DNA from: Blautia sp. | Lineage (GTDB): Bacteria; Bacillota; Clostridia; Lachnospirales; Lachnospiraceae | Direction: 5' to 3' | DNA length: 64,000 bases | NCBI GenBank assembly: GCA_022769545.1 | Contig: JALEJS010000002.1 | Span: 1 to 64,000, forward strand | Part shown: one piece after another, positions 1 to 64,000 of the stretch | Layout: each line of letters begins with the position of its first letter | How positions within the stretch are numbered: position 1 is the first letter of the stretch | Notes under the pieces: generated by a model | Told to the model about the DNA's origin: nothing | Database searches by the model: none | The model's input: only the letters and a program-made list of their open reading frames with translations | Position numbers and translations under genes: made by a program

Positions 1-1
1 C

Positions 2-175
2 ACCGTCATTGTCATCGAGCACAATCTGGATGTGATGAAGCAGGCAGACTGGCTCATTGATGTGGGACCGGACGGTGGTACTGCCGGTGGTGAGATCGTC
101 TTTTCCGGAACGCCGAAGGAAATGGCAGAACACGCTTGCACCATCACAGCAGAATACCTCAGAAAGTCCATGTGA
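2..175 (+). CDS. uvrA: Excinuclease ABC subunit A, C-terminal end (partial)
   Basis: The frame is open from the left edge and stops at 173-175, giving the last 57 residues of a protein that starts outside the window. It reads [20 protein letters not shown] followed by [18 protein letters not shown]. This matches the end of the second ATPase domain of UvrA: the H-loop histidine in IEHNLDV, then the GPxGGxxGGxIVxxGTP tail. UvrA is the damage-recognition ATPase of nucleotide excision repair. A UvrA-like paralogue cannot be excluded because only the end is visible. No convincing terminator follows before the next promoter. Confidence 0.85.
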
Positions 176-283
176 TTTTTCCGGGGCGGGAAGCAAAAGC
201 ATGATTCCTTAAGACGTAAGGAGAAAAAAGATGCCGATACATATATCAACAATAGAATTGTTGTTGGCAGTGGGATCCTTATG

Positions 284-312
284 TTGACAAATTCGTAAAC
301 AGGCATTATAGT
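284..312 (+). promoter_or_regulatory. Sigma-A promoter of the TetR-family gene
   Basis: TTGACA at 284-289 and TATAGT at 307-312 are separated by exactly 17 bp. The start site would fall near 319, inside the operator that follows, which fits repression by the encoded TetR protein. Confidence 0.75.
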
Positions 313-335
313 GACTATACAATCAAATTTGGTCA
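312..335 (+). promoter_or_regulatory. Probable TetR operator upstream of the regulator gene
   Basis: TGACTATA (312-319), 8 bp, then TTTGGTCA (328-335). The left half-site is identical to that of the perfect operator at 1016-1039, the spacer length is the same, and the right half matches at 6 of 8 positions. It overlaps the -10 end and start site, so it probably mediates autorepression. The link to the protein is inferred. Confidence 0.6.
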
Positions 336-351
336 AAAAGAGGTGACGTAT

Positions 352-954
352 TTGCCAAAGTGTTATTCGGAACAGGAACGGGAGTATATTATAAGACGCC
401 TGAAGGAAGAGGCGGCTGTCTGCATGGGGCAGTTCGGGATTCGCCGCACCACTGTAGATGAGCTTGTAAAGCGGGTAAATATCCCCAAAGGGACTTTTTA
501 TCTGTTTTACAAATCCAAGGAGCTGCTTTTGTTTGATGTGATTCAGGAGCAGCATGAGCTGGTCAATCAAAAACTGTATCAGGCCATATCTGAGGCTGCC
601 GATCAGTCGTTTTCGGCAGAAAAACTTACGGATATGATTTATGAGTTTTATAAGATGACAGAAGAAATGCCAATTTTCAGGCTGATGGATTCTGAAGAAA
701 TCGAATTGCTGGTACGCAAACTGCCAGGGGAAGTAGTGGAAGCACACTTACAGGACGATACGGATACGATTCAAAGAATGTTTGCTCTGCTTCCTGTAAA
801 AAAAGAAGCGGATGTGAAAGTGATGAGTGCCGCATTTCACGCAATTTATTATGCCACACTTCACAAAAAGGAAATTGGTGAGGAAGGGTACGATCAGGCA
901 CTTCGCATGTTGATATACGGTGTAGTAACGCAGATTCTATCAGATGAGAGATGA
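352..954 (+). CDS. TetR/AcrR-family transcriptional regulator
   Basis: A one-domain DNA-binding regulator of about 200 residues. Its N-terminal helix-turn-helix (FGIRRTTVDELVKRVNIPKG then TFYLFYKSKELL) has the usual TetR pattern; the C-terminal half is a ligand-binding domain of unknown specificity. The TTG at 352 is chosen because AGAGGTGA lies 5 bp upstream; a GTG at 343 inside that ribosome site would add three residues. It stands just before an ABC exporter operon, and a near-identical operator lies in front of both units (312-335 and 1016-1039). The simplest reading is a drug-responsive repressor of itself and the exporter. The inducer is unknown. Confidence 0.9.
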   Translation: MPKCYSEQEREYIIRRLKEEAAVCMGQFGIRRTTVDELVKRVNIPKGTFYLFYKSKELLLFDVIQEQHELVNQKLYQAISEAADQSFSAEKLTDMIYEFYKMTEEMPIFRLMDSEEIELLVRKLPGEVVEAHLQDDTDTIQRMFALLPVKKEADVKVMSAAFHAIYYATLHKKEIGEEGYDQALRMLIYGVVTQILSDER

Positions 955-970
955 CTCACGAGTGAGTCAT
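951..970 (+). repeat. Perfect 9-bp inverted repeat over the TetR stop codon
   Basis: ATGACTCAC, 2 bp, GTGAGTCAT. The left arm contains the TGA stop of the TetR gene. It has no T-run, so it is not a classical terminator; it could be a protein-binding palindrome or an RNA hairpin stabilising the 3' end. Confidence 0.6.
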
Positions 971-977
971 GAAAAAT

Positions 978-1001
978 AGTCCGGTGAAAAGCCGGACTTT
1001 T
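978..1001 (+). terminator. Intrinsic terminator after the TetR gene
   Basis: AGTCCGG (978-984), 7-nt loop, CCGGACT (992-998), then TTTT and preceded by an A-run. It separates the regulator transcript from the ABC operon, which then needs its own promoter at the 1016-1039 operator. Confidence 0.75.
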
Positions 1002-1015
1002 CAAAAAAACTTTTC

Positions 1016-1039
1016 TGACTATATAATTTGATATAGTCA
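1016..1039 (+). promoter_or_regulatory. Perfect TetR-type operator in front of the ABC operon
   Basis: TGACTATA (1016-1023), 8-bp spacer TAATTTGA, TATAGTCA (1032-1039): a perfect 8-bp inverted repeat 26 bp before the ATG at 1065. The same left half and spacing occur at 312-335. It probably overlaps the operon promoter. Confidence 0.7.
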
Positions 1040-1064
1040 AATATATGAAAAGGAGTGGTGTAAT

Positions 1065-1910
1065 ATGATAATGGTAGACCATCTTTCGTTCAGTTATACA
1101 GAAAAGCCATTTATTCAGGATATGAGCTTTTCCGTTTCAGAAGGGGAAATCTTCGGCTTTCTGGGTCCGTCAGGCGCAGGAAAGAGTACGCTGCAGAAGA
1201 TCCTTTTGGGGATGCTTCCAAACTATCAGGGATCTGCTGTTGTAAATGGAACAGAATGTAAAAAACATCATCCGGATTTTTATGAATCAATCGGTGTGGA
1301 TTTTGAGTTTTCCACGATGTATGAGAAGCTGTCTGCAAGAGAAAATCTCTGCTTCTTTTCCTCACTCTATCATAAACAGGCTCGTCCGATCGATGAACTT
1401 CTGTCTGTGGTAGGTCTGGAAAATGATGCGGATAAGCGGGTATCAGACTATTCCAAAGGAATGAAAAGCCGATTGAACTTTATCAAAGCATTGCTCCATG
1501 ATCCGGCGCTTCTGTTTCTGGACGAACCGACCAGCGGCCTTGATCCGACGAACAGTCGTCTGATGAAGGATATGATTCTGGCTGAAAAAAACAGAGGGAA
1601 GACCATTCTTCTGACAACCCATAATATGCAGGACGCGACGGAGCTTTGTGACCGGGTAGCATTTATTGTCGGAGGACAGATTTTTACTCTGGACAGCCCG
1701 CACAATCTGATCATGTCGAGAGGTGCTGCGAATGTAATCTACACCTGGAAAGAAAATGGCGAGCAGACTGCAAGCTGTCCTCTGGAGCAGATGTCAGAAG
1801 ATAGACAGCTTCAGAAACTGATTGCTGAAAAGCGCCTCCAATCGATTCACAGCAGCGAACCTACACTGAATGATATTTTCATGGAAATCACCGGGAGGAC
1901 GCTGGTATGA
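1065..1910 (+). CDS. ABC transporter ATP-binding protein
   Basis: Nucleotide-binding subunit of an ABC-2-type exporter. Walker A GPSGAGKST lies at residues 34-42, signature YSKGMKSR at 129-136, Walker B LLFLDEPTSGLD at about 149-160 and the H-loop in LLTTHNMQD. The Q-loop position reads VDFEFSTMYEKLSARENL, with Glu81 where glutamine is usual, resembling the E-loop of lantibiotic-immunity ATPases. The start ATG follows AGGAGTGG. Its stop overlaps the next start (ATG at 1907), so it is co-translated with the permeases. Drug or peptide export is likely; the substrate is unknown. Confidence 0.9.
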   Translation: MIMVDHLSFSYTEKPFIQDMSFSVSEGEIFGFLGPSGAGKSTLQKILLGMLPNYQGSAVVNGTECKKHHPDFYESIGVDFEFSTMYEKLSARENLCFFSSLYHKQARPIDELLSVVGLENDADKRVSDYSKGMKSRLNFIKALLHDPALLFLDEPTSGLDPTNSRLMKDMILAEKNRGKTILLTTHNMQDATELCDRVAFIVGGQIFTLDSPHNLIMSRGAANVIYTWKENGEQTASCPLEQMSEDRQLQKLIAEKRLQSIHSSEPTLNDIFMEITGRTLV

Positions 1911-2344
1911 GATTCAAAAATCTGTTGCTATGGGATATGAAATTTCAGAGAAGATATGGATTTTACCTCTTGTACGGCATTTTGACTGCTTTTTATGTTG
2001 TACTGTTATTTTCCGTGCCCCAGTCCTGGAAGAAAAATGCTGCCGCAATACTGATTTACTCCGATCCTGCTGCAATGGGGCTGTTCTTCATGGGAGCAAT
2101 TATTTTACTGGAGAAAAGTCAGAGAGTGACGTCCTTTTTTGCTGTTTCACCGATCAGGGTTTTGGAGTATGTGTGTTCAAAGATTCTTTCCCTGAGCATA
2201 ATCGCTCTGCTTGTGGCGGCTGTACTGGCAGCGGTGGCAGATCTCGGGTCTTTCCTCTCTGTGCTGACGGGAACATTTTTATCCAGTACCGTGTTCACTC
2301 TGTTGGGAATCATGATTAGATGTGTCAAGCCGCGGGAGGTGTAG
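1907..2344 (+). CDS. ABC-2 transporter permease, truncated
   Basis: A 145-residue hydrophobic protein with about four membrane segments (FYLLYGILTAFYVVLLF; MGLFFMGAIILL; IIALLVAAVLAAVADL; STVFTLLGIMI). ABC-2 permeases of this kind are usually about 240 residues with six segments. Here the reading frame ends soon after the fourth segment in a polar tail CVKPREV whose codons overlap the ribosome site of the next gene. This suggests an internal deletion that removed the last third. It may still pair with the full-length permease that follows, or be inactive. Confidence 0.75.
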   Translation: MRFKNLLLWDMKFQRRYGFYLLYGILTAFYVVLLFSVPQSWKKNAAAILIYSDPAAMGLFFMGAIILLEKSQRVTSFFAVSPIRVLEYVCSKILSLSIIALLVAAVLAAVADLGSFLSVLTGTFLSSTVFTLLGIMIRCVKPREV

Positions 2345-2348
2345 AGCT

Positions 2349-3059
2349 ATGAGAGCAATTCGCCTGAGTTTTTTTCATATGTTGGAAGTTGTTAAGCATG
2401 ACAGGATGTTGGCTGCAGCACTGATGTCACCGGTTCTTGCCGGAACAGCGATCCATTTTGGCGTACCTTTTGCTGAAAAAATGCTGATTCAAGTGACTGG
2501 TTTGCCGGCAGTTTTAACGCCATATTATGGCCTGTTTGATATTTTTTTTGCATCCCTCACTCCGGTCATGTTCTGTTTTATCGCTGCGATGGTGGTTCTG
2601 GAAGAACATGATGATCATATTGACCGATACCTTTTTATTACAGGTCTCGGAAGAAATGAATATTTTGTATCACGCATGCTGCTTCCGTCACTTTTGGCTT
2701 TTTTGATTACGGTGATACTCCTTCCGGTAGTTAAGCTTACGAAATTGTCAGGTGCAGAAATAGTATTTCTGTCCCTCACAGGAAGTTTACAGGGAATCAT
2801 CATTGCTCTTCTCATTGTAACATTATCTTCAAATAAGCTGGAGGGTATGGCGGTAACAAAACTATCTTCTTTCATAATATTTGGAGCTGTTGTGCCGTTC
2901 TTTGTTCCGGCGCCGATTGACCTGTGTGCATTTTTTCTGCCTTCTTTTTGGATGGGAAAGGCAGTGCTTGAAAGGAAGCCAATTGTAATGATGTTGTCTG
3001 CTTTCGTGGCAGTTATGTGGATCCTCATTTTAAAAAGAAAGTATGAAAGGAAAATGTAA
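2349..3059 (+). CDS. ABC-2 transporter permease, full length
   Basis: A 236-residue membrane protein with six predicted segments, among them AAALMSPVLAGTAIHF, ASLTPVMFCFIAAMVVL, LLPSLLAFLITVILLPVV, IIIALLIVTL and MMLSAFVAVMWILIL. The ATG at 2349 is preceded by GGAGGTGTAGAGCT; a start at 2322 would overlap the previous gene without a ribosome site. It completes the TetR-controlled ABC operon. The gene ends directly against a nucleotidyltransferase remnant on the other strand. Confidence 0.85.
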   Translation: MRAIRLSFFHMLEVVKHDRMLAAALMSPVLAGTAIHFGVPFAEKMLIQVTGLPAVLTPYYGLFDIFFASLTPVMFCFIAAMVVLEEHDDHIDRYLFITGLGRNEYFVSRMLLPSLLAFLITVILLPVVKLTKLSGAEIVFLSLTGSLQGIIIALLIVTLSSNKLEGMAVTKLSSFIIFGAVVPFFVPAPIDLCAFFLPSFWMGKAVLERKPIVMMLSAFVAVMWILILKRKYERKM

Positions 3060-3270
3060 ATTTCCCGGAGTAATCATCCATTTCTTCCGGAGTCAAATCC
3101 ACCAACAACATGATATCAACATCGTAATTGGATGTATAATCACCTTGTGCATAGGAAGCATATAAAATAACGCTCTTGAGATGTGAGCCGTAAATCTTTT
3201 GTACTTCTGATAAATACTGAGTAAGCAGTGTTTGATTTGTCACCTGCGTCATAATGACGGTGGATAACAC
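3060..3270 (-). pseudogene. MNT-type nucleotidyltransferase, N-terminal remnant
   Basis: The minus strand reads YGSHLKSVILYASYAQGDYT then SNYDVDIMLLVDLTPEEMDD. This is the start of a minimal nucleotidyltransferase (HEPN/MNT-type toxin-antitoxin or antibiotic nucleotidyltransferase fold). The family motif is GS-x-A-x-G ... S-D-x-D. Here the first Gly is Ala (ASYAQG) and the SD is NYD, and similarity ends at the junction with the ABC permease at about 3060. Start is GTG at 3270 or ATG at 3252. Truncation plus lost motif residues point to a dead gene. Confidence 0.65.
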
Positions 3271-3323
3271 AGTAATTCAGATGTTTGGCAGCAGTTTTGC
3301 TGTCTGAAAAGTATTTTTATTTT

Positions 3324-3391
3324 CTGCAGATAATCGTTGAGAATTTATGCAACCAAACATAACACGTTTTTAATATTTTTGTTATCTGCAG
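3324..3391 (+). repeat. 10-bp inverted repeat in the leader of the second ABC operon
   Basis: CTGCAGATAA (3324-3333) and TTATCTGCAG (3382-3391) are perfect inverted copies 48 bp apart, upstream of the ABC gene at 3456. The 3271-3455 interval otherwise holds only AT-rich DNA with possible -10 elements such as TACAAT. It may be an operator pair. Confidence 0.45.
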
Positions 3392-3455
3392 TTGGTGGAT
3401 GTTTCTGCAACTATATATTACAATATTCATACAAATCGTAATACGGGAGGTAATT

Positions 3456-4175
3456 ATGAGTATTGTAGAAATAAAGAATCTGAAAAAAGAATACCCGTTA
3501 TTTTTATTGGACAATGCCTCATTCAATCTTGAAGCAGGCAGAATTACAGGCTTTGCCGGGCGAAACGGCGCCGGCAAAACCACAACGATAAAGTCAATGC
3601 TGAATCTGATTCATCGGGACAGTGGGGAAATCACTTGTTTCGGTATGCCGCTGAACGGTCACGAAGCGGAAATTAAGAGGCGTATTGGCTATTCCACGGG
3701 TACCGTCAGTTGGTATCCGAGAAAAAAGCTTAAGGATATTGTTGCAGTTACAAGGAGCTTTTATCCGAATTGGGATGAAAGTGCTTATGGCAAATATCTT
3801 AAGCAGTTTCAGCTGGATGAGAGCAAAACGCCCTTGGAACTTTCCGAGGGGATGAAAGTGAAGTTTAATCTGCTGCTGGCACTCTCACACAGAGCAGAGC
3901 TTCTCATTTTGGATGAGCCGACCAGTGGCCTGGATCCTTTCTCCCGGGATGAACTGCTTGATATTTTCATGACGCTTCGTGATGACGGGGTTGCGGTGTT
4001 CTTCTCAACCCACATTATTTCAGACCTGGAAAAGTGCGCGGATGATATTGTGTATATTTCCGGCGGCAGGATCAAAGCGGCAATGACGATTCATGATTTT
4101 TGTTCCGCACATTCTCTGCAGAACGAGAGTCTGGAGCAAACTATATTACGTCTGGAAAAGGAGAAAACAGTATGA
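3456..4175 (+). CDS. ABC transporter ATP-binding protein
   Basis: A 239-residue ATPase with Walker A GRNGAGKTT, signature LSEGMKVKF, Walker B LLILDEPTSGLD and H-loop FFSTHIISD. The segment YSTGTVSWYPRKKLKDIV then FYPNWDES is typical of the YtrB-like group of ABC-2 ATPases. The ATG at 3456 follows GGGAGGTAATT; an upstream ATG at 3399 lacks a ribosome site. The stop overlaps the ATG of the permease (ATGA), so the two are translationally coupled. It probably exports a drug, peptide or lipid. Confidence 0.88.
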   Translation: MSIVEIKNLKKEYPLFLLDNASFNLEAGRITGFAGRNGAGKTTTIKSMLNLIHRDSGEITCFGMPLNGHEAEIKRRIGYSTGTVSWYPRKKLKDIVAVTRSFYPNWDESAYGKYLKQFQLDESKTPLELSEGMKVKFNLLLALSHRAELLILDEPTSGLDPFSRDELLDIFMTLRDDGVAVFFSTHIISDLEKCADDIVYISGGRIKAAMTIHDFCSAHSLQNESLEQTILRLEKEKTV

Positions 4176-4825
4176 AAAGCATATTGAAAAAAGAATTGAC
4201 CCTCAGTGCGTCCATTTTGTCCTATCTGTTTATCCTCTTTGGGTTTATGTTCTTTATCCCCGGTTATCCGATTTTGTGCGGTGTATTCTTTGTGACACTT
4301 GGTATTTTTCAAAGCTTTCAAAATGCACGAGAGGCTAACGATATTGTTTTTTCCGCTCTCTTACCCGTTGCCAAAAAGGATGTGGTAAAAGGAAAATATC
4401 TTTTCTCTTGCTTTATTGAACTGTGCAGTATCCTTCTGATGGTAATTGCAGCCCTGATTCGTATGACGGTTTTAGAAGATGTTGTCGTTTATCGGAACAA
4501 TGCGATGATGAATGCAAACTTCTTTGCTTTGGGAATTGCACTGTTTCTCTTTGGACTTTTCAATCTGATATTTATAGGCGGATTCTTCAAAACAGCCTAT
4601 AAATTCGGAAAGCCTTTTGTCACACACATCATTGTGACTTTTGTAATGATAGGAATCGGCGAAGCACTGCATCATATTCCGGGACTGGAGGCAGTAAATG
4701 CCTTTGGCTTTGCGCATTTCGGTCTGCAGTTTGGTTTATTGGCTTTGGGAGCCATGGCATATATTGTACTTACCGTTATATCCTATCGATGTGCCTGTCG
4801 AAATTTTGAAAGAATAGACCTATAG
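4172..4825 (+). CDS. ABC-2 family permease
   Basis: A 217-residue membrane protein with six predicted segments (ILSYLFILFGFMFFI; ILCGVFFVTLGIF; FIELCSILLMVIAAL; FFALGIALFLFGLFNLIFIG; VTHIIVTFVMIGIGEAL; FGLLALGAMAYIVLTVISY). The short N-terminus and the NAREANDIVFSALLPV loop resemble the ABC2_membrane_5 family. It forms the transmembrane partner of the ATPase at 3456-4175. An XRE-AbrB regulator follows 19 bp downstream in the same operon. Confidence 0.82.
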   Translation: MKSILKKELTLSASILSYLFILFGFMFFIPGYPILCGVFFVTLGIFQSFQNAREANDIVFSALLPVAKKDVVKGKYLFSCFIELCSILLMVIAALIRMTVLEDVVVYRNNAMMNANFFALGIALFLFGLFNLIFIGGFFKTAYKFGKPFVTHIIVTFVMIGIGEALHHIPGLEAVNAFGFAHFGLQFGLLALGAMAYIVLTVISYRCACRNFERIDL

Positions 4826-4844
4826 ACCTATAAGGAGAAAACTT

Positions 4845-5285
4845 ATGCTGCAGGATAATTTGATTATGTTACGAAATATGTATGGAATGTCCCAGGAGGA
4901 TATTGCGGTGAAAATCGGTATTTCCCGGCAGGCGTATGCCAAATGGGAGAACGGTGCGACTGTGCCCGATATTGAAAAATGTAAGCGTTTGGCGGATTTC
5001 TATGATGTCACCATTGATAGTTTGCTCAAAACGGAAACGGAAGATAAAATTGGGATGATTCCGCCTGCACCAAGAGGTAAAAATATTTGGGGCAGTGTTA
5101 CGATAAACGAGAGAGGACAGCTGGTTATACCAAAAGCAGCAAGAGAAAAGTTCGGATGGAGTGGAGGGCAAAGATTCATCGTGCTCAGCGATCATGAAGG
5201 AATCGCTTTGATTCCTGCAGAAACGTTTGAGGAGAAGATGAAAGCGGCTATGGCATATGCTTCTGTAATGGAAAAGAACGATTAA
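4845..5285 (+). CDS. XRE helix-turn-helix / AbrB-like fusion regulator
   Basis: A 146-residue protein with two DNA-binding modules. Residues 1-65 are a Cro/C1-type helix-turn-helix (MSQEDIAVKIGISRQAYAKW then ENGATVPDIEKCKRLADFYD). Residues about 85-130 are a SpoVT-AbrB swapped-hairpin domain (GSVTINERGQLVIPKAAREK then FGWSGGQRFIVL). The ATG follows AAGGAG. It is the last gene of the ABC operon and probably regulates it. Such fusions recur next to ABC genes in Clostridia; the target site is not known. Confidence 0.85.
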   Translation: MLQDNLIMLRNMYGMSQEDIAVKIGISRQAYAKWENGATVPDIEKCKRLADFYDVTIDSLLKTETEDKIGMIPPAPRGKNIWGSVTINERGQLVIPKAAREKFGWSGGQRFIVLSDHEGIALIPAETFEEKMKAAMAYASVMEKND

Positions 5286-5312
5286 TATACTGAAATATAA
5301 TTCATATGCCGG

Positions 5313-5383
5313 ACGCTTTTTCGGACTGGTAATTTTATTATCTTTATGAATTCTTCATTTTTTCCTGTTATCCTGTCTCTATA
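5313..5383 (+). promoter_or_regulatory. Conserved promoter box A (two-component operon)
   Basis: The segment contains CGGACTGGTAA and then a 42-bp core (5342-5383) starting CTTTATGAATTC and including TTTTTTCCTGTTAT and CTGT-TCTATA. The core is repeated at 7489-7530 with 39 of 42 positions equal. It lies just before the response-regulator gene. TATATA near 5382 could be the -10. The conserved part is a good candidate for the binding site of the adjacent response regulator. Confidence 0.65.
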
Positions 5384-5424
5384 TAAATATGGAAGGAAGT
5401 AAAATATCAGAACAGAGGGATCAT

Positions 5425-6087
5425 ATGGCGAATATTTTAGTAGTTGACGATGACACAGCAATCCTTGATATGATAGGAACCATTCTGAACAAAGACGGAC
5501 ATCTGGTTACAAAAGTAAGTAATCCACTTGAGATAAATATGGAAAAAATGAATCGATATGATTTGATTTTGCTGGATATCATGATGCCCGGAACGGATGG
5601 ATTCGTACTGTGTTCAAAAATCAGGAAGTTTGTTGACTGCCCTATTTTGTTTCTTACAGCAAAAACAGAAGAAAGCAGCCTGGTAAATGGATTATCATTG
5701 GGAGCAGATGACTATATCTGTAAGCCATTTGGGGTTATGGAGCTTCGTGCGAGAATTGCTGCGCATCTCAGGCGGGAACACAGGGAACATTCTGTCAGAA
5801 TGGTTGTGGGGCATGTTTGCTTTCATTTATCTTTAAAACAGATGATGGTGGATGATAAGGAAATTCCGCTTACAAAGGCGGAGTATGCGATTTGTGAGTT
5901 TCTTGCAAAACACCGCGGACAGGTTTTTTCAAAAGAACAGATTCTGGAGCAGGTATTTGGATTTGACAGTGAGAGCAATGACAGTACCATTACGACCCAT
6001 ATTAAAAATATACGAACAAAGCTGTCAGACTTTCATTGTATGCCGATAAAAACAGTCTGGGGGATCGGGTATAAATGGGAAGAATAG
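5425..6087 (+). CDS. OmpR-family response regulator (CprR/SpaR-like)
   Basis: A 220-residue regulator: receiver domain (ILVVDDDTAILD; phospho-acceptor in LILLDIMMPGTDG; Lys in YICKPFG) followed by a winged-helix DNA-binding domain ending TVWGIGYKWEE. ATG 5425 follows AGAGGGATC at good distance; an ATG at 5389 would add 12 residues. The stop overlaps the kinase start by 13 bp. Position next to a LanFEG transporter resembles SpaRK or C. difficile CprRK, which sense lantibiotics or cationic peptides. The repeated box before it and before the transporter suggests it activates both. Confidence 0.88.
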   Translation: MANILVVDDDTAILDMIGTILNKDGHLVTKVSNPLEINMEKMNRYDLILLDIMMPGTDGFVLCSKIRKFVDCPILFLTAKTEESSLVNGLSLGADDYICKPFGVMELRARIAAHLRREHREHSVRMVVGHVCFHLSLKQMMVDDKEIPLTKAEYAICEFLAKHRGQVFSKEQILEQVFGFDSESNDSTITTHIKNIRTKLSDFHCMPIKTVWGIGYKWEE

Positions 6088-7472
6088 AAAAGAGAAGAGG
6101 CAGTACACTGAGTGGAATCTTTCTGAGATATGTACTGGTTATGCTGGGATTGCTGTTAACGCTTGGGACATGTACCGTTCTTATATTCAATATTCTTGTT
6201 AACGCAGGCGGTATATATCCGGCTAATTACGCAGAAAGAAAGAACAGTGAGGCATATGATCTGATTCAGAATGCAGATGAAGTGACGGAGGACATGATAC
6301 CGGTTCTTTGCCATTATGTCATTTTTTCTATGGACGGTGAGGTACTTAGAGGAAATATGCCGGAAGATTCGGTGGAAATTGCGTGGAATGTTGCAAATCA
6401 TGGAACCGCATCAGGAGACTGTTTCTATAAGGCGATCCCGCGTGCGGACGAATGTGTTGTTCTGCAGTACAGCCTGACACCACAGTATCAGTCTGCGTTT
6501 CTCAGAGAACATTTCATAGGACCGCAGGATTTGATGACGATCCTGGTTGTTCTGGGTGGAATTACAATGATCTTGCTGCCATCTGTGAGCTTTGGGAAAA
6601 AGATGCAACGAAAAATGAAACCGGTAATGAATGCAGCAGAGAGAATCAAGAACCAGGATCTTGAATATGAGGTATCTTATTCCGGAGTAAAAGAGATTGA
6701 TGACTGTCTGTCATCCATTGATGAGATGCGAAATGCACTGAAGGACTCTCTGGAACGGCAATGGAAGACAGAACAGGAAAAAAACAGGCAAATGTCTGCA
6801 TTGGCGCATGACATAAAAACGCCGCTTACAGTCATAAGAGGAAATGCAGAACTTCTTTCTGAACTGGAAATGACAGAAGAGCAGGAAAAATATATTGATT
6901 ATATCACAAGCAGTGCATTGCAGATACAAAACTATGTACAGACACTGATAGAAGTAACAAAGTCCGTAGATGGTTATCAATATAGATTTGAAAAAGTAAG
7001 GACAGAAGATGTACTTGGTGACATCAAAAAGCAGGCATCCGGATTGGCAGAAGTATTCAATCTGAAAATCAACTGGAAAGAGCACGATATCAGTGAAACC
7101 GTAAATATTGTTTACGACCAGATTGTAAGGGCTGTTATGAATATTATAAAGAATGCAGCAGAACATACACCGAAAGGCGGAACAATTAATATTTATGTGG
7201 AAGAGCAGAGCAAAGAGTTAATATTTACAGTGGAAGATACCGGCAGTGGTTTTACAAAAGAAGCACTGCTGCACGGAACAGAACAGTTTTTTATGGATGA
7301 TACAAGCAGAAGCGGCGGTGTGCATTATGGAATTGGACTATTCTCTGCAAAATCAATAGCCGGAATCCATGGCGGAAGAATACTCCTTACGAATTCGAAA
7401 AAAACCGGCGGAGCAAAAGTGGAGATTCGTTTCCTTCAGGACGGTGGAAGTCATGGTGGTACGCTTTTTTGA
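6075..7472 (+). CDS. Sensor histidine kinase (CprK/SpaK-like)
   Basis: A 465-residue membrane kinase. One membrane segment near residues 15-40 (LVMLGLLLTLGTCTVLIF) and another near 155-175 (LMTILVVLGGITMILLPSV) bound an extracellular sensor region of about 110 residues. A HAMP-like linker, the HisKA box SALAHDIKTPLTVIRGNAEL and a HATPase_c domain (IIKNAAEHT; VEDTGSGF; GIGLFSAKSI) follow. The AHDIKTPLT motif is typical of lantibiotic-sensing LanK kinases. It is translationally coupled to the response regulator and probably detects a peptide antibiotic; the ligand is not known. Confidence 0.87.
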   Translation: MGRIEKRRGSTLSGIFLRYVLVMLGLLLTLGTCTVLIFNILVNAGGIYPANYAERKNSEAYDLIQNADEVTEDMIPVLCHYVIFSMDGEVLRGNMPEDSVEIAWNVANHGTASGDCFYKAIPRADECVVLQYSLTPQYQSAFLREHFIGPQDLMTILVVLGGITMILLPSVSFGKKMQRKMKPVMNAAERIKNQDLEYEVSYSGVKEIDDCLSSIDEMRNALKDSLERQWKTEQEKNRQMSALAHDIKTPLTVIRGNAELLSELEMTEEQEKYIDYITSSALQIQNYVQTLIEVTKSVDGYQYRFEKVRTEDVLGDIKKQASGLAEVFNLKINWKEHDISETVNIVYDQIVRAVMNIIKNAAEHTPKGGTINIYVEEQSKELIFTVEDTGSGFTKEALLHGTEQFFMDDTSRSGGVHYGIGLFSAKSIAGIHGGRILLTNSKKTGGAKVEIRFLQDGGSHGGTLF

Positions 7473-7530
7473 CTGGTAAAAGGTTCATCTTTATGAATTC
7501 TTTATTTTTTCCTGTTATTCTGTTTCTATA
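7461..7530 (+). promoter_or_regulatory. Conserved promoter box B (peptide-immunity transporter operon)
   Basis: Second copy of the box found at 5313-5383. ACGCTTTTTTGACTGGTAA leads into CTTTATGAATTC at 7489 and a core to 7530 that differs from the first copy at only three of 42 positions. It begins over the end of the kinase gene and ends 24 bp before the ATP-binding gene. Confidence 0.65.
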
Positions 7531-7554
7531 AAAACAGAGAAAGAAGGAAAACGT

Positions 7555-8268
7555 ATGGAAATGATGCTTCAAACGACAGACCTTTGCAAGTCATTTAAGA
7601 AACAGAAGGCGGTAGATAAAGTTTCATTAAATGTAGAAAAGGGGAAGATTTATGGGTTACTTGGACCGAATGGGGCCGGGAAATCTACGACCCTGAAAAT
7701 GATTACCGGTGTATTAATGCCGACAGCAGGTGAGATTTCTTTCAACGGAAAGCCATGGAGCAGGGAGTCGCTGTCGGAGATCGGGGCACTGATTGAGAGT
7801 CCGCCGATCTATGAAAATTTGTCTGCAAGGGAAAATCTGAAAGTCCGCTCATTGCTGCTTGGTGTGAATGATAAAAGGATTGATGAAGTACTGCAGACAG
7901 TCTCTCTTGCAAATACAGGAAAAAAGAAGGCAGGGCAGTTTTCTCTGGGAATGAAGCAGAGACTTGGCATTGCAATGGCATTATTGGGTGAGCCAAAGCT
8001 TTTAATCTTAGATGAACCAACGAATGGGCTGGATCCCATCGGAATAGAAGAGCTTCGTGAATTGATACGATCCTTCCCGGCAAAAGGAATTACGGTTATA
8101 CTTTCCAGTCATATTCTTTCGGAAGTCCAACTAATAGCAGATCATGTAGGAATTATTTCAGATGGTATTTTAGGATACGAAGGACCTCTTGTACAGGGGC
8201 AGAACCTGGAAGAACTCTTTATGAATGTTGTAAATGAAAACAGAAGGGCTGGTGAAAGCTTTGATTAA
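7555..8268 (+). CDS. Lantibiotic-immunity-type ABC ATPase (LanF/CprA-like)
   Basis: A 237-residue ATPase with Walker A GPNGAGKST at residues 37-45, signature FSLGMKQR at about 129-136, Walker B LLILDEPTNGLD at 149-160 and H-loop LSSHILSEV. The Q-loop is replaced by GALIESPPIYENLSARENL, with Glu81, the E-loop known from LanF immunity ATPases. The ATG follows AAGAAGG. With the two following permeases it forms a LanFEG-type transporter that would expel lantibiotic-like peptides from the membrane. No lantibiotic biosynthesis gene is present, so this is a self-standing resistance module like CprABC. Confidence 0.9.
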   Translation: MEMMLQTTDLCKSFKKQKAVDKVSLNVEKGKIYGLLGPNGAGKSTTLKMITGVLMPTAGEISFNGKPWSRESLSEIGALIESPPIYENLSARENLKVRSLLLGVNDKRIDEVLQTVSLANTGKKKAGQFSLGMKQRLGIAMALLGEPKLLILDEPTNGLDPIGIEELRELIRSFPAKGITVILSSHILSEVQLIADHVGIISDGILGYEGPLVQGQNLEELFMNVVNENRRAGESFD

Positions 8269-8992
8269 TATTGTGAGGGCAGAATATCTGAAAACAAGAA
8301 AGTCGATGGGACGGGTACTTATCTGGGCATTTCCGATGATTGTATTTGCCATGGCATTTGTATTTACGCTGGGAATAACAAATGCATATGCGGAGAGTGT
8401 ATGGAACTGGTGGTATACACTGCTTCTGCCCGGAATGCTTGCCATTACCTGTTATCTTTCCATAACACGGGAGATAAAAACGGGATACTATCATCTGATG
8501 ACACTTTCTGACAGTAAAAGAAAACTGATGATGGGTAAAATCATTTATATGGGATGTGTGCTTTTGGTGTCTGATATGATTATATTTGTGGGTGCCTCTT
8601 CAGGAGGATTTCTATTAACCACCTGTGTTCCGTTAAGAGGAGCTTTGGCTGCGGTATTGGTGCTTACGATTTCGCAGCTGTGGGAGATACCGTTGCTGTT
8701 ATTTCTGAGTGAACGATTTGGAATGCTTGTGGAATTACTGGTATGTATGCTTCTCACGGTTGGAGGGATCATCATTGCACCGACAGAAAAATGGTATTAT
8801 TTTGTTTCGGCAATCCCGATGAGGATTCTTTGCACGCTCCTTCACATATTGCCGAATGGAATCAGGGCAGAGGAAGGAAATCCTCTTTTGGATATGGGAG
8901 TTGTTCTTCCAGGCATTTGTCTGTCCGTTATCTGGTTCATTCTTGCAGCATTTTTATTCTTAATCTGGTTTGACAAAAGAGAGGGGAGATAG
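8234..8992 (+). CDS. Lantibiotic-immunity-type ABC permease (LanE/CprB-like)
   Basis: A 252-residue membrane protein beginning near NIVRAEYLKTRKSMGRVLIW, the typical start of LanE/MutE-family permeases, with about six membrane segments. The ATG at 8234 overlaps the ATPase gene by 35 bp; a TTG at 8261, much closer to the conserved beginning, is an alternative. It is the first of two permease subunits expected to pair with the E-loop ATPase upstream. Confidence 0.85.
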   Translation: MKTEGLVKALINIVRAEYLKTRKSMGRVLIWAFPMIVFAMAFVFTLGITNAYAESVWNWWYTLLLPGMLAITCYLSITREIKTGYYHLMTLSDSKRKLMMGKIIYMGCVLLVSDMIIFVGASSGGFLLTTCVPLRGALAAVLVLTISQLWEIPLLLFLSERFGMLVELLVCMLLTVGGIIIAPTEKWYYFVSAIPMRILCTLLHILPNGIRAEEGNPLLDMGVVLPGICLSVIWFILAAFLFLIWFDKREGR

Positions 8993-8994
8993 GA

Positions 8995-9738
8995 ATGCTC
9001 AGAAGGATTCTTTATGCAGACCTGCTGAAAATGAAAGGGCTCTCCGTTACACTGGCACATATTCTGATCCCGATTATTACAAGTGGGTTGTTTTTATTAT
9101 ATTATTCCTTTTCCGCCTGGAATGAGAATACAAAAATAATTGCTTTCTTCCAGGCAGTTGGAGCAGGATTTCCTGTTCTGATTGGAATATTTACTGCAAG
9201 CATCATGGAACAGGAGCAAAATGCCGGAGCATGCCAGAACCTGCTCTCCTTACCCAAAAAGACGGAGGCCTTTTGGTCTAAGGTGATCATTCTGCTTATC
9301 TTTAGTCTGTTTTCTGTTTTTTCAGCAGCAGCGATACTCGGTTTCGGTTTTTGCATAATCTTTGGATGCAGTACAATCGGTATAGGGACATATATGATAG
9401 CTGCATTTATCATGTGGTGCGGCAGTATTCCGCTTTACATATGGCAAATGCTTTTGGCTTTCCGGTATGGAAAAGGGGTATCTGTCGGAGTGGGGATTAT
9501 TTCCGGACTTGTCAGTGCACTATTGCTAACGGATCTTGGAAGGTTTATCTGGAAGTACATACCTGCTTCATGGACCGGCAGAATACCATACACTTATTTA
9601 CTGATTGTTTTCGGAGAAGCGGGGGCAATAGAGGAGCTGAAATCTGCAATACCGATATTTTGTGTATTTACAGTGATCAGTATCATATATTATTTATTCT
9701 GGGCATCTCATTGGGAAGGAAGCAACATAACAGAATAG
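8995..9738 (+). CDS. Lantibiotic-immunity-type ABC permease (LanG/CprC-like)
   Basis: A 247-residue membrane protein (MLRRILYADLLKMKGLSVTL start, then six hydrophobic segments including ILIPIITSGLFLLYY and FSLFSVFSAAAILGFGFCII). The GACQNLLSLPKKTEAFWSK loop is characteristic of LanG/MutG-family permeases. The ATG lies 2 bp after the previous stop and follows GAGGGGAGATAGGA. It completes the immunity operon; no clear terminator follows before the next promoter. Confidence 0.85.
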   Translation: MLRRILYADLLKMKGLSVTLAHILIPIITSGLFLLYYSFSAWNENTKIIAFFQAVGAGFPVLIGIFTASIMEQEQNAGACQNLLSLPKKTEAFWSKVIILLIFSLFSVFSAAAILGFGFCIIFGCSTIGIGTYMIAAFIMWCGSIPLYIWQMLLAFRYGKGVSVGVGIISGLVSALLLTDLGRFIWKYIPASWTGRIPYTYLLIVFGEAGAIEELKSAIPIFCVFTVISIIYYLFWASHWEGSNITE

Positions 9739-9761
9739 AAGGAGCCGTGGTCAAAATCCTC

Positions 9762-9812
9762 TTGACAAGTGAACGACTGTTTACTATAATGATGGTAAAC
9801 AGTCGTTCACTT
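9762..9812 (+). promoter_or_regulatory. Consensus promoter inside a perfect 18-bp TetR operator
   Basis: TTGACA (9762-9767), 17 bp, TATAAT (9785-9790): a consensus sigma-A promoter. AAGTGAACGACTGTTTAC (9767-9784) fills the spacer and is repeated as a perfect inverted copy at 9795-9812, leaving the -10 in the 10-bp loop. A repressor bound to both arms would cover the whole promoter. The gene starts at 9829. Confidence 0.9.
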
Positions 9813-9828
9813 AATAGAGGGGGTTATC

Positions 9829-10473
9829 ATGTCAGATACAAAGGAAAAAATTTTAATGACTGCACTTCACCTGTTTGCAAGGGATGGTTATGAGGCTGTC
9901 TCGGTAAGTACCATTGCAGGGGAACTGGGAATGACGAAAGGAGCTCTGTATAAGCATTATAAAAATAAACGTGATATTTTTGACAGTATTGTTGAAAGAA
10001 TGTACCAGATGGATGCCAGGAGAGCGGAAAAATATGAGGTACCGCAGGTAAAATATGAAATTCATCCGGAAGCATATAAAAATCAAACGGCAGAAAAAAT
10101 CATGGATTTTACAATTGCTCAGTTTTTCTTCTGGACAGAAGATGATTTTGCGTCGGATTTTCGGAAGATGCTGACATTAGAGCAATATCGAAGTACAGAA
10201 ATGGCGGAGCTTTACAGTCAGTGTATCGCTGCAGGGCCGGTTGCCTATATGGAGGATCTGTTCCGTGAACTGATTCTGGAAGGTGTATTGAAAGAGGAAA
10301 ACCCGAGGCAGCTGGCAGTAGAATATTATGCTCCGCTGTTCCTTCTGATCAGCATGTCCGATCGGACAGGAGAGAAGGAGGCTTATGCCGCAATTCTCCG
10401 TCAGCATGCGGAACACTTTCTGCATAGTCATAGGGCGAATTCGGAAGGAGAGAGACATGAGAAACGGGATTGA
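9829..10473 (+). CDS. TetR/AcrR-family transcriptional regulator
   Basis: A 214-residue regulator. Residues about 5-50 form the TetR helix-turn-helix (ILMTALHLFARDGYEAVSVS then TIAGELGMTKGALYKHYKNK); the rest is a helical ligand domain with PEAYKNQTAEKIMDFTIAQF. The ATG follows GAGGGGGTT. Its promoter carries a perfect 18-bp inverted repeat, so tight autorepression is expected. The gene overlaps rsgA by 17 bp, so the repressor would also control the GTPase and the acetyltransferase after it. The inducer is unknown. Confidence 0.9.
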   Translation: MSDTKEKILMTALHLFARDGYEAVSVSTIAGELGMTKGALYKHYKNKRDIFDSIVERMYQMDARRAEKYEVPQVKYEIHPEAYKNQTAEKIMDFTIAQFFFWTEDDFASDFRKMLTLEQYRSTEMAELYSQCIAAGPVAYMEDLFRELILEGVLKEENPRQLAVEYYAPLFLLISMSDRTGEKEAYAAILRQHAEHFLHSHRANSEGERHEKRD

Positions 10474-11518
10474 CATGAGACAGTATGGCCTGTCAGAGAC
10501 AGTCGAAAAATCAGCCGAACGTTTTGCAGATTTGACGATATCGAGAGTTCTTTCACAGGAAAAAGGAATCTATCGTCTGATATCTTTCCAGGGTGAAAAA
10601 TGGGGAGAGATATGCGGAAGATTCCTATATCATATACAGGCAAAATCAGACTATCCTGCAGTCGGCGATTTTGTCATGGCTGACTGGAACAAAAGCGGCG
10701 GAAACGCAGTGATCCACCATGTGCTGCCCCGGAAAAGCAGTTTCATTCGAAAAGCGGCAGGGGAAAAGAATGAGGAGCAGGTTGTTGCGGCCAATATCGA
10801 TACGATATTTTTGTGCATGTCCCTGAATAACGATTTTAATCTGCGGCGGTTGGAACGCTATGTTTCGATTGCATGGAACAGCGGTGCAGAGCCTGTCGTT
10901 GTTCTGACAAAATCAGACCTGTGCGAGGAGCTGGATCAAAAACTGTACGAAGTATCTTTCGCAGCAGCAGGTGTGGATGTTCTGGTGACGAATACGGTAA
11001 ATCAAAACGGTTATGAGCAGATTTATCCATATCTTGCTGAGGGAAAGACAATCGCATTTATCGGTTCGTCCGGTGTGGGAAAGTCTACTCTGATCAATTG
11101 TCTGCTGGGTAAGCAATATCTGGACACCAATGGACTGAGAAATGATGACAAAGGACGGCATACGACAACGCACAGGGAACTGATTTTACTGCCATCCAAA
11201 GGAATGGTGATTGACACACCAGGGATGCGGGAGCTTGGGATGTGGGATGCCGAGGACGGAATCGATCAGACTTTTTCGGATATCGAGAAACTGGCACGGG
11301 GCTGCCGCTTTCGCAATTGCACACATTCCGGCAGCGAGCCCGGGTGTGCGGTGCAGGAGGCAGTCGAGCGCGGTGAGTTATCGTCTGAGAGGGTCTGTTC
11401 CTGGAAGAAACTGATGAATGAAAACCGCTATATGGAGAATTCACAGGAATATCTGGCTGAGAAAAGACAAAAATTTAAAAATATTGCAAAAATAAACAAA
11501 AGAAATCGACGAGGATAA
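10457..11518 (+). CDS. rsgA: Ribosome small-subunit-dependent GTPase A
   Basis: A circularly permuted GTPase of 353 residues. After an OB-fold-like N-terminal domain the G motifs occur in the permuted order: G4 TKSD (151-154), G1 GSSGVGKS (203-210), G3 DTPG (253-256). A zinc-binding C-terminal domain has Cys283, Cys288, His290 and Cys297 (CRFRNCTHSGSEPGC). RsgA acts in late 30S maturation. The ATG at 10457 follows GGAGAGAGAC. It is co-transcribed with the TetR gene upstream, an unusual regulatory setting. The conserved rsgA may lie elsewhere, making this a regulated paralogue (inference). Confidence 0.88.
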   Translation: MRNGIDMRQYGLSETVEKSAERFADLTISRVLSQEKGIYRLISFQGEKWGEICGRFLYHIQAKSDYPAVGDFVMADWNKSGGNAVIHHVLPRKSSFIRKAAGEKNEEQVVAANIDTIFLCMSLNNDFNLRRLERYVSIAWNSGAEPVVVLTKSDLCEELDQKLYEVSFAAAGVDVLVTNTVNQNGYEQIYPYLAEGKTIAFIGSSGVGKSTLINCLLGKQYLDTNGLRNDDKGRHTTTHRELILLPSKGMVIDTPGMRELGMWDAEDGIDQTFSDIEKLARGCRFRNCTHSGSEPGCAVQEAVERGELSSERVCSWKKLMNENRYMENSQEYLAEKRQKFKNIAKINKRNRRG

Positions 11519-11520
11519 AA

Positions 11521-12198
11521 ATGAATACAAACAATATTATCATACGGTTGGAAAAAGAAGAAGAATATCGGGAAGTGGAAAACATGGTGAGGGAAAGCTT
11601 CTGGAATGTATATCGTCCGGGATGCTTTGAGCATTATGTTCTGAATCAGCTCCGGAATGATCTGGCATTTGTTCCCGAACTTGACTTTGTTATGTGCCTT
11701 AAAACGCAGGAAAATGCTCCGACAGAGCATTCTGTCACGGCACAGGAGGGCAGGCTGATCGGTCAGAACATGTTTATGAGAGCAATGATCAAAGCGGATG
11801 ATGGAAGGATGATTCCCATCATGACGATGGGACCAATCTGCATTATTCCGGAACTGAAAAGAAAAGGATATGGAAAGATCTTGCTGGATTACTCCCTGGA
11901 AAGAGCGAAGGAGCTTGGCTGTGGAGCGGTCTGCTTTGAAGGAAACATTGACTTTTATGGAAAGAGCGGATTTGCCCCCGCAAGTACCTTCGGCATTCGT
12001 TATCATGGCCTGCCGGAAGGCGAAGATGCTTCCTTTTTTCTGTGCAAGGAATTGGTTCCGGGATATCTGGACGGGATTACAGGGGAATATGCGACACCAC
12101 AGGGATATTATGTGGATAAAGCAGAGGTGGAGATACTCGACCAGGGATTTCCGGCTAAAGAAAAAAGGAAGCTTCCGGGTCAGTTATTTCAGGAGTAA
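11521..12198 (+). CDS. GNAT-family N-acetyltransferase
   Basis: A 225-residue protein with the acetyl-CoA binding core in GPICIIPELKRKGYGKILLD (motif A, R-K-G-Y-G) and a following FYGKSGF strand typical of GNAT enzymes. The N-terminus (IIRLEKEEEYREVENMVRES then FW) matches predicted YhbS-type acetyltransferases. It starts 2 bp after rsgA and ends the TetR-rsgA operon. The substrate is unknown. From 12199 to 12360 I see no gene. Confidence 0.85.
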   Translation: MNTNNIIIRLEKEEEYREVENMVRESFWNVYRPGCFEHYVLNQLRNDLAFVPELDFVMCLKTQENAPTEHSVTAQEGRLIGQNMFMRAMIKADDGRMIPIMTMGPICIIPELKRKGYGKILLDYSLERAKELGCGAVCFEGNIDFYGKSGFAPASTFGIRYHGLPEGEDASFFLCKELVPGYLDGITGEYATPQGYYVDKAEVEILDQGFPAKEKRKLPGQLFQE

Positions 12199-12360
12199 TC
12201 CATTCAGGTGAGGGGGAAAAGGCGAGTTCATCCATAAATAGAATATGTGCAAACATACCGGAAGATACGGCGACTCTGATGACTGGAGCCGTCGTTCTAC
12301 TTTTCGTAGGTGGAATATGCTTATGAGGTATTCTATAATCGGGACATGGAGGTGAAAAAG

Positions 12361-12749
12361 ATGAATCAATATGTTACAGGAGCAGTAATCAAAGAACTGC
12401 GGGAAAAAAACAAAATGACGCAGCTGCAGCTGGCGGAAAGACTGGGGGTGAGTGACAAGACGGTTTCAAAATGGGAGACGGCAAAGGGGTATCCGGAAAT
12501 ACTGTCTTCAATACCAATGTATCGGCCAATATGATGCGGTCGAAATTTTATGTGCACATGGATCATGATATGTCAAAACAGCATTATATTTCATTCATCG
12601 CAGCAGTATCTTCTGACCGAGTACAGATGGTGAAACTTTATCCGGAAGGAAATGCAGAGGCAAGATTTAAGAGAAACGGAGTAAAAAAGCTGTATTTTTA
12701 CTGTAATCGGGATGGGCTGTTTTGTGCTGAAAACTTTTTCCGGCGCTGA
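12361..12749 (+). pseudogene. XRE-type regulator with two deletions and a frameshift
   Basis: The 5' part reads MNQYVTGAVIKELREKNKMT then QLQLAERLGVSDKTVSKWET, a Cro/C1 helix-turn-helix after a good ribosome site (GGAGGTG). At about 12500 the frame shifts, and the other frame resumes with NTNVSANMMRSKFYV, jumps directly to HDMSKQHYISFIAAV, and ends VKKLYFYCNRDGLF. From memory these are three ordered pieces of one family of about 190 residues that carries a CPxCG zinc motif between the pieces. Here that cysteine-containing part is missing. I read it as one decayed gene with an early frameshifting deletion and a second of about 50 codons. Confidence 0.7.
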
Positions 12750-12843
12750 GGTTCTATAAAACTGACACATTTTCCTGTATTCTCCGTCTATTCTGCAGAA
12801 AAGAAAAAAGGTATAATGTTTTCAGAAAAGGGGGACAGGTATT

Positions 12844-14148
12844 ATGCTGAGAATGGAAATTGCGCTGTTTCTTGTGATTGCATTTGTTGCCTATATTTAT
12901 TTTTCAGCGGAAAAGGAGCGTTCGGAGCTGCATCGCACATTTTCTGTGCTGCTGGTCGTGGTGCTGTTTCATCTGGTTTTTGACGGGGTTACCGTCTATA
13001 CGGTGAATCATCTGGAAACGGTGCCCAGATTTCTGAATGATACGTTTCACCGTCTTTTCATCGGAACGATGATTCTGATATTTTTTCTGTTTTACCGGTA
13101 TATTGCGATTCTGGTGGAGGGGGAAACCGGAAAGGCAGGGCGACTGAATCAGGCTGCCGGAATCTATCTGGTGATTGCAGAACTGGGGGATCTGCTTCTT
13201 CCCATCCATTATGCGGTCACGGAGCAGGGTAATTATTCAGACGGGATTCATATGATATTCTGTTATATCAGCGTAGCCTTTTATTTTATTCTGGGAGCCG
13301 GTCTCTTTCTCAAAAACCGGAAAGAAATTCACAGGAAAGAAAAAATGGCGATCGGAATTGCGATGCTGGTGGAATTAGTTGTGACGACCCTTCAGGGAAT
13401 CAATCACACCTGGCTGATCAGCGGAATGGGAATCACGCTGATCACGCTGGCCTTTTATCTGATTCTGGAAAATCCGGATATCCTGCGGGCGGAACTGACA
13501 GAACAGAAGATGTCCATGCTGTATCTGAAAAGTCAGGTCAATCCTCATTTTTTGTATAATACGCTGGATACCATCCGGATTCAGGCGCAGCTGAACGATG
13601 ATAAAAAGGTGGCGGAGCTTCTCATGCGTCTGGTCGATTTCTTCCGGCTCAGCGTAAAGGTGGATCGTTCCCTGGTTTCTCTGGACGATGAGATCGAGCT
13701 TCTGGAGGCTTACATGGAACTGATGTGCTACCGCTATCCGGAGCTGCAGTGCGCATATGATATTGACCCGGATCTTGGCGGGGTTCCGGTGCCGAACTTC
13801 ATTCTGCAGCCTATTGTGGAAAATAGTCTGCTGCATGGTTTGAAAAATAAAGGATATCGTGGAAAAGTGACGATTTCCGTACAGAAAAAGGACAGTCACT
13901 GTATGGAGATCTGTGTCTGTGATACCGGAAGCGGTTTCGCACAGGACAAAAAAGCAGCCATTGATGAGATGCTGCGGTCCTATGCAAAACAGGCACCGAA
14001 GCTCACCGGAAACAGCATCGGAATTCTCAATGTGCAGAAACGGATCAAATTACTTTGCGGCCGGGAATATGGCCTCTGGTATACAGAAAATGAAAATGGC
14101 GGTGTGACGGCTCATATCCTGCTGCCTGTGGAGGAAAAATCAAAATGA
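12844..14148 (+). CDS. LytS/YesM-type sensor histidine kinase
   Basis: A 434-residue kinase. Residues 1-215 hold about seven membrane segments (from IALFLVIAFVAYIYF to GITLITLAFYLIL), an integral-membrane sensor with no large extracellular domain. The His_kinase domain has the phospho-site in LKSQVNPHFLYNTLDTIRIQ, and the ATPase has PIVENSLLHGLKNK and DTGSGF. A TATAAT at 12812-12817 lies 27 bp upstream of the start, and the ribosome site is AGGGGGACAGG. It overlaps the response regulator by 4 bp. Such pairs sense small molecules or sugars; the signal is unknown. Confidence 0.87.
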   Translation: MLRMEIALFLVIAFVAYIYFSAEKERSELHRTFSVLLVVVLFHLVFDGVTVYTVNHLETVPRFLNDTFHRLFIGTMILIFFLFYRYIAILVEGETGKAGRLNQAAGIYLVIAELGDLLLPIHYAVTEQGNYSDGIHMIFCYISVAFYFILGAGLFLKNRKEIHRKEKMAIGIAMLVELVVTTLQGINHTWLISGMGITLITLAFYLILENPDILRAELTEQKMSMLYLKSQVNPHFLYNTLDTIRIQAQLNDDKKVAELLMRLVDFFRLSVKVDRSLVSLDDEIELLEAYMELMCYRYPELQCAYDIDPDLGGVPVPNFILQPIVENSLLHGLKNKGYRGKVTISVQKKDSHCMEICVCDTGSGFAQDKKAAIDEMLRSYAKQAPKLTGNSIGILNVQKRIKLLCGREYGLWYTENENGGVTAHILLPVEEKSK

Positions 14149-14894
14149 AGAAGCTGCGTGTACTTTTGGTGGATGACGAAATAATGATAAGAGAAGGCTT
14201 TAAAAGGCTTTTTGACTGGGAGGCTCACGACTGTGAGGTAGTGGGAGAGGCCGCGGACGGTATGGAGGCGCTGGCTCAGATCGATACTCTGAAACCGGAC
14301 CTCGCCATTATGGACATTAATATTCCCATCATGAACGGGCTGAAAGTCATTCAGCTCAGCCGGATCAAGCATCCGGATATGGCGTTTGTCATTGTGTCCG
14401 GTTACGATGATTTTTCCTATTGCCGGGAGGCGCTGCGTCTGAAAATTACCGATTACATTCTGAAACCCGTGAATTATGAGGAATTTGGTACCTGCATTGA
14501 CAATCTGAAGATTGCGCTGTTTCAGCATCAGTCTTCTCAAAAAGAGGTTCAGCAGGAGGAACGTACCATCCACGGAATTACGCGTTATCTGCAGGAACAT
14601 CTTGCGGAAGAGGTAAGTCTTTCTGTTCTTTCCGATGAATTTCATCTCAGTGCCCAGTATATCAGTCAGCTTTTTAAAAGCGAGATCGGCGTCAATTTCC
14701 TGGCGTATCTCACAAACATCCGTATGGAGAAGGCCAAACAGCTTTTGATGTCCACATCGTTGTCTGTGGCAGAGATTTCGGCACAGTCCGGCTACAGTGA
14801 TTACCGGGTGTTTACCAAAGTATTCAAAAAATCGGAAGGAGTCACTCCCTCCCAATATCGGCGTGATTTCCTGGAGGATGTAAAAAACAGATGA
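14145..14894 (+). CDS. YesN-type response regulator with AraC DNA-binding domain
   Basis: A 249-residue regulator: receiver domain with acidic VDDE, phospho-acceptor in LAIMDINIPIMNG and Lys in YILKPVN. An AraC-type double helix-turn-helix follows at about residues 150-245 (LSVLSDEFHLSAQYISQLFK; SVAEISAQSGYSDYRVFTKV). It partners the kinase at 12844, coupled by an ATGA overlap. The operon has no obvious target gene of its own; the ABC pair at 15559-17382 is the nearest candidate. A strong terminator follows. Confidence 0.87.
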   Translation: MKKLRVLLVDDEIMIREGFKRLFDWEAHDCEVVGEAADGMEALAQIDTLKPDLAIMDINIPIMNGLKVIQLSRIKHPDMAFVIVSGYDDFSYCREALRLKITDYILKPVNYEEFGTCIDNLKIALFQHQSSQKEVQQEERTIHGITRYLQEHLAEEVSLSVLSDEFHLSAQYISQLFKSEIGVNFLAYLTNIRMEKAKQLLMSTSLSVAEISAQSGYSDYRVFTKVFKKSEGVTPSQYRRDFLEDVKNR

Positions 14895-14901
14895 AAAAAT
14901 G

Positions 14902-14942
14902 CAGAGTGTGACGTCCGTGCAGATGTCACACTCTGTGTTTTT
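14902..14942 (+). terminator. Intrinsic terminator after the LytS/YesN operon
   Basis: CAGAGTGTGAC (14902-14912) and GTCACACTCTG (14925-14935) form a perfect 11-bp stem with a 12-nt loop, followed by a T-rich tail. Confidence 0.85.
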
Positions 14943-14994
14943 ATGTCTATGGGTCAGGCTCATTTCATGATCAGAAGAAAACCGGAGGTTGCTT

Positions 14995-15471
14995 TCGTGG
15001 AAACAAGGGGATCTGACCAACAATGATCTTCTGGCGATTACCTATGTTCTGGATCATACGAAGCTGGAAGAACTGCACACCAGGGATGCAGAACTGAGAA
15101 GGCTCCTCGAAGCAGCAGGATCTGTTTATTGATACGCAGGATATTCTGAACGAGGACATTATTACAGACAAGCTTCGTCTGAATCCTTTTCAAGGGAGCA
15201 GAGTTTATCGTGGTGCTGGACTGCAAGCTGTCGGATAATGTCGTGAAATATGAACCCGTTCCGGAGCTGCAGGGAGCTCGAGCACTGGCTGATGCCGGAT
15301 ATGAACGGTATTGAGATGGTTCGCCGGATCCGTAAGGTGCTTGGAGACAGCACGCCGATCATTATTCTGACGGCATATGACTGGTCGGATATTGAGGATG
15401 AGGCAAGAGAAGCCGGTGTGACGGCGTTTTTTCTCAGGATGTTGTTCCGCTTTGTTCTGCAGAATAGACAC
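14995..15471 (+). pseudogene. Fragments of a hybrid sensor histidine kinase
   Basis: This otherwise gene-free stretch holds short coding remnants in different frames. LNEDIITDKLRLN (near 15150) resembles the N-box lead-in of hybrid kinases (compare [15 protein letters not shown] in the gene at 20227). At 15291-15429 MPDMNGIEMVRRIRKVLGDS and [20 protein letters not shown] are nearly the same as [20 protein letters not shown] and [20 protein letters not shown] in that gene. An upstream piece (LLAITYVLDHTKLEEL) I cannot place. Stops and frame changes separate the pieces, so several deletions have occurred. Confidence 0.6.
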
Positions 15472-15558
15472 ATTTATCTGAAAAAAAGAACTATTCGATT
15501 CGGATTGTATTATGTATGATATATTGCATAGAGAAAACAAAGGAGCGATGACAGAATC

Positions 15559-16479
15559 ATGAATTCATCAGATACCATCATAAAAATTGAACATCTGAAC
15601 AAATCCTTCGGGGAAGTGAAAGCGGTGAAGGATCTGAGCTTTCAGGTGAAACGGGGAGAGCTGTTTGCGTTTCTCGGCGTAAACGGTGCGGGGAAAAGTA
15701 CGACGATCTCCATTATCTGCGGCCAGCTGCAGAAAGACAGCGGAACAGTACTTGTGAATGGAATGGATACAGAGCATTCGCTGGATGAGACAAAACAGCG
15801 GATCGGAGTTGTGTTTCAGGACAGTGTGCTGGATACGCCGCTGACGGCAAAAGAGAATTTAAAGAGCAGAGCGGCGCTCTATGGCATTACGGGAAAAGCC
15901 TTTGCAGAGCGTCTGCAGGAACTGTCGGAAATACTGGACTTTAAAGGATTTATGAACCGTCCTGTGGGAAAGCTTTCCGGCGGACAGAGAAGAAGAATTG
16001 ATATTGCCCGGGCACTGATTCACCGGCCGGAAATCCTGATTCTGGACGAACCGACGACGGGGCTTGATCCGCAGACTAGAAAAATGATCTGGAATGTGAT
16101 TGAGCATCTCAGGACAGAGGAGAAAATGACGGTGTTTTTGACGACACACTATATGGAAGAGGCAGCGTCAGCAAGCTATGTTGTCATTCTTGACAGCGGA
16201 AGCATTGTTGCAGAGGGGACACCGCATGACCTGAAGAATGCTTATGTGAAAGACTATGTGTCTCTGTATGGCGTGACAGAGGAAGAGATAAAAATGCTGA
16301 ACAGAGAGTATCGTGTGATTCGTGACGGATATCAGATTCTGGTACCGACAACCGAACAGGCCACACAGATGATTGTGGAACACCAGGAGCTGTTCCGGGA
16401 TTATGAAGTGGTAAAAGGCGGTATGGATGATGTGTTCCTTGCGGTCACCGGAAGAACACTCGAGGAGGGAAATCGATAA
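15559..16479 (+). CDS. DrrA-family ABC transporter ATP-binding protein
   Basis: A 306-residue ATPase: Walker A GVNGAGKST, Q-loop VVFQDSVLD, signature LSGGQRRRIDIAR, Walker B ILILDEPTTGLDP, H-loop LTTHYMEEA. The C-terminal extension of about 80 residues (YGVTEEEIKMLNREYRVIRD and on) and the closing LEDVFL-like sequence DDVFLAVTGRTLEE are typical of DrrA/NodI-type ATPases that export drugs. The ATG is weakly spaced from AAAGGAGCG. It is followed 3 bp later by its permease. Confidence 0.88.
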   Translation: MNSSDTIIKIEHLNKSFGEVKAVKDLSFQVKRGELFAFLGVNGAGKSTTISIICGQLQKDSGTVLVNGMDTEHSLDETKQRIGVVFQDSVLDTPLTAKENLKSRAALYGITGKAFAERLQELSEILDFKGFMNRPVGKLSGGQRRRIDIARALIHRPEILILDEPTTGLDPQTRKMIWNVIEHLRTEEKMTVFLTTHYMEEAASASYVVILDSGSIVAEGTPHDLKNAYVKDYVSLYGVTEEEIKMLNREYRVIRDGYQILVPTTEQATQMIVEHQELFRDYEVVKGGMDDVFLAVTGRTLEEGNR

Positions 16480-16482
16480 ATT

Positions 16483-17382
16483 ATGAAAAAATTGTGTGCA
16501 TTGATCGGAAGAAACCGGAAACTGTTTTTCAGAGACAAAGGAATGCTGCTTTCGGCGCTTATTACACCGTTTATTCTGATTGTTCTGTATGCCACATTTC
16601 TGGCAAACGTGTACAAGGATTCCTTTCAGTCTGCGCTGCCGGAATTCATGGCAGTGAGCGAAAAGCTCGTGAATGGAACGGTGGCCGCACAGCTGGGAGC
16701 TGCCCTGCTTGCGGTGAGCTGTGTGACCGTAACGTTTTGTGTGAATCTGACGATGGTTCAGGACCGCTCGAACGGCTCCCGAAAGGATTTTGACGTGGCA
16801 CCGGTGAAAAAGCCTGTCATATATCTTGGATATTTTTTCTCTACCGTTCTGAATTCGCTGATGATAAATGTTCTGGCATTTGTTCTCTGCCTGATTTATG
16901 TGAGGATGATGGGGTGGTATATGAGTGGTGCCGATGTGGCTTTCGTATTTCTTGATATCGTCGTTCTTGTGCTGTTTGGCTCAGTCCTTTCAAGCGTTGT
17001 ATGCTATCCTCTGAAAACACAGGGACAGATGTCGGCAGTGGGGACCATAGTAAGTGCCGGCTATGGATTTATCTGCGGTGCATATATGCCGATCTCGAAT
17101 TTTTCGGAGGGTCTTCAGAAAGTCATGTCGTATCTGCCGAGTACATATGGGACTTCCATGCTGAAAAATCACATGCTTCGCGGCGTTTTTGAAGAGATGA
17201 AAGCGGCCGGTTTTCCGGATGAGGCAGTGACCGGTATTGCAGATTCTCTGGACTGCAATCCTGTCTTTCGCGGTCATGTGGTGGAGCCCGGACAGATGCT
17301 GCTGATTATGCTTGGAGCAGTGGTGCTGTTTGGAATGATTTATTTCGCTGTTTCGGCTGTTCCGGAAAAAGGCAGCAGATAA
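16483..17382 (+). CDS. ABC-2 type transporter permease
   Basis: A 299-residue permease with an N-terminal cytoplasmic helix (LIGRNRKLFFRDKGMLLSAL), a first membrane segment, an extracellular segment (about residues 45-65) and five further segments clustered from about residue 65 onward (SVVCYPLKTQGQMSAVGTIV is the loop before the penultimate group). This is the DrrB/ABC2_membrane layout. GGAGGG, 13 bp before the ATG, lies within the end of the ATPase gene. The pair probably exports a small hydrophobic compound. Confidence 0.85.
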   Translation: MKKLCALIGRNRKLFFRDKGMLLSALITPFILIVLYATFLANVYKDSFQSALPEFMAVSEKLVNGTVAAQLGAALLAVSCVTVTFCVNLTMVQDRSNGSRKDFDVAPVKKPVIYLGYFFSTVLNSLMINVLAFVLCLIYVRMMGWYMSGADVAFVFLDIVVLVLFGSVLSSVVCYPLKTQGQMSAVGTIVSAGYGFICGAYMPISNFSEGLQKVMSYLPSTYGTSMLKNHMLRGVFEEMKAAGFPDEAVTGIADSLDCNPVFRGHVVEPGQMLLIMLGAVVLFGMIYFAVSAVPEKGSR

Positions 17383-17563
17383 AGGTGTAATGAAGGATCA
17401 TAAATATGAATGACAATAATTAAGGGATATCATTGAAAATGACATATACGGAACAGAAAAAATGACATAAAAATGCAAAAAACGCAAAATATCAGGAAAA
17501 TCGATTGTTTTTGGAGGGAGAAATATGGTATGATTCTCTATGTATGAATAGATTTGTTTGATA

Positions 17564-17598
17564 TACAGTTGTCAATTTATGTTTCAAAAACAACTGTA
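17564..17598 (+). repeat. 9-bp inverted repeat in the leader of the GGDEF/EAL gene
   Basis: TACAGTTGT (17564-17572) and ACAACTGTA (17590-17598), 17 bp apart, lie 27 bp before the start at 17625. Upstream, TTGTTT and TATGAT (near 17505 and 17530) could form the promoter, which would place the repeat in the untranslated leader. It could be an operator or an RNA hairpin. The rest of 17383-17624 shows no gene. Confidence 0.5.
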
Positions 17599-17624
17599 GC
17601 AGAAAGAATAAGAGGAAACCGAGA

Positions 17625-20201
17625 ATGATATCTCAGAAACAGATTTTGATCGTTGAGGATAATGAGCTGAACCGGGCGATGCTGTGTGAAATCCTGTCTG
17701 ACGAATATCAGGTGCTTGAAGCAGAGAATGGTCAGGCGGCACTGGATGTTCTGAAACAGTATAAGGACAGTGTTGCCCTGATTTTGCTGGATGTCATGAT
17801 GCCGGTGATGGATGGGTATGCCTTTCTGGACCTGGTAAAGGCGGATGCTGAGCTGGCCCTGATTCCGGTTATCGTGATGACACAGAGCGGCAGTGAAGCC
17901 GATGAGGTGGCAGCTTTGGCACACGGGGCGACGGACTTTGTGCCAAAACCATACCGGCCCCGGGTGATCCTGCACCGGATCGCCAGCATCATCAAGCTGC
18001 GGGAGACGGCTGCGATGGTCAATCTTCTTCAGTATGATCGTCTTACCGGATTGTATACGAGAGAATTCTTTTACCAGAAGGTGCGGGAACGGCTGCAGAA
18101 AGAGCCGGAGAAGGAATACACCATCATCTGTACCAATATTGAAAACTTTAAGCTGTACAACGACAACTTTGGAATTCCGGCCGGGGATGCCCTTTTGAAA
18201 AAAATGGCCCACTGGCTTTTGCAGAGCAGCGGCCCGCATGCAATCTGCGGACGTTTCAATGCGGACCGGTTTCTCTGTCTGCAGGAACGTGAACAGGAAA
18301 GAAAAGACAGAAGTGTTATTGCGGAAAACGATACACCCCTGATCAAAAATGTAATCATGAAATGGGGAATTTACGACATTGTTGACCGCAGCGTGTCGGT
18401 GGAGCAGATGTGCGACCGGGCTCTGCTGGCTGTGGACAGCATCCGGGGACAGTATAACCGGCATTTTGCTCTGTATGACGATGCACTTCGTGCAAAAATG
18501 CTTCGGGAGAAGGCCATTACAGATACCATGGAAGCTGCATTGGCGGAAGGACAGTTTACCGTATTTTTTCAGCCCAAATACAGCCTGAAAGAGGAGTGTA
18601 TGGCGGGGGCAGAGGCACTGGTACGCTGGATTCATCCAAAGTGGGGATTCATGTCTCCGGGAGAATTTATCCCGCTGTTTGAGAAAAACGGGTTTATTCC
18701 AAACCTGGATCGCTATATCTGGGAACGGGTATGTGAGAAGCTGCGTGAGTGGAAGGAAAAGGGGTATCCCCTTCTGCCGGTATCGGTCAATGTATCCCGG
18801 GCAGATGTTTACCAGATCGATCTGGTGGAAACACTTGGCAGGCTCGTCCGGAAGTATGAAATCGATCCCTCCTGTCTGCATCTGGAAATCACGGAGAGCG
18901 CCTATGCGGAAAATCCGGGTGAGATCATCAGCACGGTAAATCAGCTGCGGAAACTGGGATTCATTATTGAGATGGATGATTTTGGCAGTGGTTATTCCTC
19001 TCTGAATATGCTGAACCAGATGAAAATGGATATTCTGAAGCTGGATATGAAATTTGTCCAGAATGAGATGGCAAAATCAGCAGATCAGAGTATACTGAAT
19101 TATATCATCGGTATGTCCCACGGAATGGGACTGAGTGTGGTAGCGGAAGGCGTGGAGACGCGGGAACAGCTGGACCGTCTGCGGGATATTGCGTGTGATT
19201 ATGTCCAGGGGTATTATTTTGCAAAGCCCATGCCGGCTGAAGAATATGAAGAACTGCTGAAACGGCAGTTCCACCGGAACCGGGGGTCAGTCGGTAAGCC
19301 GGAAACACTGAAGGAGAGAAAAAACGAAAGAGTTCTTCTGATGGTGGAGGAGGATGAGAGCTACAGAGCGCTTGTCCGCAGTACTTTTGAGGAAAAGTAT
19401 CGGGTTCTGGAAGCCTGTGATGTGGAACATGCACTTTCGTTTCTGGAAGAAGGAGAAGAGAATGCGGTGATTGCCGTGCTTCTGAGCCTGACACTTCCGG
19501 AGGATGGGGCAGCAGCGTTTCTGAAAGTTTTGCGCCAGAATCCGGTGTTCTGGCATGTCCCGGTTCTGGCAACCATACCTGAAGCCCATTCATTGAAAGA
19601 ATTGCCGCTTGCATTGGAGACGGAGGATTTCGTCTGTAAATGCCATCCGCAGCGGGATCTGCTGAGGCGTGTGGAACGGCTGATGGAGCTCTCGGAGTCT
19701 TATGAACGGGAGATTGTTTTAAAAGATGAGGCAAACCGGGATTTTCTGACCGGGCTTTTTAACCGGCGGGGACTTCAGGCTGCTGTCGATTCCATTCGGA
19801 AGGAAGATCTGCCTCTTGCACTTTGCCTTTTTGATCTGGATGACTTAAAAAGGATCAATGATCTTCAGGGGCACGATGAGGGAGACCGGCTGATCCAGTC
19901 CTTTGCAGATCTTTTGAAACAGCAGACCAGGGAACAGGATATCCTCTGCCGTTACGGAGGCGATGAGTTTCTGATTATCCTGAAGCGCATGAACAGCAGA
20001 GAGGCTGCAGTGAAACGGGCAACCGATATCTGCAGTCTGTTTCAGACCTCCTGCTCAGCGGGTATTGTTTTCTGCACAGAGGTGAAGGATAAATTCTCAT
20101 ATCTGCTTCAGTGTGCCGATCAGGCCCTGTATCATGCAAAAAGAGAAAAGAAGGGTGCCTGCTGTCTCTGGGAACGGGATAAGATTATTGAATTGCAGTG
20201 A
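17625..20201 (+). CDS. REC-GGDEF-EAL-REC-GGDEF cyclic-di-GMP signalling protein
   Basis: A soluble 858-residue protein with five domains. REC1 (about 5-125) has phospho-acceptor Asp56 in [16 protein letters not shown]1 (about 135-285) is degenerate: GRFNADRF replaces the active site. EAL (about 300-555) is complete in key motifs ([24 protein letters not shown]). REC2 (about 575-690) has [10 protein letters not shown], with Ser in place of the phospho-Asp. GGDEF2 (about 700-850) has an intact YGGDEF. It could both make and break c-di-GMP, with one phosphorylatable input. Ribosome site AGAGGAAACCGAG. It heads a cluster with the hybrid kinase that follows. Confidence 0.9.
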
Positions 20202-20226
20202 CAGGAAGACTGTCAGAGAGGAAAAT

Positions 20227-22851
20227 GTGAAAATGCATCGAAAGAAAAAATTCAGGAAATATTTTGTGCCCATTATTCTGGCACTCTTATTGGCTGCTTC
20301 CCTTGTGTGCGGGATTTTCTTCATTCGGTCTTTTATGATGCAGCAGACGATTCAGGAGCGTTCTTCTCAGCTGGAAGAAATGCTCTTGCAGGTTCGGGTC
20401 AATCTGGAATACGGTCTGGAAACGCACTGGAATGTCCTGACGGAGATTGAAGCTGCCATACGGGGACAGAATTATGAGGATGAACAGGCGCTGACGGATG
20501 GTATTGCGCAGATGGAGAGGGTTTTCCGTACGGATCTTTTCGGATGCCGCGTGATGCTGCTGGAGTCGATGGGCACAGCATATCTGCGGGATGGTGCTGT
20601 GGGAATCTGGGATGATGTCAACCGCCTGTCTGACGGGGAAACCCGCCATACGTTCATCTCGGATACCAGAAATGTATCAGGAACGTTTCTCGTTTTTTCG
20701 CAGAAACTGCAGATTCCGGCTTCGGTCGGCGAAAAAGGTGCCCGGTTTACACATCTGCTTCTATTAAAAGATGTCGATACGCTGAAAAAATATTACACGA
20801 CAGAGTCTTATGGCGGACAGATGGCCACATATATCATTAAGGAGAATGGCACGCTGGCATATTATGACGCAAATGAGGACGATGTGATTGGCGCCAGAAA
20901 TATTTTCAAGGCTTTGAAAGAAGTCACGTACATAGGAAAACTGAGCTTTGACGCGGTCATGGAACAGCTGGATACGCAGGGGATCTCTGCCGCAAATATT
21001 CTGCTGGACGGTAAAGAATATTACTACTGTCTGACTTCGCTGGAAGCGTATGATATGACTCTGATGCTGCTGATTCCGGCAGAACATGTGGCAGTCAATA
21101 CCATGAATATGATGAATTCGACGCTCCGTGTGGTAATTATTGTCATGTCTGTTCTTGTCGTTACGCTGCTGCTGGCATTCCTCAGTTTCATGAAGATCCA
21201 GCAGAGCAGCAAGATGGTGAAGATGGAGCAGAAAAACAACAAAGAGCTGAACCGGCTCAGAATTGCTGCCGAAGATGCTCTGAGTGTTGCTGAGGCGGCA
21301 AACAAATCCAAAAGTACCTTTCTGTCCAATATGTCACACGATATCCGTACGCCGATGAATGCGGTGATCGGATTTGCCACGCTTGCTCTGGCCAATGTGG
21401 ATAATACGGAGAAAGTGAAGGATTATCTGTCGAAGATTCTGTCCTCCAGCAATCATCTTCTGAGCCTGATCAATGATATCCTTGACATGAGCCGGATTGA
21501 GAGCGGAAAAATCATTCTTGAGGAGACGGAAGTGAATCTGTCGGATATCCTTCATGATATCAAAACGATTATCGGTGGTCAGATTCATGCCAAACAGCTG
21601 GAACTGTATATGGACGTTATGGATGTGACGGATGAAGATGTGTATTGTGATAAGACCAGATTGAATCAGGTTCTTCTGAATCTTCTTTCCAACGCCATTA
21701 AATTCACTCTGCCCGGCGGTACCGTGTCGGTGCGTGTGGCACAGATTCACAATGCTCCGGAAGGAAAAGGACTGTATGAAATCCGGGTAAAGGATACCGG
21801 TATCGGAATGAGCCAGGAATTTTCCCGGCGAATATTTGAACCTTTTGAGCGGGAACGCACCTCCACAGTCAGCAGAATTCAGGGAACCGGCCTTGGAATG
21901 GCGATTTCCAAGAATATTATTGACATGATGGGCGGTACGATTGAGGTTCACTCGGAGAAAGGGAAGGGTACGGAGTTTGTCATCCGTCTGGAGCTGCGGC
22001 TTCAGTCGGAGCGGCGTAGTGTGGAAAAGATCAAGGAGCTGGAAGGGCTGAAGGCTCTGGTGGTGGATGATGATTTTTATACCTGTGACAGTGTGACAAA
22101 AATGCTGGTTCAGGTTGGAATGCGTGCAGAGTGGACAATGTTCGGTAAGGAGGCAGTTCTTCGTGCCAGACAATCCATGGAAATGAATGATGCGTTCCAT
22201 GCCTATATCATCGACTGGCGTCTGCCTGACATGAACGGGATCGAGGTTGCAAGAAGGATCCGGAGTCTCGGGGATGATACACCGATTATCATTCTCACTG
22301 CCTATGACTGGGAAGAAATCGAGGCTGAGGCAAGAGCGGCCGGTGTAACGGCGTTCTGTTCAAAACCAATGTTTATGTCGGATCTGAGGGAGTCTTTGCT
22401 GACTGCTCTGGGACGGCAGAAAGGAAATTCAGGACATGTTCTGCCGGATATTTGCGGAGCAGCCGACTTCAGCGGAAAGAAGCTTCTGCTTGTGGAAGAC
22501 AATGAGCTGAACCGGGAGATTGCGCTGGAGCTTCTGGGAGAATACGGGTTCAATATGGATACTGCGGAGAATGGAGCCGTGGCAGTGGATAAGATTGCGG
22601 CGGCTGCGCCGGGAGATTATGACCTGATTCTCATGGATATTCAGATGCCGGTCATGGACGGATATGAGGCAACCAGGCGGATCCGTGCGTTAAAGAATCC
22701 GGCACTTGCCTCCATCCCCATTCTGGCGATGACTGCCAACGCTTTTGAAGATGATCGCAAAGCAGCAAAAAGATGCGGCATGAACGGTTTCCTGTCAAAA
22801 CCAATCAATCTTGAGGAAGTCATCCAGACACTGAGAAGTGTTTTGCTATGA
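20227..22851 (+). CDS. Hybrid sensor histidine kinase with two receiver domains
   Basis: About 874 residues. A membrane helix ([20 protein letters not shown]), an extracellular sensor of about 265 residues and a second helix ([18 protein letters not shown]) precede HisKA ([20 protein letters not shown], His near 371) and HATPase ([32 protein letters not shown]). Two receivers follow: REC1 with [12 protein letters not shown] and REC2 with [16 protein letters not shown] 20227 follows AGAGAGG at 5 bp; ATG 20233 is the alternative, and an upstream ATG at 20113 lies inside the previous gene. It probably phosphorylates REC1 of the protein upstream (inference from position). Confidence 0.9.
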
Positions 22852-22873
22852 TGATGGATGAGGAGAGGATATT

Positions 22874-23434
22874 ATGGAATATTACAAACAGATCAAACTG
22901 AAAAACGGTATGGAATGCTGCCTGAGAAACGGAACGGAAAGTGACGGGGAAATTGTGTTCGAGAATTTTAATCTGACGCATGCCCAGACCGATTACCTGC
23001 TTTCCTATCCGGATGAAAATACGTTTGATGCAGTGCAGGAAAGCCACTTTTTAAAAGAGAAAGCAGAAAGTGAAAATGAGATTGAGATCATTGCTGTGGT
23101 GAACGGGAAAGTCGCAGGAACAGCCGGGATTGAGGCAGTGGGTACTAAGGACAAGCTTCGCCATCGCGCCGAATTCGGGATCAGCATCGACAAAGCCTTC
23201 TGGGGTCTGGGGATTGGCCGTGCACTGATGGAAGCGTGTATCGAATGTGCACGTGCAGCCGGCTATGTGCAGCTTGAGCTGAATGTGGTGGCGGAAAATG
23301 AACGCGCCCTGGCCATGTATCAGAAGGCGGGCTTTGTGGAATACGGGAGAAATCCCAAAGGATTCCGTTCCCGTGTGACAGGGTTCCAGGAAGTGGTATA
23401 CATGAGACTGGAACTGCAGGAAGGATCAGAATAA
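22874..23434 (+). CDS. GNAT-family N-acetyltransferase
   Basis: A 186-residue RimJ/RimL-like acetyltransferase. The acetyl-CoA motif is in FGISIDKAFWGLGIGRALME (G-L-G-I-G), followed by LELNVVAENERALAMYQKAG, the classical end of the GNAT fold. The ATG follows GAGGAGAGG and lies 22 bp after the kinase, so it may be in the same operon. It could modify a protein N-terminus, polyamine or antibiotic; the substrate is unknown. Confidence 0.88.
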   Translation: MEYYKQIKLKNGMECCLRNGTESDGEIVFENFNLTHAQTDYLLSYPDENTFDAVQESHFLKEKAESENEIEIIAVVNGKVAGTAGIEAVGTKDKLRHRAEFGISIDKAFWGLGIGRALMEACIECARAAGYVQLELNVVAENERALAMYQKAGFVEYGRNPKGFRSRVTGFQEVVYMRLELQEGSE

Positions 23435-23460
23435 ACTACATAAGAAGACCACTCCCTATG

Positions 23461-23502
23461 GCAGTGATTCCATGAAGGTTATGGAATCGCTGCTGTTTTT
23501 TT
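23461..23502 (+). terminator. Intrinsic terminator, plus strand
   Basis: GCAGTGATTCCAT (23461-23473) pairs with ATGGAATCGCTGC (23481-23493) with one G-T pair, followed by TGTTTTTTT. Its left arm and preceding 13 bp recur in inverted form at 23620-23646. Confidence 0.85.
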
Positions 23503-23596
23503 GTGTATGAGCGTGTCGGCTATGGGTATGAACGCAGATGAGCAGCAAAACAAGCTCATCTGCAGCCATATTCATAGACAACACGCGCATTATCGT

Positions 23597-23632
23597 AAAA
23601 ACAGAGATTCCACAAATTACATGGAATCTCTG
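23597..23632 (-). terminator. Intrinsic terminator, minus strand (MATE gene)
   Basis: On the minus strand CAGAGATTCCA, 9-nt loop, TGGAATCTCTG, then TTTTT. It lies just after the stop of the MATE gene at 23653 and is a close inverted relative of the plus-strand terminator at 23461. Confidence 0.8.
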
Positions 23633-23652
23633 CCATAGGGGGTGGTTTTTTT

Positions 23653-25008
23653 TTATACACTTTTTATTCGGTATTTTTTTTCGATATCCCGCATCACGAA
23701 TAGATAGGAAATACCGGTAAAGATGGCTGCCGCTGCCCATGCGGCCGGATCGCAAAAGCATGACAGTGGAAAACTGACGGCATGCATGGCAATGACTGCA
23801 ACGGTCAGACGTGCCAGAAGTTCTGAGACACCGCCCATCATCGGGAGAAATCCGTAACCGCAGCCCTGCATGGTGTTCCGGAAAACAAATATGGTACTCA
23901 GCGGAATATAAAACAGGACACACATATGAATATATGTTTCTGCCCAGGGCATTATGGCATTCATATCTGCATTTCCGGTGAAAAACAGACGGACAGCCGG
24001 CCGGAGCAGGAGACAGACAAGAATCGCGGAAGCAACGGAATAGATGCAGGAAATACAGAGGGCAGATTTTACCCCCTGCTTGATCCGGCGAATATCACCT
24101 TTTCCGAAATTCTGGCCGCTGTAGGCTGCCATTGTCTGACCCATGGCAATCATCCCCTGGTTAACCAGACTCTGCAGCTTACATGCGGCTGTGTAGGATG
24201 CCACCGCATTGGAACCAAACAGATTAATTGCAGACTGCATGATCATGGTACCGGATGCGGTGATGGCAAACTGCAAAGACATGGGAATTCCCATTGCCAT
24301 CTGCCGGCGGGTCTCCCAGCCATGCAATTTCCAGTGCTTCCTTTTGGGCGCGATGGCAGGGACGCGCATATAAATATAGAGCAGGCAGAGAACCGCGGAA
24401 GTTCCCTGTGAAAGGATTGTGGCAAGTCCGGCTCCCGCAACGCCCATCTGAAACCGGATGATAAACAGAAGATCCAGCATGACGTTGAGAATGGCCGAAA
24501 AAACCAGAAACATCAATGGAACCTGACTGTTTCCGACTGCGCGCAGGTAGGAGGAAAACAGGTTATATAAAATGGTTGTGACCAGTCCTCTGCTGATGAT
24601 CATGATATAAGTATACGAATCTTCCAGAATATTTGCAGGTGTATGCATCAGTTTCAGAAGCGGATGCATACACAGCATAAACAAGGCTGTCAATACAGCG
24701 GTACAGATCAGTGCCAGCAGGATTCCGTTGGCAACACTTCGTTTCACACCTTCCTCATCTCCCGCGCCGTAACGCTGCGAGACAAGAACGGAAAAACCGG
24801 ACGTAATTCCCTGGGCAAAACCAACGATCAGAAACATAATGGTTCCGGTGGCTCCGACCGCAGCAAGTGCATCAGGGCCGACAAATCGTCCCACGATGAT
24901 GGTGTCTACCATATTATAAAGCTGCTGGAATATATTTCCGATGACGAGCGGAAGTGTAAATTTCAGAATGACAGCCAGAGGCTTCCCGTTTGTCATATCT
25001 TTTTCCAT
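23653..25008 (-). CDS. MATE-family multidrug efflux transporter
   Basis: A 451-residue protein with 12 predicted membrane helices in two MatE repeats. The N-terminus KDMTNGKPLAVILKFTLPLV then IGNIFQQLYNMVDTIIVGRF is the typical DinF/NorM-like start seen in Clostridia. The second repeat begins near GIPMSLQFAITASGTMIMQS. Start ATG at 25008 follows GGGGAGATTTATTT on the minus strand. MATE proteins use Na+ or H+ gradients to expel cationic drugs. It stands alone with its own terminator. Region 25009-25284 contains no recognisable gene. Confidence 0.92.
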   Translation of the reverse strand: MEKDMTNGKPLAVILKFTLPLVIGNIFQQLYNMVDTIIVGRFVGPDALAAVGATGTIMFLIVGFAQGITSGFSVLVSQRYGAGDEEGVKRSVANGILLALICTAVLTALFMLCMHPLLKLMHTPANILEDSYTYIMIISRGLVTTILYNLFSSYLRAVGNSQVPLMFLVFSAILNVMLDLLFIIRFQMGVAGAGLATILSQGTSAVLCLLYIYMRVPAIAPKRKHWKLHGWETRRQMAMGIPMSLQFAITASGTMIMQSAINLFGSNAVASYTAACKLQSLVNQGMIAMGQTMAAYSGQNFGKGDIRRIKQGVKSALCISCIYSVASAILVCLLLRPAVRLFFTGNADMNAIMPWAETYIHMCVLFYIPLSTIFVFRNTMQGCGYGFLPMMGGVSELLARLTVAVIAMHAVSFPLSCFCDPAAWAAAAIFTGISYLFVMRDIEKKYRIKSV

Positions 25009-25284
25009 AAATAAATCTCCCCTTTTATTAGAATAGCATCATTTGCCGGGCAACTCATCTGATATCAGGTGCAGAACATATGTCTGAAACCACACCACAT
25101 ATGAAATGGAGTTGGTTGATCCCGGCCGGATTTTGGCCGACTGCTATTTTAGCACAGAAAATGGGATGTGTCACATCAAATTTGTGATTCGGGGAAAAAA
25201 TCAGAAACAGTGTTGAAAAATAGAGACCGGATTGTTGGAATTCTGAGAATGTACAAGATTTGGTTGTTGAGAAAAGACAACGCA

Positions 25285-25560
25285 ATGAGTAGAGTACAGT
25301 TAAAAGAAGCGGGAGGAACATATGAGGGTGTGGGGAAAAACGGGGACAGGATCGGAAACTTCGGCGGAGCGGATGTGGATATGGTATTCCAGAGCTCTAA
25401 GGCAGAACGGAAGGAGTATATCCTGGATGTTATTGCAAAATCCAAAGGTCACGGCGGGTTTGCTTTCGGAACAGGCAACTCCATACCTTCTTATGTTCCG
25501 ACGGAGGGATATCTGAACATGATTGAGATTATTCGGGAATACCGGGGAGACTTTAAATAA
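25285..25560 (+). pseudogene. URO-D family (corrinoid methyltransferase-type) C-terminal fragment
   Basis: From about 25342 the frame reads GDRIGNFGGADVDMVFQ and later GHGGFAFGTGNSIPSYVPTE then GYLNMIEIIREYRGDF. This is the C-terminal end of uroporphyrinogen-decarboxylase-like methyltransferases of the MtaA/MtbA kind, which normally have about 330-400 residues. Only about 70 matching residues remain. Upstream the frame stays open to 25168 with no similarity I recognise. With the ASKHA fragment at 26714-26896 it appears to be a relic of a corrinoid-dependent methyl-transfer locus. Confidence 0.65.
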
Positions 25561-25742
25561 TATGACCGTTTTTATGCAGAATACAAAGAAAATATCAAAT
25601 AAAGAAGTTGTTTTTGTATGAAAATGTGATAGCATTGTTATATAAGGTTACTGGGAAAATCGTGCATTTTTTTCGAGAGTAAAATATTTTGATTTGAAAA
25701 AAATGTATCGAAAAACAATAAGGTGAAATGGAGTATAAAATT

Positions 25743-26429
25743 ATGAAACGTTCAGAAATCAATGCAGCATTAAAAGAAATGGAACAGATGATTAAGGATT
25801 ACCGTTTTTCGCTTCCGCCATTCTGTGATTTTACACCGGAAGAATGGCAGGAAAAAGGTCATGATTATGACGAAGTCCGTGACAATATGCTTGGCTGGGA
25901 TATCACGGATTACGGTCAGGGAGACTTCAATAAGGTTGGATTTTCTCTCATTACCATTCGCAACGGCAATCTGAAGATGAAGGACAAATATACAAAATCC
26001 TATGCAGAGAAGCTTCTGTACCTGAAAGAAGGGCAGTATTCTCCAATGCACTTTCACTGGAGCAAAATGGAAGATATCATTAACCGCGGAGGCGGAAATC
26101 TTCTGATCCGTGTCTATAATTCCACACCGGAGGAAGATCTGGATAAGGTCAATGATGTACATGTACATCTGGACGGAAGAGAAATGGTCGTTCCGGCCGG
26201 AACACAGGTGAAGCTTAAACCTGGTGAGAGTATCAGTATCTATCCCTATATGTACCACGATTTTGAGATCGAAGAAGGTACCGGTCCGGTACTCATCGGT
26301 GAAGTAAGTCAGTGCAACGACGACAATACAGATAACCGTTTTTACAAAAATGTAGGACGATTCCCCACAATTGAGGAAGATGAAGCACCATATCGTCTGC
26401 TCTGCAACGAGTATCCAAAAGCGAAATAA
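25743..26429 (+). CDS. D-lyxose ketol-isomerase (cupin)
   Basis: A 228-residue cupin. MHFHWSKMEDIINRGGGNLL carries the His-x-His metal site and a Glu; VPAGTQVKLKPGESISIYPY and MYHDFEIEEG complete the second cupin motif with a further His. The whole matches the D-lyxose isomerase family (YdaE type), which interconverts D-lyxose and D-xylulose. ATG 25743 gives the family's usual start MKRSEIN; ATG 25728 would add five residues. It sits alone between two degraded corrinoid-system genes with no other pentose gene nearby. Confidence 0.88.
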   Translation: MKRSEINAALKEMEQMIKDYRFSLPPFCDFTPEEWQEKGHDYDEVRDNMLGWDITDYGQGDFNKVGFSLITIRNGNLKMKDKYTKSYAEKLLYLKEGQYSPMHFHWSKMEDIINRGGGNLLIRVYNSTPEEDLDKVNDVHVHLDGREMVVPAGTQVKLKPGESISIYPYMYHDFEIEEGTGPVLIGEVSQCNDDNTDNRFYKNVGRFPTIEEDEAPYRLLCNEYPKAK

Positions 26430-26713
26430 TAATCTGCTGTTTATTCTGGCAGAAAAGAATTACCGGATATCCAAGGAGGTCATTGAGAAGCGCTTTCTCT
26501 TTTTCATATGGATGGGACTTCTTATTGACATGTGGAGGTGCTTTATATATCTGGATGGATTCGTTGATCCTGGACTGCTGATACAGCTTGTTGTGGTTCA
26601 TGACGAACTGGTTTTTGCTGTCGGTGACGAGACCGGAGCATATATAGTACGGCAGCTGGCTGATGTAGGTTACCTTTGAGGGTTCGAACACAGGAAGAGA
26701 TCCGGCTTCTTCG

Positions 26714-26896
26714 TACATTTCCGGAATGCTGACGGTGGGAAACAGCTCCCTGGCCGGTGCGGTCAGATATCTGAAAGATCCGGAGGGTGAGGCGGCACTC
26801 AGACATATTGTTCATGTTTCTTCCGAGGTAAATCTTTCCGCGGATAAAAATTTCAATGAATTTTACATGGATTATATGATGTTTGAAGAAGAATAA
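26714..26896 (+). pseudogene. ASKHA/RamA-type corrinoid reductive activase, C-terminal fragment
   Basis: The frame reads VGNSSLAGAVRYLKDPEGEA, then VSSEVNLSADKNFNEFYMDY and MMFEEE before the TAA at 26894. This matches the end of DUF4445-type activases that re-reduce corrinoid proteins; the full family exceeds 500 residues. Everything before about 26714 is lost. The preceding 26430-26713 interval has no recognisable plus-strand gene; a minus-strand frame there is discussed under rejected items. Confidence 0.6.
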
Positions 26897-26903
26897 AAAA
26901 ATA

Positions 26904-26933
26904 TTGACATTGCTGTGGAGGTTGTGGTATAAA
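26904..26933 (+). promoter_or_regulatory. Sigma-A promoter of the trpB transcript
   Basis: TTGACA (26904-26909), 18 bp, TATAAA (26928-26933). Transcription would start near 26940 and run into the T-box leader. Confidence 0.8.
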
Positions 26934-26939
26934 TAATTT

Positions 26940-27210
26940 ATCGAATTAAACCGTTGAAGAAGAGTGAGTACCGTATATGGATTCGATTACAGAGAGCTGT
27001 CGTATGGTGGAAGACAGTATCGAAGGTATGCGGGAATGGACTTCTGAGGGCAAGCAGAATTCAGTATGTGAGCCGGAGAGAACACTCCGTTATCAAATTC
27101 AGCATATGTCAGTATGCGATGAGTGGGTATGAAAATACCAAGCCGGGTGGCACCGCAGGAGTTTTACTCTTGTCCCTGCAGAAATTATTTGTGGGAGACA
27201 GGAGTTTTTT
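26940..27210 (+). ncRNA. T-box leader, tRNA-Trp specific
   Basis: The leader contains the T-box sequence CCGGGTGGCACCGC (27143-27156), the invariant element that pairs with the uncharged tRNA acceptor end. Stem I begins GAAGAAGAGTGAGTA (about 26955) with the AGTGA K-turn element, and its base pairs with ACTTCTG near 27040. The specifier loop GGGAATGGAC presents TGG (27037-27039), the Trp codon. A terminator stem lies at 27166-27210, so readthrough into trpB should occur when Trp-tRNA is uncharged. Confidence 0.88.
27166..27210 (+). terminator. T-box-controlled terminator
   Basis: ACTCTTGTC (27166-27174) pairs with GACAGGAGT (27197-27205) and is followed by a run of six T. The alternative antiterminator would use the T-box sequence just upstream. 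Confidence 0.75.
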
Positions 27211-27298
27211 ATTTGCAGAAAAGCATGGAAACGCACTGTTCTTTCACAGAAGAATCAAAAAACGGCGTAAGCCGGACAGATGAAAGGAGAAAAAGAAT

Positions 27299-28684
27299 AT
27301 GAGTGAAGCAAAAAAGATCCCCTACAAAATTTATCTGGAAGAGCAGGAAATGCCCAGGGAATGGTATAACGTACGTGCAGATATGAAAAACAAACCGGCT
27401 CCACTTCTGAATCCGGGCACGCTGCAGCCAATGACCGCAGAAGAACTCGGAGCGGTATTCTGCGATGAGCTTGTAAAGCAGGAGCTGGATAATGACACTG
27501 CCTATATTCCGATTCCGGAGGAAATCCGCAGCTTTTATAAAATGTACCGTCCTTCACCTCTGGTGAGAGCGTATTGTCTGGAAGAAAAACTGCAGACACC
27601 GGCAAAAATCTATTATAAATTTGAAGGTAACAATACCAGTGGAAGCCATAAACTGAACTCCGCGATCGCACAGGCCTATTATGCAAAGAAACAGGGGCTG
27701 AAGGGTGTTACCACAGAGACCGGAGCCGGTCAGTGGGGAACCGCTCTTTCCATGGCCTGCGCATATCTGGGGCTGGACTGTAAGGTGTTTATGGTGAAAT
27801 GCTCCTATGAACAAAAACCGTTCCGCCGGGAAGTGATGAGAACTTATGGTGCAGATGTGACGCCGTCGCCCTCCATGACCACGGAAGTGGGCAGAAAGAT
27901 CCTTGCAGAACATCCCGGAACCACCGGAAGTCTGGGCTGTGCCATTTCCGAAGCGGTAGAGTGTGCGGTTGGTCAGGAAGGATACCGTTATGTGCTTGGA
28001 AGTGTTCTCAATCAGGTGCTGCTTCATCAGTCGGTGATCGGCCTGGAGACAAAAGCGGCTCTCGACAAATATGGAATTAAGGCAGATATGATCATTGGCT
28101 GTGCCGGCGGCGGATCCAATCTGGGAGGACTGATTTCTCCGTTTATGGGTCAGAAGCTGCGCGGGGAGGCAGATTACCAGTTTATCGCTGTAGAGCCGGC
28201 TTCCTGTCCGAGTCTGACAAGAGGAAAGTATGTATATGATTTCTGTGATACCGGTATGGTGACACCGCTTGCAAAGATGTATACACTTGGAAGTAATTTC
28301 ATTCCGTCTCCCAACCATGCAGGAGGACTTCGCTATCATGGCATGAGCTCGATCCTTTCTCAGCTTTATGCAGACGGACTGATGGAAGCGCGTTCCGTGG
28401 AACAGACCTCTGTCTTTGAGGCAGCGGAAATGTTTGCGAGAGTAGAAGGAATTCTTCCCGCACCGGAAAGCTCCCACGCGATCCGTGTAGCCATTGACGA
28501 AGCTCTGAAATGTAAGGAAACCGGCGAAGAGAAAACCATCGTCTTCGGTCTGACCGGCACCGGATATTTTGATATGGTTGCCTATGAGAAATACAATAAC
28601 GGAGAAATGACAGATTATATCCCGACAGATGAGGATCTTCAGATCGGCTTTGACGGAATTCCCAAATTCCCGGGAAATGAATGA
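27299..28684 (+). CDS. trpB: TrpB2-type tryptophan synthase beta chain
   Basis: A 461-residue PLP enzyme. The PLP lysine is Lys118 in NNTSGSHKLNSAIAQAYYAK, the phosphate-binding loop is GCAGGGSN, and the end has VFGLTGTGYFDM. The length and the N-terminal extension (KIPYKIYLEEQEMPREWYNV) fit the TrpB2 group, which acts without TrpA and makes tryptophan from serine and free indole. No trpA or other trp gene is nearby. The Trp-specific T-box before it fits an indole-salvage role induced by tryptophan starvation. ATG follows AAAGGAGAAAAAGAAT. Convergent with a MATE gene 22 bp away. Confidence 0.9.
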   Translation: MSEAKKIPYKIYLEEQEMPREWYNVRADMKNKPAPLLNPGTLQPMTAEELGAVFCDELVKQELDNDTAYIPIPEEIRSFYKMYRPSPLVRAYCLEEKLQTPAKIYYKFEGNNTSGSHKLNSAIAQAYYAKKQGLKGVTTETGAGQWGTALSMACAYLGLDCKVFMVKCSYEQKPFRREVMRTYGADVTPSPSMTTEVGRKILAEHPGTTGSLGCAISEAVECAVGQEGYRYVLGSVLNQVLLHQSVIGLETKAALDKYGIKADMIIGCAGGGSNLGGLISPFMGQKLRGEADYQFIAVEPASCPSLTRGKYVYDFCDTGMVTPLAKMYTLGSNFIPSPNHAGGLRYHGMSSILSQLYADGLMEARSVEQTSVFEAAEMFARVEGILPAPESSHAIRVAIDEALKCKETGEEKTIVFGLTGTGYFDMVAYEKYNNGEMTDYIPTDEDLQIGFDGIPKFPGNE

Positions 28685-28706
28685 TACCAAACGCAAGGGA
28701 TCCTTT

Positions 28707-30056
28707 CTATTCACATCTCAGATTCTCCGTATTCCTTTTGTTCAGCCAGAGATAGGCGATGACACATACGATGACTGATACGCCGGAGCCGATGGCTGTG
28801 GCAAGGCCCATAGGCATCAAAGTGTCCGCAAACATTCTGGAGGCAAGCCATGCCAGAGGGATGCGGGCAAACAGAATGGAAATACAGTTATGCAAAAAGG
28901 ATATGCCGGATTTTCCGCAGGCACAGAAATAGCCGCTGAAACAGAAATGGATTCCGGCAAGCACGCAGTCCCATACGTATCCGTGGAGATACTGTGCACC
29001 GGCGCGGATGACACCGGCATCCTTTCCGCTGACAAACAGACCGACGACCGGTTCGGCAGCAAACTGCATCAGAAGGGCGGACACCAGGCCGAAGCCAACC
29101 GCCAGCTCAATGGCATAGCGCAAGGTCTGTTTTGCGCGGTCCTGTCGTCCGGCTCCCAGGTTCTGGGCACAGAGCGCAGATACGGCGGAAAGCATGGAAG
29201 ATGGCACCAGAAACAGAATTCCGATGATTTTTTCCACGATTCCGACGGCAGCGGCATCGGTCAGTCCGCGGTTGTTTGCAATCGCAGTGATCACCAGAAA
29301 AGAAATCTGGATAAAACCGTCCTGCAATGCCACCGGGACGCCGACGGAAAGCAGGCCTCTGATTACGGCTCGTGCCGGATAAAAATCCTGTCTGGTCAGA
29401 GCCAGCATTTTTTTTCGGATGATTACCGTCAGAGACACCAGAACACTGATGGTCTGGGAAAGTGTGGTTCCCAGAGCCGCACCGGCAGGTCCCATTCCCA
29501 GAATGCCGATAAACAGATAATCCAGTGCGATGTTTGCCGCGCATGCAATCGCGATAAAATACATGGGGCTTTTGGAATCCCCCATTCCGCGAAAGATGGA
29601 AGCGATGATGTTATAGGCTGTGATAAACGGAATTCCGATAAAGCAGATGGTCAGATAGGTGACCGTTCCGGAAACAGCCTCTGCAGGAGTCCGCATCAAG
29701 GAGATGACAGGGCGGACAATCAAAAGAAGTATGACCATCAGTACCAGAGACAGTCCCAAAAACAGTGTGGCTGTGTTGCCGGTTGCCTTTGCGGCATCGT
29801 TCTGCTTTCCGGCGCCGACTGCATGTCCGATCATGACGGTGGAGCCCATGGCAAGTCCTACAATCATGACGGTGATCATATGCATGACCTGGCTGCCGAT
29901 GGAAACGGCCGTGGTGCATTCTACGCCGTTAAACTGTCCGATGATGAACAAGTCAGCCATGCCGTACAGAGTCTGCAGAAAATAAGATAAAAGATACGGC
30001 AGCGAAAACGTGAGAATGGTTTTGAAGACGCTGCCTTCCGTCAGATTTTTTTTCAT
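28707..30056 (-). CDS. MATE-family efflux transporter
   Basis: A 449-residue, 12-helix transporter. The start MKKNLTEGSVFKTILTFSLP then YLLSYFLQTLYGMADLFIIG and later FRGMGDSKSPMYFIAIACAA are typical MatE features. The ATG at 30056 lies 9 bp after AAAGG on the minus strand; an ATG at 30098 would add 14 residues without a ribosome site. It differs clearly from the MATE gene at 23653. Drug, metabolite or peptide export is possible. Nothing is recognisable in 30057-30159. Confidence 0.9.
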   Translation of the reverse strand: MKKNLTEGSVFKTILTFSLPYLLSYFLQTLYGMADLFIIGQFNGVECTTAVSIGSQVMHMITVMIVGLAMGSTVMIGHAVGAGKQNDAAKATGNTATLFLGLSLVLMVILLLIVRPVISLMRTPAEAVSGTVTYLTICFIGIPFITAYNIIASIFRGMGDSKSPMYFIAIACAANIALDYLFIGILGMGPAGAALGTTLSQTISVLVSLTVIIRKKMLALTRQDFYPARAVIRGLLSVGVPVALQDGFIQISFLVITAIANNRGLTDAAAVGIVEKIIGILFLVPSSMLSAVSALCAQNLGAGRQDRAKQTLRYAIELAVGFGLVSALLMQFAAEPVVGLFVSGKDAGVIRAGAQYLHGYVWDCVLAGIHFCFSGYFCACGKSGISFLHNCISILFARIPLAWLASRMFADTLMPMGLATAIGSGVSVIVCVIAYLWLNKRNTENLRCE

Positions 30057-30159
30057 GGAAAACATCCTTTCTTTGGATGCACGGTAAAGGAACGGCATCC
30101 TTTTTCAGATAATCTGCAGTATAACATAACTCTGTGACAGCTGTCCATACCGCTGTGTC

Positions 30160-31605
30160 TTAGAGGAATGTGATGATCCCCAGGGATTTCAGAAGCAAAA
30201 TCAGCAGCAATGCCGGGGCAATGTAGCGAAGCATTATGATGTATAAGGATTTTCTTCCGAAACGTTCTCCGTTTCTGGTTACCTCGTCGACGACGGTGCC
30301 CGGCTTTAAAATCCAGCCGATCAGGATACAGGTTCCGATTGCAACCACCGGCATGAGGACGTAATTGCTGATGTAGTCCATAATATCAAGAACCTGGCCG
30401 ACAGTTCCGTTTGGAAGGGGCTGTTCAAAATACCAGAGATTATAGCCGAAACATACGGCAAGGCCACCGATCAGGGCAAGGATAAATTCGATGGCAACCG
30501 CTTTTGCACGGGACAGCTTAAAATAATCCATCAGGCTGGATACCACTGCCTCCAGAATGGAGATAGAGCTTGTCAGTGCCGCAAACAGGACCATCGCGAA
30601 AAACAGCAGGCCGACAAATCTTCCGATGCCTCCCATCTCGGCGAATACCTTTGGCAGGGAGACAAACATCAGACTTGGTCCGGAAGCAGCCATCCCTTCT
30701 CTTCCCATAAACACATATACGGCCGGGATGATCATAACACCAGCCAGGAATGCGATCATGGTGTCAAAAAATTCAATCTGGTTGATGGATTTTCCAAGGT
30801 TATCCGTGTCTTTCACATAGGAACCATATGTGATCATGATTCCCATGGCAACACTCAGACTGTAGAACAGCTGCCCCATGGCATCCAGCAGAACCGTGAA
30901 GAAATGCTGCAGGGTCATACCTTTAAAATCAGGAATGATGTAGATTTTAAATCCTTCCCATCCGCTTCTGACCGTGCCGGTGCTGTCTGTGTAGTGGATC
31001 GTGACGGAAAATACGGCAATGCCGATCACGAGGATGATCAGAATGGGCATCAGAATCCTGGAAAAAGATTCGATTCCCTTATTCACTCCCAGAAAAATGA
31101 TCAGTGCAGTGACCAGCATAAATATCAGCATTAAAACAACCGGCTCCGTCTGTGCAGTAATAAATCCGGTGAAAAAACCGTCTTCTGCGGCTGCTGCTGC
31201 GCCGGATTCCGTCAGAAATGTGAGAAAATATTTCAGCACCCATCCGCCGATGGCACAGTAATAAGGAAGAATGAGCATCGGGATGATGCATGCAAGAACG
31301 CCCAGAAAGCCCCATCGTTTGTTTAACTTCCGATAAGCGGTCAGCGGACTCTGCTTTGTTTTTCTTCCGATGGCTACCTCTGTGGTCAGAAGTGTAAAGC
31401 CGAAGGTCAGTGCCAGAAGAATATATACGGCCAGGAAAATGCCGCCTCCATCCTTGGCAGCAAGATACGGGAATCTCCAGATATTTCCCAGACCGACAGC
31501 GCTTCCTGCGGCTGCCAGCACAAATCCCAGCGATCCGGAAAAGGAATTTCTCTTTTCGCCTGTTGTGGTTTCTGACGAACTGTGTGTGTTTTTTGTTACC
31601 CCCAT
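30160..31605 (-). CDS. Sodium-dependent NSS-family transporter
   Basis: A 481-residue symporter of the neurotransmitter:sodium symporter family. The N-terminal signature GFVLAAAGSAVGLGNIWRFP then YLAAKDGGGIFLAVYI holds the Na+-binding glycine-rich helix 1, and SVAMGIMITYGSYV with FFAMVLFAALTSSISILEAV marks helices 6-8. About eleven helices are predicted, as in bacterial NSS proteins such as MhsT and LeuT, which take up amino acids. ATG 31605 follows AGGAGGAGAAAA; a start at 31668 would add 21 residues. Amino-acid uptake, possibly tryptophan, would fit trpB nearby but is only inferred. Confidence 0.92.
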   Translation of the reverse strand: MGVTKNTHSSSETTTGEKRNSFSGSLGFVLAAAGSAVGLGNIWRFPYLAAKDGGGIFLAVYILLALTFGFTLLTTEVAIGRKTKQSPLTAYRKLNKRWGFLGVLACIIPMLILPYYCAIGGWVLKYFLTFLTESGAAAAAEDGFFTGFITAQTEPVVLMLIFMLVTALIIFLGVNKGIESFSRILMPILIILVIGIAVFSVTIHYTDSTGTVRSGWEGFKIYIIPDFKGMTLQHFFTVLLDAMGQLFYSLSVAMGIMITYGSYVKDTDNLGKSINQIEFFDTMIAFLAGVMIIPAVYVFMGREGMAASGPSLMFVSLPKVFAEMGGIGRFVGLLFFAMVLFAALTSSISILEAVVSSLMDYFKLSRAKAVAIEFILALIGGLAVCFGYNLWYFEQPLPNGTVGQVLDIMDYISNYVLMPVVAIGTCILIGWILKPGTVVDEVTRNGERFGRKSLYIIMLRYIAPALLLILLLKSLGIITFL

Positions 31606-31799
31606 TTTTCTCCTCCTGAAAATGTATTTTTCGTTGTTTGGAACAACAAAGTTCATATGTTGGAGCAAAGCGGAATGTGAATGTCCGCTTTGACGAAACG
31701 AACAGCTCTATTATAACAGGAAATGATGCTCCTGCATAGATAGATACAGTTGAAAAGGGTGACGATATCATATAAAATGTAGCCAAAGGAGATGAAACA

Positions 31800-32477
31800 A
31801 TGCGAGTATTGATAGCAGAGGATGAAGTGGAAATTGCGAAGGCTCTGAAAATGCTGCTGGAGAGGAATAAATTTTCTGTGGACATTGTCCACAATGGTGC
31901 GGATGCATGGTCTTATATTCAGGAGGTGGATTATAATGTGATCGTCCTGGATATCATGATGCCCGGCATGGATGGAATGGAGGTTCTGCGCCGGATCCGG
32001 GCACGGAAAATGAGTACGCCGGTATTGCTTCTGACTGCGAAATCTGAGATCGAAGACCGCGTGGCCGGACTGAATGCCGGTGCAGATGATTATCTGCCGA
32101 AACCATTTGCCTCCAGCGAGCTGATTGCCCGGGTGCGCGCGCTGTCCAGGCGGAGTGTGAATTATTCGGATCACGTGCTGACGGTGGGGGATGTCTGTCT
32201 GGACTGCAACTGCTATGAGCTGACAGCGAATGGATGCAGCGTGCGTCTGAATAATAAGGAATATCAGATGATGGAATTGTTTATGAGTCATCCGAAGCAT
32301 ATTTTTTCCTCGGAGCATATTCTGGGGAAAATATGGGGGAGTGACTGTGATACCGGCATGGATGTTGTGTGGACCTACATCGGATTTCTGAGAAGGAAGC
32401 TGCGGGATCTGAATGCGAAGGTGGAGATTAAAACCATCCGCGGAGCCGGATATTCACTGGAGGAGACCGTATGCTGA
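31800..32477 (+). CDS. OmpR-family response regulator
   Basis: A 225-residue regulator: receiver (MRVLIAEDEVEIAKALKMLL, phospho-Asp in VIVLDIMMPGMDG, Lys in YLPKPFA) and C-terminal winged helix (NNKEYQMMELFMSHP to IKTIRGAGYSLEE). The ATG follows AAAGGAGATGAAACA. It overlaps the kinase gene by 7 bp. There is no obvious dedicated target; the divergent NSS transporter gene lies about 190 bp upstream and could be controlled from the shared region 31606-31799. Confidence 0.9.
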   Translation: MRVLIAEDEVEIAKALKMLLERNKFSVDIVHNGADAWSYIQEVDYNVIVLDIMMPGMDGMEVLRRIRARKMSTPVLLLTAKSEIEDRVAGLNAGADDYLPKPFASSELIARVRALSRRSVNYSDHVLTVGDVCLDCNCYELTANGCSVRLNNKEYQMMELFMSHPKHIFSSEHILGKIWGSDCDTGMDVVWTYIGFLRRKLRDLNAKVEIKTIRGAGYSLEETVC

Positions 32478-33700
32478 AAAAAATGCGATGGCGTTTTATC
32501 TGGGCGGCAATGGCGGCAGTGTCTGCTGTGATGCTGCTTGTGGCCGGAATCATCAATGTGGGAAATTTTCATCTGACGACAATGCGGCAGGACCGGATCA
32601 TCGCAGAGATTTACCGGTATGAACAGACTGCGTCCACAGACAGAATGGACGGGACCGGGTTCCCGGTTTTTGAACATCCGGAAATATTTCTTCCGGAATT
32701 TGAGTACACCACACGGTTTTTCGTGGTACACTGTGATGCGGATGGAAATATTGAGAGTATTTCCAGGGAATTTATTGCGTCTGTCACAGAAGAGATGGCA
32801 GAATCATATGCGGGGATCATCCGGGACAGAGGAAAGAAGACCGGCTATTATCTTCATTATCGTTATCACATTTTTGATGCCGCAGATGGGAGAACCATGG
32901 TGTTTTTGAACAGCGACGCAGAGTTTCAGTTTATGAAAAATCTGCTGATCCTTTCTGCCGCTGTTCTGATACTGAGTCTTGTGATTGTGTTTTTTCTGAT
33001 TTTTCTGCTGTCCAGACGAGCCATTTTGCCTTACGTCAGAAGTATGGAAAGGCAGAAGCGTTTTATCACGGATGCCGGTCATGAGCTGAAAACACCGCTC
33101 ACTTCTATTTCCACCAGTACAGATGTTCTGGAAATGCTTCACGGGAAGGATGAATGGACAGAGAACATTAAAAAACAGACAGGACGTCTCTCGAAGCTGA
33201 TCGCAAATCTGATCATGCTTTCGCGCCTGGACGAAGAGATCCCGTTTCCGGAGAAGGAGGAGTTTTCGCTCAGTGATGCGGCGTGGGAAAGTGCAGAGCC
33301 TTTTGTTGTGATGGCAGAAGTACAGGGTAAAGTATTTCGTCAGGAGATTGAGGAGGGGATCCGCCTGTTTGGGGACCGGGTGTCGGTGCAGCAGATGATA
33401 TCCATACTTCTGGATAATGCGGTAAAATATTCCGGCGAAAAAGGAAAGATCCGTTTTCGGGTCTGCGAGCGTCACGGAAAAAAATATATAGAGGTAACGA
33501 ATACCTGCCAGATTGAGGACGTTTCGGAAATATCGCATCTGTTCGAGCGGTTTTACCGGCTGGACAAATCGAGATCGAGGGATACCGGGGGGAGCGGAAT
33601 CGGCCTTTCCGTTGCGCAGGCGATTGCCGAAGCCAACGGCGGAAAAATCAAAGCAGACAGTACAGATGGAAAAATCATCTGTTTCACGGTAACTTTATAG
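32471..33700 (+). CDS. Sensor histidine kinase
   Basis: A 409-residue kinase with membrane segments near 10-30 (FIWAAMAAVSAVMLLVAGII) and 155-178 (LLILSAAVLILSLVIVFFLI) enclosing a sensor of about 125 residues. HisKA follows directly (KRFITDAGHELKTPLTSIST; His in GHELKTP) without a clear HAMP domain. The ATPase has ILLDNAVKYS and GSGIGLSVAQAIAEANGG. In place of the usual acidic N-x-G box it has EVTNTCQIEDVSE, a common variant. The ribosome site GGAGGAGACCGT lies in the end of the regulator gene. Confidence 0.9.
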   Translation: MLKKMRWRFIWAAMAAVSAVMLLVAGIINVGNFHLTTMRQDRIIAEIYRYEQTASTDRMDGTGFPVFEHPEIFLPEFEYTTRFFVVHCDADGNIESISREFIASVTEEMAESYAGIIRDRGKKTGYYLHYRYHIFDAADGRTMVFLNSDAEFQFMKNLLILSAAVLILSLVIVFFLIFLLSRRAILPYVRSMERQKRFITDAGHELKTPLTSISTSTDVLEMLHGKDEWTENIKKQTGRLSKLIANLIMLSRLDEEIPFPEKEEFSLSDAAWESAEPFVVMAEVQGKVFRQEIEEGIRLFGDRVSVQQMISILLDNAVKYSGEKGKIRFRVCERHGKKYIEVTNTCQIEDVSEISHLFERFYRLDKSRSRDTGGSGIGLSVAQAIAEANGGKIKADSTDGKIICFTVTL

Positions 33701-33775
33701 CAGAGCCCCGAAGGGGATGGTGCCGTGTGAACCATAACATGCCTTCTTATATTTCAAAGATATTTCCATTTTTTA

Positions 33776-33802
33776 TTGATAAAAGAGCGAAAGTGATATA
33801 AT
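33776..33802 (+). promoter_or_regulatory. Possible promoter of the bacteriohemerythrin gene
   Basis: TTGATA (33776-33781) and TATAAT (33797-33802) with a short 15-bp spacer, about 60 bp before the start codon. The -10 is good; the spacing is below ideal. Confidence 0.4.
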
Positions 33803-33860
33803 ATATAAGAAAGTGAAATCCTAAAGTAATGAAAAAGTACGAACCGGGAGGATAGAAAGA

Positions 33861-34262
33861 ATGAAAGTGGAATTTGATAACAGTCTGGTAACAGGAAATG
33901 CGATGATCGACGAACAGCATAAGGAACTGATCGGAAAAATTGACCGTCTTCTGAGCTGCTGTGAGCAGAACGGCGGAAAGGTTGAGGCAATTAAAATGCT
34001 GGATTATCTGGCAGAGTATACCGATTTCCATTTTGGAGAGGAAGAAAAGCTTCAGGAAGAGGTTTCCTATCCGGCAATCGAAGAACATAAAAAACAGCAT
34101 GCCGCATTTAAGAAAGCAGTGGAAGAGCTTCATGAGATGCTGGTGGATGAAGAGGGTCCCACAGAGGCATTTGTTGCAGCAGTGAACAAAAATGTTGTTG
34201 ACTGGCTGTTTGATCACATCAAGAAGATGGATCAGGCACTGGCAGCTTTTATTCAGAAATAA
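33861..34262 (+). CDS. Bacteriohemerythrin
   Basis: A 133-residue four-helix protein with the full diiron ligand set: IDEQH (His20), HFGEEEKLQEEVSYPAIEEH then KKQH, and WLFDHIKKMD. Bacteriohemerythrins bind O2 reversibly and serve in oxygen sensing, storage or detoxification in anaerobes. It is a single-domain form after GGGAGGATAGAAAG and ends in its own strong terminator. Its neighbours show no direct link to oxygen. Confidence 0.92.
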   Translation: MKVEFDNSLVTGNAMIDEQHKELIGKIDRLLSCCEQNGGKVEAIKMLDYLAEYTDFHFGEEEKLQEEVSYPAIEEHKKQHAAFKKAVEELHEMLVDEEGPTEAFVAAVNKNVVDWLFDHIKKMDQALAAFIQK

Positions 34263-34276
34263 AATGATAGCGAAGG

Positions 34277-34311
34277 ATCCAGACCGGGGCAGTGCCCGGT
34301 CTGGATTTTTT
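34277..34311 (+). terminator. Strong intrinsic terminator
   Basis: ATCCAGACCGGG (34277-34288) and CCCGGTCTGGAT (34295-34306) form a perfect 12-bp stem with a 6-nt loop followed by TTTTT. It ends the bacteriohemerythrin transcript. Confidence 0.92.
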
Positions 34312-34331
34312 CAGGCCATGGGGAGATACAG

Positions 34332-36074
34332 ATGAAAACCAGTATGTTATTAAAACGATTTGTTCCATATTACCGGAAGTATGTGGGTGTCATGTGCATG
34401 GATCTGTTTTGTGCAGCTCTGACCACTGTATGTGAGCTGGTGCTGCCGATGATCCTGCGGTATATTACCGATGTGGGGACGACCAGCCTGGCCTCGCTGA
34501 CGGTGCAGATGATTCTTGTTATCGGCGGAATCTATTTCGGACTGCGTGTCATAGACGGGCTGGCCAGCTTTTATATGGCATACGCAGGGCATGTCATGGG
34601 CGCGGCGATCGAAACGGACATGCGGGAGGATGCATTTGCGCATCTGCAGAAGCTTTCGGACAATTATTTCAATAATACAAAGGTAGGACAGATCATGTCC
34701 AGAATCACCAGCGATCTGTTTGACGTCACAGAATTTGCCCATCACTGTCCGGAGGAATTTTTTATTGCCTTTTTAAAAACGGTGGTGTCCTTTGTGATTC
34801 TGTCCCGGATCAACCTGCTGCTGACCGTGATTATTTTTGTCCTGATCCCGGTTATGGCAGTGTCCTGTACCTATTTTAATCTTCAGGTGCGCAGGGCGTT
34901 TAAGACACAGCGTAATCACATCGGGGAGCTGAATGCAAGGATTGAAGACAGCCTGCTGGGAAATAAGGTGGTGCGTGCCTTTGCCAATGAGGAACTGGAG
35001 CTGGAGAAATTTCAGGAAGATAATCAGAAATTTCTCAGAATCAAGAAGAAGACGTATTTTTATATGGCGGCATTTCAGGATACCATCCGGATGTTTGACG
35101 GCCTGATGTATGTGGTAGTGATCGTGGCAGGCGGAATGTTCATGATCCGCGGGTATATTGCACCGGCAGATCTGGTGGCATATACGCTTTATGTGACGAC
35201 ACTTCTGGCTACCATACGGCGCATCATTGAATTTGCGGAACAGTTTCAGCGGGGAATGACCGGAATCGAGCGTTTTGCAGAGCTGATGGATGCCTCTGTG
35301 GAGATTTTTGACGAGGAAGGCGCGGTTCCGCTGGAAAATGTGCAGGGAGAGATTGTGTTCCGTCATGTTTCCTTTGAGTACCCGGATGACCATACACCGG
35401 TGCTTTCGGATGTGAATCTGACCATTCATCCCGGGGAAAAGGTTGCTCTTGTGGGTCCTTCCGGCGGAGGCAAGACCACCCTGTGCAATCTGATTCCGAG
35501 GTTTTATGATCCTACCGAGGGAGAAATACTGCTGGATGGGCAGAATATCCGGAATCTCACTCTGCAGAGCCTCAGAAGCAATGTGGGCGTGGTGCAGCAG
35601 GATGTCTACCTGTTTTCCGGAACGGTCTATGAAAATATTGCCTACGGGAAGCCGGGAGCATCCCCTGAGGAGGTTCAGGAAGCGGCAAAAATGGCCGGAG
35701 CCCATGCGTTTATTATGGAACTGAAGGACGGATATGACACGTATGTGGGAGAACGCGGGGTAAAGCTCTCCGGAGGGCAGAAGCAGAGAATCAGTATCGC
35801 ACGTGTTTTTCTGAAATCGCCCAGACTGCTCCTTCTGGACGAGGCTACGGCAAGTCTGGATAATGAGAGTGAACGGCTGATTTCCGATTCTCTGGATCGA
35901 CTGGCTGCAGGCAGAACGACTCTTACCATCGCCCACAGACTTTCGACCATCCGGGGAGCAGACCGGATTCTGGTACTGTCCGGAAACCGGATCGTGGAAG
36001 AAGGGACACATTCTCAGCTTCTGAATAAGAAAGGAATTTATTACCAGTTGTATACGTTAGCCGAAATGAACTGA
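34332..36074 (+). CDS. ABC exporter (MsbA/BmrA-like half transporter)
   Basis: A 580-residue fusion of a six-helix exporter domain (about 1-315) and an ATPase (about 330-580). Walker A is GPSGGGKTT, Q-loop VVQQDVYLF, signature LSGGQKQRISIAR, Walker B LLLLDEATASLD, H-loop IAHRLSTI. The coupling-helix region EDSLLGNKVVRAFANEELEL is typical of the B-subfamily. It would work as a homodimer exporting lipids or drugs, since no partner half transporter adjoins it. The ribosome site is GGGGAGATACAG. Confidence 0.9.
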   Translation: MKTSMLLKRFVPYYRKYVGVMCMDLFCAALTTVCELVLPMILRYITDVGTTSLASLTVQMILVIGGIYFGLRVIDGLASFYMAYAGHVMGAAIETDMREDAFAHLQKLSDNYFNNTKVGQIMSRITSDLFDVTEFAHHCPEEFFIAFLKTVVSFVILSRINLLLTVIIFVLIPVMAVSCTYFNLQVRRAFKTQRNHIGELNARIEDSLLGNKVVRAFANEELELEKFQEDNQKFLRIKKKTYFYMAAFQDTIRMFDGLMYVVVIVAGGMFMIRGYIAPADLVAYTLYVTTLLATIRRIIEFAEQFQRGMTGIERFAELMDASVEIFDEEGAVPLENVQGEIVFRHVSFEYPDDHTPVLSDVNLTIHPGEKVALVGPSGGGKTTLCNLIPRFYDPTEGEILLDGQNIRNLTLQSLRSNVGVVQQDVYLFSGTVYENIAYGKPGASPEEVQEAAKMAGAHAFIMELKDGYDTYVGERGVKLSGGQKQRISIARVFLKSPRLLLLDEATASLDNESERLISDSLDRLAAGRTTLTIAHRLSTIRGADRILVLSGNRIVEEGTHSQLLNKKGIYYQLYTLAEMN

Positions 36075-36137
36075 AATTTTCGTAAATCCTTTCAAATATT
36101 TCCGTAATATGTTAAAATAAAAAGTAATTGGAACAGA

Positions 36138-36173
36138 CCTGCAGGGTGCCGTGGCGTAGTGACATCCTGCAGG
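36138..36173 (+). promoter_or_regulatory. Stable leader hairpin before the GGDEF/EAL gene
   Basis: CCTGCAGGGTG (36138-36148) and CATCCTGCAGG (36163-36173) form an 11-bp stem with one G-T pair and a 14-nt loop. It ends 25 bp before the start codon, close to the ribosome site. A T-run is absent, so it may act on translation or be bound by a protein. It does not match the c-di-GMP riboswitch consensus I know. Confidence 0.5.
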
Positions 36174-36198
36174 AAATATGGTACGACAGAGGAAGGGT

Positions 36199-38313
36199 AT
36201 GGAGATGAAGCAGAAGTATTTTCGATGGAGTACATTTGTGAAGGATAATCATCCGGTTTTGCCGATGGAATCGGTACAGGAGCTTTTTCTTCTGGATGTG
36301 GAGCAGAATGTAGTGTGGATTACAGAGAAAATAGCAAATCAGCTGGTATGTGAGGAAAATCCGCTGCCTCCGGAAATATCTGTCCAGGAATTTGAAGAGT
36401 TTCTGTCGGAATCCAGCCGGACAGTATTTCGTCAGGAAATATTAAGAATGATTCCGGGAAATGAAGTGCGTGTCAGCTTTCATGCGGATGTCCATGGAAA
36501 GAGCGGATATCTCAGCTCCGTCATTTACCTATTCCGGGTCGACAGCGGAAGGATCCTCGGCTTTCTTTCTGTGGATTATGAAGCTTCCAGGGAATATGAC
36601 CGGCATCTGGAAAGTGTGATTCAGGAGCTTCAGCGGGTACAGAGCATGAATCAGCTGATTCTGGAGGGAGCATCCGACTATATTTATCAGCTGGATATTG
36701 TGAATAATGTATGTACCTTCTCACCAAACGCACTGGATGTGCTTCCACTGGAGACGGCTACCTTTTCGGATGCGATGAACCGGGTTCTTTCCTTTATTAT
36801 TCCGGAGGACAGACCGGTTTTTCTGGATTCTTTCACACCGTTTCTCACGGGAAAATCAGATCTTCATATTGCGGAATACCGGGTACGTACCAAGCAGGGT
36901 GAAATCATGTGGATTTCCTGTAAGGGAAAAGGGCGGCATGATGCACAGGGGCGTCCGCTGATGATAGCCGGATCCCTTCTGGACATTACAGAAAATAAAA
37001 AGCATGAAGAAGACATACAGCGTATGCTGTATCAGGATATGCTTACGGGATTGAAAAACCACCGCTGTTTTGAGGAGGATATGAAGGAATATCTGAAGAA
37101 TCCGGGAATGCGCGGCAGTCTGCTGTATATGGATATCCGCAAATTCAAACTGTATAATGAGCTTTTCGGACATGATTTCGGAAATCGTGTTCTGAAAGAG
37201 TTTGCATATATGCTGCAGCTGTATTTTGCAGATGCGCTTGGCATCTATCGTTTCAGCGGCGATGAATTTCTGGTGCATCTGAAAGAATATAACCGGAAGG
37301 AAATTCTTTCCAAGCTGGTTGCGTTTCAGACAAATCTGAAGAAAACAAGAGAAATTGACGGAAATACACTTTATATCGGAATGTATGCAGCGGTTGTCAT
37401 CTATCCGGAGCACGGTACAAATGTGGAGGAACTGATGAAAAATGCGGATCAGTGTCTGTACCGGATGTCCAGGGAAGAAAATGAGGAGGTCTGCTTTTTT
37501 GCCGGAGATATGGGAGATGCCGTCTCTTTGCAGTTCCGGCTGGAAAATGAGCTGCGCAAGGATATCGAACATGATTACCGTCATTTCCGGGTTGTGTATC
37601 AGCCCATTGTCCGTGTGGATGATCAGGGGGAGGAGTGGATCGGCGCGGAAGCGCTGCTGCGGTATGACAATCCACAGATTCCGGATGTGGACCAGATGAA
37701 TCTGATCCGTACACTGGAGTATTCCGGCCTGATTCTCCCTGTGGGAAGATGGGTGATTTCCAGAGCGGTGCAGGAATGCAGTCAGTGGAACGCAGGCGGA
37801 AAAAAAGTAATCGTTCATGTGAATGTGGCGGCACAGCAGGCGGCAGATGCCGGACTGGTTCGGTATATCAGGAAGTGCTGTGAAACATATGGCCTGCCGA
37901 AGTCCTGTCTGATGGTGGAGCTGACAGAAACCTCCATGCTGAACAGCTTTGAGATTGCCACACAGTTCTGTCAGGAACTGATGAAAATGGGAGTCGGTGT
38001 GGCACTGGATGATTTTGGAACGGGATATTCCAGCTTTAATTATCTGCGAAATCTTCCGATCAGTCAGATCAAGGTGGATCGTGAATATACCAGACAGCTT
38101 CCGACAAATCATTACAACCAGATTATTGTCTCTTCTTTGTATCGTCTGGCGGAGGATCTGGAAATTGAGTTATGTGTGGAAGGCGTTGAGACAGAGGATG
38201 AATTGAAGATACTGCGGGAAATGGGCGTTTCCATGATTCAGGGCTTTTATTTTGAGAGGCCGCTGGAAGCAGATGTCATAAGAAGAGAATTTCCAAGAAA
38301 AATAAAGCTGTAG
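36199..38313 (+). CDS. PAS-GGDEF-EAL protein
   Basis: A soluble protein of 704 residues. An unassigned N-terminal region (1-150) precedes a PAS/PAC domain (about 155-275, ending MIAGSLLDITENKKHEEDIQ), GGDEF (about 280-430) and EAL (about 440-700). The cyclase motif reads FSGDEF, with Ser for the first Gly; such variants may be active or only bind GTP. The EAL domain has AEALLRY, DDFGTGYSSF and CVEGVET, so phosphodiesterase activity is likely. ATG 36199 follows GAGGAAGGGT. Together with the 17625 gene it shows active c-di-GMP signalling. Confidence 0.88.
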   Translation: MEMKQKYFRWSTFVKDNHPVLPMESVQELFLLDVEQNVVWITEKIANQLVCEENPLPPEISVQEFEEFLSESSRTVFRQEILRMIPGNEVRVSFHADVHGKSGYLSSVIYLFRVDSGRILGFLSVDYEASREYDRHLESVIQELQRVQSMNQLILEGASDYIYQLDIVNNVCTFSPNALDVLPLETATFSDAMNRVLSFIIPEDRPVFLDSFTPFLTGKSDLHIAEYRVRTKQGEIMWISCKGKGRHDAQGRPLMIAGSLLDITENKKHEEDIQRMLYQDMLTGLKNHRCFEEDMKEYLKNPGMRGSLLYMDIRKFKLYNELFGHDFGNRVLKEFAYMLQLYFADALGIYRFSGDEFLVHLKEYNRKEILSKLVAFQTNLKKTREIDGNTLYIGMYAAVVIYPEHGTNVEELMKNADQCLYRMSREENEEVCFFAGDMGDAVSLQFRLENELRKDIEHDYRHFRVVYQPIVRVDDQGEEWIGAEALLRYDNPQIPDVDQMNLIRTLEYSGLILPVGRWVISRAVQECSQWNAGGKKVIVHVNVAAQQAADAGLVRYIRKCCETYGLPKSCLMVELTETSMLNSFEIATQFCQELMKMGVGVALDDFGTGYSSFNYLRNLPISQIKVDREYTRQLPTNHYNQIIVSSLYRLAEDLEIELCVEGVETEDELKILREMGVSMIQGFYFERPLEADVIRREFPRKIKL

Positions 38314-38335
38314 GATTTTTTCCTGCAGCTTTATT
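38301..38335 (+). terminator. Hairpin at the end of the PAS-GGDEF-EAL gene
   Basis: AATAAAGCTGTAGGA (38301-38315) pairs with TCCTGCAGCTTTATT (38321-38335) over a T5 loop, one G-T pair. The stop codon is inside the stem. The trailing T content is low, so termination strength is uncertain. Confidence 0.6.
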
Positions 38336-38339
38336 ATTT

Positions 38340-38369
38340 CATAGGAAATTCCTTTGGAATTTACCTATG
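38340..38369. terminator. Bidirectional hairpin between convergent genes
   Basis: CATAGG-AAATTCC (38340-38352) pairs with GGAATTT-A-CCTATG (38355-38369) with one bulge. It lies between convergent ends at 38313 and 38405 and is a likely terminator for the minus-strand gene or an RNA-stabilising hairpin. Confidence 0.5.
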
Positions 38370-38404
38370 AAAAAGGACTCCGGGCGGGATGCGCATGAAG
38401 TCTT

Positions 38405-40048
38405 CTATAGTTTTAATATCCGAAGCTGATCCATGAACATTTTCAGACGCAGACGCCATGTCATGGGCGGAAGCGGCCATTCGAGATAATCTTTTTCCTG
38501 ATCCTGTGCCGGGATATCCGGAACCGGATAGATCTGATCCTTGTGTTCGGAGGGACAGTCAATCCACTTTCCGCGCAGAGACTGGAAGCCTCTGGACAGA
38601 ACCATCTGCACGGCACTCAAACCGAAATGGAAAAAGGATTCGTTTTTCAGAGACAGCAGAGGAAACGGAATTTTCATGGCTCCGGTGGCTGCAAGCATAC
38701 ATACGGACGGTGCGCAGCAGCCGGGGGTTTTATATGTGGCGATATCGTTCAGGCGCTCTGCACAGTTTCCGACGGTCAGGACAGGGAGCTTCAGACTTCG
38801 GATATCGGATTCTTCGTAGGGGGTTCCATCCCGGTCAAACCAGTAACGCTTGCCGTCGATGAGAACGCCGCCGCCGATTATTACAGCCAGCGGAAGATCA
38901 AAATTCTGCTTTGGTGCGTAGATGACGTATTCAAATCCGGAACGAAGTGCATTCAGACAGCCGCCGTCGCAGGCAAGCTCCAGCTGGCGTGCAATCTCAG
39001 GTGTCACGGAATGAATGTCGGTAACCTTCGGTGCGTGAGGCAGACAGTGTCCGGCCAGCGCGAGAATGTTTGGGAAGGTCTTATGAAACTCCTCATCCAT
39101 CAGAGACGGGTTGGCCCGGCGGAAGGAAAAGACAGGAAGCTCGCCTGTGACTTCGGTGTCATCGGAGCCAAATCCTCTCTTTTGTGCCTCCTGAATCAGA
39201 GGAATCGTATCCGGGTCGATACCCATGATCCGGGTAGCAGTCTTGTCTGTTTCTACGGAATCCGTACCGGAAATGATGACATGTGAATCCACCGGATCCA
39301 CAGGGGCGGGAGTATTTCCTTCGCCTCCGATAATTCCGTCGATGACGGTCAGATCCGGCTGAAACAGATACAGAAGATCCGCCAGTTTTTTGTTGATATA
39401 GTAATTGTGGTTTCGTTCGCGCAGTGCGTAGGGAATGGTCCCCATGGCATTTTTAAAGCCGAGTGTCACACCGGTATAAATATTGGTTTTCAGCTTGGGA
39501 ACCGATACATAGCAGGCTTTCTTATCGACAATGTCCTGATAAATCTCAGGAATGAACACTTCCTTCATGACTTCGGCTTTCGGAAGAAGATATCGGACAA
39601 CGGGGCAGGTTTCCAGAGCCACCAGACCTGTTTTTCGATAGCGGGCAATGCGGTCGTAGCCGGCTATTTTGAAGCTGGTGCGGGTGGGCATCGGCTTTCC
39701 GGAAGATTCTGTGATAACAAGATTGCTCTGATACTGTTTCAGCCATGCAATCACTGCGTCAAATACCCGGGGATCTGTGGATTCCGGATAATCGAAGTCC
39801 TTCATTCCGCTCTTGTGATAAACCGAAACCAGATTTGGCTTCACGTAGATTCGCTCGCATGCAGTGAATTTTTCTGAAATGTTTGTCTTTTCGTTCAGAG
39901 AGTCCAGATTTTTGAATACGGTATGAAAAATGGATTTTACATCCTCTCGTTCAAAATATTCTTTTGTACCGTAATTCTGTGGAAGAGCGACATAGTCGTT
40001 CCGGAAATCCATATCTGGTGCAGTCGTAACGACAACATGGTGTTTCAT
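38405..40048 (-). CDS. DUF362 domain-containing protein
   Basis: A 547-residue protein without cysteine-rich ferredoxin motifs. Its core (RIYVKPNLVSVYHKSGMKDF; DKKACYVSVPKLKTNIYTGV; GFKNAMGTIPY; PDLTVIDGIIGGEGNTPAPV) matches DUF362, a family of unknown reaction often fused to 4Fe-4S domains. The C-terminal 200 residues (from about PVFSFRRANPSLMDEEFHKT) are an extension I do not recognise. ATG 40048 follows AAGGAGACAGGACTC; ATG 40078 is less likely. A second DUF362 protein with ferredoxin motifs lies at 43825, beyond the ABC operon. Confidence 0.82.
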   Translation of the reverse strand: MKHHVVVTTAPDMDFRNDYVALPQNYGTKEYFEREDVKSIFHTVFKNLDSLNEKTNISEKFTACERIYVKPNLVSVYHKSGMKDFDYPESTDPRVFDAVIAWLKQYQSNLVITESSGKPMPTRTSFKIAGYDRIARYRKTGLVALETCPVVRYLLPKAEVMKEVFIPEIYQDIVDKKACYVSVPKLKTNIYTGVTLGFKNAMGTIPYALRERNHNYYINKKLADLLYLFQPDLTVIDGIIGGEGNTPAPVDPVDSHVIISGTDSVETDKTATRIMGIDPDTIPLIQEAQKRGFGSDDTEVTGELPVFSFRRANPSLMDEEFHKTFPNILALAGHCLPHAPKVTDIHSVTPEIARQLELACDGGCLNALRSGFEYVIYAPKQNFDLPLAVIIGGGVLIDGKRYWFDRDGTPYEESDIRSLKLPVLTVGNCAERLNDIATYKTPGCCAPSVCMLAATGAMKIPFPLLSLKNESFFHFGLSAVQMVLSRGFQSLRGKWIDCPSEHKDQIYPVPDIPAQDQEKDYLEWPLPPMTWRLRLKMFMDQLRILKL

Positions 40049-40251
40049 GAGTCCTGTCTCCTTCGTAATAACCAGCAAATAATTTTAAATTCAATTCATC
40101 TTACAACATTTTGCAGGTGTTTGTCTACCGGTTTTTGAATGCAGACATGGCTGAAGTGTTACGATATCCCGCTTTTGGCTTTATGAGCAGGAAGCACTCA
40201 TACACAGATTATGAATAAAAGAACTTTTATACTTATTTTATAATTTGTTTA

Positions 40252-40307
40252 TTGTATTTTCGGAGGGAATCGAATACAATAAGTGTATTAAAAAAACTAA
40301 TACACTT
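40252..40307 (+). promoter_or_regulatory. Promoter and YtrA-type operator
   Basis: TTGTAT (40252-40257), 17 bp, TACAAT (40275-40280). Directly after the -10 lies AAGTGTATTA (40281-40290), 7 bp, TAATACACTT (40298-40307), a perfect 10-bp inverted repeat of the AGTGTA-N-TACACT kind bound by YtrA-like GntR repressors. It covers the transcription start. Confidence 0.85.
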
Positions 40308-40348
40308 GATACACTCGGATTATACAGAGAGTGGAAAGGAGGTATGTT

Positions 40349-40720
40349 ATGATCCTGCTGGATTATCAGGATCGCCGTCCGATTTATGAACAGATCGAGG
40401 AAAAATTCCGGATGCTGATCCTGCGGGGAGTACTGGCGCCTGGCGACCGGATGCCTTCGGTGAGGCGCATGGCTATGGAATTGTCCATCAATCCCAATAC
40501 CATTCAGAGGGCATATATGGAGCTGGAGCAGAAAGGACTGATTTACCCGGTCAAAGGAAAAGGCAATTTTGTGGCGGATGTCACAGAAATACAGAAAAAG
40601 GCACGGGAAGATTTCTGCAGAGATTTTCAGAAGCTTGTGAAGAACGGACTGGAAATGGGAGTGAAGGAAGAAATCATGATCGGACTGATCCGGGAGACGT
40701 ATAAGGAGGAGAACAGATGA
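40349..40720 (+). CDS. YtrA-subfamily GntR transcriptional regulator
   Basis: A 123-residue regulator: N-terminal winged helix (PIYEQIEEKFRMLILRGVLA then PGDRMPSVRRMAMELSINPN) and a short C-terminal dimerisation helix, the layout of YtrA. ATG 40349 follows GGAAAGGAGG. It is the first gene of an operon with an ABC ATPase and permease and has a perfect YtrA-type palindrome at its promoter. In Bacillus such operons respond to cell-wall antibiotics. The ATPase start overlaps its stop (ATGA). Confidence 0.9.
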   Translation: MILLDYQDRRPIYEQIEEKFRMLILRGVLAPGDRMPSVRRMAMELSINPNTIQRAYMELEQKGLIYPVKGKGNFVADVTEIQKKAREDFCRDFQKLVKNGLEMGVKEEIMIGLIRETYKEENR

Positions 40721-41619
40721 TACAGATAAAGGAGTGCAGCAAAAGCTTTCAGGATATATGTGCTGTAAATCAGGTTTCCCTGGATATTCATGAGAGGGAA
40801 GTATTTGGGCTGGTTGGAAGCAATGGCGCAGGAAAAAGCACCTTGCTCAGGATTCTTGCCGGAATCCTGAAACCGGATCAGGGAGAGGCATCCGCAGACG
40901 GAATGCAGATTTATGATAATGCCGCGGCAAAACGCAGAATCTTTTATATTCCGGATGACAGTTATTTTCCTGCGAATCATACCCCGCAGGAGATGGAAAA
41001 ATTTTACCTGAATTACTATCCGGATTTCTGCCGGCAGAAATTTGCCAGACTGATGAAACAGTTTCGCCTGGATCCGGCTTCACGGATCGGTGCAATGTCC
41101 AAAGGAATGAAAAAGCAGCTTCTGGTGATTCTGGGAGTATGTTCGGGAACAAAATATCTGCTTTGTGATGAAACCTTTGACGGTCTGGATCCGGTTATGC
41201 GCCAGGCGGTGAAGAGTCTGTTTGTGTCCGAGATCATGAACCGGGATTTCACACCGGTGATCGCCTCTCACAATCTGAGAGAGCTGGAGGATATCTGTGA
41301 CCATATCGGACTGCTCCACAAAGGCGGGATCCTGCTGTCAAAGAATCTGGAAGATATGAAACAGCAGATCCATAAAATACAGTGCGTGTTCCGTGATAAC
41401 AGCCAGGAGGAAGCGCTGGAGAATGAGCTGGATATCGTGAGTATCCGGCATCAGGGCTCTCTGCTGATGATTACGGCGCGGGGAACCCGGGCACATATTA
41501 TGGAAAGAATACAGCAGAAGAAACCATTGTTCTGTGAGGTGCTTCCGCTGACACTGGAAGAAATTTTTATCTGTGAAACGGAGGTTGCAGGATATGAGAT
41601 CAAAAATATTTTCTTCTGA
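40717..41619 (+). CDS. ABC transporter ATP-binding protein (YtrB-like)
   Basis: A 300-residue ATPase with Walker A GSNGAGKST, signature MSKGMKKQL, H-loop ASHNLRE, and a Walker B of unusual form, YLLCDETFDGLDP, where the usual DEP is DET. A C-terminal domain of about 85 residues (from LEDMKQQIHKIQCVFRDNSQ) follows. Translation is coupled to the GntR gene upstream and the permease downstream (26-bp overlap). The transporter should be derepressed when the GntR protein leaves the operator. Confidence 0.88.
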   Translation: MIQIKECSKSFQDICAVNQVSLDIHEREVFGLVGSNGAGKSTLLRILAGILKPDQGEASADGMQIYDNAAAKRRIFYIPDDSYFPANHTPQEMEKFYLNYYPDFCRQKFARLMKQFRLDPASRIGAMSKGMKKQLLVILGVCSGTKYLLCDETFDGLDPVMRQAVKSLFVSEIMNRDFTPVIASHNLRELEDICDHIGLLHKGGILLSKNLEDMKQQIHKIQCVFRDNSQEEALENELDIVSIRHQGSLLMITARGTRAHIMERIQQKKPLFCEVLPLTLEEIFICETEVAGYEIKNIFF

Positions 41620-43720
41620 TACCATCAGAACAACACTCAGAGAACAGCTGTGGATTTCTGTTTTTCTGGCACTTGGCTTTTTCATGGCTTTCCCTGTGGC
41701 AGGGATGATTGTCACAGGAAACTGGCAGAATCTTCATTACAGTCCGGACCAGATACAGAAGCTGTATGAACACCTCTGGAGGGACGGATTTATGATCACA
41801 GGGGCAGCTGTAGCTGCAGGTGCGGGAATTCTGAACGGGGCAAACGGGTTCTGGTATCTGTATTCTCCGAGAAAGGTGGATTTCTATCATTGCCTTCCGG
41901 AAAGAAGAATATGGATGTTCCGGAATCGGGTTCTTGTCGGAATGATATATTATGTAGTTCCTTATCTCGTGATGGAGTTTCTGGCCGTCTGCGTGGGGGC
42001 TGCACAGGGATTTTTCGGCCTGAAGCTGATGGGGATGGCTCTGACCATGCTGGGGCTTCATTTCATGATGTATCTTTTGTTTTATTTCAGTACCGTACTT
42101 GCCATTGTTCTCACCGGAAATATTCTCACGGGAATTCTGGTGCTGGGTGGAATTTTCGCATATGGTCCGCTGCTGTGTGGGCTGATCATCGCATACCGGA
42201 GCTGCTTTTACGGGACGACCTGCGGACTGCTGCAGTATGGACTGACGGATTTTCTGAAATGCTTTCTGTCTCCGGTCTTTCTGGGGATTCGTCTGATACA
42301 GAATTATTCCGGGGGAGCCTGTGGGATTTTTCCCGGAGTGATGATCCTTTTGACGGCTGTTTTTGCAGGATTATCCTGCCTTGCCTACTGCCGGAGACCT
42401 TCGGAGAGCAATCATGATTCCATGGTTTATCCAAAAGTCGGAATTCTTCTGCAAATTCTGGTGGAGGTTCCGTTCGGGCTGGGAATCGGATATATATTCT
42501 GTGAACTTTCAAGAAATAATCACAGAATCCTCTGGTGGATATTCGGAATGCTTCTTGGCGTGATTCTTGCCCATGGAATGATGGAAGTGCTGTATTATCT
42601 GAATCCCAGACGCTTTTTTGACGGGAAACCACAGTTCCTTCTGGTCTGTATACTGACAGCATTCTGTTCCGTGTGGTACCTGCAGGATCTGGGGGACTTT
42701 GACGGATTTCTGCCGGCGAAGGAGCAGCTTGCCGGTGTATCCATGAACACCGGTTCCTTCGGAGAAAATCTGGATTACATTGTGGAACGGGAAGATGGTA
42801 CATATGACAGTGTTTTCTGGGAGGACCCGGAAAGTGCCATGAACGGGGAGAAAGAAATCGGCGATGACAGTTATCGGATTCTGCAGGAAATTGTGGAGTA
42901 CAATAAAAGCGATATTGCTGCAGATTCCCAAAATGAGACGATTTATCGTGTGGATATGAAATATACCATGAAATCCGGCGCAGATGTTTATCGTCAATAT
43001 GGAATGACACCGGATCAGATTCATGAACTGATGCGGGCCTTCTGTGAAGAAGGAGAGCTGAAGGAGCAGAGATATTCGCTCCTGAATATCGATGAGAAGT
43101 ATATAGAGCATATTACTCTGACAACCGCAGATAACATCGATATGAATCTTTATGAAAAGGAACCGGAAAAGAAACGACAGCTTCTGGAAGCACTTCGGAA
43201 AGACATTGCGGACGCAGAAACGGAAGACTTTCTGGGACAGGCTACCTGTGCACTGCAATTCGATTATCGGGTTCCGGCCGAGACGGATCTGAACACGATG
43301 ATTCCTTCCGGTTCAGAAGAAACCTCCATGCAGTATCTCTGGCAGCAGGTGAATCTGTTCCCGTCCTTTCAAAGGACCATGAAGCTTTTGGAAAAAGAAG
43401 GAAGTGTAGACTCACTGGAAAAAGCGGATATCTCTTCGGTGGAGGTATGGCTGGTGGGAAAAGATGGACTGTCCGATTCGGTGGTTTATTCCGGAAAGGA
43501 AGAAGTGGAAGAGCTGAAAAAGGTGATGGTACCGGATATTCTGACTTCTGTCTGGCTGAATTATGAGGAAGATGTCTATGCAGTTGCATACAGAAAGAGC
43601 GGTGCACAGATGTCCGGCAGCGAATTGTCCTCCATGCGCCTGACGCAGCTGCCGGACTTTGTGGAAAGGGATCTTTCCGCCAGTCTGGAAAATCAGGATC
43701 AATCTGCAGGAGAGGATTGA
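41594..43720 (+). CDS. Large ABC transporter permease with extracellular C-terminal region
   Basis: A 708-residue membrane protein. Residues 1-375 hold about ten hydrophobic segments (from LWISVFLALGFFMAFPVAGM to FLLVCILTAFCSVWYLQDLG). The last 330 residues are hydrophilic and acidic (from DFDGFLPAKEQLAGVSMNTG), resembling the DUF6449-type tails of clostridial YtrC/D-like permeases. ATG 41594 gives MRSKIFS; the 41573 ATG lacks a ribosome site. The large soluble part could recognise an antibiotic or cell-wall component. The substrate is unknown. Confidence 0.83.
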   Translation: MRSKIFSSDTIRTTLREQLWISVFLALGFFMAFPVAGMIVTGNWQNLHYSPDQIQKLYEHLWRDGFMITGAAVAAGAGILNGANGFWYLYSPRKVDFYHCLPERRIWMFRNRVLVGMIYYVVPYLVMEFLAVCVGAAQGFFGLKLMGMALTMLGLHFMMYLLFYFSTVLAIVLTGNILTGILVLGGIFAYGPLLCGLIIAYRSCFYGTTCGLLQYGLTDFLKCFLSPVFLGIRLIQNYSGGACGIFPGVMILLTAVFAGLSCLAYCRRPSESNHDSMVYPKVGILLQILVEVPFGLGIGYIFCELSRNNHRILWWIFGMLLGVILAHGMMEVLYYLNPRRFFDGKPQFLLVCILTAFCSVWYLQDLGDFDGFLPAKEQLAGVSMNTGSFGENLDYIVEREDGTYDSVFWEDPESAMNGEKEIGDDSYRILQEIVEYNKSDIAADSQNETIYRVDMKYTMKSGADVYRQYGMTPDQIHELMRAFCEEGELKEQRYSLLNIDEKYIEHITLTTADNIDMNLYEKEPEKKRQLLEALRKDIADAETEDFLGQATCALQFDYRVPAETDLNTMIPSGSEETSMQYLWQQVNLFPSFQRTMKLLEKEGSVDSLEKADISSVEVWLVGKDGLSDSVVYSGKEEVEELKKVMVPDILTSVWLNYEEDVYAVAYRKSGAQMSGSELSSMRLTQLPDFVERDLSASLENQDQSAGED

Positions 43721-43824
43721 CAGAAGCCCTTTTTTCGATATACTAGATATCAGGAACTGCTGGTCCGGCTCTGCCGGGCGTGGCGTGACGGATTATGTAT
43801 GAAAGGAAAAAGTGGTGACGGAAT

Positions 43825-44955
43825 ATGGATAATAATCAGAAATCAACCGTATTTTTTACCGATTTTCGATGCCAGGTGGGCGTCAGCCAGCTGGACAAAC
43901 TGAAAAAGCTCTGTGTTGCGGCAGGAATCCGTGACATTGATATGGATGGGAAATTTGTGGCAATCAAGATGCATTTCGGAGAGCTGGGGAATCTGGCATT
44001 TCTTCGCCCGAATTATGCAAAGGCAGTTGCAGATCTGTGTAAAGAGCAGGGGGGAATGCCGTTCCTGACGGACTGCAACACGCTGTATCCGGGAAGCAGA
44101 AAAAATGCTCTGGAGCATCTGGACTGCGCAAATATGAATGGATTTAACACGGTTACCACCGGATGTCAGATTCTGATCGCGGACGGTCTTCGCGGTACCG
44201 ATGAGGCAGAGGTGCCGGTGGTAAACGGGGAATACTGCAAGACAGCCAAAATCGGACGTGCGGTGATGGACGCGGATATTTTCATCAGTCTGACACATTT
44301 TAAAGGACATGAGGCCACCGGCTTTGGCGGTGCGATCAAGAATATCGGCATGGGCTGCGGAAGCCGTGCCGGAAAGATGGAACAGCATAAGAGCGGCAAG
44401 CCGGCGATCAAGGAAGAGCTGTGCCGCGGATGCCGCCGCTGCGCAAAGGAGTGCGGAAGTGATGCCATCTCCTACATAAACAAAAAAGCGGTGATCGATT
44501 ATGACAAATGCAAGGGCTGCGGAAGATGTATCGGTGCCTGCAGCTTTGACGCGGTTTACAATCCCAATGACAGTGCCAATGAGCTGCTTTGCCGTAAGAT
44601 GGCGGAATATGCCCAGGCTGTCTGTCATGGACGTCCCTGCTTCCATGTAGCGCTTGTACAGGATATCAGTCCGAACTGTGACTGCCATGGCGAGAATGAT
44701 GCGCCGATCCTTCCGGATATCGGAATGTTTGCAAGCTTTGATCCCATTGCGCTGGATCAGGCCTGTGTCGATGCGTGTCTGGCTGCCAAGCCGATTGAAA
44801 ACAGTCAGCTGGGTGACAACCTTGCCACACCGGGCTGGGAATGCCATCACAATCATTTCAAGGACTCCAATCCGAATGTGGAGTGGGAGGCAACACTGGA
44901 TCAGGGTGAGAAGATCGGTCTGGGATCCCGCGAATACGTTCTGAAAAAGGTCTGA
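43825..44955 (+). CDS. DUF362 protein with two 4Fe-4S clusters
   Basis: A 376-residue protein. The DUF362 core (VAIKMHFGELGNLAFLRPNY; FISLTHFKGHEATGFGGAIK then NIGMGCGSRAGKMEQH) is interrupted at about residues 195-240 by a bacterial ferredoxin domain with two CxxCxxCxxxC sets: CRGCRRCAKEC and CKGCGRCIGAC. This is the common arrangement in anaerobes; an electron-transfer or cofactor role is suspected but the reaction is not established. Ribosome site AAAGGAAAAAG. It is the second DUF362 protein within 7 kb. Confidence 0.9.
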   Translation: MDNNQKSTVFFTDFRCQVGVSQLDKLKKLCVAAGIRDIDMDGKFVAIKMHFGELGNLAFLRPNYAKAVADLCKEQGGMPFLTDCNTLYPGSRKNALEHLDCANMNGFNTVTTGCQILIADGLRGTDEAEVPVVNGEYCKTAKIGRAVMDADIFISLTHFKGHEATGFGGAIKNIGMGCGSRAGKMEQHKSGKPAIKEELCRGCRRCAKECGSDAISYINKKAVIDYDKCKGCGRCIGACSFDAVYNPNDSANELLCRKMAEYAQAVCHGRPCFHVALVQDISPNCDCHGENDAPILPDIGMFASFDPIALDQACVDACLAAKPIENSQLGDNLATPGWECHHNHFKDSNPNVEWEATLDQGEKIGLGSREYVLKKV

Positions 44956-45050
44956 AACCACATCGTGCCTGCAGGATTGTGGGAGCATGAAGTGCGGAGC
45001 AATCCGTTTGGTATGTTTTATTTCATATATTAATATAAGGAAGCAAAGAA

Positions 45051-45089
45051 GCGTCAGTTTCGGCAAATTGCCGGGTCTGGCGTTTTTTT
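45051..45089 (+). terminator. Intrinsic terminator before the giant-protein cassette
   Basis: GCGTCAG (45051-45057) and CTGGCGT (45077-45083) enclose an inner stem CGGCA/TGCCG and are followed by seven T. It ends the DUF362 transcript and marks the left edge of the duplicated cassette, whose shared sequence begins at 45096. Confidence 0.8.
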
Positions 45090-45105
45090 GACAACAATCT
45101 GAGAA

Positions 45106-45134
45106 TTGATTTTTCCATATCGTTATGGTATATT
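45106..45134 (+). promoter_or_regulatory. Promoter of cassette copy 1
   Basis: TTGATT (45106-45111), 17 bp, TATATT (45129-45134). The spacer contains CCATATCGTTATGG, a small palindrome. The following AACGAACGGTTGGT (near 45142) is also conserved in copy 2 and could be the TetR operator. Confidence 0.6.
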
Positions 45135-45173
45135 TTTATTTAGAACGAACGGTTGGTAAGAGGGGGCATAGAA

Positions 45174-45791
45174 GTGGCGAACTACACAGAGGAACAATGG
45201 AATGCCAAAAAGGCGGAGCTGATGGAAAAATGTTATGACTGCTTCGCAGAACATGGCTTACACGGAACCGGTATTCGGGTACTGGCAAATGAATGCGGAT
45301 TTAATCATACAAAGCTGTATACCTATTTTAAGGATCTGGATGACCTGATCATACAGTCCACCGAATACTGTATGAGTAAGGTGGAAGAAGATTTTATGGC
45401 GAAAGCCCCGATGAATGTGCAGGACTTATGGCGGTTTATCGATGAGATACCATATTGGACGGCAGAAAAACACGGGAAGAAATACCGATTAATGTATCAG
45501 GTGTATACGCATCCGAAATACAGAGCATACGGTCAGAAATTTTTCGCAGGTGTCGACAGGCGTTATACCGAATACGCCAGGCTACTGGAGGGGAAACTCG
45601 GGATTCCTTATCAGAAGCTGGTATCGTTAATATTTATTCTGATTCGGGCCTGTGTTCATTACGCATTGTTCGAGGACGAATTTTATCTGAAAGCACAGAT
45701 CGATGTGCTGAAAGAAAGCCTTGAGATGTTTATCGAAAAGTATAGCTGCAGTAAAGCTGCAGAACAGAGGGAAAGAATTTTAGACCGATGA
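45174..45791 (+). CDS. TetR-like regulator of the giant-protein cassette, copy 1
   Basis: A 205-residue protein with a TetR helix-turn-helix (LMEKCYDCFAEHGLHGTGIR then VLANECGFNHTKLYTYFKDL) and a C-terminal domain (YWTAEKHGKKYRLMYQVYTH) that I do not match to a known ligand group. GTG 45174 follows AGAGGGGGCATAGAA. The sigma-factor gene starts 27 bp later. The two probably regulate the giant protein gene downstream. A 4-bp-deleted copy occurs at 56750. That the intact protein serves both copies is inference. Confidence 0.85.
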   Translation: MANYTEEQWNAKKAELMEKCYDCFAEHGLHGTGIRVLANECGFNHTKLYTYFKDLDDLIIQSTEYCMSKVEEDFMAKAPMNVQDLWRFIDEIPYWTAEKHGKKYRLMYQVYTHPKYRAYGQKFFAGVDRRYTEYARLLEGKLGIPYQKLVSLIFILIRACVHYALFEDEFYLKAQIDVLKESLEMFIEKYSCSKAAEQRERILDR

Positions 45792-45818
45792 GGAAAGAAA
45801 ATACAGGAGTTAAGTGGA

Positions 45819-46361
45819 ATGCTGACAGATGAACAGTTATATGATCGCTATTTTTCCGGGGAACGTCAGTCTGCGGAACAGCTGGTAGAACGTTACGGAG
45901 ATTCGCTGATTCGCTATATTAATGGCTATATTTCCGATTACCATGAATCAGAGGATCTGATGATAGAGACTTTTGCCCAGATGTTTGCAAAGAAGCGGCT
46001 GGTTACTTCAAATCATTGTTTTAAAGCATATCTATATAAAACAGCACGTAACTTGTCTGTGCGTCATTGCAGGAAGAAACGGTTTCCCCTGCTGGATCTC
46101 CAGCAGGCAGAGTTTGAAGTATCCGGGATCATCGGGGCAGATGCCGATATATTGAAGGAAGAGCGAAATCGTCAGCTTCTTCATGCGATGGAAATGATAA
46201 AGGATGAGTATCGGGAAGTACTGTATCTTCTTTATTTTGAGGATATGAAATACGAAGAGGCCGGACGGATTATGGGAAAAAATGTGTCGCAGATTACGAA
46301 TCTGGCACACCGGGCCAAAAAAAGCGTTAAGAGACTATTGGAAAAGGAGGGATTTACCTGA
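45819..46361 (+). CDS. Sigma-70 family (ECF-like) RNA polymerase sigma factor, copy 1
   Basis: A 180-residue sigma factor with region 2 (SLIRYINGYISDYHESEDLM then IETFAQMFAKK) and region 4 (YREVLYLLYFEDMKYEEAGR then IMGKNVSQITNLAHRAKKSV), separated by a short linker. No anti-sigma gene follows; control may come from the TetR-like protein before it. The ATG follows AGGAGTTAAGTGGA. The likely target is the conserved block at 46426-46500 just upstream of the giant gene, and its twin at 57543. A copy at 57392 is broken, so this would be the only working sigma of the pair. Confidence 0.87.
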   Translation: MLTDEQLYDRYFSGERQSAEQLVERYGDSLIRYINGYISDYHESEDLMIETFAQMFAKKRLVTSNHCFKAYLYKTARNLSVRHCRKKRFPLLDLQQAEFEVSGIIGADADILKEERNRQLLHAMEMIKDEYREVLYLLYFEDMKYEEAGRIMGKNVSQITNLAHRAKKSVKRLLEKEGFT

Positions 46362-46425
46362 AAGTACCAATAAAGAGCGAATGGAGTTGTTTGGCTGAAA
46401 ATCACTTGCAGAGTGTTCTGCAGAA

Positions 46426-46500
46426 AAAATTTTTATAAAAAAACTTTTTTGGTGAAAGGATTTTCCATTTTCTGACTTTATATTATAGAAGGATTATGTC
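46426..46500 (+). promoter_or_regulatory. Conserved putative sigma target block, copy 1
   Basis: About 75 bp nearly identical to 57543-57617, including ACTTTTTTGGTGAAAGGATT, TTCCATTTTCTGACTTTAT and ATAGAAGGATTATGT. TGAAAG (46453-46458) and TGAC (46473-46476) are spaced like an ECF promoter. TATTAT at 46481 has no -35 at the right distance. A small hairpin TGCAGA-GTGT-TCTGCA at 46407-46422 precedes it. The assignment to the cassette sigma factor is inferred. Confidence 0.55.
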
Positions 46501-46563
46501 TACATATATATAAATAGGCTCACGAAATTGTGGGCGATTATGATTGAAAGGGGAGGATAAAAA

Positions 46564-49500
46564 ATGAAACGGTATATGAGAAAATTCATTTCGATGATTC
46601 TGGTGCTCACCATTTTCATCACCAACACCTATACTGTCTTCGCACAGATGGACGGCGTAGGGTGGGATTCTGCCGGCGATGTGGTTTCCCTTGAGAAGGA
46701 GATCACATGGGCGGAAGCCGGCAAACAGATTGCCGGCATGCTGAGCTACATTGTGGAAGATGCGGCAGACATTGAGCTTGACGCATATTCGTCGCGCATT
46801 GCAAATCTGAGTCTGGAGGATGACAGCATCTATCTGGCCATCCTCGCAGAGGAAGGATATCTGCCAGAAGAACCGGCGCAGATTGATCCGGACACTGCCA
46901 TCACTGCCGATGAATATGTGCAATGGCTGGAACTTGCGTTCCCGAATGTGGTTGATTCTCAGGCAGCCATCGACAGCCTGCAGGGAGAGCAGGACCTTAA
47001 AAACATTGCCATCATGGGCGATGACCTTTCCATGACTACCATGCTGCCGGAGCGGCTTGCAGTAGCGGAGGCGCAGCAGCTGTCCCTGACTGCAGTGAAG
47101 TCAGCGGCGCTTTCCCTGAATGCCGTAAGCAGCGTCGATCTGAGTGAATGCGAGATTTCCCGTGTGCACATCACGGATACTGCTGTGAAGGAAGAGCAGC
47201 CGGACGAAGAATCTGAGTCCGATAAAGAAACGGAGACTGCCGGGGAAAATGAGACGGCTGAAGAGACTGAGTCGGACGAAGAAACGGAGACAGACGAAGA
47301 AGATGAATCTGACCTGATCTATCTCCATATGGATTCCGGCACACAGCTTCCCGAAGTGATCGTTAAGAGTGCCGACGAAGTGATCATCGAGGGCACCGGT
47401 GCTCTGGGCGTGGTTCGTGTGCAGGAGACTGTGGGTGATTTGACGGTCCGTGCTACGGGTTCTGTGGTAAATGAAACGGATGAAGCATTTGAAGTGACCG
47501 GCCCCGATGCTGAGGTTGTCGAGCTGCAGCCCGGCGAGCAGGTTGATTTCGTACTGAACAAATGGCTGGTATCCTTTGTCACCGAGGGAACCCCTGTGGA
47601 AACGCAGGAAGTCGCTCCCGGCGGCATGGTGGATTTCACCAGGACGGATACCACGCTGGAGGGAAAGATCTTCACCGCATGGTATGAGGATGCCGACTAT
47701 ACGACTCCGGTTTCACGTCTGGAGACGGTAAACAAACAGATGACACTGTATGCCCGGTTCGTCGATGAAGCAGATGCGGCGATCGTCACCTTCGAAACCT
47801 TCGGCGGCCGTGAGCTGGAGCCGCTGGTGTTCGCAAAAGGCGAGACCCTGCTGACGAAGCCGGTGGAAAATCTGTACACTTCAAAAGAGGGATATTCCTT
47901 TGGCGGATGGTGCGTGGATGAGGAGTGTACCACAGCATTCGGGTATGGCGATCCCATTGAGGAGAGCATGACCCTCTACGCCATGTATTCCTCCTATGAG
48001 CAGGAGGTAAAGGAAGACCCCGGCACGGTTGCGGAGGTCGAGCTTTCTGACGGGGCTGAGACCATCGGACTTGTATTGCCAAAGGGGATGACTGCAGCGA
48101 AAGCGATGGACAGCATCACCGTTGAAGCCGGTACCGGTGGGGTGACACCTGAAATTGCGGTACGTGAAACCAAGGATGGAGCGGAACTGTACTGTGAGGA
48201 GGGCTTTACTCCCGGTACTTCCTTCACCTTATTTGTTCAAAACGACGTGAAGTTTGCAGGATATCCGGAATATATCGACACACTTGTGGTAAGTATTTTC
48301 CGCGAGGAGGTCGAAGTCGTTGAATTCGCCGAGGGACTGACTTATGTTCTGTGGGATGAAGTGACGGAATATACTCCTGTGAGCAAGACGGACGTTGAGT
48401 ATACAACCGATTATTCCGAGGACGGCACCGTATATAACATGCTTGAGGATAACGATGCCGAGGGCAACGTTATTCCCGGCAAGCTGATCATGGCCGGCGA
48501 GGTCCATTTCAAGCCGGAGCAGGTAGTCGTATTCTACGACGGTGAGATCGGACGGGACGAAGCTACGATCACCTCCTGGGAGGGCGGCGATCTGGCAGGC
48601 TATGTGCTGTTTGCAAAAATCAGCTCCGTGGAGACAAGAGCAGACGGTACCAGTGAAGTGACCTTTGTCTATGCGGATCCTGAGGAATACATGGAGGAGC
48701 TGGATGTTCACACCATCGAGGAAGTGAATCTGGAAGAGAATCTGAGCGAGGAGCAGATCGCTCAGGTAGAAAGGGCTATTGCCAGCCAGCTGGCCAGCAA
48801 CGACGAGCTGAAGGCACAGATGCTGGTGGCAGTCATGACCAGTGAGGATACCCAGCAGATGCTGGATGACCGGTATGGTGCAGGTACATACTCGCTGGCT
48901 GCGATGGTGCCTTATGTGAGAGACCCCAAGCTGGATATCAATGTGTCCGTCGAGGGCAGCACCGCCACCGCCGGCATCGGCGTGGGTGTTACGGTCGATT
49001 TGTACGGATCACAGGGTCTGCTGGTTTCTCTTTCTCCCTATCTGTTCTTTGAGGAGCAGCTGACTCTGGATGTCCACATGGACGGCGGCTTCCTGTGGGT
49101 CGATACGTCTGTGGTTTTCAATACCAAAACCACCGTGAGCCTGCAGATCAAGGCGACCACCGGAGATGGCATGGACGACATCTTCGACGAGGCGAAGAGC
49201 ACGCTGGAGGAGATCGTCAACGCCGATGGTACGGCAACCGAAGATTACGATTATCAGGAAGCGGCGGACAAGCTGATGAACACCATGCAGGAGCTGGTGG
49301 ATGCTGAACTGGAATATCAGGATCTGTTTGCGGTGCCTCTGATTAAGATTATGAATACCTTCTATGGCATCATCACCTTTGGCATCAACGTCGAACTGGT
49401 AGGTCAGGCAGCTGTCGTTGCCACCTTCGGCGTTACCGTCACGGCGGAATACGGCCAGAAGATCGGTTTCAACTACGACTTCAAGAAATTCGAGGGCGGC

Positions 49501-52500
49501 TCTTATAAGGAGAAGCTGGCCAGCGAAGTGACCACGGAAGTCTATCTGATCGGAAAGATGGGCGTGCGCGTGGGAATCGCCATTACCTTCTACATCAAGC
49601 TCCTTCAGAATGTAACGGTATCCGTCACGGGTTCGATCTATGCCTATGTCGAGCTGGCGGGTATGTTCCTGTATTCCTATGCACTGTCGGCGGGGGGAGG
49701 CAACTATGCGGGTGCCATATACCTGGAGGTCGGCATAGATGCTGAGATCGAGCTGGTTCTCGAAGTCGAGATCTTTGTAATCGCCGTTGAGAAGAGCTGG
49801 ACACTCTGGAGCGATCGCTGGCCGCTGTACAGCTGGTCCTGCGGCATGACCATGAGTGTGGTGCAGAACAAGGAACTGGAGGAGATGTGGGCTCTGGCCA
49901 CGAAGGATGCAGATGGCAAGACGAGTTTCCCCATCCGGTATATTCCTATGAAAACCTACGACATGCTCACCGCCAAATGCACGGAGAATCAGCTTCTGTT
50001 TGACAACCTGCAGAAAGGCAACGTTACCGCGAAGCTGACTCTGGAGAACATCGTCCTTGACGGGGAAGCCGCGGCTTCCGATGACCCGCGCGCAGATGTC
50101 GTATATGTGGGCGGCGGTGAAAAAGGCAAGCCCAATGTAGTCTATGTGGATGAACTGGTGGCTGCAGAAAAAAAGGTAAGCAACCTCGAGTGTGATGTGG
50201 TGCTGACCTACGAGAACAAGAACAAATCCGAACTGATCAAGAAGCATCGGCAGGTGTTCCACCTTACCCGTGAGTTCAAGATGGCCACGACCACTGTCAA
50301 CGTGAACATCGCTCTGTACGACTGGTGCGCCCACTCCTGGGGCATTGAAACCGCCGAATGGGACAACGCTACGGTGTATGAAACCTCCTTCGAGAACACC
50401 CACGTTCTGGGATGCCCGGTGGAACCCACCGCAACCGGCGAAATCGACCTGGATGCCGTGATCGCCACTGTAAAGGAACGCTATCCCGATATCGATGTTT
50501 CGGCGCTCTCCTGGTTCAATCCGACGCTGAACCAGGTTGACCGCACCGTGCAGTACAGCGTTCCGCGCATCAGCAACATGTGCTATCTGACACCCGGAAG
50601 CGGCACCGTTCGTTATGATATATTTTCAACGACTACCGAATACAGCCTGAACTTCAATCTGTTCGCCAGCCGTTATTCCGGCTATAACGGTGAGATTACC
50701 TATATTATCGACGCGCCCGACGCGCCTGCTGACACCGTGTTCACAGTCAGCGGAAGTAATGATGGAGAAACGATGACCTTCGCGCGCATGGGGGATGGGA
50801 CCAATCGCTGGTCCCTGACGGCAGCCCGCTCTGTTTTTAATGGCAGTGAGCGCCCGATCATGATGAGCGTGAACGGCGGAAAAGCCGTTGCCAGCGGACT
50901 GATCGTCACCGGACGTGAGAAGGATTCCGTGGTCGTTCTGACACTGACTGATCTTTTCAGTAAGCTCACTGTGGAAAGCGCGGAAGGAGTTGATTCCTGG
51001 GAGATTCTGACCCATGATCCTTCGGAGATGTCTGCTATCACACACGGCGATACGGTCACACTCTCTGCCAAGCTGAAGAATGGATATGAGAGCCTGCGTA
51101 TTACATCAGAGCCGGAGGGTCTGGAATACACATCTGACGGAAATAAGATTACCTTCAGCATGCCATCCCACGATGTGAAAGTTATTCTCCATGGCGTGCG
51201 CAGCTATCAGGCGAACTTCCTGTATAACTACGGTGAGCTTGGCACCTATCTCAGTGTTGATGTGAAGGAAGGCAGCACTCTTCAGAAGCCTGCCGATCCT
51301 TATGTCAAGGGCCTGACCTTTGCAGGCTGGTATGATAACGCCGCATGTGAGGGCCAGCCGTATGACTTCACGAAGAAGATCGATGGCAATCTCAACCTGT
51401 ACGCCGACTGGCGTGTGAATGTCACTGTGAATTTTGGCGGTGTGAAGGGTCGTGCGGCCTACGTCACCGGCCGCCGTACGGAGGAAATCGACGGCGAAAC
51501 CGTGGAGGTTGTCGAAACCGCGCAGATCTTCCCCGGCGATGAAACCGAATACAGCCGCTACACCTATGCTACCCACAAGGTAGGAGAGACTGCGCTGGAA
51601 TATGCTCTGCCGAACTACGACGGCTATGATTTCATGGGCTGGTATCTCACTCCGGATTTATCCGGAAAACCAGTAGATCCCACGAAATATGTACTCACCG
51701 GAGGCGTGACCTTCTACGCCTGCTGGAAGCAGAGCGCTGTTCTGACCTACGAGCTGAACTATGGCGAGAAGGAAGAGCCGTACTGCATGTCTCTGGAGCA
51801 TGTGGGCATGCCATTGGAAACCATACCGGAGGATCCGAAGCGTGAGAACTACGACTTCCTCGGCTGGTACCGCGTGCCGACTGGCGGCAATGCCAACCGT
51901 GTTGCAATTGATGCATCCTATATCGTTGAGGGAACGATGACGCTGTACGCCTGCTGGGCACCAACGGATTATTCCATCAATTATGTGCTGGGCGAAAATG
52001 GAACAAATCATTCGGACAACCCCGTCTCTCATAACGTTGAGAGCGGCAGACTTCCCCTGTACGCGCCTACCCGCGAGGGCTATGACTTCCGCGGCTGGGA
52101 GGTGTCGGGCATTGAGGCACTGGAAATGAATGAGGACGGCAGTGTTTACATTCCTGCCGGTCTTGCCGGGGAAATTACCCTGACTGCGGTATGGGACGCA
52201 ATTGAATATACGATTACCTACAACCTCATCCGCGGTGAAGCAGCGGAATCCAATCCCACCAGCTACACCGTCGAGAGTGACGACATTGTGCTGAGCAACC
52301 CCAAAGCGGATGGCTATGAATTCACCGGCTGGACGGGCACGGGACTGGACGGCAAGACCATTAACGTGACGATCCCCACGGGCTCCACAGGCAATCGTGA
52401 ATACACGGCCACCTGGCTCCCCACCGATCCCACGGAACGAATGGTTGCCGAGGCGCTGGATATTCTTCCCGATCCGTACAAGATGAAGCTGGAAGACTTC

Positions 52501-55500
52501 ACCGGCGTGGAAGACTATATCCCTGCCGCTATGGCGGCTCTGACTGCGGACGAATACTTCGCCACCTATGTCGATCAGCTTTCCGTGTCGGTGGTGCAGG
52601 AGGGCGAGCCGACACAGACGGGCACCAGCCTGCGCTACCCACTGACGGTGACGGTCACCCTTACCGATGACAACGGCGAGGTTCTCGCCACCGCAAGCAG
52701 AGAAGGCGTAACCCTGGAGGTTCTGAAGAAGTCCGTGACCATCACTGCGGAGGTGGACTACACCGATGCGGTGGACGGCAAGTACATTGCCTATGGCACA
52801 GCCCTTTCCGGGGTGAAGCTGACCAACATGACAGCTGTGGATGCGGACAACAACGAGGTGACCGGTACCTTTGCCTGGGCGGAGCCGGATACCGTTCCCC
52901 TTGGTTCGGACAACGGCACGGCCAAATACAAGGTTGTGTTCACACCGGACGAGGAATTCGCTTCCACCTACAGCACCGCGGAAACGCTGGTGGCTGTGAA
53001 TACGCAGATTGGCGTGAAGCTGACGATAAGGCCGAAGTACGGTACCGAGTACATTGGTTGTGCGATGCCTGCAACCTCGTTCTCCTACTATTATGTCAAC
53101 AAGGAAACCGGTGAGCAGGTCGGAGGCTTTTGGTCTCCTGTCAATCCTGTACTTGAGCAGGACAACATCGAAATCGGCCCCACCACGGTGAAGCTTTTGA
53201 GCTATGAGTCGCATACCGTACCAGGTGTCACCGACAACAGCCTGTATGCCATCGACAGCGAGAATGTTTCGGTTTCTTTCGATATTGTCAGAGCGAAGCC
53301 GAGTATCTTAGGTCAGGTGACCTATACCGTCACGGTTGGTACCACACTGTATGAAATGCCCTACAATCTGTATGCGTACAAAACATATGTGGGCAGAATC
53401 GACGGCAAATTCTCCTGGTCCACCACGGACGTTGTGTTTGACACTGTGGGCACCTATAATTACACAATAAACTTCACGCCTACAGATACTGTTCACTTTG
53501 AGAGCAGCAGCCTTGAGCTGCCGATCAAGGTGATCAAGAAGGTTGTGACGGCGCCCGGCATCGATTCTTTCGACTACGACGGCAATGCACATCAGGCAAA
53601 CATTTCCGAGACGGATGACTACACCGTGAGCGGCAATGAGCCCCGGACGGATGCGGGAAGCTACAGTGTCACCCTGACGCTGAAGGATCCGACAAGGTGT
53701 CAGTGGTCTGATGATGACAAGAACGCGGACAAGGTGCTGACCTACTCCATTAATCCTGTGGACCTGACGGTTGAAAAGGGAAGCAATTTCGAGGTTCAGT
53801 CCCTGGGCTACGGGCAGATGCTGTCCTACAATGAAAATACAAGGGGTGATTCCGATTATGACACGATTCACAAGGTTGCCAACGATATGATCCAGGGCCT
53901 GAACGTGAAGGACGTTGGCGGCAATAATGTCTCCGGCAAGTGGGTGTGGAATTGGAATGATACGAATGTAGGTAAACTTCTGGATGCCAGCTCCTCGTCC
54001 GGGGAGGATCCAGACATCACCAACAAAACGGGTTACGAGGTGAAGGCTACCTATAAGCTGACCACGGAAAATACCAACTACAACACGCTGACGTATACCT
54101 TCCACGTGGACGTGGAGCGTGCGACACCTTATGTGGATGAGAAGAAGTGCAAATTTGAGGTGCTGGAAGGCAAAGTGTACATGCCTGCAGATAAGACGCA
54201 GGTGAACCCGGTGGATGAGTTCACCCCTGTCTTTACAGCCGATAGTGAGATGCCTACCAATCCCAGTGACCCCAGCATGAGCGTGGACGGTACGCTGGAA
54301 TGGGAACAGGCGGTGGATGAAAATGGTAAAGTGGTGAGACGTTATTTTGAACCAGACAAGGACTTTGCACCTGCCGTGTTCACACCTACAGACACGGTGA
54401 ACTACAGGTCACCCAATGTTAAGATACCTGTGGTGTACAAATCCGATGTGGATGTACAGATCACGGGATACCCTGGTTACCTCTGCAGCGACAATAACTT
54501 TAATGATTTTAATGACAGTATCGAAATGACATGGACGCCTTCACCGGATAATAGTATTTCTGTATGGTCGTATGTCTTTGTGAATAAGACTAGGATAGGT
54601 TTTGCCAGGATTAAGGTTTATGCCTATATGAATGGTGGATACAAGCGTGTGCTCGAAACAACGTATCAGTGTGATGTGAATACAAACGTATATAGTAGTA
54701 GTTCATCCATTGAATTCGATGGTGATGTAACGGTTGAGAATAGCGGTTTTGGCGGTTTGCCACTAGATCAGGCTCTGGGACAACTCAACGATACTTATCC
54801 TAACTTTCCTGCGGGTTACTGGCTGAATATGCCTGGTACGATCAACGATACCTGGATGCACCATGATCTCAAAATAGAGATTTACTACGGTACTTTCACG
54901 GTAACCAATGATAGCCCTATCGGACGCTTTGATCAGATTGTTTCGGATTCGTCGTATTCCCTGAGTAGTCAGACACTTGCTGCCGAACCCGCCGGGGAGA
55001 CTACATCCATTCCGGAACCGGGAACCATTGGCGATGTGGTCAGAATCGAGCCGAAGCAGGATGCAGAGAAGTCAGATAACGTCTGGAAAATCCAGCTTGC
55101 AAAAGACCAGAAGAAGGTTGGATTCAAGTGGGATGTGAGCGAGTCTGCTTCCGAATATCTTGTCTACACCCAGAAGCAGGACGGCAAAGATGAGCCTAAG
55201 CTGATCGGCATGACCGCTGACAGGAATATCGAACTGGATGTATCGGATTATGCGTCCGGACGCTATAAGCTTTATGTAGGCGCTGTTCTGGAAGACGGCA
55301 GTGTAACCTGGGGAGAAGCGCAGTTCGAACTGATCGCTTTCGTGGAACCGACGCCGGAACCGACGATCGAGCCGACACCGGAGCCGACGATCGAGCCGAC
55401 ACCGGAACCGACGATTGAGCCGACACCGGAACCGACGATCGAGCCGACACCGGAACCGACGATCGAGCCGACACCGGAACCGACGATCGAGCCGACACCG

Positions 55501-55719
55501 GAACCGACGATCGAACCGACACCGGAACCGACGATCGAACCGACACCGGAACCGACGATCGAACCGACACCGGAACCGACGATCGAACCGGCACCGGAAC
55601 CGATACCGGAATCCACACCGGAACCGGTGGCCGAGACTGTGCAGGAACAGACGATGGAAGCATCGCAGGAGCCTGTGACCGAGGCGGATTTGGAGCCAGT
55701 CACAGAACCTGGCAAGTAG
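46564..55719 (+). CDS. Giant secreted repeat protein, copy 1 (3,051 residues)
   Basis: A signal peptide (MKRYMRKFISMILVLTIFIT, cut near residue 28) and a weakly SLH-like region lead to an acidic linker (about 215-250). InlB/Flg_new-type repeats follow at about 340-480 (SFGGWCVDEEC; TLYAMY). Next come a beta-rich core at about 730-1330 shared with copy 2, more InlB-like repeats (about 1530-1960), MBG-like beta modules (about 2040-2620), a fibronectin-III-like domain (about 2835-2925) and a Pro-Thr-Glu stalk. The end (VTEPGK) lacks LPxTG and a membrane anchor. Codon use is richer in G/C-ending codons than in neighbours. An adhesin or matrix protein is likely; the function is unknown. Confidence 0.85.
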   Translation: MKRYMRKFISMILVLTIFITNTYTVFAQMDGVGWDSAGDVVSLEKEITWAEAGKQIAGMLSYIVEDAADIELDAYSSRIANLSLEDDSIYLAILAEEGYLPEEPAQIDPDTAITADEYVQWLELAFPNVVDSQAAIDSLQGEQDLKNIAIMGDDLSMTTMLPERLAVAEAQQLSLTAVKSAALSLNAVSSVDLSECEISRVHITDTAVKEEQPDEESESDKETETAGENETAEETESDEETETDEEDESDLIYLHMDSGTQLPEVIVKSADEVIIEGTGALGVVRVQETVGDLTVRATGSVVNETDEAFEVTGPDAEVVELQPGEQVDFVLNKWLVSFVTEGTPVETQEVAPGGMVDFTRTDTTLEGKIFTAWYEDADYTTPVSRLETVNKQMTLYARFVDEADAAIVTFETFGGRELEPLVFAKGETLLTKPVENLYTSKEGYSFGGWCVDEECTTAFGYGDPIEESMTLYAMYSSYEQEVKEDPGTVAEVELSDGAETIGLVLPKGMTAAKAMDSITVEAGTGGVTPEIAVRETKDGAELYCEEGFTPGTSFTLFVQNDVKFAGYPEYIDTLVVSIFREEVEVVEFAEGLTYVLWDEVTEYTPVSKTDVEYTTDYSEDGTVYNMLEDNDAEGNVIPGKLIMAGEVHFKPEQVVVFYDGEIGRDEATITSWEGGDLAGYVLFAKISSVETRADGTSEVTFVYADPEEYMEELDVHTIEEVNLEENLSEEQIAQVERAIASQLASNDELKAQMLVAVMTSEDTQQMLDDRYGAGTYSLAAMVPYVRDPKLDINVSVEGSTATAGIGVGVTVDLYGSQGLLVSLSPYLFFEEQLTLDVHMDGGFLWVDTSVVFNTKTTVSLQIKATTGDGMDDIFDEAKSTLEEIVNADGTATEDYDYQEAADKLMNTMQELVDAELEYQDLFAVPLIKIMNTFYGIITFGINVELVGQAAVVATFGVTVTAEYGQKIGFNYDFKKFEGGSYKEKLASEVTTEVYLIGKMGVRVGIAITFYIKLLQNVTVSVTGSIYAYVELAGMFLYSYALSAGGGNYAGAIYLEVGIDAEIELVLEVEIFVIAVEKSWTLWSDRWPLYSWSCGMTMSVVQNKELEEMWALATKDADGKTSFPIRYIPMKTYDMLTAKCTENQLLFDNLQKGNVTAKLTLENIVLDGEAAASDDPRADVVYVGGGEKGKPNVVYVDELVAAEKKVSNLECDVVLTYENKNKSELIKKHRQVFHLTREFKMATTTVNVNIALYDWCAHSWGIETAEWDNATVYETSFENTHVLGCPVEPTATGEIDLDAVIATVKERYPDIDVSALSWFNPTLNQVDRTVQYSVPRISNMCYLTPGSGTVRYDIFSTTTEYSLNFNLFASRYSGYNGEITYIIDAPDAPADTVFTVSGSNDGETMTFARMGDGTNRWSLTAARSVFNGSERPIMMSVNGGKAVASGLIVTGREKDSVVVLTLTDLFSKLTVESAEGVDSWEILTHDPSEMSAITHGDTVTLSAKLKNGYESLRITSEPEGLEYTSDGNKITFSMPSHDVKVILHGVRSYQANFLYNYGELGTYLSVDVKEGSTLQKPADPYVKGLTFAGWYDNAACEGQPYDFTKKIDGNLNLYADWRVNVTVNFGGVKGRAAYVTGRRTEEIDGETVEVVETAQIFPGDETEYSRYTYATHKVGETALEYALPNYDGYDFMGWYLTPDLSGKPVDPTKYVLTGGVTFYACWKQSAVLTYELNYGEKEEPYCMSLEHVGMPLETIPEDPKRENYDFLGWYRVPTGGNANRVAIDASYIVEGTMTLYACWAPTDYSINYVLGENGTNHSDNPVSHNVESGRLPLYAPTREGYDFRGWEVSGIEALEMNEDGSVYIPAGLAGEITLTAVWDAIEYTITYNLIRGEAAESNPTSYTVESDDIVLSNPKADGYEFTGWTGTGLDGKTINVTIPTGSTGNREYTATWLPTDPTERMVAEALDILPDPYKMKLEDFTGVEDYIPAAMAALTADEYFATYVDQLSVSVVQEGEPTQTGTSLRYPLTVTVTLTDDNGEVLATASREGVTLEVLKKSVTITAEVDYTDAVDGKYIAYGTALSGVKLTNMTAVDADNNEVTGTFAWAEPDTVPLGSDNGTAKYKVVFTPDEEFASTYSTAETLVAVNTQIGVKLTIRPKYGTEYIGCAMPATSFSYYYVNKETGEQVGGFWSPVNPVLEQDNIEIGPTTVKLLSYESHTVPGVTDNSLYAIDSENVSVSFDIVRAKPSILGQVTYTVTVGTTLYEMPYNLYAYKTYVGRIDGKFSWSTTDVVFDTVGTYNYTINFTPTDTVHFESSSLELPIKVIKKVVTAPGIDSFDYDGNAHQANISETDDYTVSGNEPRTDAGSYSVTLTLKDPTRCQWSDDDKNADKVLTYSINPVDLTVEKGSNFEVQSLGYGQMLSYNENTRGDSDYDTIHKVANDMIQGLNVKDVGGNNVSGKWVWNWNDTNVGKLLDASSSSGEDPDITNKTGYEVKATYKLTTENTNYNTLTYTFHVDVERATPYVDEKKCKFEVLEGKVYMPADKTQVNPVDEFTPVFTADSEMPTNPSDPSMSVDGTLEWEQAVDENGKVVRRYFEPDKDFAPAVFTPTDTVNYRSPNVKIPVVYKSDVDVQITGYPGYLCSDNNFNDFNDSIEMTWTPSPDNSISVWSYVFVNKTRIGFARIKVYAYMNGGYKRVLETTYQCDVNTNVYSSSSSIEFDGDVTVENSGFGGLPLDQALGQLNDTYPNFPAGYWLNMPGTINDTWMHHDLKIEIYYGTFTVTNDSPIGRFDQIVSDSSYSLSSQTLAAEPAGETTSIPEPGTIGDVVRIEPKQDAEKSDNVWKIQLAKDQKKVGFKWDVSESASEYLVYTQKQDGKDEPKLIGMTADRNIELDVSDYASGRYKLYVGAVLEDGSVTWGEAQFELIAFVEPTPEPTIEPTPEPTIEPTPEPTIEPTPEPTIEPTPEPTIEPTPEPTIEPTPEPTIEPTPEPTIEPTPEPTIEPTPEPTIEPAPEPIPESTPEPVAETVQEQTMEASQEPVTEADLEPVTEPGK
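55345..55608 (+). repeat. 24-bp coding minisatellite (EPTPEPTI stalk)
   Basis: Ten in-frame 24-bp units coding for EPTPEPTI plus an eleventh degenerate unit (EPAPEPIP). Units differ mainly by GAG/GAA and one GCC/ACC change. Such tracts change length by slippage without frame loss and often serve as cell-wall-spanning stalks. Confidence 0.95.
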
Positions 55720-55778
55720 GTTAAGGAAGCGGCGGCTGCTGAAGAAGCAGCATAAGACCTTCCGGAATAGAGAGATAT

Positions 55779-56570
55779 ATGAAACGAACGATTTTTACCT
55801 TTGCAGGAAGAGCTCTGGCTCTTCCTGCAATTCTGATTTTACTGACGATCCTTCCGTGGGAGACCTGTTGTGCGGCGGAACCGGTTACGGTCTGTATCCT
55901 TGATTCCGGCTGCGGCGAGGACGATGCCGAAGGAGAGAGCTTTCTGGGTGATCCTGACGATCTGACAGATTCCATCGGCCACGGCACCCGCATCTGCTCA
56001 CTGGTGCGCAGCGGCGCGCCGGAGGCGAAGGTTATCATGCTCAAGTGCTTTGAATCGCAGGATACCGTAAATGAAGAGGCCATCATTTCCGCACTGCATG
56101 CTGCTGTGGATACGTATCACGCCGATGTCATCAACATGAGCTGGACGCTGGCAGACAAAAGCGATGCGCTTCATGAAGCCATTCTCCACGCCAGTGATCA
56201 GGGCGCTGTCCTCGTTGCCTGCACCGGCAATCTGAGTCTGAGCACCGGTCTCGGTACCGTCGCTTATCCAGCCGCATGGGACGAAGTCATCGGAGTCGCG
56301 GGAGTGGACCTGAACGATGCAGGGGAGCCGCAGACCAGCCTGTGGTATCTTTACGGAGAAGCTGTCGATTTCTGTGCCCGCAGCGACTGCGGTGATGACA
56401 AAGGCTCATCCTATGCCGCCGCCCGTGTCTCCGGCCTGATTGCCGCTGCTCTTTCGAACGGCGCGGAGCCCTCACGGATTGTCGAACACCTCGCAGAGAA
56501 TGTGCAGGATATGGGCGATCCCGGTTATGACGAGCGGTTTGGCTGGGGGTATCTGGAAACCGAACCATGA
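55779..56570 (+). CDS. Small secreted subtilisin-like (S8) serine protease
   Basis: A 263-residue protein with a signal peptide (ALALPAILILLTILPWETCC) and a compact S8 catalytic domain. The triad is Asp42 (CILDSG), His68 (IGHGTRI) and Ser211 (GSSYAAARVSG); Asn151 in ACTGN is the oxyanion residue. The usual GTSMAAP is GSSYAAA. There is no propeptide or extra domain. It lies 59 bp after the giant gene, so processing or release of the giant protein is a natural guess. A terminator follows at 56601. Confidence 0.88.
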   Translation: MKRTIFTFAGRALALPAILILLTILPWETCCAAEPVTVCILDSGCGEDDAEGESFLGDPDDLTDSIGHGTRICSLVRSGAPEAKVIMLKCFESQDTVNEEAIISALHAAVDTYHADVINMSWTLADKSDALHEAILHASDQGAVLVACTGNLSLSTGLGTVAYPAAWDEVIGVAGVDLNDAGEPQTSLWYLYGEAVDFCARSDCGDDKGSSYAAARVSGLIAAALSNGAEPSRIVEHLAENVQDMGDPGYDERFGWGYLETEP

Positions 56571-56600
56571 TCAAATAATAGAATAGAGAGCAATTTCCAA

Positions 56601-56631
56601 GGCATCAACCCTGAAAAGTTGGTGCCTTTTT
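56601..56631 (+). terminator. Intrinsic terminator after the protease gene
   Basis: GGCATCAAC (56601-56609) pairs with GTTGGTGCC (56618-56626), one G-T pair, followed by TTTTT. It ends cassette copy 1; copy 2 similarity starts at 56671. Confidence 0.85.
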
Positions 56632-56680
56632 GCTGTATGGCTTTACGGTAACTTCACTGCGGCAGGGAGAAATCTGAGAA

Positions 56681-56709
56681 TTGATTTTTACATATCGTTA
56701 TGGTATGTT
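56681..56709 (+). promoter_or_regulatory. Promoter of cassette copy 2
   Basis: TTGATT (56681-56686), 17 bp, TATGTT (56704-56709), with the same CATATCGTTATGG spacer end and downstream AACGGTTGGT as at 45106-45155. The -10 is weaker than in copy 1. Confidence 0.5.
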
Positions 56710-56749
56710 TTATTCAGAACAAACGGTTGGTGAAGGGGGGAGTGATAAA

Positions 56750-57390
56750 GTGGCGAATTATACAGAAGAACAATGGAATGCCAAGAAAGAAGAACTGATG
56801 GAAAAATGTTTTGACTGTTTTGCAGAACATGGCTTACACGGAACCGGCATTCGTGTATTGGCAAACGAATGCGGATTTAATCATACAAAGCTTTATACCT
56901 ATTTTAAGGATCTGGATGATCTGATCATCCAGTCCACCGAATATTGTATGAGGTGGAAGCGGATTTTATGGCGAAAGCTCCGGTGAATGTGCCGGATTTA
57001 TGGCGGTTTATCGATGAGATCCCATATTGGACGGCAGAAAAACACGGAAAGAAATACAGATTGATGTATCAGGTGTATACACACCCGAAATACAGGGCGT
57101 ACGGTCAGAAATTTTTTGCAGGATTAGACAGGCGTTATGCCGAATACGCCAGGTCACTGGAGGGGAAACTGGGTATTCCTTATCAGAAGCTGGTAGCGTT
57201 AATTTTTATTCTGATTCGGGCCTGTGTACATTACGCATTGTTTGAGGACGAATTTTATCTGAAAGCACAGATCGGTGTTCTGAAAGAAAGTCTTATGATG
57301 TTTATCGAAAAGTATGACTGCAGTGAAGCGGCAGAACAGAGTGAGAAAACAATAGGGCCGACAATGAAAGAAAATACAGGAGTTAATTAG
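56750..57390 (+). pseudogene. TetR-like regulator, copy 2, frameshifted
   Basis: GTG 56750 begins VANYTEEQWNAKKEELMEKC, closely matching copy 1. After STEYCM the DNA reads TGTATGAGGTGGAAG, where copy 1 has TGTATGAGTAAGGTGGAAG. The four missing bases shift the frame, and translation ends at 56986. The other frame continues with DFMAKAPVNVPDLWRF to 57390, close to copy 1 throughout. The helix-turn-helix would still be made; the ligand and dimer domain would be lost. Confidence 0.9.
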
Positions 57391-57391
57391 A

Positions 57392-57540
57392 ATGCTGACA
57401 GATGAACAGTTATATGATCGATATTTTTCCGGGGAACGTCAGGTTGCAGAACAACTGGTAGAACGATACGGATGGTTATTTCAAATAATTGCTTTAAAGC
57501 ATATCTTTATAAAACAGCTCGTAATTTGTCTCTTCCGGCA
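57392..57540 (+). pseudogene. Sigma-factor gene, copy 2, with two deletions
   Basis: The first 27 codons (MLTDEQLYDRYFSGERQVAE then QLVERYG) match copy 1. The DNA then jumps from the equivalent of 45899 to 46000, a 100-bp loss that breaks the frame and removes region 2. A second gap, from about 46057 to 46420 of copy 1, removes all of region 4 and joins the remnant directly to the promoter block. It cannot encode a working sigma factor. Confidence 0.9.
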
Positions 57541-57542
57541 GG

Positions 57543-57617
57543 AAAATTTTTATAAAAAAACTTTTTTGGTGAAAGGATTTTCCATTTCCTGACTTTTATT
57601 TTATAGAAGAATTATGT
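57543..57617 (+). promoter_or_regulatory. Conserved putative sigma target block, copy 2
   Basis: Second copy of the block at 46426-46500, with a one-base insertion in the TGACTTTTATTTTATAG segment and a few substitutions. The TGAAAG to TGAC spacing (14 bp) is unchanged. It survived although the sigma gene that abutted it was deleted. Confidence 0.55.
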
Positions 57618-57731
57618 TTTCATATAATTTAAATCGAACGTACGTACGCGAGATTTATTATTACTCACCGCTCATATTATATAGAAATGGGAGTCTTCTT
57701 CGACTGAGAAAACAGATGGGAGGAATAAGGG

Positions 57732-60700
57732 ATGAAGAAAAAGAGAATCAAACAATGGATTGCCGTGCTTCTGACAGTAGTCATGATCTTTCAGACTGTT
57801 GGAAATGTTGTACTGGCACAGCCCCAGACTTCAGATGAAACAGTGGGGCAGGTACAGGAAGCTCAGGAGCAGACGGAAACAGGTTCTGACGAAGCAGAGA
57901 AGGAACTGGTACTTCCTGACAGAGTAGCAGGCTGGTCACAGGATTATGAAACAGCAGCTACGCAGGAAGAAGCGGATGCACTGCGTAATCAGAAGGAAGA
58001 TGTGAATCTTCTGATTACAGCGAAAGAATGTGAGCTGTCTGGATTAAAGTATGGCGAAATCGTAACAGCGTCATGTGAGCGTCTGGACTTATCAGATGTG
58101 ACAGGCAAGCTGTTAAGTGTGAACGGCAGTGCAGAGATTAAACTGAAAAGCACAGAGCTGGAACAGTTGTTCCTTAATGCCGGGGAAGCCGAATGCATCA
58201 GCCTGTATGCAGATATCGACACGAAAATTCCGGAAATCATTCTGGAAGGCAGTGGGGATGTGGTTATTGAAGGAAATGCGGCTCTTGGCATGGTTCGTGT
58301 AAGTAAACCGATGGAGCAGCTGACAGTCAGAGCCACCTGTTCTGTGTTAAATGAATCCGGTCAGAATCTGAAGCTGGAAAAACCGGATGGAAATACAGAA
58401 GAACTGCAAGCCGGACAGCAGAAAGAACTGGTACTTTCTTCCTATATCATTACATTTATGGCAGACGGAGAAGTTTATCAGACTCTGACTGCAAAACCGG
58501 GAGAGACGATTGCATATCCGGAAACCAATCCGGAAAAAGAGGGAAGTATTTTTACCACCTGGTATAAGGATGAAAAATATACAGAAGCCTGCTCTCAGTT
58601 TGATGTGGTAGAAAAAGAGGAGACGCTGTATGCCAGATTTGTGGATGAGGCAGATGCGATAAAGATCACCTTTGATACGATGGGTGGAAGAAAGCTGGAA
58701 CCGCAGATTCTGGCAAAAGGCGAATCTCTGCTCACCAGATCCGTATCAGAGATATATACAGAAAAAGAAGGATATACATTTGGAGGATGGTGTAAGGATC
58801 CGGAATGTACCGAAGCTGTTTCCTATAGTGATCCTCTGGAAGAGTCTCAGACGTTATATGCTTATTTTGTCTCCAATGAAGCGCAGGAAGTTGAAAAAGA
58901 CGGTACGTCAACAGAGCTGAAAGATTTTGACTGGCAGGATAAAATTGCGCTTCGCACCGATGAAAAGATGTCTCCGGAAGAAGTCATGGAGAATGTAAAA
59001 GTGGAGGCCAGTACCGGTGCGCTGGAGCCGAAACTGGAACTGGAAGAGACCGAGGACGAATATCTTCTGTATGGTGCCTATTATGAAAAGGACGGAGAAG
59101 CCGGTCTGGAACCAGGTGCAACCTTTAGTGTGATTTTATCCGGCGGAGTGCATTTTGCGGATTATCCGGATGAGACAGATACTGCAGTGGTATCCGTATA
59201 CAAAGAACGGGTTGAGATCGTGGGATTTTCAGAAGATATTTCCTACGTACTCTGGGATGATGTGCTGGAATATACGCCAGTGGTTGCATCAGAAGAAAAC
59301 GATCTGTCTGTGGAAGAAGAGATGATGTCGGAAGACGAAAGCGAGCCGGATGACGAAGCTGAGCCGGAAGATGAAAAAGAACCGGAAGACGAAGACGAGT
59401 CGGAAGATGAAAGTGAGTCCGAAGACAAAGCTGAGCCGGAAGACGAAACGGAGGAATTTCGGACAGAAGGTGAGACAGATTCTGACGGAGAAAACGCTCA
59501 GGAATGGGAAGATGCGCCGTACATACCAGGAGAGCTTCTCGTAAAGCAGGGTACCTCCTATCAGGTGGGAGATATTGTTGCATTCTACGATGGAGAGATC
59601 GGAAGAGATGAGAAAAGCATCGACGCATATACAGAAGGTTCGCTGGATGGCTATGTTCTGTTTGCACAGATTTTGAGTGCAGAAGAAACGGAAGATGGGA
59701 TCCGGCTGACTTATGGATATGCCAGTCCGGAGGATTACCTGTCAGATCTTGATGTGCATGTATCAGATGACGTGGAAATGGAAGAACAGTTATCTGATGA
59801 AGATCTGGAAGTACTGACATCCAGACTGTCCAGACAGGTGGAAGAGAACGAAGAGCTGAAGGCACAGATGCTGGTAGCAGTGATGAGTGCTCCGGAAACC
59901 CAGGGTATGCTGGACGATATGTATGGAGAAGGCGTGTATTCCCTGGCTGCCATGACAGCTACCTTAACCCCGGGCAAACCGACGGTAAGACTGTCTGTAT
60001 CAGGAAGCGGCGTATCGGCGACGATCAGTATTGCTGCTACGGCAACCATCCGCAACAATGGAAAGGTTATGCTGCAGGTTCAGCCGAAGCTGTCCTTTAC
60101 GCAGGAGCTTTCCGTTTCCACAAATGTGGATGGCGGTAAGGTATGGATTGATATGTCTGTATCGATTCGCTCAACCACGAAGATAGAACTTACGGTAACA
60201 GCTTCTACCGGCGGAAAATTTAACGTATTTTCCAAGGCGGAAGATGCACTGTCAGAAATCGTAAAACCGGAAGGCATTGCTTCAGACTCTTATGAGACCA
60301 TTGATTCGTCGGTAGCCGATCTGATGGATACCATGAATTCAATTATGTCCACATCTCTGAAATACAATGATATTTTTGATGTGCTTCTTCTGAATCTGAA
60401 GTATTCTTTCTATGGAATTATCACCGTAGGATTTGAAGTACATCTGGTGGGACAGATTGGTGTGCTGGCAACCTTCGGCGTGGAGATTGTGGCAAAGAGC
60501 GGAGAACGCATCGGATTTAAGTATAATTTCCTGAAATTTAAAGGAAGCTCCTATACGGAAAAATTAGAGAGCAGTGTGACGAATAACATTTATCTGATTG
60601 GTAAAGTCGGTGTCCGGGTGGGACTGAGACTGGTTCTGTCGGTCACTTTGTGTGGAATTGCAACTGCGTCGATTTCCGGAAGTCTGTATGCCTATGCAGA

Positions 60701-63700
60701 ATTGTCGGGTCTGTTCTTTAATACGACCAATTTACTGACCGGATCCAATACGAATCTGGGAGCACTGAGATTTGAAGTCGGTATCGATGTGGTGGTGACG
60801 CTGGGATTAAAGGTAAAACTGATTATCAAGACTATCCGGAAAAACTGGACGGTCTATACCGGCAGATGGCCGCTGTGGTCGAAATCCGTATCCAGTACAT
60901 TAAGCTATGTGAATGAAGAAAAACTGAAAGAACAGTGGAAAGCACAGGCAGCTAAGGCAGATAAAAAGACCGTATTCGGATTTGATTACATACCGATGAA
61001 AACCTGGGATCTCATGAGTGGAAAATGTACCGACAGTCAGATCCTGAGCGCAAAGAACAACAATATCAAACTGTCGATAAAAAATCTTGTGGTAAATGGA
61101 GAACCGGTAAAAGAAGGTGCTCTGGAGAATGGACTGTTTAAGGTGGGAGTTGCGTCGAAGGGACAGAATCCGGCTTATATCTATATGGATGAAGCCGTGG
61201 CAGCAGAACTGCTGTGCGAGACGGCAGAGCTGGATATTGTACTGACCTATGAAAATAACAGCTCTTCTGCGCTGGTGAAAAAGCAGGAAGTAAGCTTCCA
61301 TCTGAAAAAGAAATGTTCTCTTGCAACAACAACACAAAATGTAAAAGTGGTTCTGAATGACTGGTGTGCAAGACAATGGGGATTGGAGACTGCATCCTGG
61401 GACAATGCGGTTGTATATGAAACCTCCTTCAGTACATCTCATATGCTTGGGCGGGTCTACGAACCGACAGCTACCGGAACATTGAATCTGGGTGAGATTC
61501 TGTCCAGTGTACAGAGCCTTTATCCGGAGATCAGAGAATACACCTGTCAGTGGCAGGAGCCGTCAGAGGCAGGCACTGTGATGCAGTACAGTGTTCCGAG
61601 AGTCAGCAATTTCTGCTATATGACGCCGGAAAACGGAGTGGTAAGATATGACGTATATCCGAAAACGGACTCCTACGATGTCACTTACTGTCTGTATGTG
61701 AGGCGGTTTGAGGGAAATGATGACAGCATCCGTTACCATATTCGCATCAACGACAGATATGAAGAAGACAGCTATGAATTCCAGGTGAAGCCGACAGGCT
61801 ATGATAAGGAGCTGACATTTGCAGAACAGGAGGATGGAACGTATCTTCTGGAAGCACGGCGTAAACAGTTTAACGGCACAGATCGTCCGCTTATGATGGC
61901 CGTCAACGGCGGAGAAGCTGTAAAGACCGGATTTTCTCTGAATGGACGGGAATATCAGCAGGATGTATATTTTGACCTGACACTGGGGAATTCCACGCTG
62001 GGCGTTAAGCTTGGAAATGGTGTGACCGGTTATCAGATTGTAAAACCGGAAAATCTGACAGAAGACGGAATCAGAGCGGGAACGAAGGTGGAACTTCAGG
62101 CAGAACTGGCAGAGGGCTACGGCGGCCTGGAGGTACTCTGTGAGAATACCAATGTGGATTTTAAAGTGGAAGGAAATGTGGTCAGCTTTGTAATGCCGGG
62201 CCAGGATCTGACAATTACACTGTGTGCATATAAGCTTTACAGTGTGACCTATATGTATCATTATGGCGGATATGGAATTTATGATACTGTGTATTATACA
62301 GAGAAAGAAGAAGTGAAAAAGGTTCAGGATCCGGAAATCGAAGGACTGACCTTCCGTGGATGGTATACTTCTCTGGATGCATCAGGCGAACCTTACGAAT
62401 TCGGTCAGAAACTGGAAACAGATATCACCCTTTATGCAGACTGGACCTGTGATGTGACGGTATACTTCTCACCTGCAAAAGGAAAAGCAGTATATCTGAC
62501 CGGAGATGAAAATCAGATGGAAGAACATTTGATTTTTGAAGGCGATACAAATGAATACTATAAATTTACCTATTCCACACTGCGCGTGGGAGAAAAACTT
62601 CTGAATATTCAGATACCGGAATATGACGGCTATCAGTTTATGGATTGGTATACAGATCCACAGTGGACTTCGGAACCGGTGAATCTGGAAACCTATGAAG
62701 TGACCGGTGGAGTGGAACTGTACGCCCGTTGGGCAAAAATGCTTACTGTAACCTTTGATACAAATGACGGATCCGAAAAAACTCTGTGGGAAGAAGTGAC
62801 AGCTTACAGTGGTTATCCGCTTCCTCTTCTGCCGGAAGAACCGCAGAGAGAATGCTATACCTTCACCGGCTGGTATCGCAACCATGCGGCAACGCAGCGA
62901 TTTGATACAGATACGGAGATCATCAATGGCGATCTGACATTATATGCCGGATGGAAGGCAGATGAATATGAAATCACCTACGACCTGGGCGGCGGAGTGA
63001 ATGCACAGAGCAATCCGACTTCCTATACGACGGAAGATTTCTTCTCTCTGGCAGAGCCGACAAGAGAAGGCTATACCTTTGTGGGATGGACAGGAACCGG
63101 TCTGGAGGATGGAATCAGAAAAGACGTGACAGTGGAGGCCGGAAGCAGCGGAGACCGCACGTATACGGCAGTCTGGGAGCCGATTATTTACACGATCAGC
63201 TACAGCAGAATTTATGAATCCACAGAAACGTATCCGGAATCCTATTGTATCGAAAGTGAAAATATTACACTTCCGACACCGGTCAGAGCGGGCTATACCT
63301 TTGAAGGCTGGACGGGAACCGGTCTGGAGCAGATGCAAAAAGAAGTGGTAATCCCCAAGGGTTCCATGGGAGATCGTTCATACACGGCAAACTGGAGCAC
63401 CTCAGATCCGATTCTGAATATTCTGGAAAACGTGGGAATACTGGCTGATCAGAATCCATATGAGACAGAGCTTACAGACTGTCTGCCGGTCGATACGGAT
63501 ATCAACGGGACGATCGATTATGCTTCTGTGAAAGCGTCCCTGGAAGAAAAGGTAGCTGCTTATCTGGAAGAGTTGATTGCAAATGACGAAAAGCTCGGCT
63601 CATACAGCAGCAATCTTGAAATCAGTGCAAAGGTAACCGGCGAGGATTTATCCAGCGATGGAACAAAGCAGAAGTATACGGTTGCGCTGACGGTTGTGTT

Positions 63701-64000
63701 TACGGATGATCAGGGTCAGCAGACCCCACAGGACATCAAGGATTATCAGGCTGCCTTAAAGAAACTGACGGTACAGTGCACGTGGCCGACCGCTTCAAGG
63801 ATTGCTCTGAATCAAACTGTAAATGACAGTGAACTTTCCGATGACGGAGCAGCATCCTCTACCTACAAAGAGCAGCCGGTGACGGTTGCCGGAGTATTTG
63901 ACTGGAAACAATCGGAAAAAGCGAAGGTTCCGTATGGTAAAAATAACGGTACGGATGCTGGAAAGTATACGGCAGTATTCACACCGACACTGTCTGACCG
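57732..64000 (+). CDS. Giant secreted repeat protein, copy 2 (partial, runs off the window)
   Basis: ATG 57732 after AGGAATAAGGG starts MKKKRIKQWIAVLLTVVMIF, a signal peptide. The start and right-edge frames agree over more than 2,080 codons. It parallels copy 1: PEIILEGSGDVVIEGNAALG, InlB-like repeats (TFGGWCKDPEC), an acidic linker near 59320-59500, a shared block ELKAQMLVAVMSAPETQGML, the beta-rich core (about 59950-61500) and more InlB-like repeats (62250-63400), then an MBG-like segment. Its base composition is more AT-rich than copy 1. Identity is mostly at protein level, so the giants diverged far more than the regulator region. Confidence 0.85.
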   Translation, partial: MKKKRIKQWIAVLLTVVMIFQTVGNVVLAQPQTSDETVGQVQEAQEQTETGSDEAEKELVLPDRVAGWSQDYETAATQEEADALRNQKEDVNLLITAKECELSGLKYGEIVTASCERLDLSDVTGKLLSVNGSAEIKLKSTELEQLFLNAGEAECISLYADIDTKIPEIILEGSGDVVIEGNAALGMVRVSKPMEQLTVRATCSVLNESGQNLKLEKPDGNTEELQAGQQKELVLSSYIITFMADGEVYQTLTAKPGETIAYPETNPEKEGSIFTTWYKDEKYTEACSQFDVVEKEETLYARFVDEADAIKITFDTMGGRKLEPQILAKGESLLTRSVSEIYTEKEGYTFGGWCKDPECTEAVSYSDPLEESQTLYAYFVSNEAQEVEKDGTSTELKDFDWQDKIALRTDEKMSPEEVMENVKVEASTGALEPKLELEETEDEYLLYGAYYEKDGEAGLEPGATFSVILSGGVHFADYPDETDTAVVSVYKERVEIVGFSEDISYVLWDDVLEYTPVVASEENDLSVEEEMMSEDESEPDDEAEPEDEKEPEDEDESEDESESEDKAEPEDETEEFRTEGETDSDGENAQEWEDAPYIPGELLVKQGTSYQVGDIVAFYDGEIGRDEKSIDAYTEGSLDGYVLFAQILSAEETEDGIRLTYGYASPEDYLSDLDVHVSDDVEMEEQLSDEDLEVLTSRLSRQVEENEELKAQMLVAVMSAPETQGMLDDMYGEGVYSLAAMTATLTPGKPTVRLSVSGSGVSATISIAATATIRNNGKVMLQVQPKLSFTQELSVSTNVDGGKVWIDMSVSIRSTTKIELTVTASTGGKFNVFSKAEDALSEIVKPEGIASDSYETIDSSVADLMDTMNSIMSTSLKYNDIFDVLLLNLKYSFYGIITVGFEVHLVGQIGVLATFGVEIVAKSGERIGFKYNFLKFKGSSYTEKLESSVTNNIYLIGKVGVRVGLRLVLSVTLCGIATASISGSLYAYAELSGLFFNTTNLLTGSNTNLGALRFEVGIDVVVTLGLKVKLIIKTIRKNWTVYTGRWPLWSKSVSSTLSYVNEEKLKEQWKAQAAKADKKTVFGFDYIPMKTWDLMSGKCTDSQILSAKNNNIKLSIKNLVVNGEPVKEGALENGLFKVGVASKGQNPAYIYMDEAVAAELLCETAELDIVLTYENNSSSALVKKQEVSFHLKKKCSLATTTQNVKVVLNDWCARQWGLETASWDNAVVYETSFSTSHMLGRVYEPTATGTLNLGEILSSVQSLYPEIREYTCQWQEPSEAGTVMQYSVPRVSNFCYMTPENGVVRYDVYPKTDSYDVTYCLYVRRFEGNDDSIRYHIRINDRYEEDSYEFQVKPTGYDKELTFAEQEDGTYLLEARRKQFNGTDRPLMMAVNGGEAVKTGFSLNGREYQQDVYFDLTLGNSTLGVKLGNGVTGYQIVKPENLTEDGIRAGTKVELQAELAEGYGGLEVLCENTNVDFKVEGNVVSFVMPGQDLTITLCAYKLYSVTYMYHYGGYGIYDTVYYTEKEEVKKVQDPEIEGLTFRGWYTSLDASGEPYEFGQKLETDITLYADWTCDVTVYFSPAKGKAVYLTGDENQMEEHLIFEGDTNEYYKFTYSTLRVGEKLLNIQIPEYDGYQFMDWYTDPQWTSEPVNLETYEVTGGVELYARWAKMLTVTFDTNDGSEKTLWEEVTAYSGYPLPLLPEEPQRECYTFTGWYRNHAATQRFDTDTEIINGDLTLYAGWKADEYEITYDLGGGVNAQSNPTSYTTEDFFSLAEPTREGYTFVGWTGTGLEDGIRKDVTVEAGSSGDRTYTAVWEPIIYTISYSRIYESTETYPESYCIESENITLPTPVRAGYTFEGWTGTGLEQMQKEVVIPKGSMGDRSYTANWSTSDPILNILENVGILADQNPYETELTDCLPVDTDINGTIDYASVKASLEEKVAAYLEELIANDEKLGSYSSNLEISAKVTGEDLSSDGTKQKYTVALTVVFTDDQGQQTPQDIKDYQAALKKLTVQCTWPTASRIALNQTVNDSELSDDGAASSTYKEQPVTVAGVFDWKQSEKAKVPYGKNNGTDAGKYTAVFTPTLSD

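What the first reader, a model, noticed from the sequence alone, without database searches (positions are those of the whole stretch)
45096..64000. Tandem cassette: TetR, sigma factor, giant secreted protein, protease
A regulator, a private sigma factor, a signal-peptide protein of over 3,000 residues and a 263-residue secreted subtilase lie in a row, and the first three recur in order 11,575 bp later. No anchoring signal, sortase or anti-sigma gene is visible. I know of no described system with this composition. It could be a regulated adhesin or matrix module whose protease trims or releases the giant protein.
Basis: partly seen in the sequence, partly recalled or inferred. Interest (0 to 1): 0.78.

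Follow-up and report, generated by a model that had tools for sequence, protein, structure and literature searches.

The report
Private sigma factor for giant proteins
A gut bacterium appears to keep a private transcription switch, probably controlled by a TetR repressor, for very large secreted proteins that come paired with a small secreted protease; it looks like a stripped-down version of a more widespread, apparently undescribed system.

Summary
The cassette is real, but one part was misread. Cassette A is TetR, ECF sigma, 3,051-aa giant, secreted subtilase. In cassette B only giant and protease recur intact; its TetR is frameshifted and its sigma reduced to a fragment. The second protease lies beyond the window at 66344-67144.

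The giant-subtilase pair is the conserved unit (7 of 7 testable copies). The sigma is next to a giant only here, yet it is tied to giants: its nearest relatives lie in a Lachnospiraceae operon ending in large secreted proteins, with a PrsW-type protease. A promoter element before those large proteins matches both window giants (32.5 and 29.5 bits; next best in 96 kb, 11.2). The genome holds three such sites; the third precedes a sortase-type secreted protein of about 1,190 aa. Among 11 genomes scanned, sites occurred in the four with a close sigma and in none of the other seven.

Best reading: TetR represses its own TetR-sigma operon; released sigma drives giants A, B and the third protein, and the subtilase processes its giant. 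No PrsW of that type was found in this genome, so TetR probably replaces it. The regulatory half rests on sequence only; protease action is inferred. New variant of a known kind.

The parts
45106..45134 (+). Housekeeping-type promoter of the TetR-sigma operon (TTGATT-17-TATATT) with palindrome CCATA-TCGT-TATGG at 45115-45128 between the hexamers: candidate TetR operator
   Evidence: pattern written after seeing the sites; two matches in 96 kb: 45106 and 56681; 9 of 12; this scan finds no more promoters here than shuffles; operator role inferred
45153..45791 (+). TetR-family regulator; likely GTG start at 45174
   Evidence: Pfam TetR_N E=2.1e-06
45819..46361 (+). ECF sigma factor (180 aa)
   Evidence: Pfam Sigma70_r2, r4_2; groups with PrsW-type sigmas
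46451..46488 (+). Predicted sigma-dependent promoter of giant A (32.5 bits)
46564..55719 (+). Giant A: 3,051 aa, signal peptide by eye, core about 635-1470, List-Bact repeats, Pro-Thr-Glu tail, no LPXTG
55779..56570 (+). Subtilase A: 263 aa, signal peptide by eye, no propeptide domain found; D42, H68, N151, S211 invariant in four homologues
56681..56709 (+). Copy-B TetR promoter, retained
56750..57390 (+). Copy-B TetR remnant, frameshifted by a 4-nt loss near 56951
57392..57540 (+). Copy-B sigma remnant with large internal losses
57568..57605 (+). Predicted sigma-dependent promoter of giant B (29.5 bits), retained although its local sigma is lost
57732..64000 (+). Giant B (2,871 aa in all; runs to 66347 beyond the window); subtilase B follows at 66344-67144

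Best explanation
This is a TetR-controlled private sigma switch for giant secreted proteins. (1, inferred) TetR binds a palindrome in its own housekeeping promoter and keeps the TetR-sigma operon low until an unknown ligand appears. (2, supported by sequence) The ECF sigma made from that operon recognises GGTGARAGGATTTT-N8-TGTNTTTAT-type promoters: in cis before giant A, in trans before giant B, whose own TetR and sigma have decayed, and in trans before a sortase-type secreted protein of about 1,190 aa on another contig. (3, inferred) Each giant is made and secreted with its subtilase; the subtilase, which has no recognised propeptide and whose matches in the genomes examined all lie directly after a giant, folds on, matures or trims that giant, which has no recognised anchor. 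(4, supported by a tree) The sigma comes from a Lachnospiraceae sigma group normally encoded with a PrsW-type protease and small membrane proteins; TetR control replaced that module here.
For: Promoter: a 38-nt matrix from three foreign sites (L094, L095, L096) scores 46451 at 32.5 and 57568 at 29.5 bits out of 191,926 positions; next best 11.2; maximum in 2,378,704 reversed-sequence positions 16.0. The genome-wide pattern gives 3 sites in G000, 2 in G368, 1 each in G389 and G416, none in the other 7 genomes, and none with the reversed control in any of the 11. The third G000 site and the second G368 site directly precede large secreted proteins (frames of 1,188 and 1,443 aa; 28.4 and 41.2 bits). 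G368, the only one of 8 other giant-bearing genomes with a close sigma (50%, on another contig), has the element before its giant (37.4 bits); no site above 11 bits was found in L010, L011, L012, L013, L015 or L016. Sigma lineage: the window sigma falls on the side of a 100/99 branch that holds 13 of the 18 PrsW-type sigmas and none of 12 others; 15 of 16 testable PrsW-type loci have a same-strand ORF of at least 500 aa downstream, 12 of at least 1,000 aa, all 15 with a signal-like N-terminal stretch. Pair: subtilase follows the giant in 7 of 7 testable copies; a more distant subtilase in G002 also lies directly after a giant (frame of at least 3,102 aa). No PrsW of this type in G000.
Against: No expression data. 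The three training sites were first found by similarity to the window block, so the window scores are partly circular; what is independent is where the sites lie and the two extra targets. The pattern was written after seeing the giant A, giant B and G368 sites. Presence/absence numbers are small (2 genomes with a close sigma against 6 without, among those with a readable giant 5' end). A and B share their promoter block by duplication. Only 7 of the 15 other PrsW-type loci were scanned with the matrix, and its top hit missed the expected place in 2 of them (L100, L110); L099 is a near copy of a training site. The G368 giant is split over two contigs, assumed to be one gene, and its 5' part is interrupted by an in-frame stop. 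No structure could be predicted. Protease substrate and TetR ligand are unknown; the genomic context of the 247 metagenomic subtilase relatives was not seen.
Confidence: 0.66

Rival explanations
1. The shared block upstream of the giants is only a hitch-hiking leftover of the duplicated TetR-sigma segment; the giants are transcribed by the housekeeping polymerase and the sigma controls something else.
For: The block lies at the end of the 88-91% identical duplicated segment. The first-pass match rests on similarity to the window itself.
Against: The same element sits before the small membrane protein/giant transcripts in other genera, before a giant on another contig than the sigma in G368 and before a secreted protein on another contig in the own genome; it was not found in 7 genomes without a close sigma. 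In copy B it survived while the sigma gene beside it was deleted.
Confidence: 0.12
2. The giant-subtilase pair is a transferable module that takes up whatever regulator is locally available; TetR-sigma is incidental and the regulatory story is not general.
For: Giant A relatives carry another TetR and/or LuxR-type regulators. Distribution is patchy: 3 of 64 genus genomes, own included, and 1 of 250 in the family of G361, which is G361 itself.
Against: The sigma group is tied to large secreted proteins, with or without this giant type. This rival is compatible with the best explanation for the pair and contradicts only the importance of sigma.
Confidence: 0.2
3. The subtilase does not act on the giant; it is an independent secreted protease (nutrition, competition or host protein cleavage) that merely shares the transcript.
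For: Full catalytic residues and its own signal-like N-terminus. No cleavage evidence.
Against: It follows the giant in 7 of 7 testable copies and its start overlaps the giant's stop in B and in G368. No propeptide domain was found. In 348 family genomes matches at E<=1e-30 are the two own copies and one in G002, and the G002 one, 372 aa, also lies 75 nt after a giant.
Confidence: 0.25

Closest known systems
Canonical ECF sigma/anti-sigma pairs released by regulated proteolysis (B. subtilis SigW-RsiW-PrsW; C. difficile SigV-RsiV; recalled, plus listings and starts of abstracts)
   Same: ECF sigma with regions 2 and 4; relatives of the window sigma are encoded with a PrsW-type protease and a small membrane protein that often overlaps the sigma stop.
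   Different: The window sigma has no such partner gene beside it, and no PrsW of that type was found in its genome. The targets seen are large secreted proteins; envelope-stress targets of the known pairs are recalled.
ECF sigma factors without anti-sigma, regulated by transcription (e.g. group ECF203, possibly under TetR repressors conserved in its neighbourhoods; passages of PMC8999054)
   Same: TetR gene next to an ECF sigma without a visible anti-sigma.
   Different: ECF203's cited example is from Streptomyces; here the sigma groups with Lachnospiraceae PrsW-type sigmas and its predicted promoters precede giant secreted proteins. ECF group assignment was not tested.
InlB B-repeat / List-Bact repeat secreted proteins
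   Same: PF09479 repeats over the cut-off in both giants; sources name several relatives 'InlB B-repeat-containing protein'.
   Different: The roughly 830-aa core has no Pfam match in giants A and B and no convincing PDB sequence match; no LPXTG; paired with a subtilase.
QhpE-type small subtilisins (NF049966)
   Same: Best NCBIfam match of subtilase A, 103.5 bits.
   Different: Below the curated cut-off of 165 bits; has a signal-like N-terminus and a giant partner.

Membership tests
ECF sigma factor | Sigma-70 regions 2 and 4 without regions 1 and 3 | tested here: met
   Pfam r2 and r4_2 over cut-offs, no other region reported; TIGR02937 sigma70-ECF 75.8 bits against 42.9
ECF sigma controlled by a PrsW-cleaved anti-sigma | Cognate membrane anti-sigma and PrsW gene | tested here: not met
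   No PrsW-type match at E<=1e-6 in G000, 91% complete; no relative of the small membrane proteins in 96 kb of the contig; the rest of the genome was not searched for those
ECF sigma regulated by a TetR repressor | Adjacent co-transcribed TetR with an operator at the sigma operon promoter | tested here: inconclusive
   TetR ends 27 nt upstream of the sigma start, palindrome between promoter hexamers; binding and co-transcription not tested
Sortase-anchored surface protein (giants A and B) | C-terminal LPXTG-type motif plus hydrophobic segment | tested here: not met
   No motif, no C-terminal hydrophobic stretch; the genome has three sortase matches
S-layer homology anchored protein | SLH domain (PF00395) | tested here: not met
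   The N-terminal part (about 37-135) looks SLH-like by eye, but Pfam gives nothing at E<=10 for five N-terminal fragments
Peptidase S8 (subtilase) | S8 domain with Asp/His/Ser triad | tested here: met
   PF00082 78.5 and 92.6 bits; D42, H68, S211 and N151 invariant in four; their catalytic role is recalled from the family
QhpE (NF049966) | Score over the curated cut-off of 165 bits | tested here: not met
   103.5 bits

The most novel reading that the evidence does not exclude
Lachnospiraceae hold a family of private sigma systems whose regulons consist mainly of giant secreted proteins. The promoter code is kept while the sensor is exchanged: a PrsW/small-membrane-protein module in most, a TetR here, or a sigma elsewhere in the genome serving an acquired giant as in G368. 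The giant-subtilase pair is a transferable secreted module in which a propeptide-less subtilase is dedicated to its giant.
Probability: 0.45. Interest if true: 0.8.

Novelty: new variant of a known kind. Interest (0 to 1): 0.66.

Why it matters
Gut Lachnospiraceae encode very large secreted proteins whose purpose and control are unknown. A conserved promoter element that marks such genes, together with a dedicated sigma, gives a handle to predict which giants are switched on together, to induce them on purpose and to ask what they do. It also suggests a sigma factor changing its mode of control, from a PrsW-type module to a TetR repressor, while keeping its promoter code.

Tried and rejected
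Rejected: a complete second TetR-sigma-giant cassette (B regulators are remnants); sigma as a constant partner of the giant (not adjacent in the eight loci L010-L017; the 5' flank of L014 is too short to tell); anchoring by LPXTG or SLH; an anti-phage role (PADLOC: only a subtilase model at E=0.00098 for the protease, nothing for sigma or giant); a known solved fold for the giant core by sequence (one hit at E=0.24, taken as chance).

Led nowhere: the ten distant proteins of other family genomes that share part of the core showed no subtilase beside them in the stretches fetched; one (L041) has an ECF sigma of only weak similarity (E=1e-7) 3.7 kb away. Matching longest-contig lengths between protein lists suggested sigma P0071 with giant P0001 (20,995 bp), sigma P0078 with giant P0044 (18,721 bp) and subtilase P0208 with giant P0005 (34,817 bp); suggestive only, since these contigs could not be opened. 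Ten literature searches: among the papers listed (at most 20 per search, out of up to 1,036 matching) none was on such a sigma-giant system; the library holds only open-licence papers, and the main ECF classification paper, tried by a recalled DOI, is not held. I saw listings and starts of abstracts, plus passages of PMC8999054.
Full report
WHAT IS THERE. The window is part of a 131-kb contig of a Lachnospiraceae-type genome (G000, 2.96 Mb, 91% complete). The family name rests on NCBI titles and names of relatives, not on a taxonomy call. Cassette A: TetR (45153-45791, likely GTG 45174), ECF sigma (45819-46361), giant A (46564-55719, 3,051 aa), subtilase A (55779-56570). Cassette B: TetR remnant with a 4-nt loss, sigma remnant with large losses, intact giant B (57732-66347, 2,871 aa), and subtilase B (66344-67144) beyond the window, its start overlapping the giant's stop. 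The statement that the first three genes recur is therefore wrong for TetR and sigma; the question whether a second protease follows is answered yes.

AGE OF THE DUPLICATION. The giants are 35% identical over a 2,060-column alignment and the proteases 44%. The TetR-to-sigma-5' DNA is 88.8% identical over 788 nt, a sigma fragment 88.9% over 63 nt and the giant promoter block 91.3% over 92 nt. The regulatory segment was copied, or converted, far more recently than the giants diverged. In B the coding parts then decayed while the promoter block stayed, which fits a promoter served in trans by copy A's sigma.

THE GIANT-SUBTILASE PAIR. One scan of the collection of 84,980 species genomes, with two short peptide patterns, found eight loci with close relatives of the giant core (42-75% identical to A). 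Where the 3' end of the giant is on the contig, a subtilase follows directly: G000-A, G000-B, G361, G362, G328, G348, G368, that is 7 of 7 copies; G363, G366 and G367 run off their contigs inside the giant. The G368 giant lies on two contigs that I take to be one gene, and its 5' part has an in-frame stop. In 348 family genomes (own included) this subtilase type (E<=1e-30) occurs as the two own copies plus one weaker match in G002. The G002 one, 372 aa, lies 75 nt after a giant frame of at least 3,102 aa that lacks the core, and just before a 1,838-aa protein. The window subtilase has a signal-like N-terminus but no propeptide domain was found; its best solved relatives by sequence are subtilisin BPN' variants. 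Distribution is patchy: 3 of 64 genus genomes, own included, and 1 of 250 in the family of G361, namely G361 itself. Ten other genomes of 299 in the family hold proteins that share part of the core, with no subtilase beside them in the stretches fetched.

REGULATORS DIFFER. Upstream of the giant in L010, L012 and L015 is a different TetR (Pfam-tested in L012 only); in L011, L012, L013 and L015 there is a LuxR-type regulator (Pfam-tested in L015 only) and a small cysteine-containing protein of about 105 aa; L016 and L061 have what look like housekeeping genes upstream (the other gene names by eye). None of these has the sigma next to it.

THE SIGMA'S RELATIVES. A search of 348 family genomes gave 50 non-own sigma matches at E<=1e-22. 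I fetched 29 of them plus the G368 locus, 30 in all. Eighteen have, within 4 kb downstream, a gene similar to the PrsW-type gene of L095 or L101 (L095: PF13367, 59.5 bits), including the ten sigmas nearest to the window's. Typical order: sigma, ~115-aa membrane protein, ~205-aa membrane protein, PrsW, ~105-aa membrane protein, large secreted protein. The first small protein was detected right after sigma in 14 of 18, with the same 14-nt overlap in 11. Of 16 such loci with enough sequence left downstream, 15 have a same-strand ORF of at least 500 aa and 12 of at least 1,000 aa; the exception is G368. All 15 ORFs have a hydrophobic, signal-like N-terminal stretch. L096 and L097 carry identical sigma proteins, so the loci are not all independent. 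In a 49-row tree a 100/99 branch separates the window sigma and 13 of the 18 PrsW-type sigmas (32 rows) from the other 5 PrsW-type and all 12 non-PrsW sigmas. No PrsW of this type was found at E<=1e-6 in G000, G328, G348, G361, G362, G363, G366 or G367; it was found in G368, G389 and G416.

THE PROMOTER ELEMENT. A 28-nt part of the block upstream of giants A and B occurs exactly twice in G000 with up to 3 mismatches. Looking for the block in relatives, the best match in 7 of the 10 sigma loci fell in the gap just before the last small membrane protein or the large protein (misses L100, L102, L103, the last without PrsW). A matrix from three of these foreign sites, applied to 96 kb of the own contig, gives 46451 (32.5 bits) and 57568 (29.5), next 11.2; 2.38 million reversed positions reach at most 16.0. 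In 7 of the 15 other PrsW-type loci scanned with it, the top hit is at the expected place in 5 (L099, L101, L109, L111, L121; not L100, L110); L099 is a near copy of a training site. Caution: the training sites were found through similarity to the window, so the window scores are partly circular; where the sites lie is not.

TESTS IN TRANS. Among eight giant-bearing genomes other than the own one, only G368 has a close sigma (50%, on another contig; next best 34% in G361). Only G368 has the element before its giant (37.4 bits); its sigma locus has the PrsW module but no large protein after it. The 5' end of the G348 giant is off its contig. A genome-wide pattern, written after seeing these sites, was run on 11 genomes: 3 sites in G000, 2 in G368, 1 each in G389 and G416, none in seven genomes without a close sigma, reversed control zero in all 11. 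The two unforeseen sites each lie just before a large secreted protein: a 1,188-aa frame in G000 (L142:6207) ending in a TPDTG-type sortase signal, and a 1,443-aa frame with MBG and Big_2 domains in G368 (L143:4267). With only 2 genomes with a close sigma and 6 without whose giant 5' end is readable, and one of the 2 being the window itself, the presence/absence test alone is weak.

MECHANISM. A housekeeping-type promoter (TTGATT-17-TATATT) with the palindrome CCATA-TCGT-TATGG between its hexamers precedes TetR at 45106-45134 and, slightly changed, at 56681; the generic promoter scan does not exceed shuffles, so this is inference. I propose: ligand releases TetR; sigma is made; sigma opens giant A, giant B and the surface protein on the other contig; each giant leaves the cell with its subtilase, which matures or trims it. 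Shown by sequence: gene content, decay of B, pair conservation, promoter element, sigma grouping. Inferred: TetR autorepression, sigma-promoter contact, protease substrate, absence of anchoring.

NOVELTY. TetR control of some ECF sigmas has been proposed before (passages of PMC8999054), and PrsW acting on anti-sigmas is known (recalled, with the listings). None of the papers listed by ten searches of the open-licence library was about a sigma dedicated to giant secreted proteins in Lachnospiraceae. I therefore call it a new variant of a known kind, with a wider system around it that deserves its own study.

CHANGES ON RE-CHECKING. They added the G002 case, the in-frame stop in the G368 giant, the signal-like N-termini of the 15 large ORFs and the absence of small-membrane-protein relatives on the own contig. 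Only the odds of the independent-protease rival changed (0.30 to 0.25).

Noticed in passing
window 26945-27180 +: T-box leader (RF00230, 105.7 bits), the only Rfam match at the gathering score in the window.
   Followed up: no
L094-L102, L109-L112, L114, L121, L123, L125, L127: Conserved gene order of ECF sigma, small membrane protein, membrane protein, PrsW-type protease, second small membrane protein, large secreted protein (complete where the contig allows, except L109); the two small membrane proteins are similar to each other, the first a candidate anti-sigma and the second inside the giant's presumed transcript, perhaps feedback.
   Followed up: partly
L102, L112, L123, L125, L127: A more distant sigma group shows a variant element (GTGAGTAAAAT-like) before its large proteins, by eye, as if promoter and sigma changed together.
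   Followed up: no
L142:6270-9836 (G000:C4): 1,188-aa frame of repeated Cys/His motifs (DxxPxDHxCDxC) with a TPDTG-type sortase signal; only one weak Pfam match, below its cut-off.
   Followed up: partly
L144:1-16036 (G002:C7): A different, 372-aa subtilase with an N-terminal hydrophobic stretch sits between a giant frame of at least 3,102 aa and a 1,838-aa protein, so the giant-subtilase pairing may be older than this giant type.
   Followed up: partly
window 47201-47301, 59329-59448, 55348-55603: Tandem repeats inside the giants: acidic 18-nt units in both and a 24-nt PTPEPTIE unit in giant A's tail.
   Followed up: no
L019-L028, L035-L044: Proteins of other family genomes (frames of about 1,040-3,250 aa, some cut by contig ends) share 117-426 columns of the core, without the subtilase: a wider unnamed domain.
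   Followed up: partly
window 38405-40078 (-), 43825-44955 (+): Two large ORFs that look like DUF362/ferredoxin-type proteins by eye flank a GntR-ABC cluster just upstream of the cassette.
   Followed up: no
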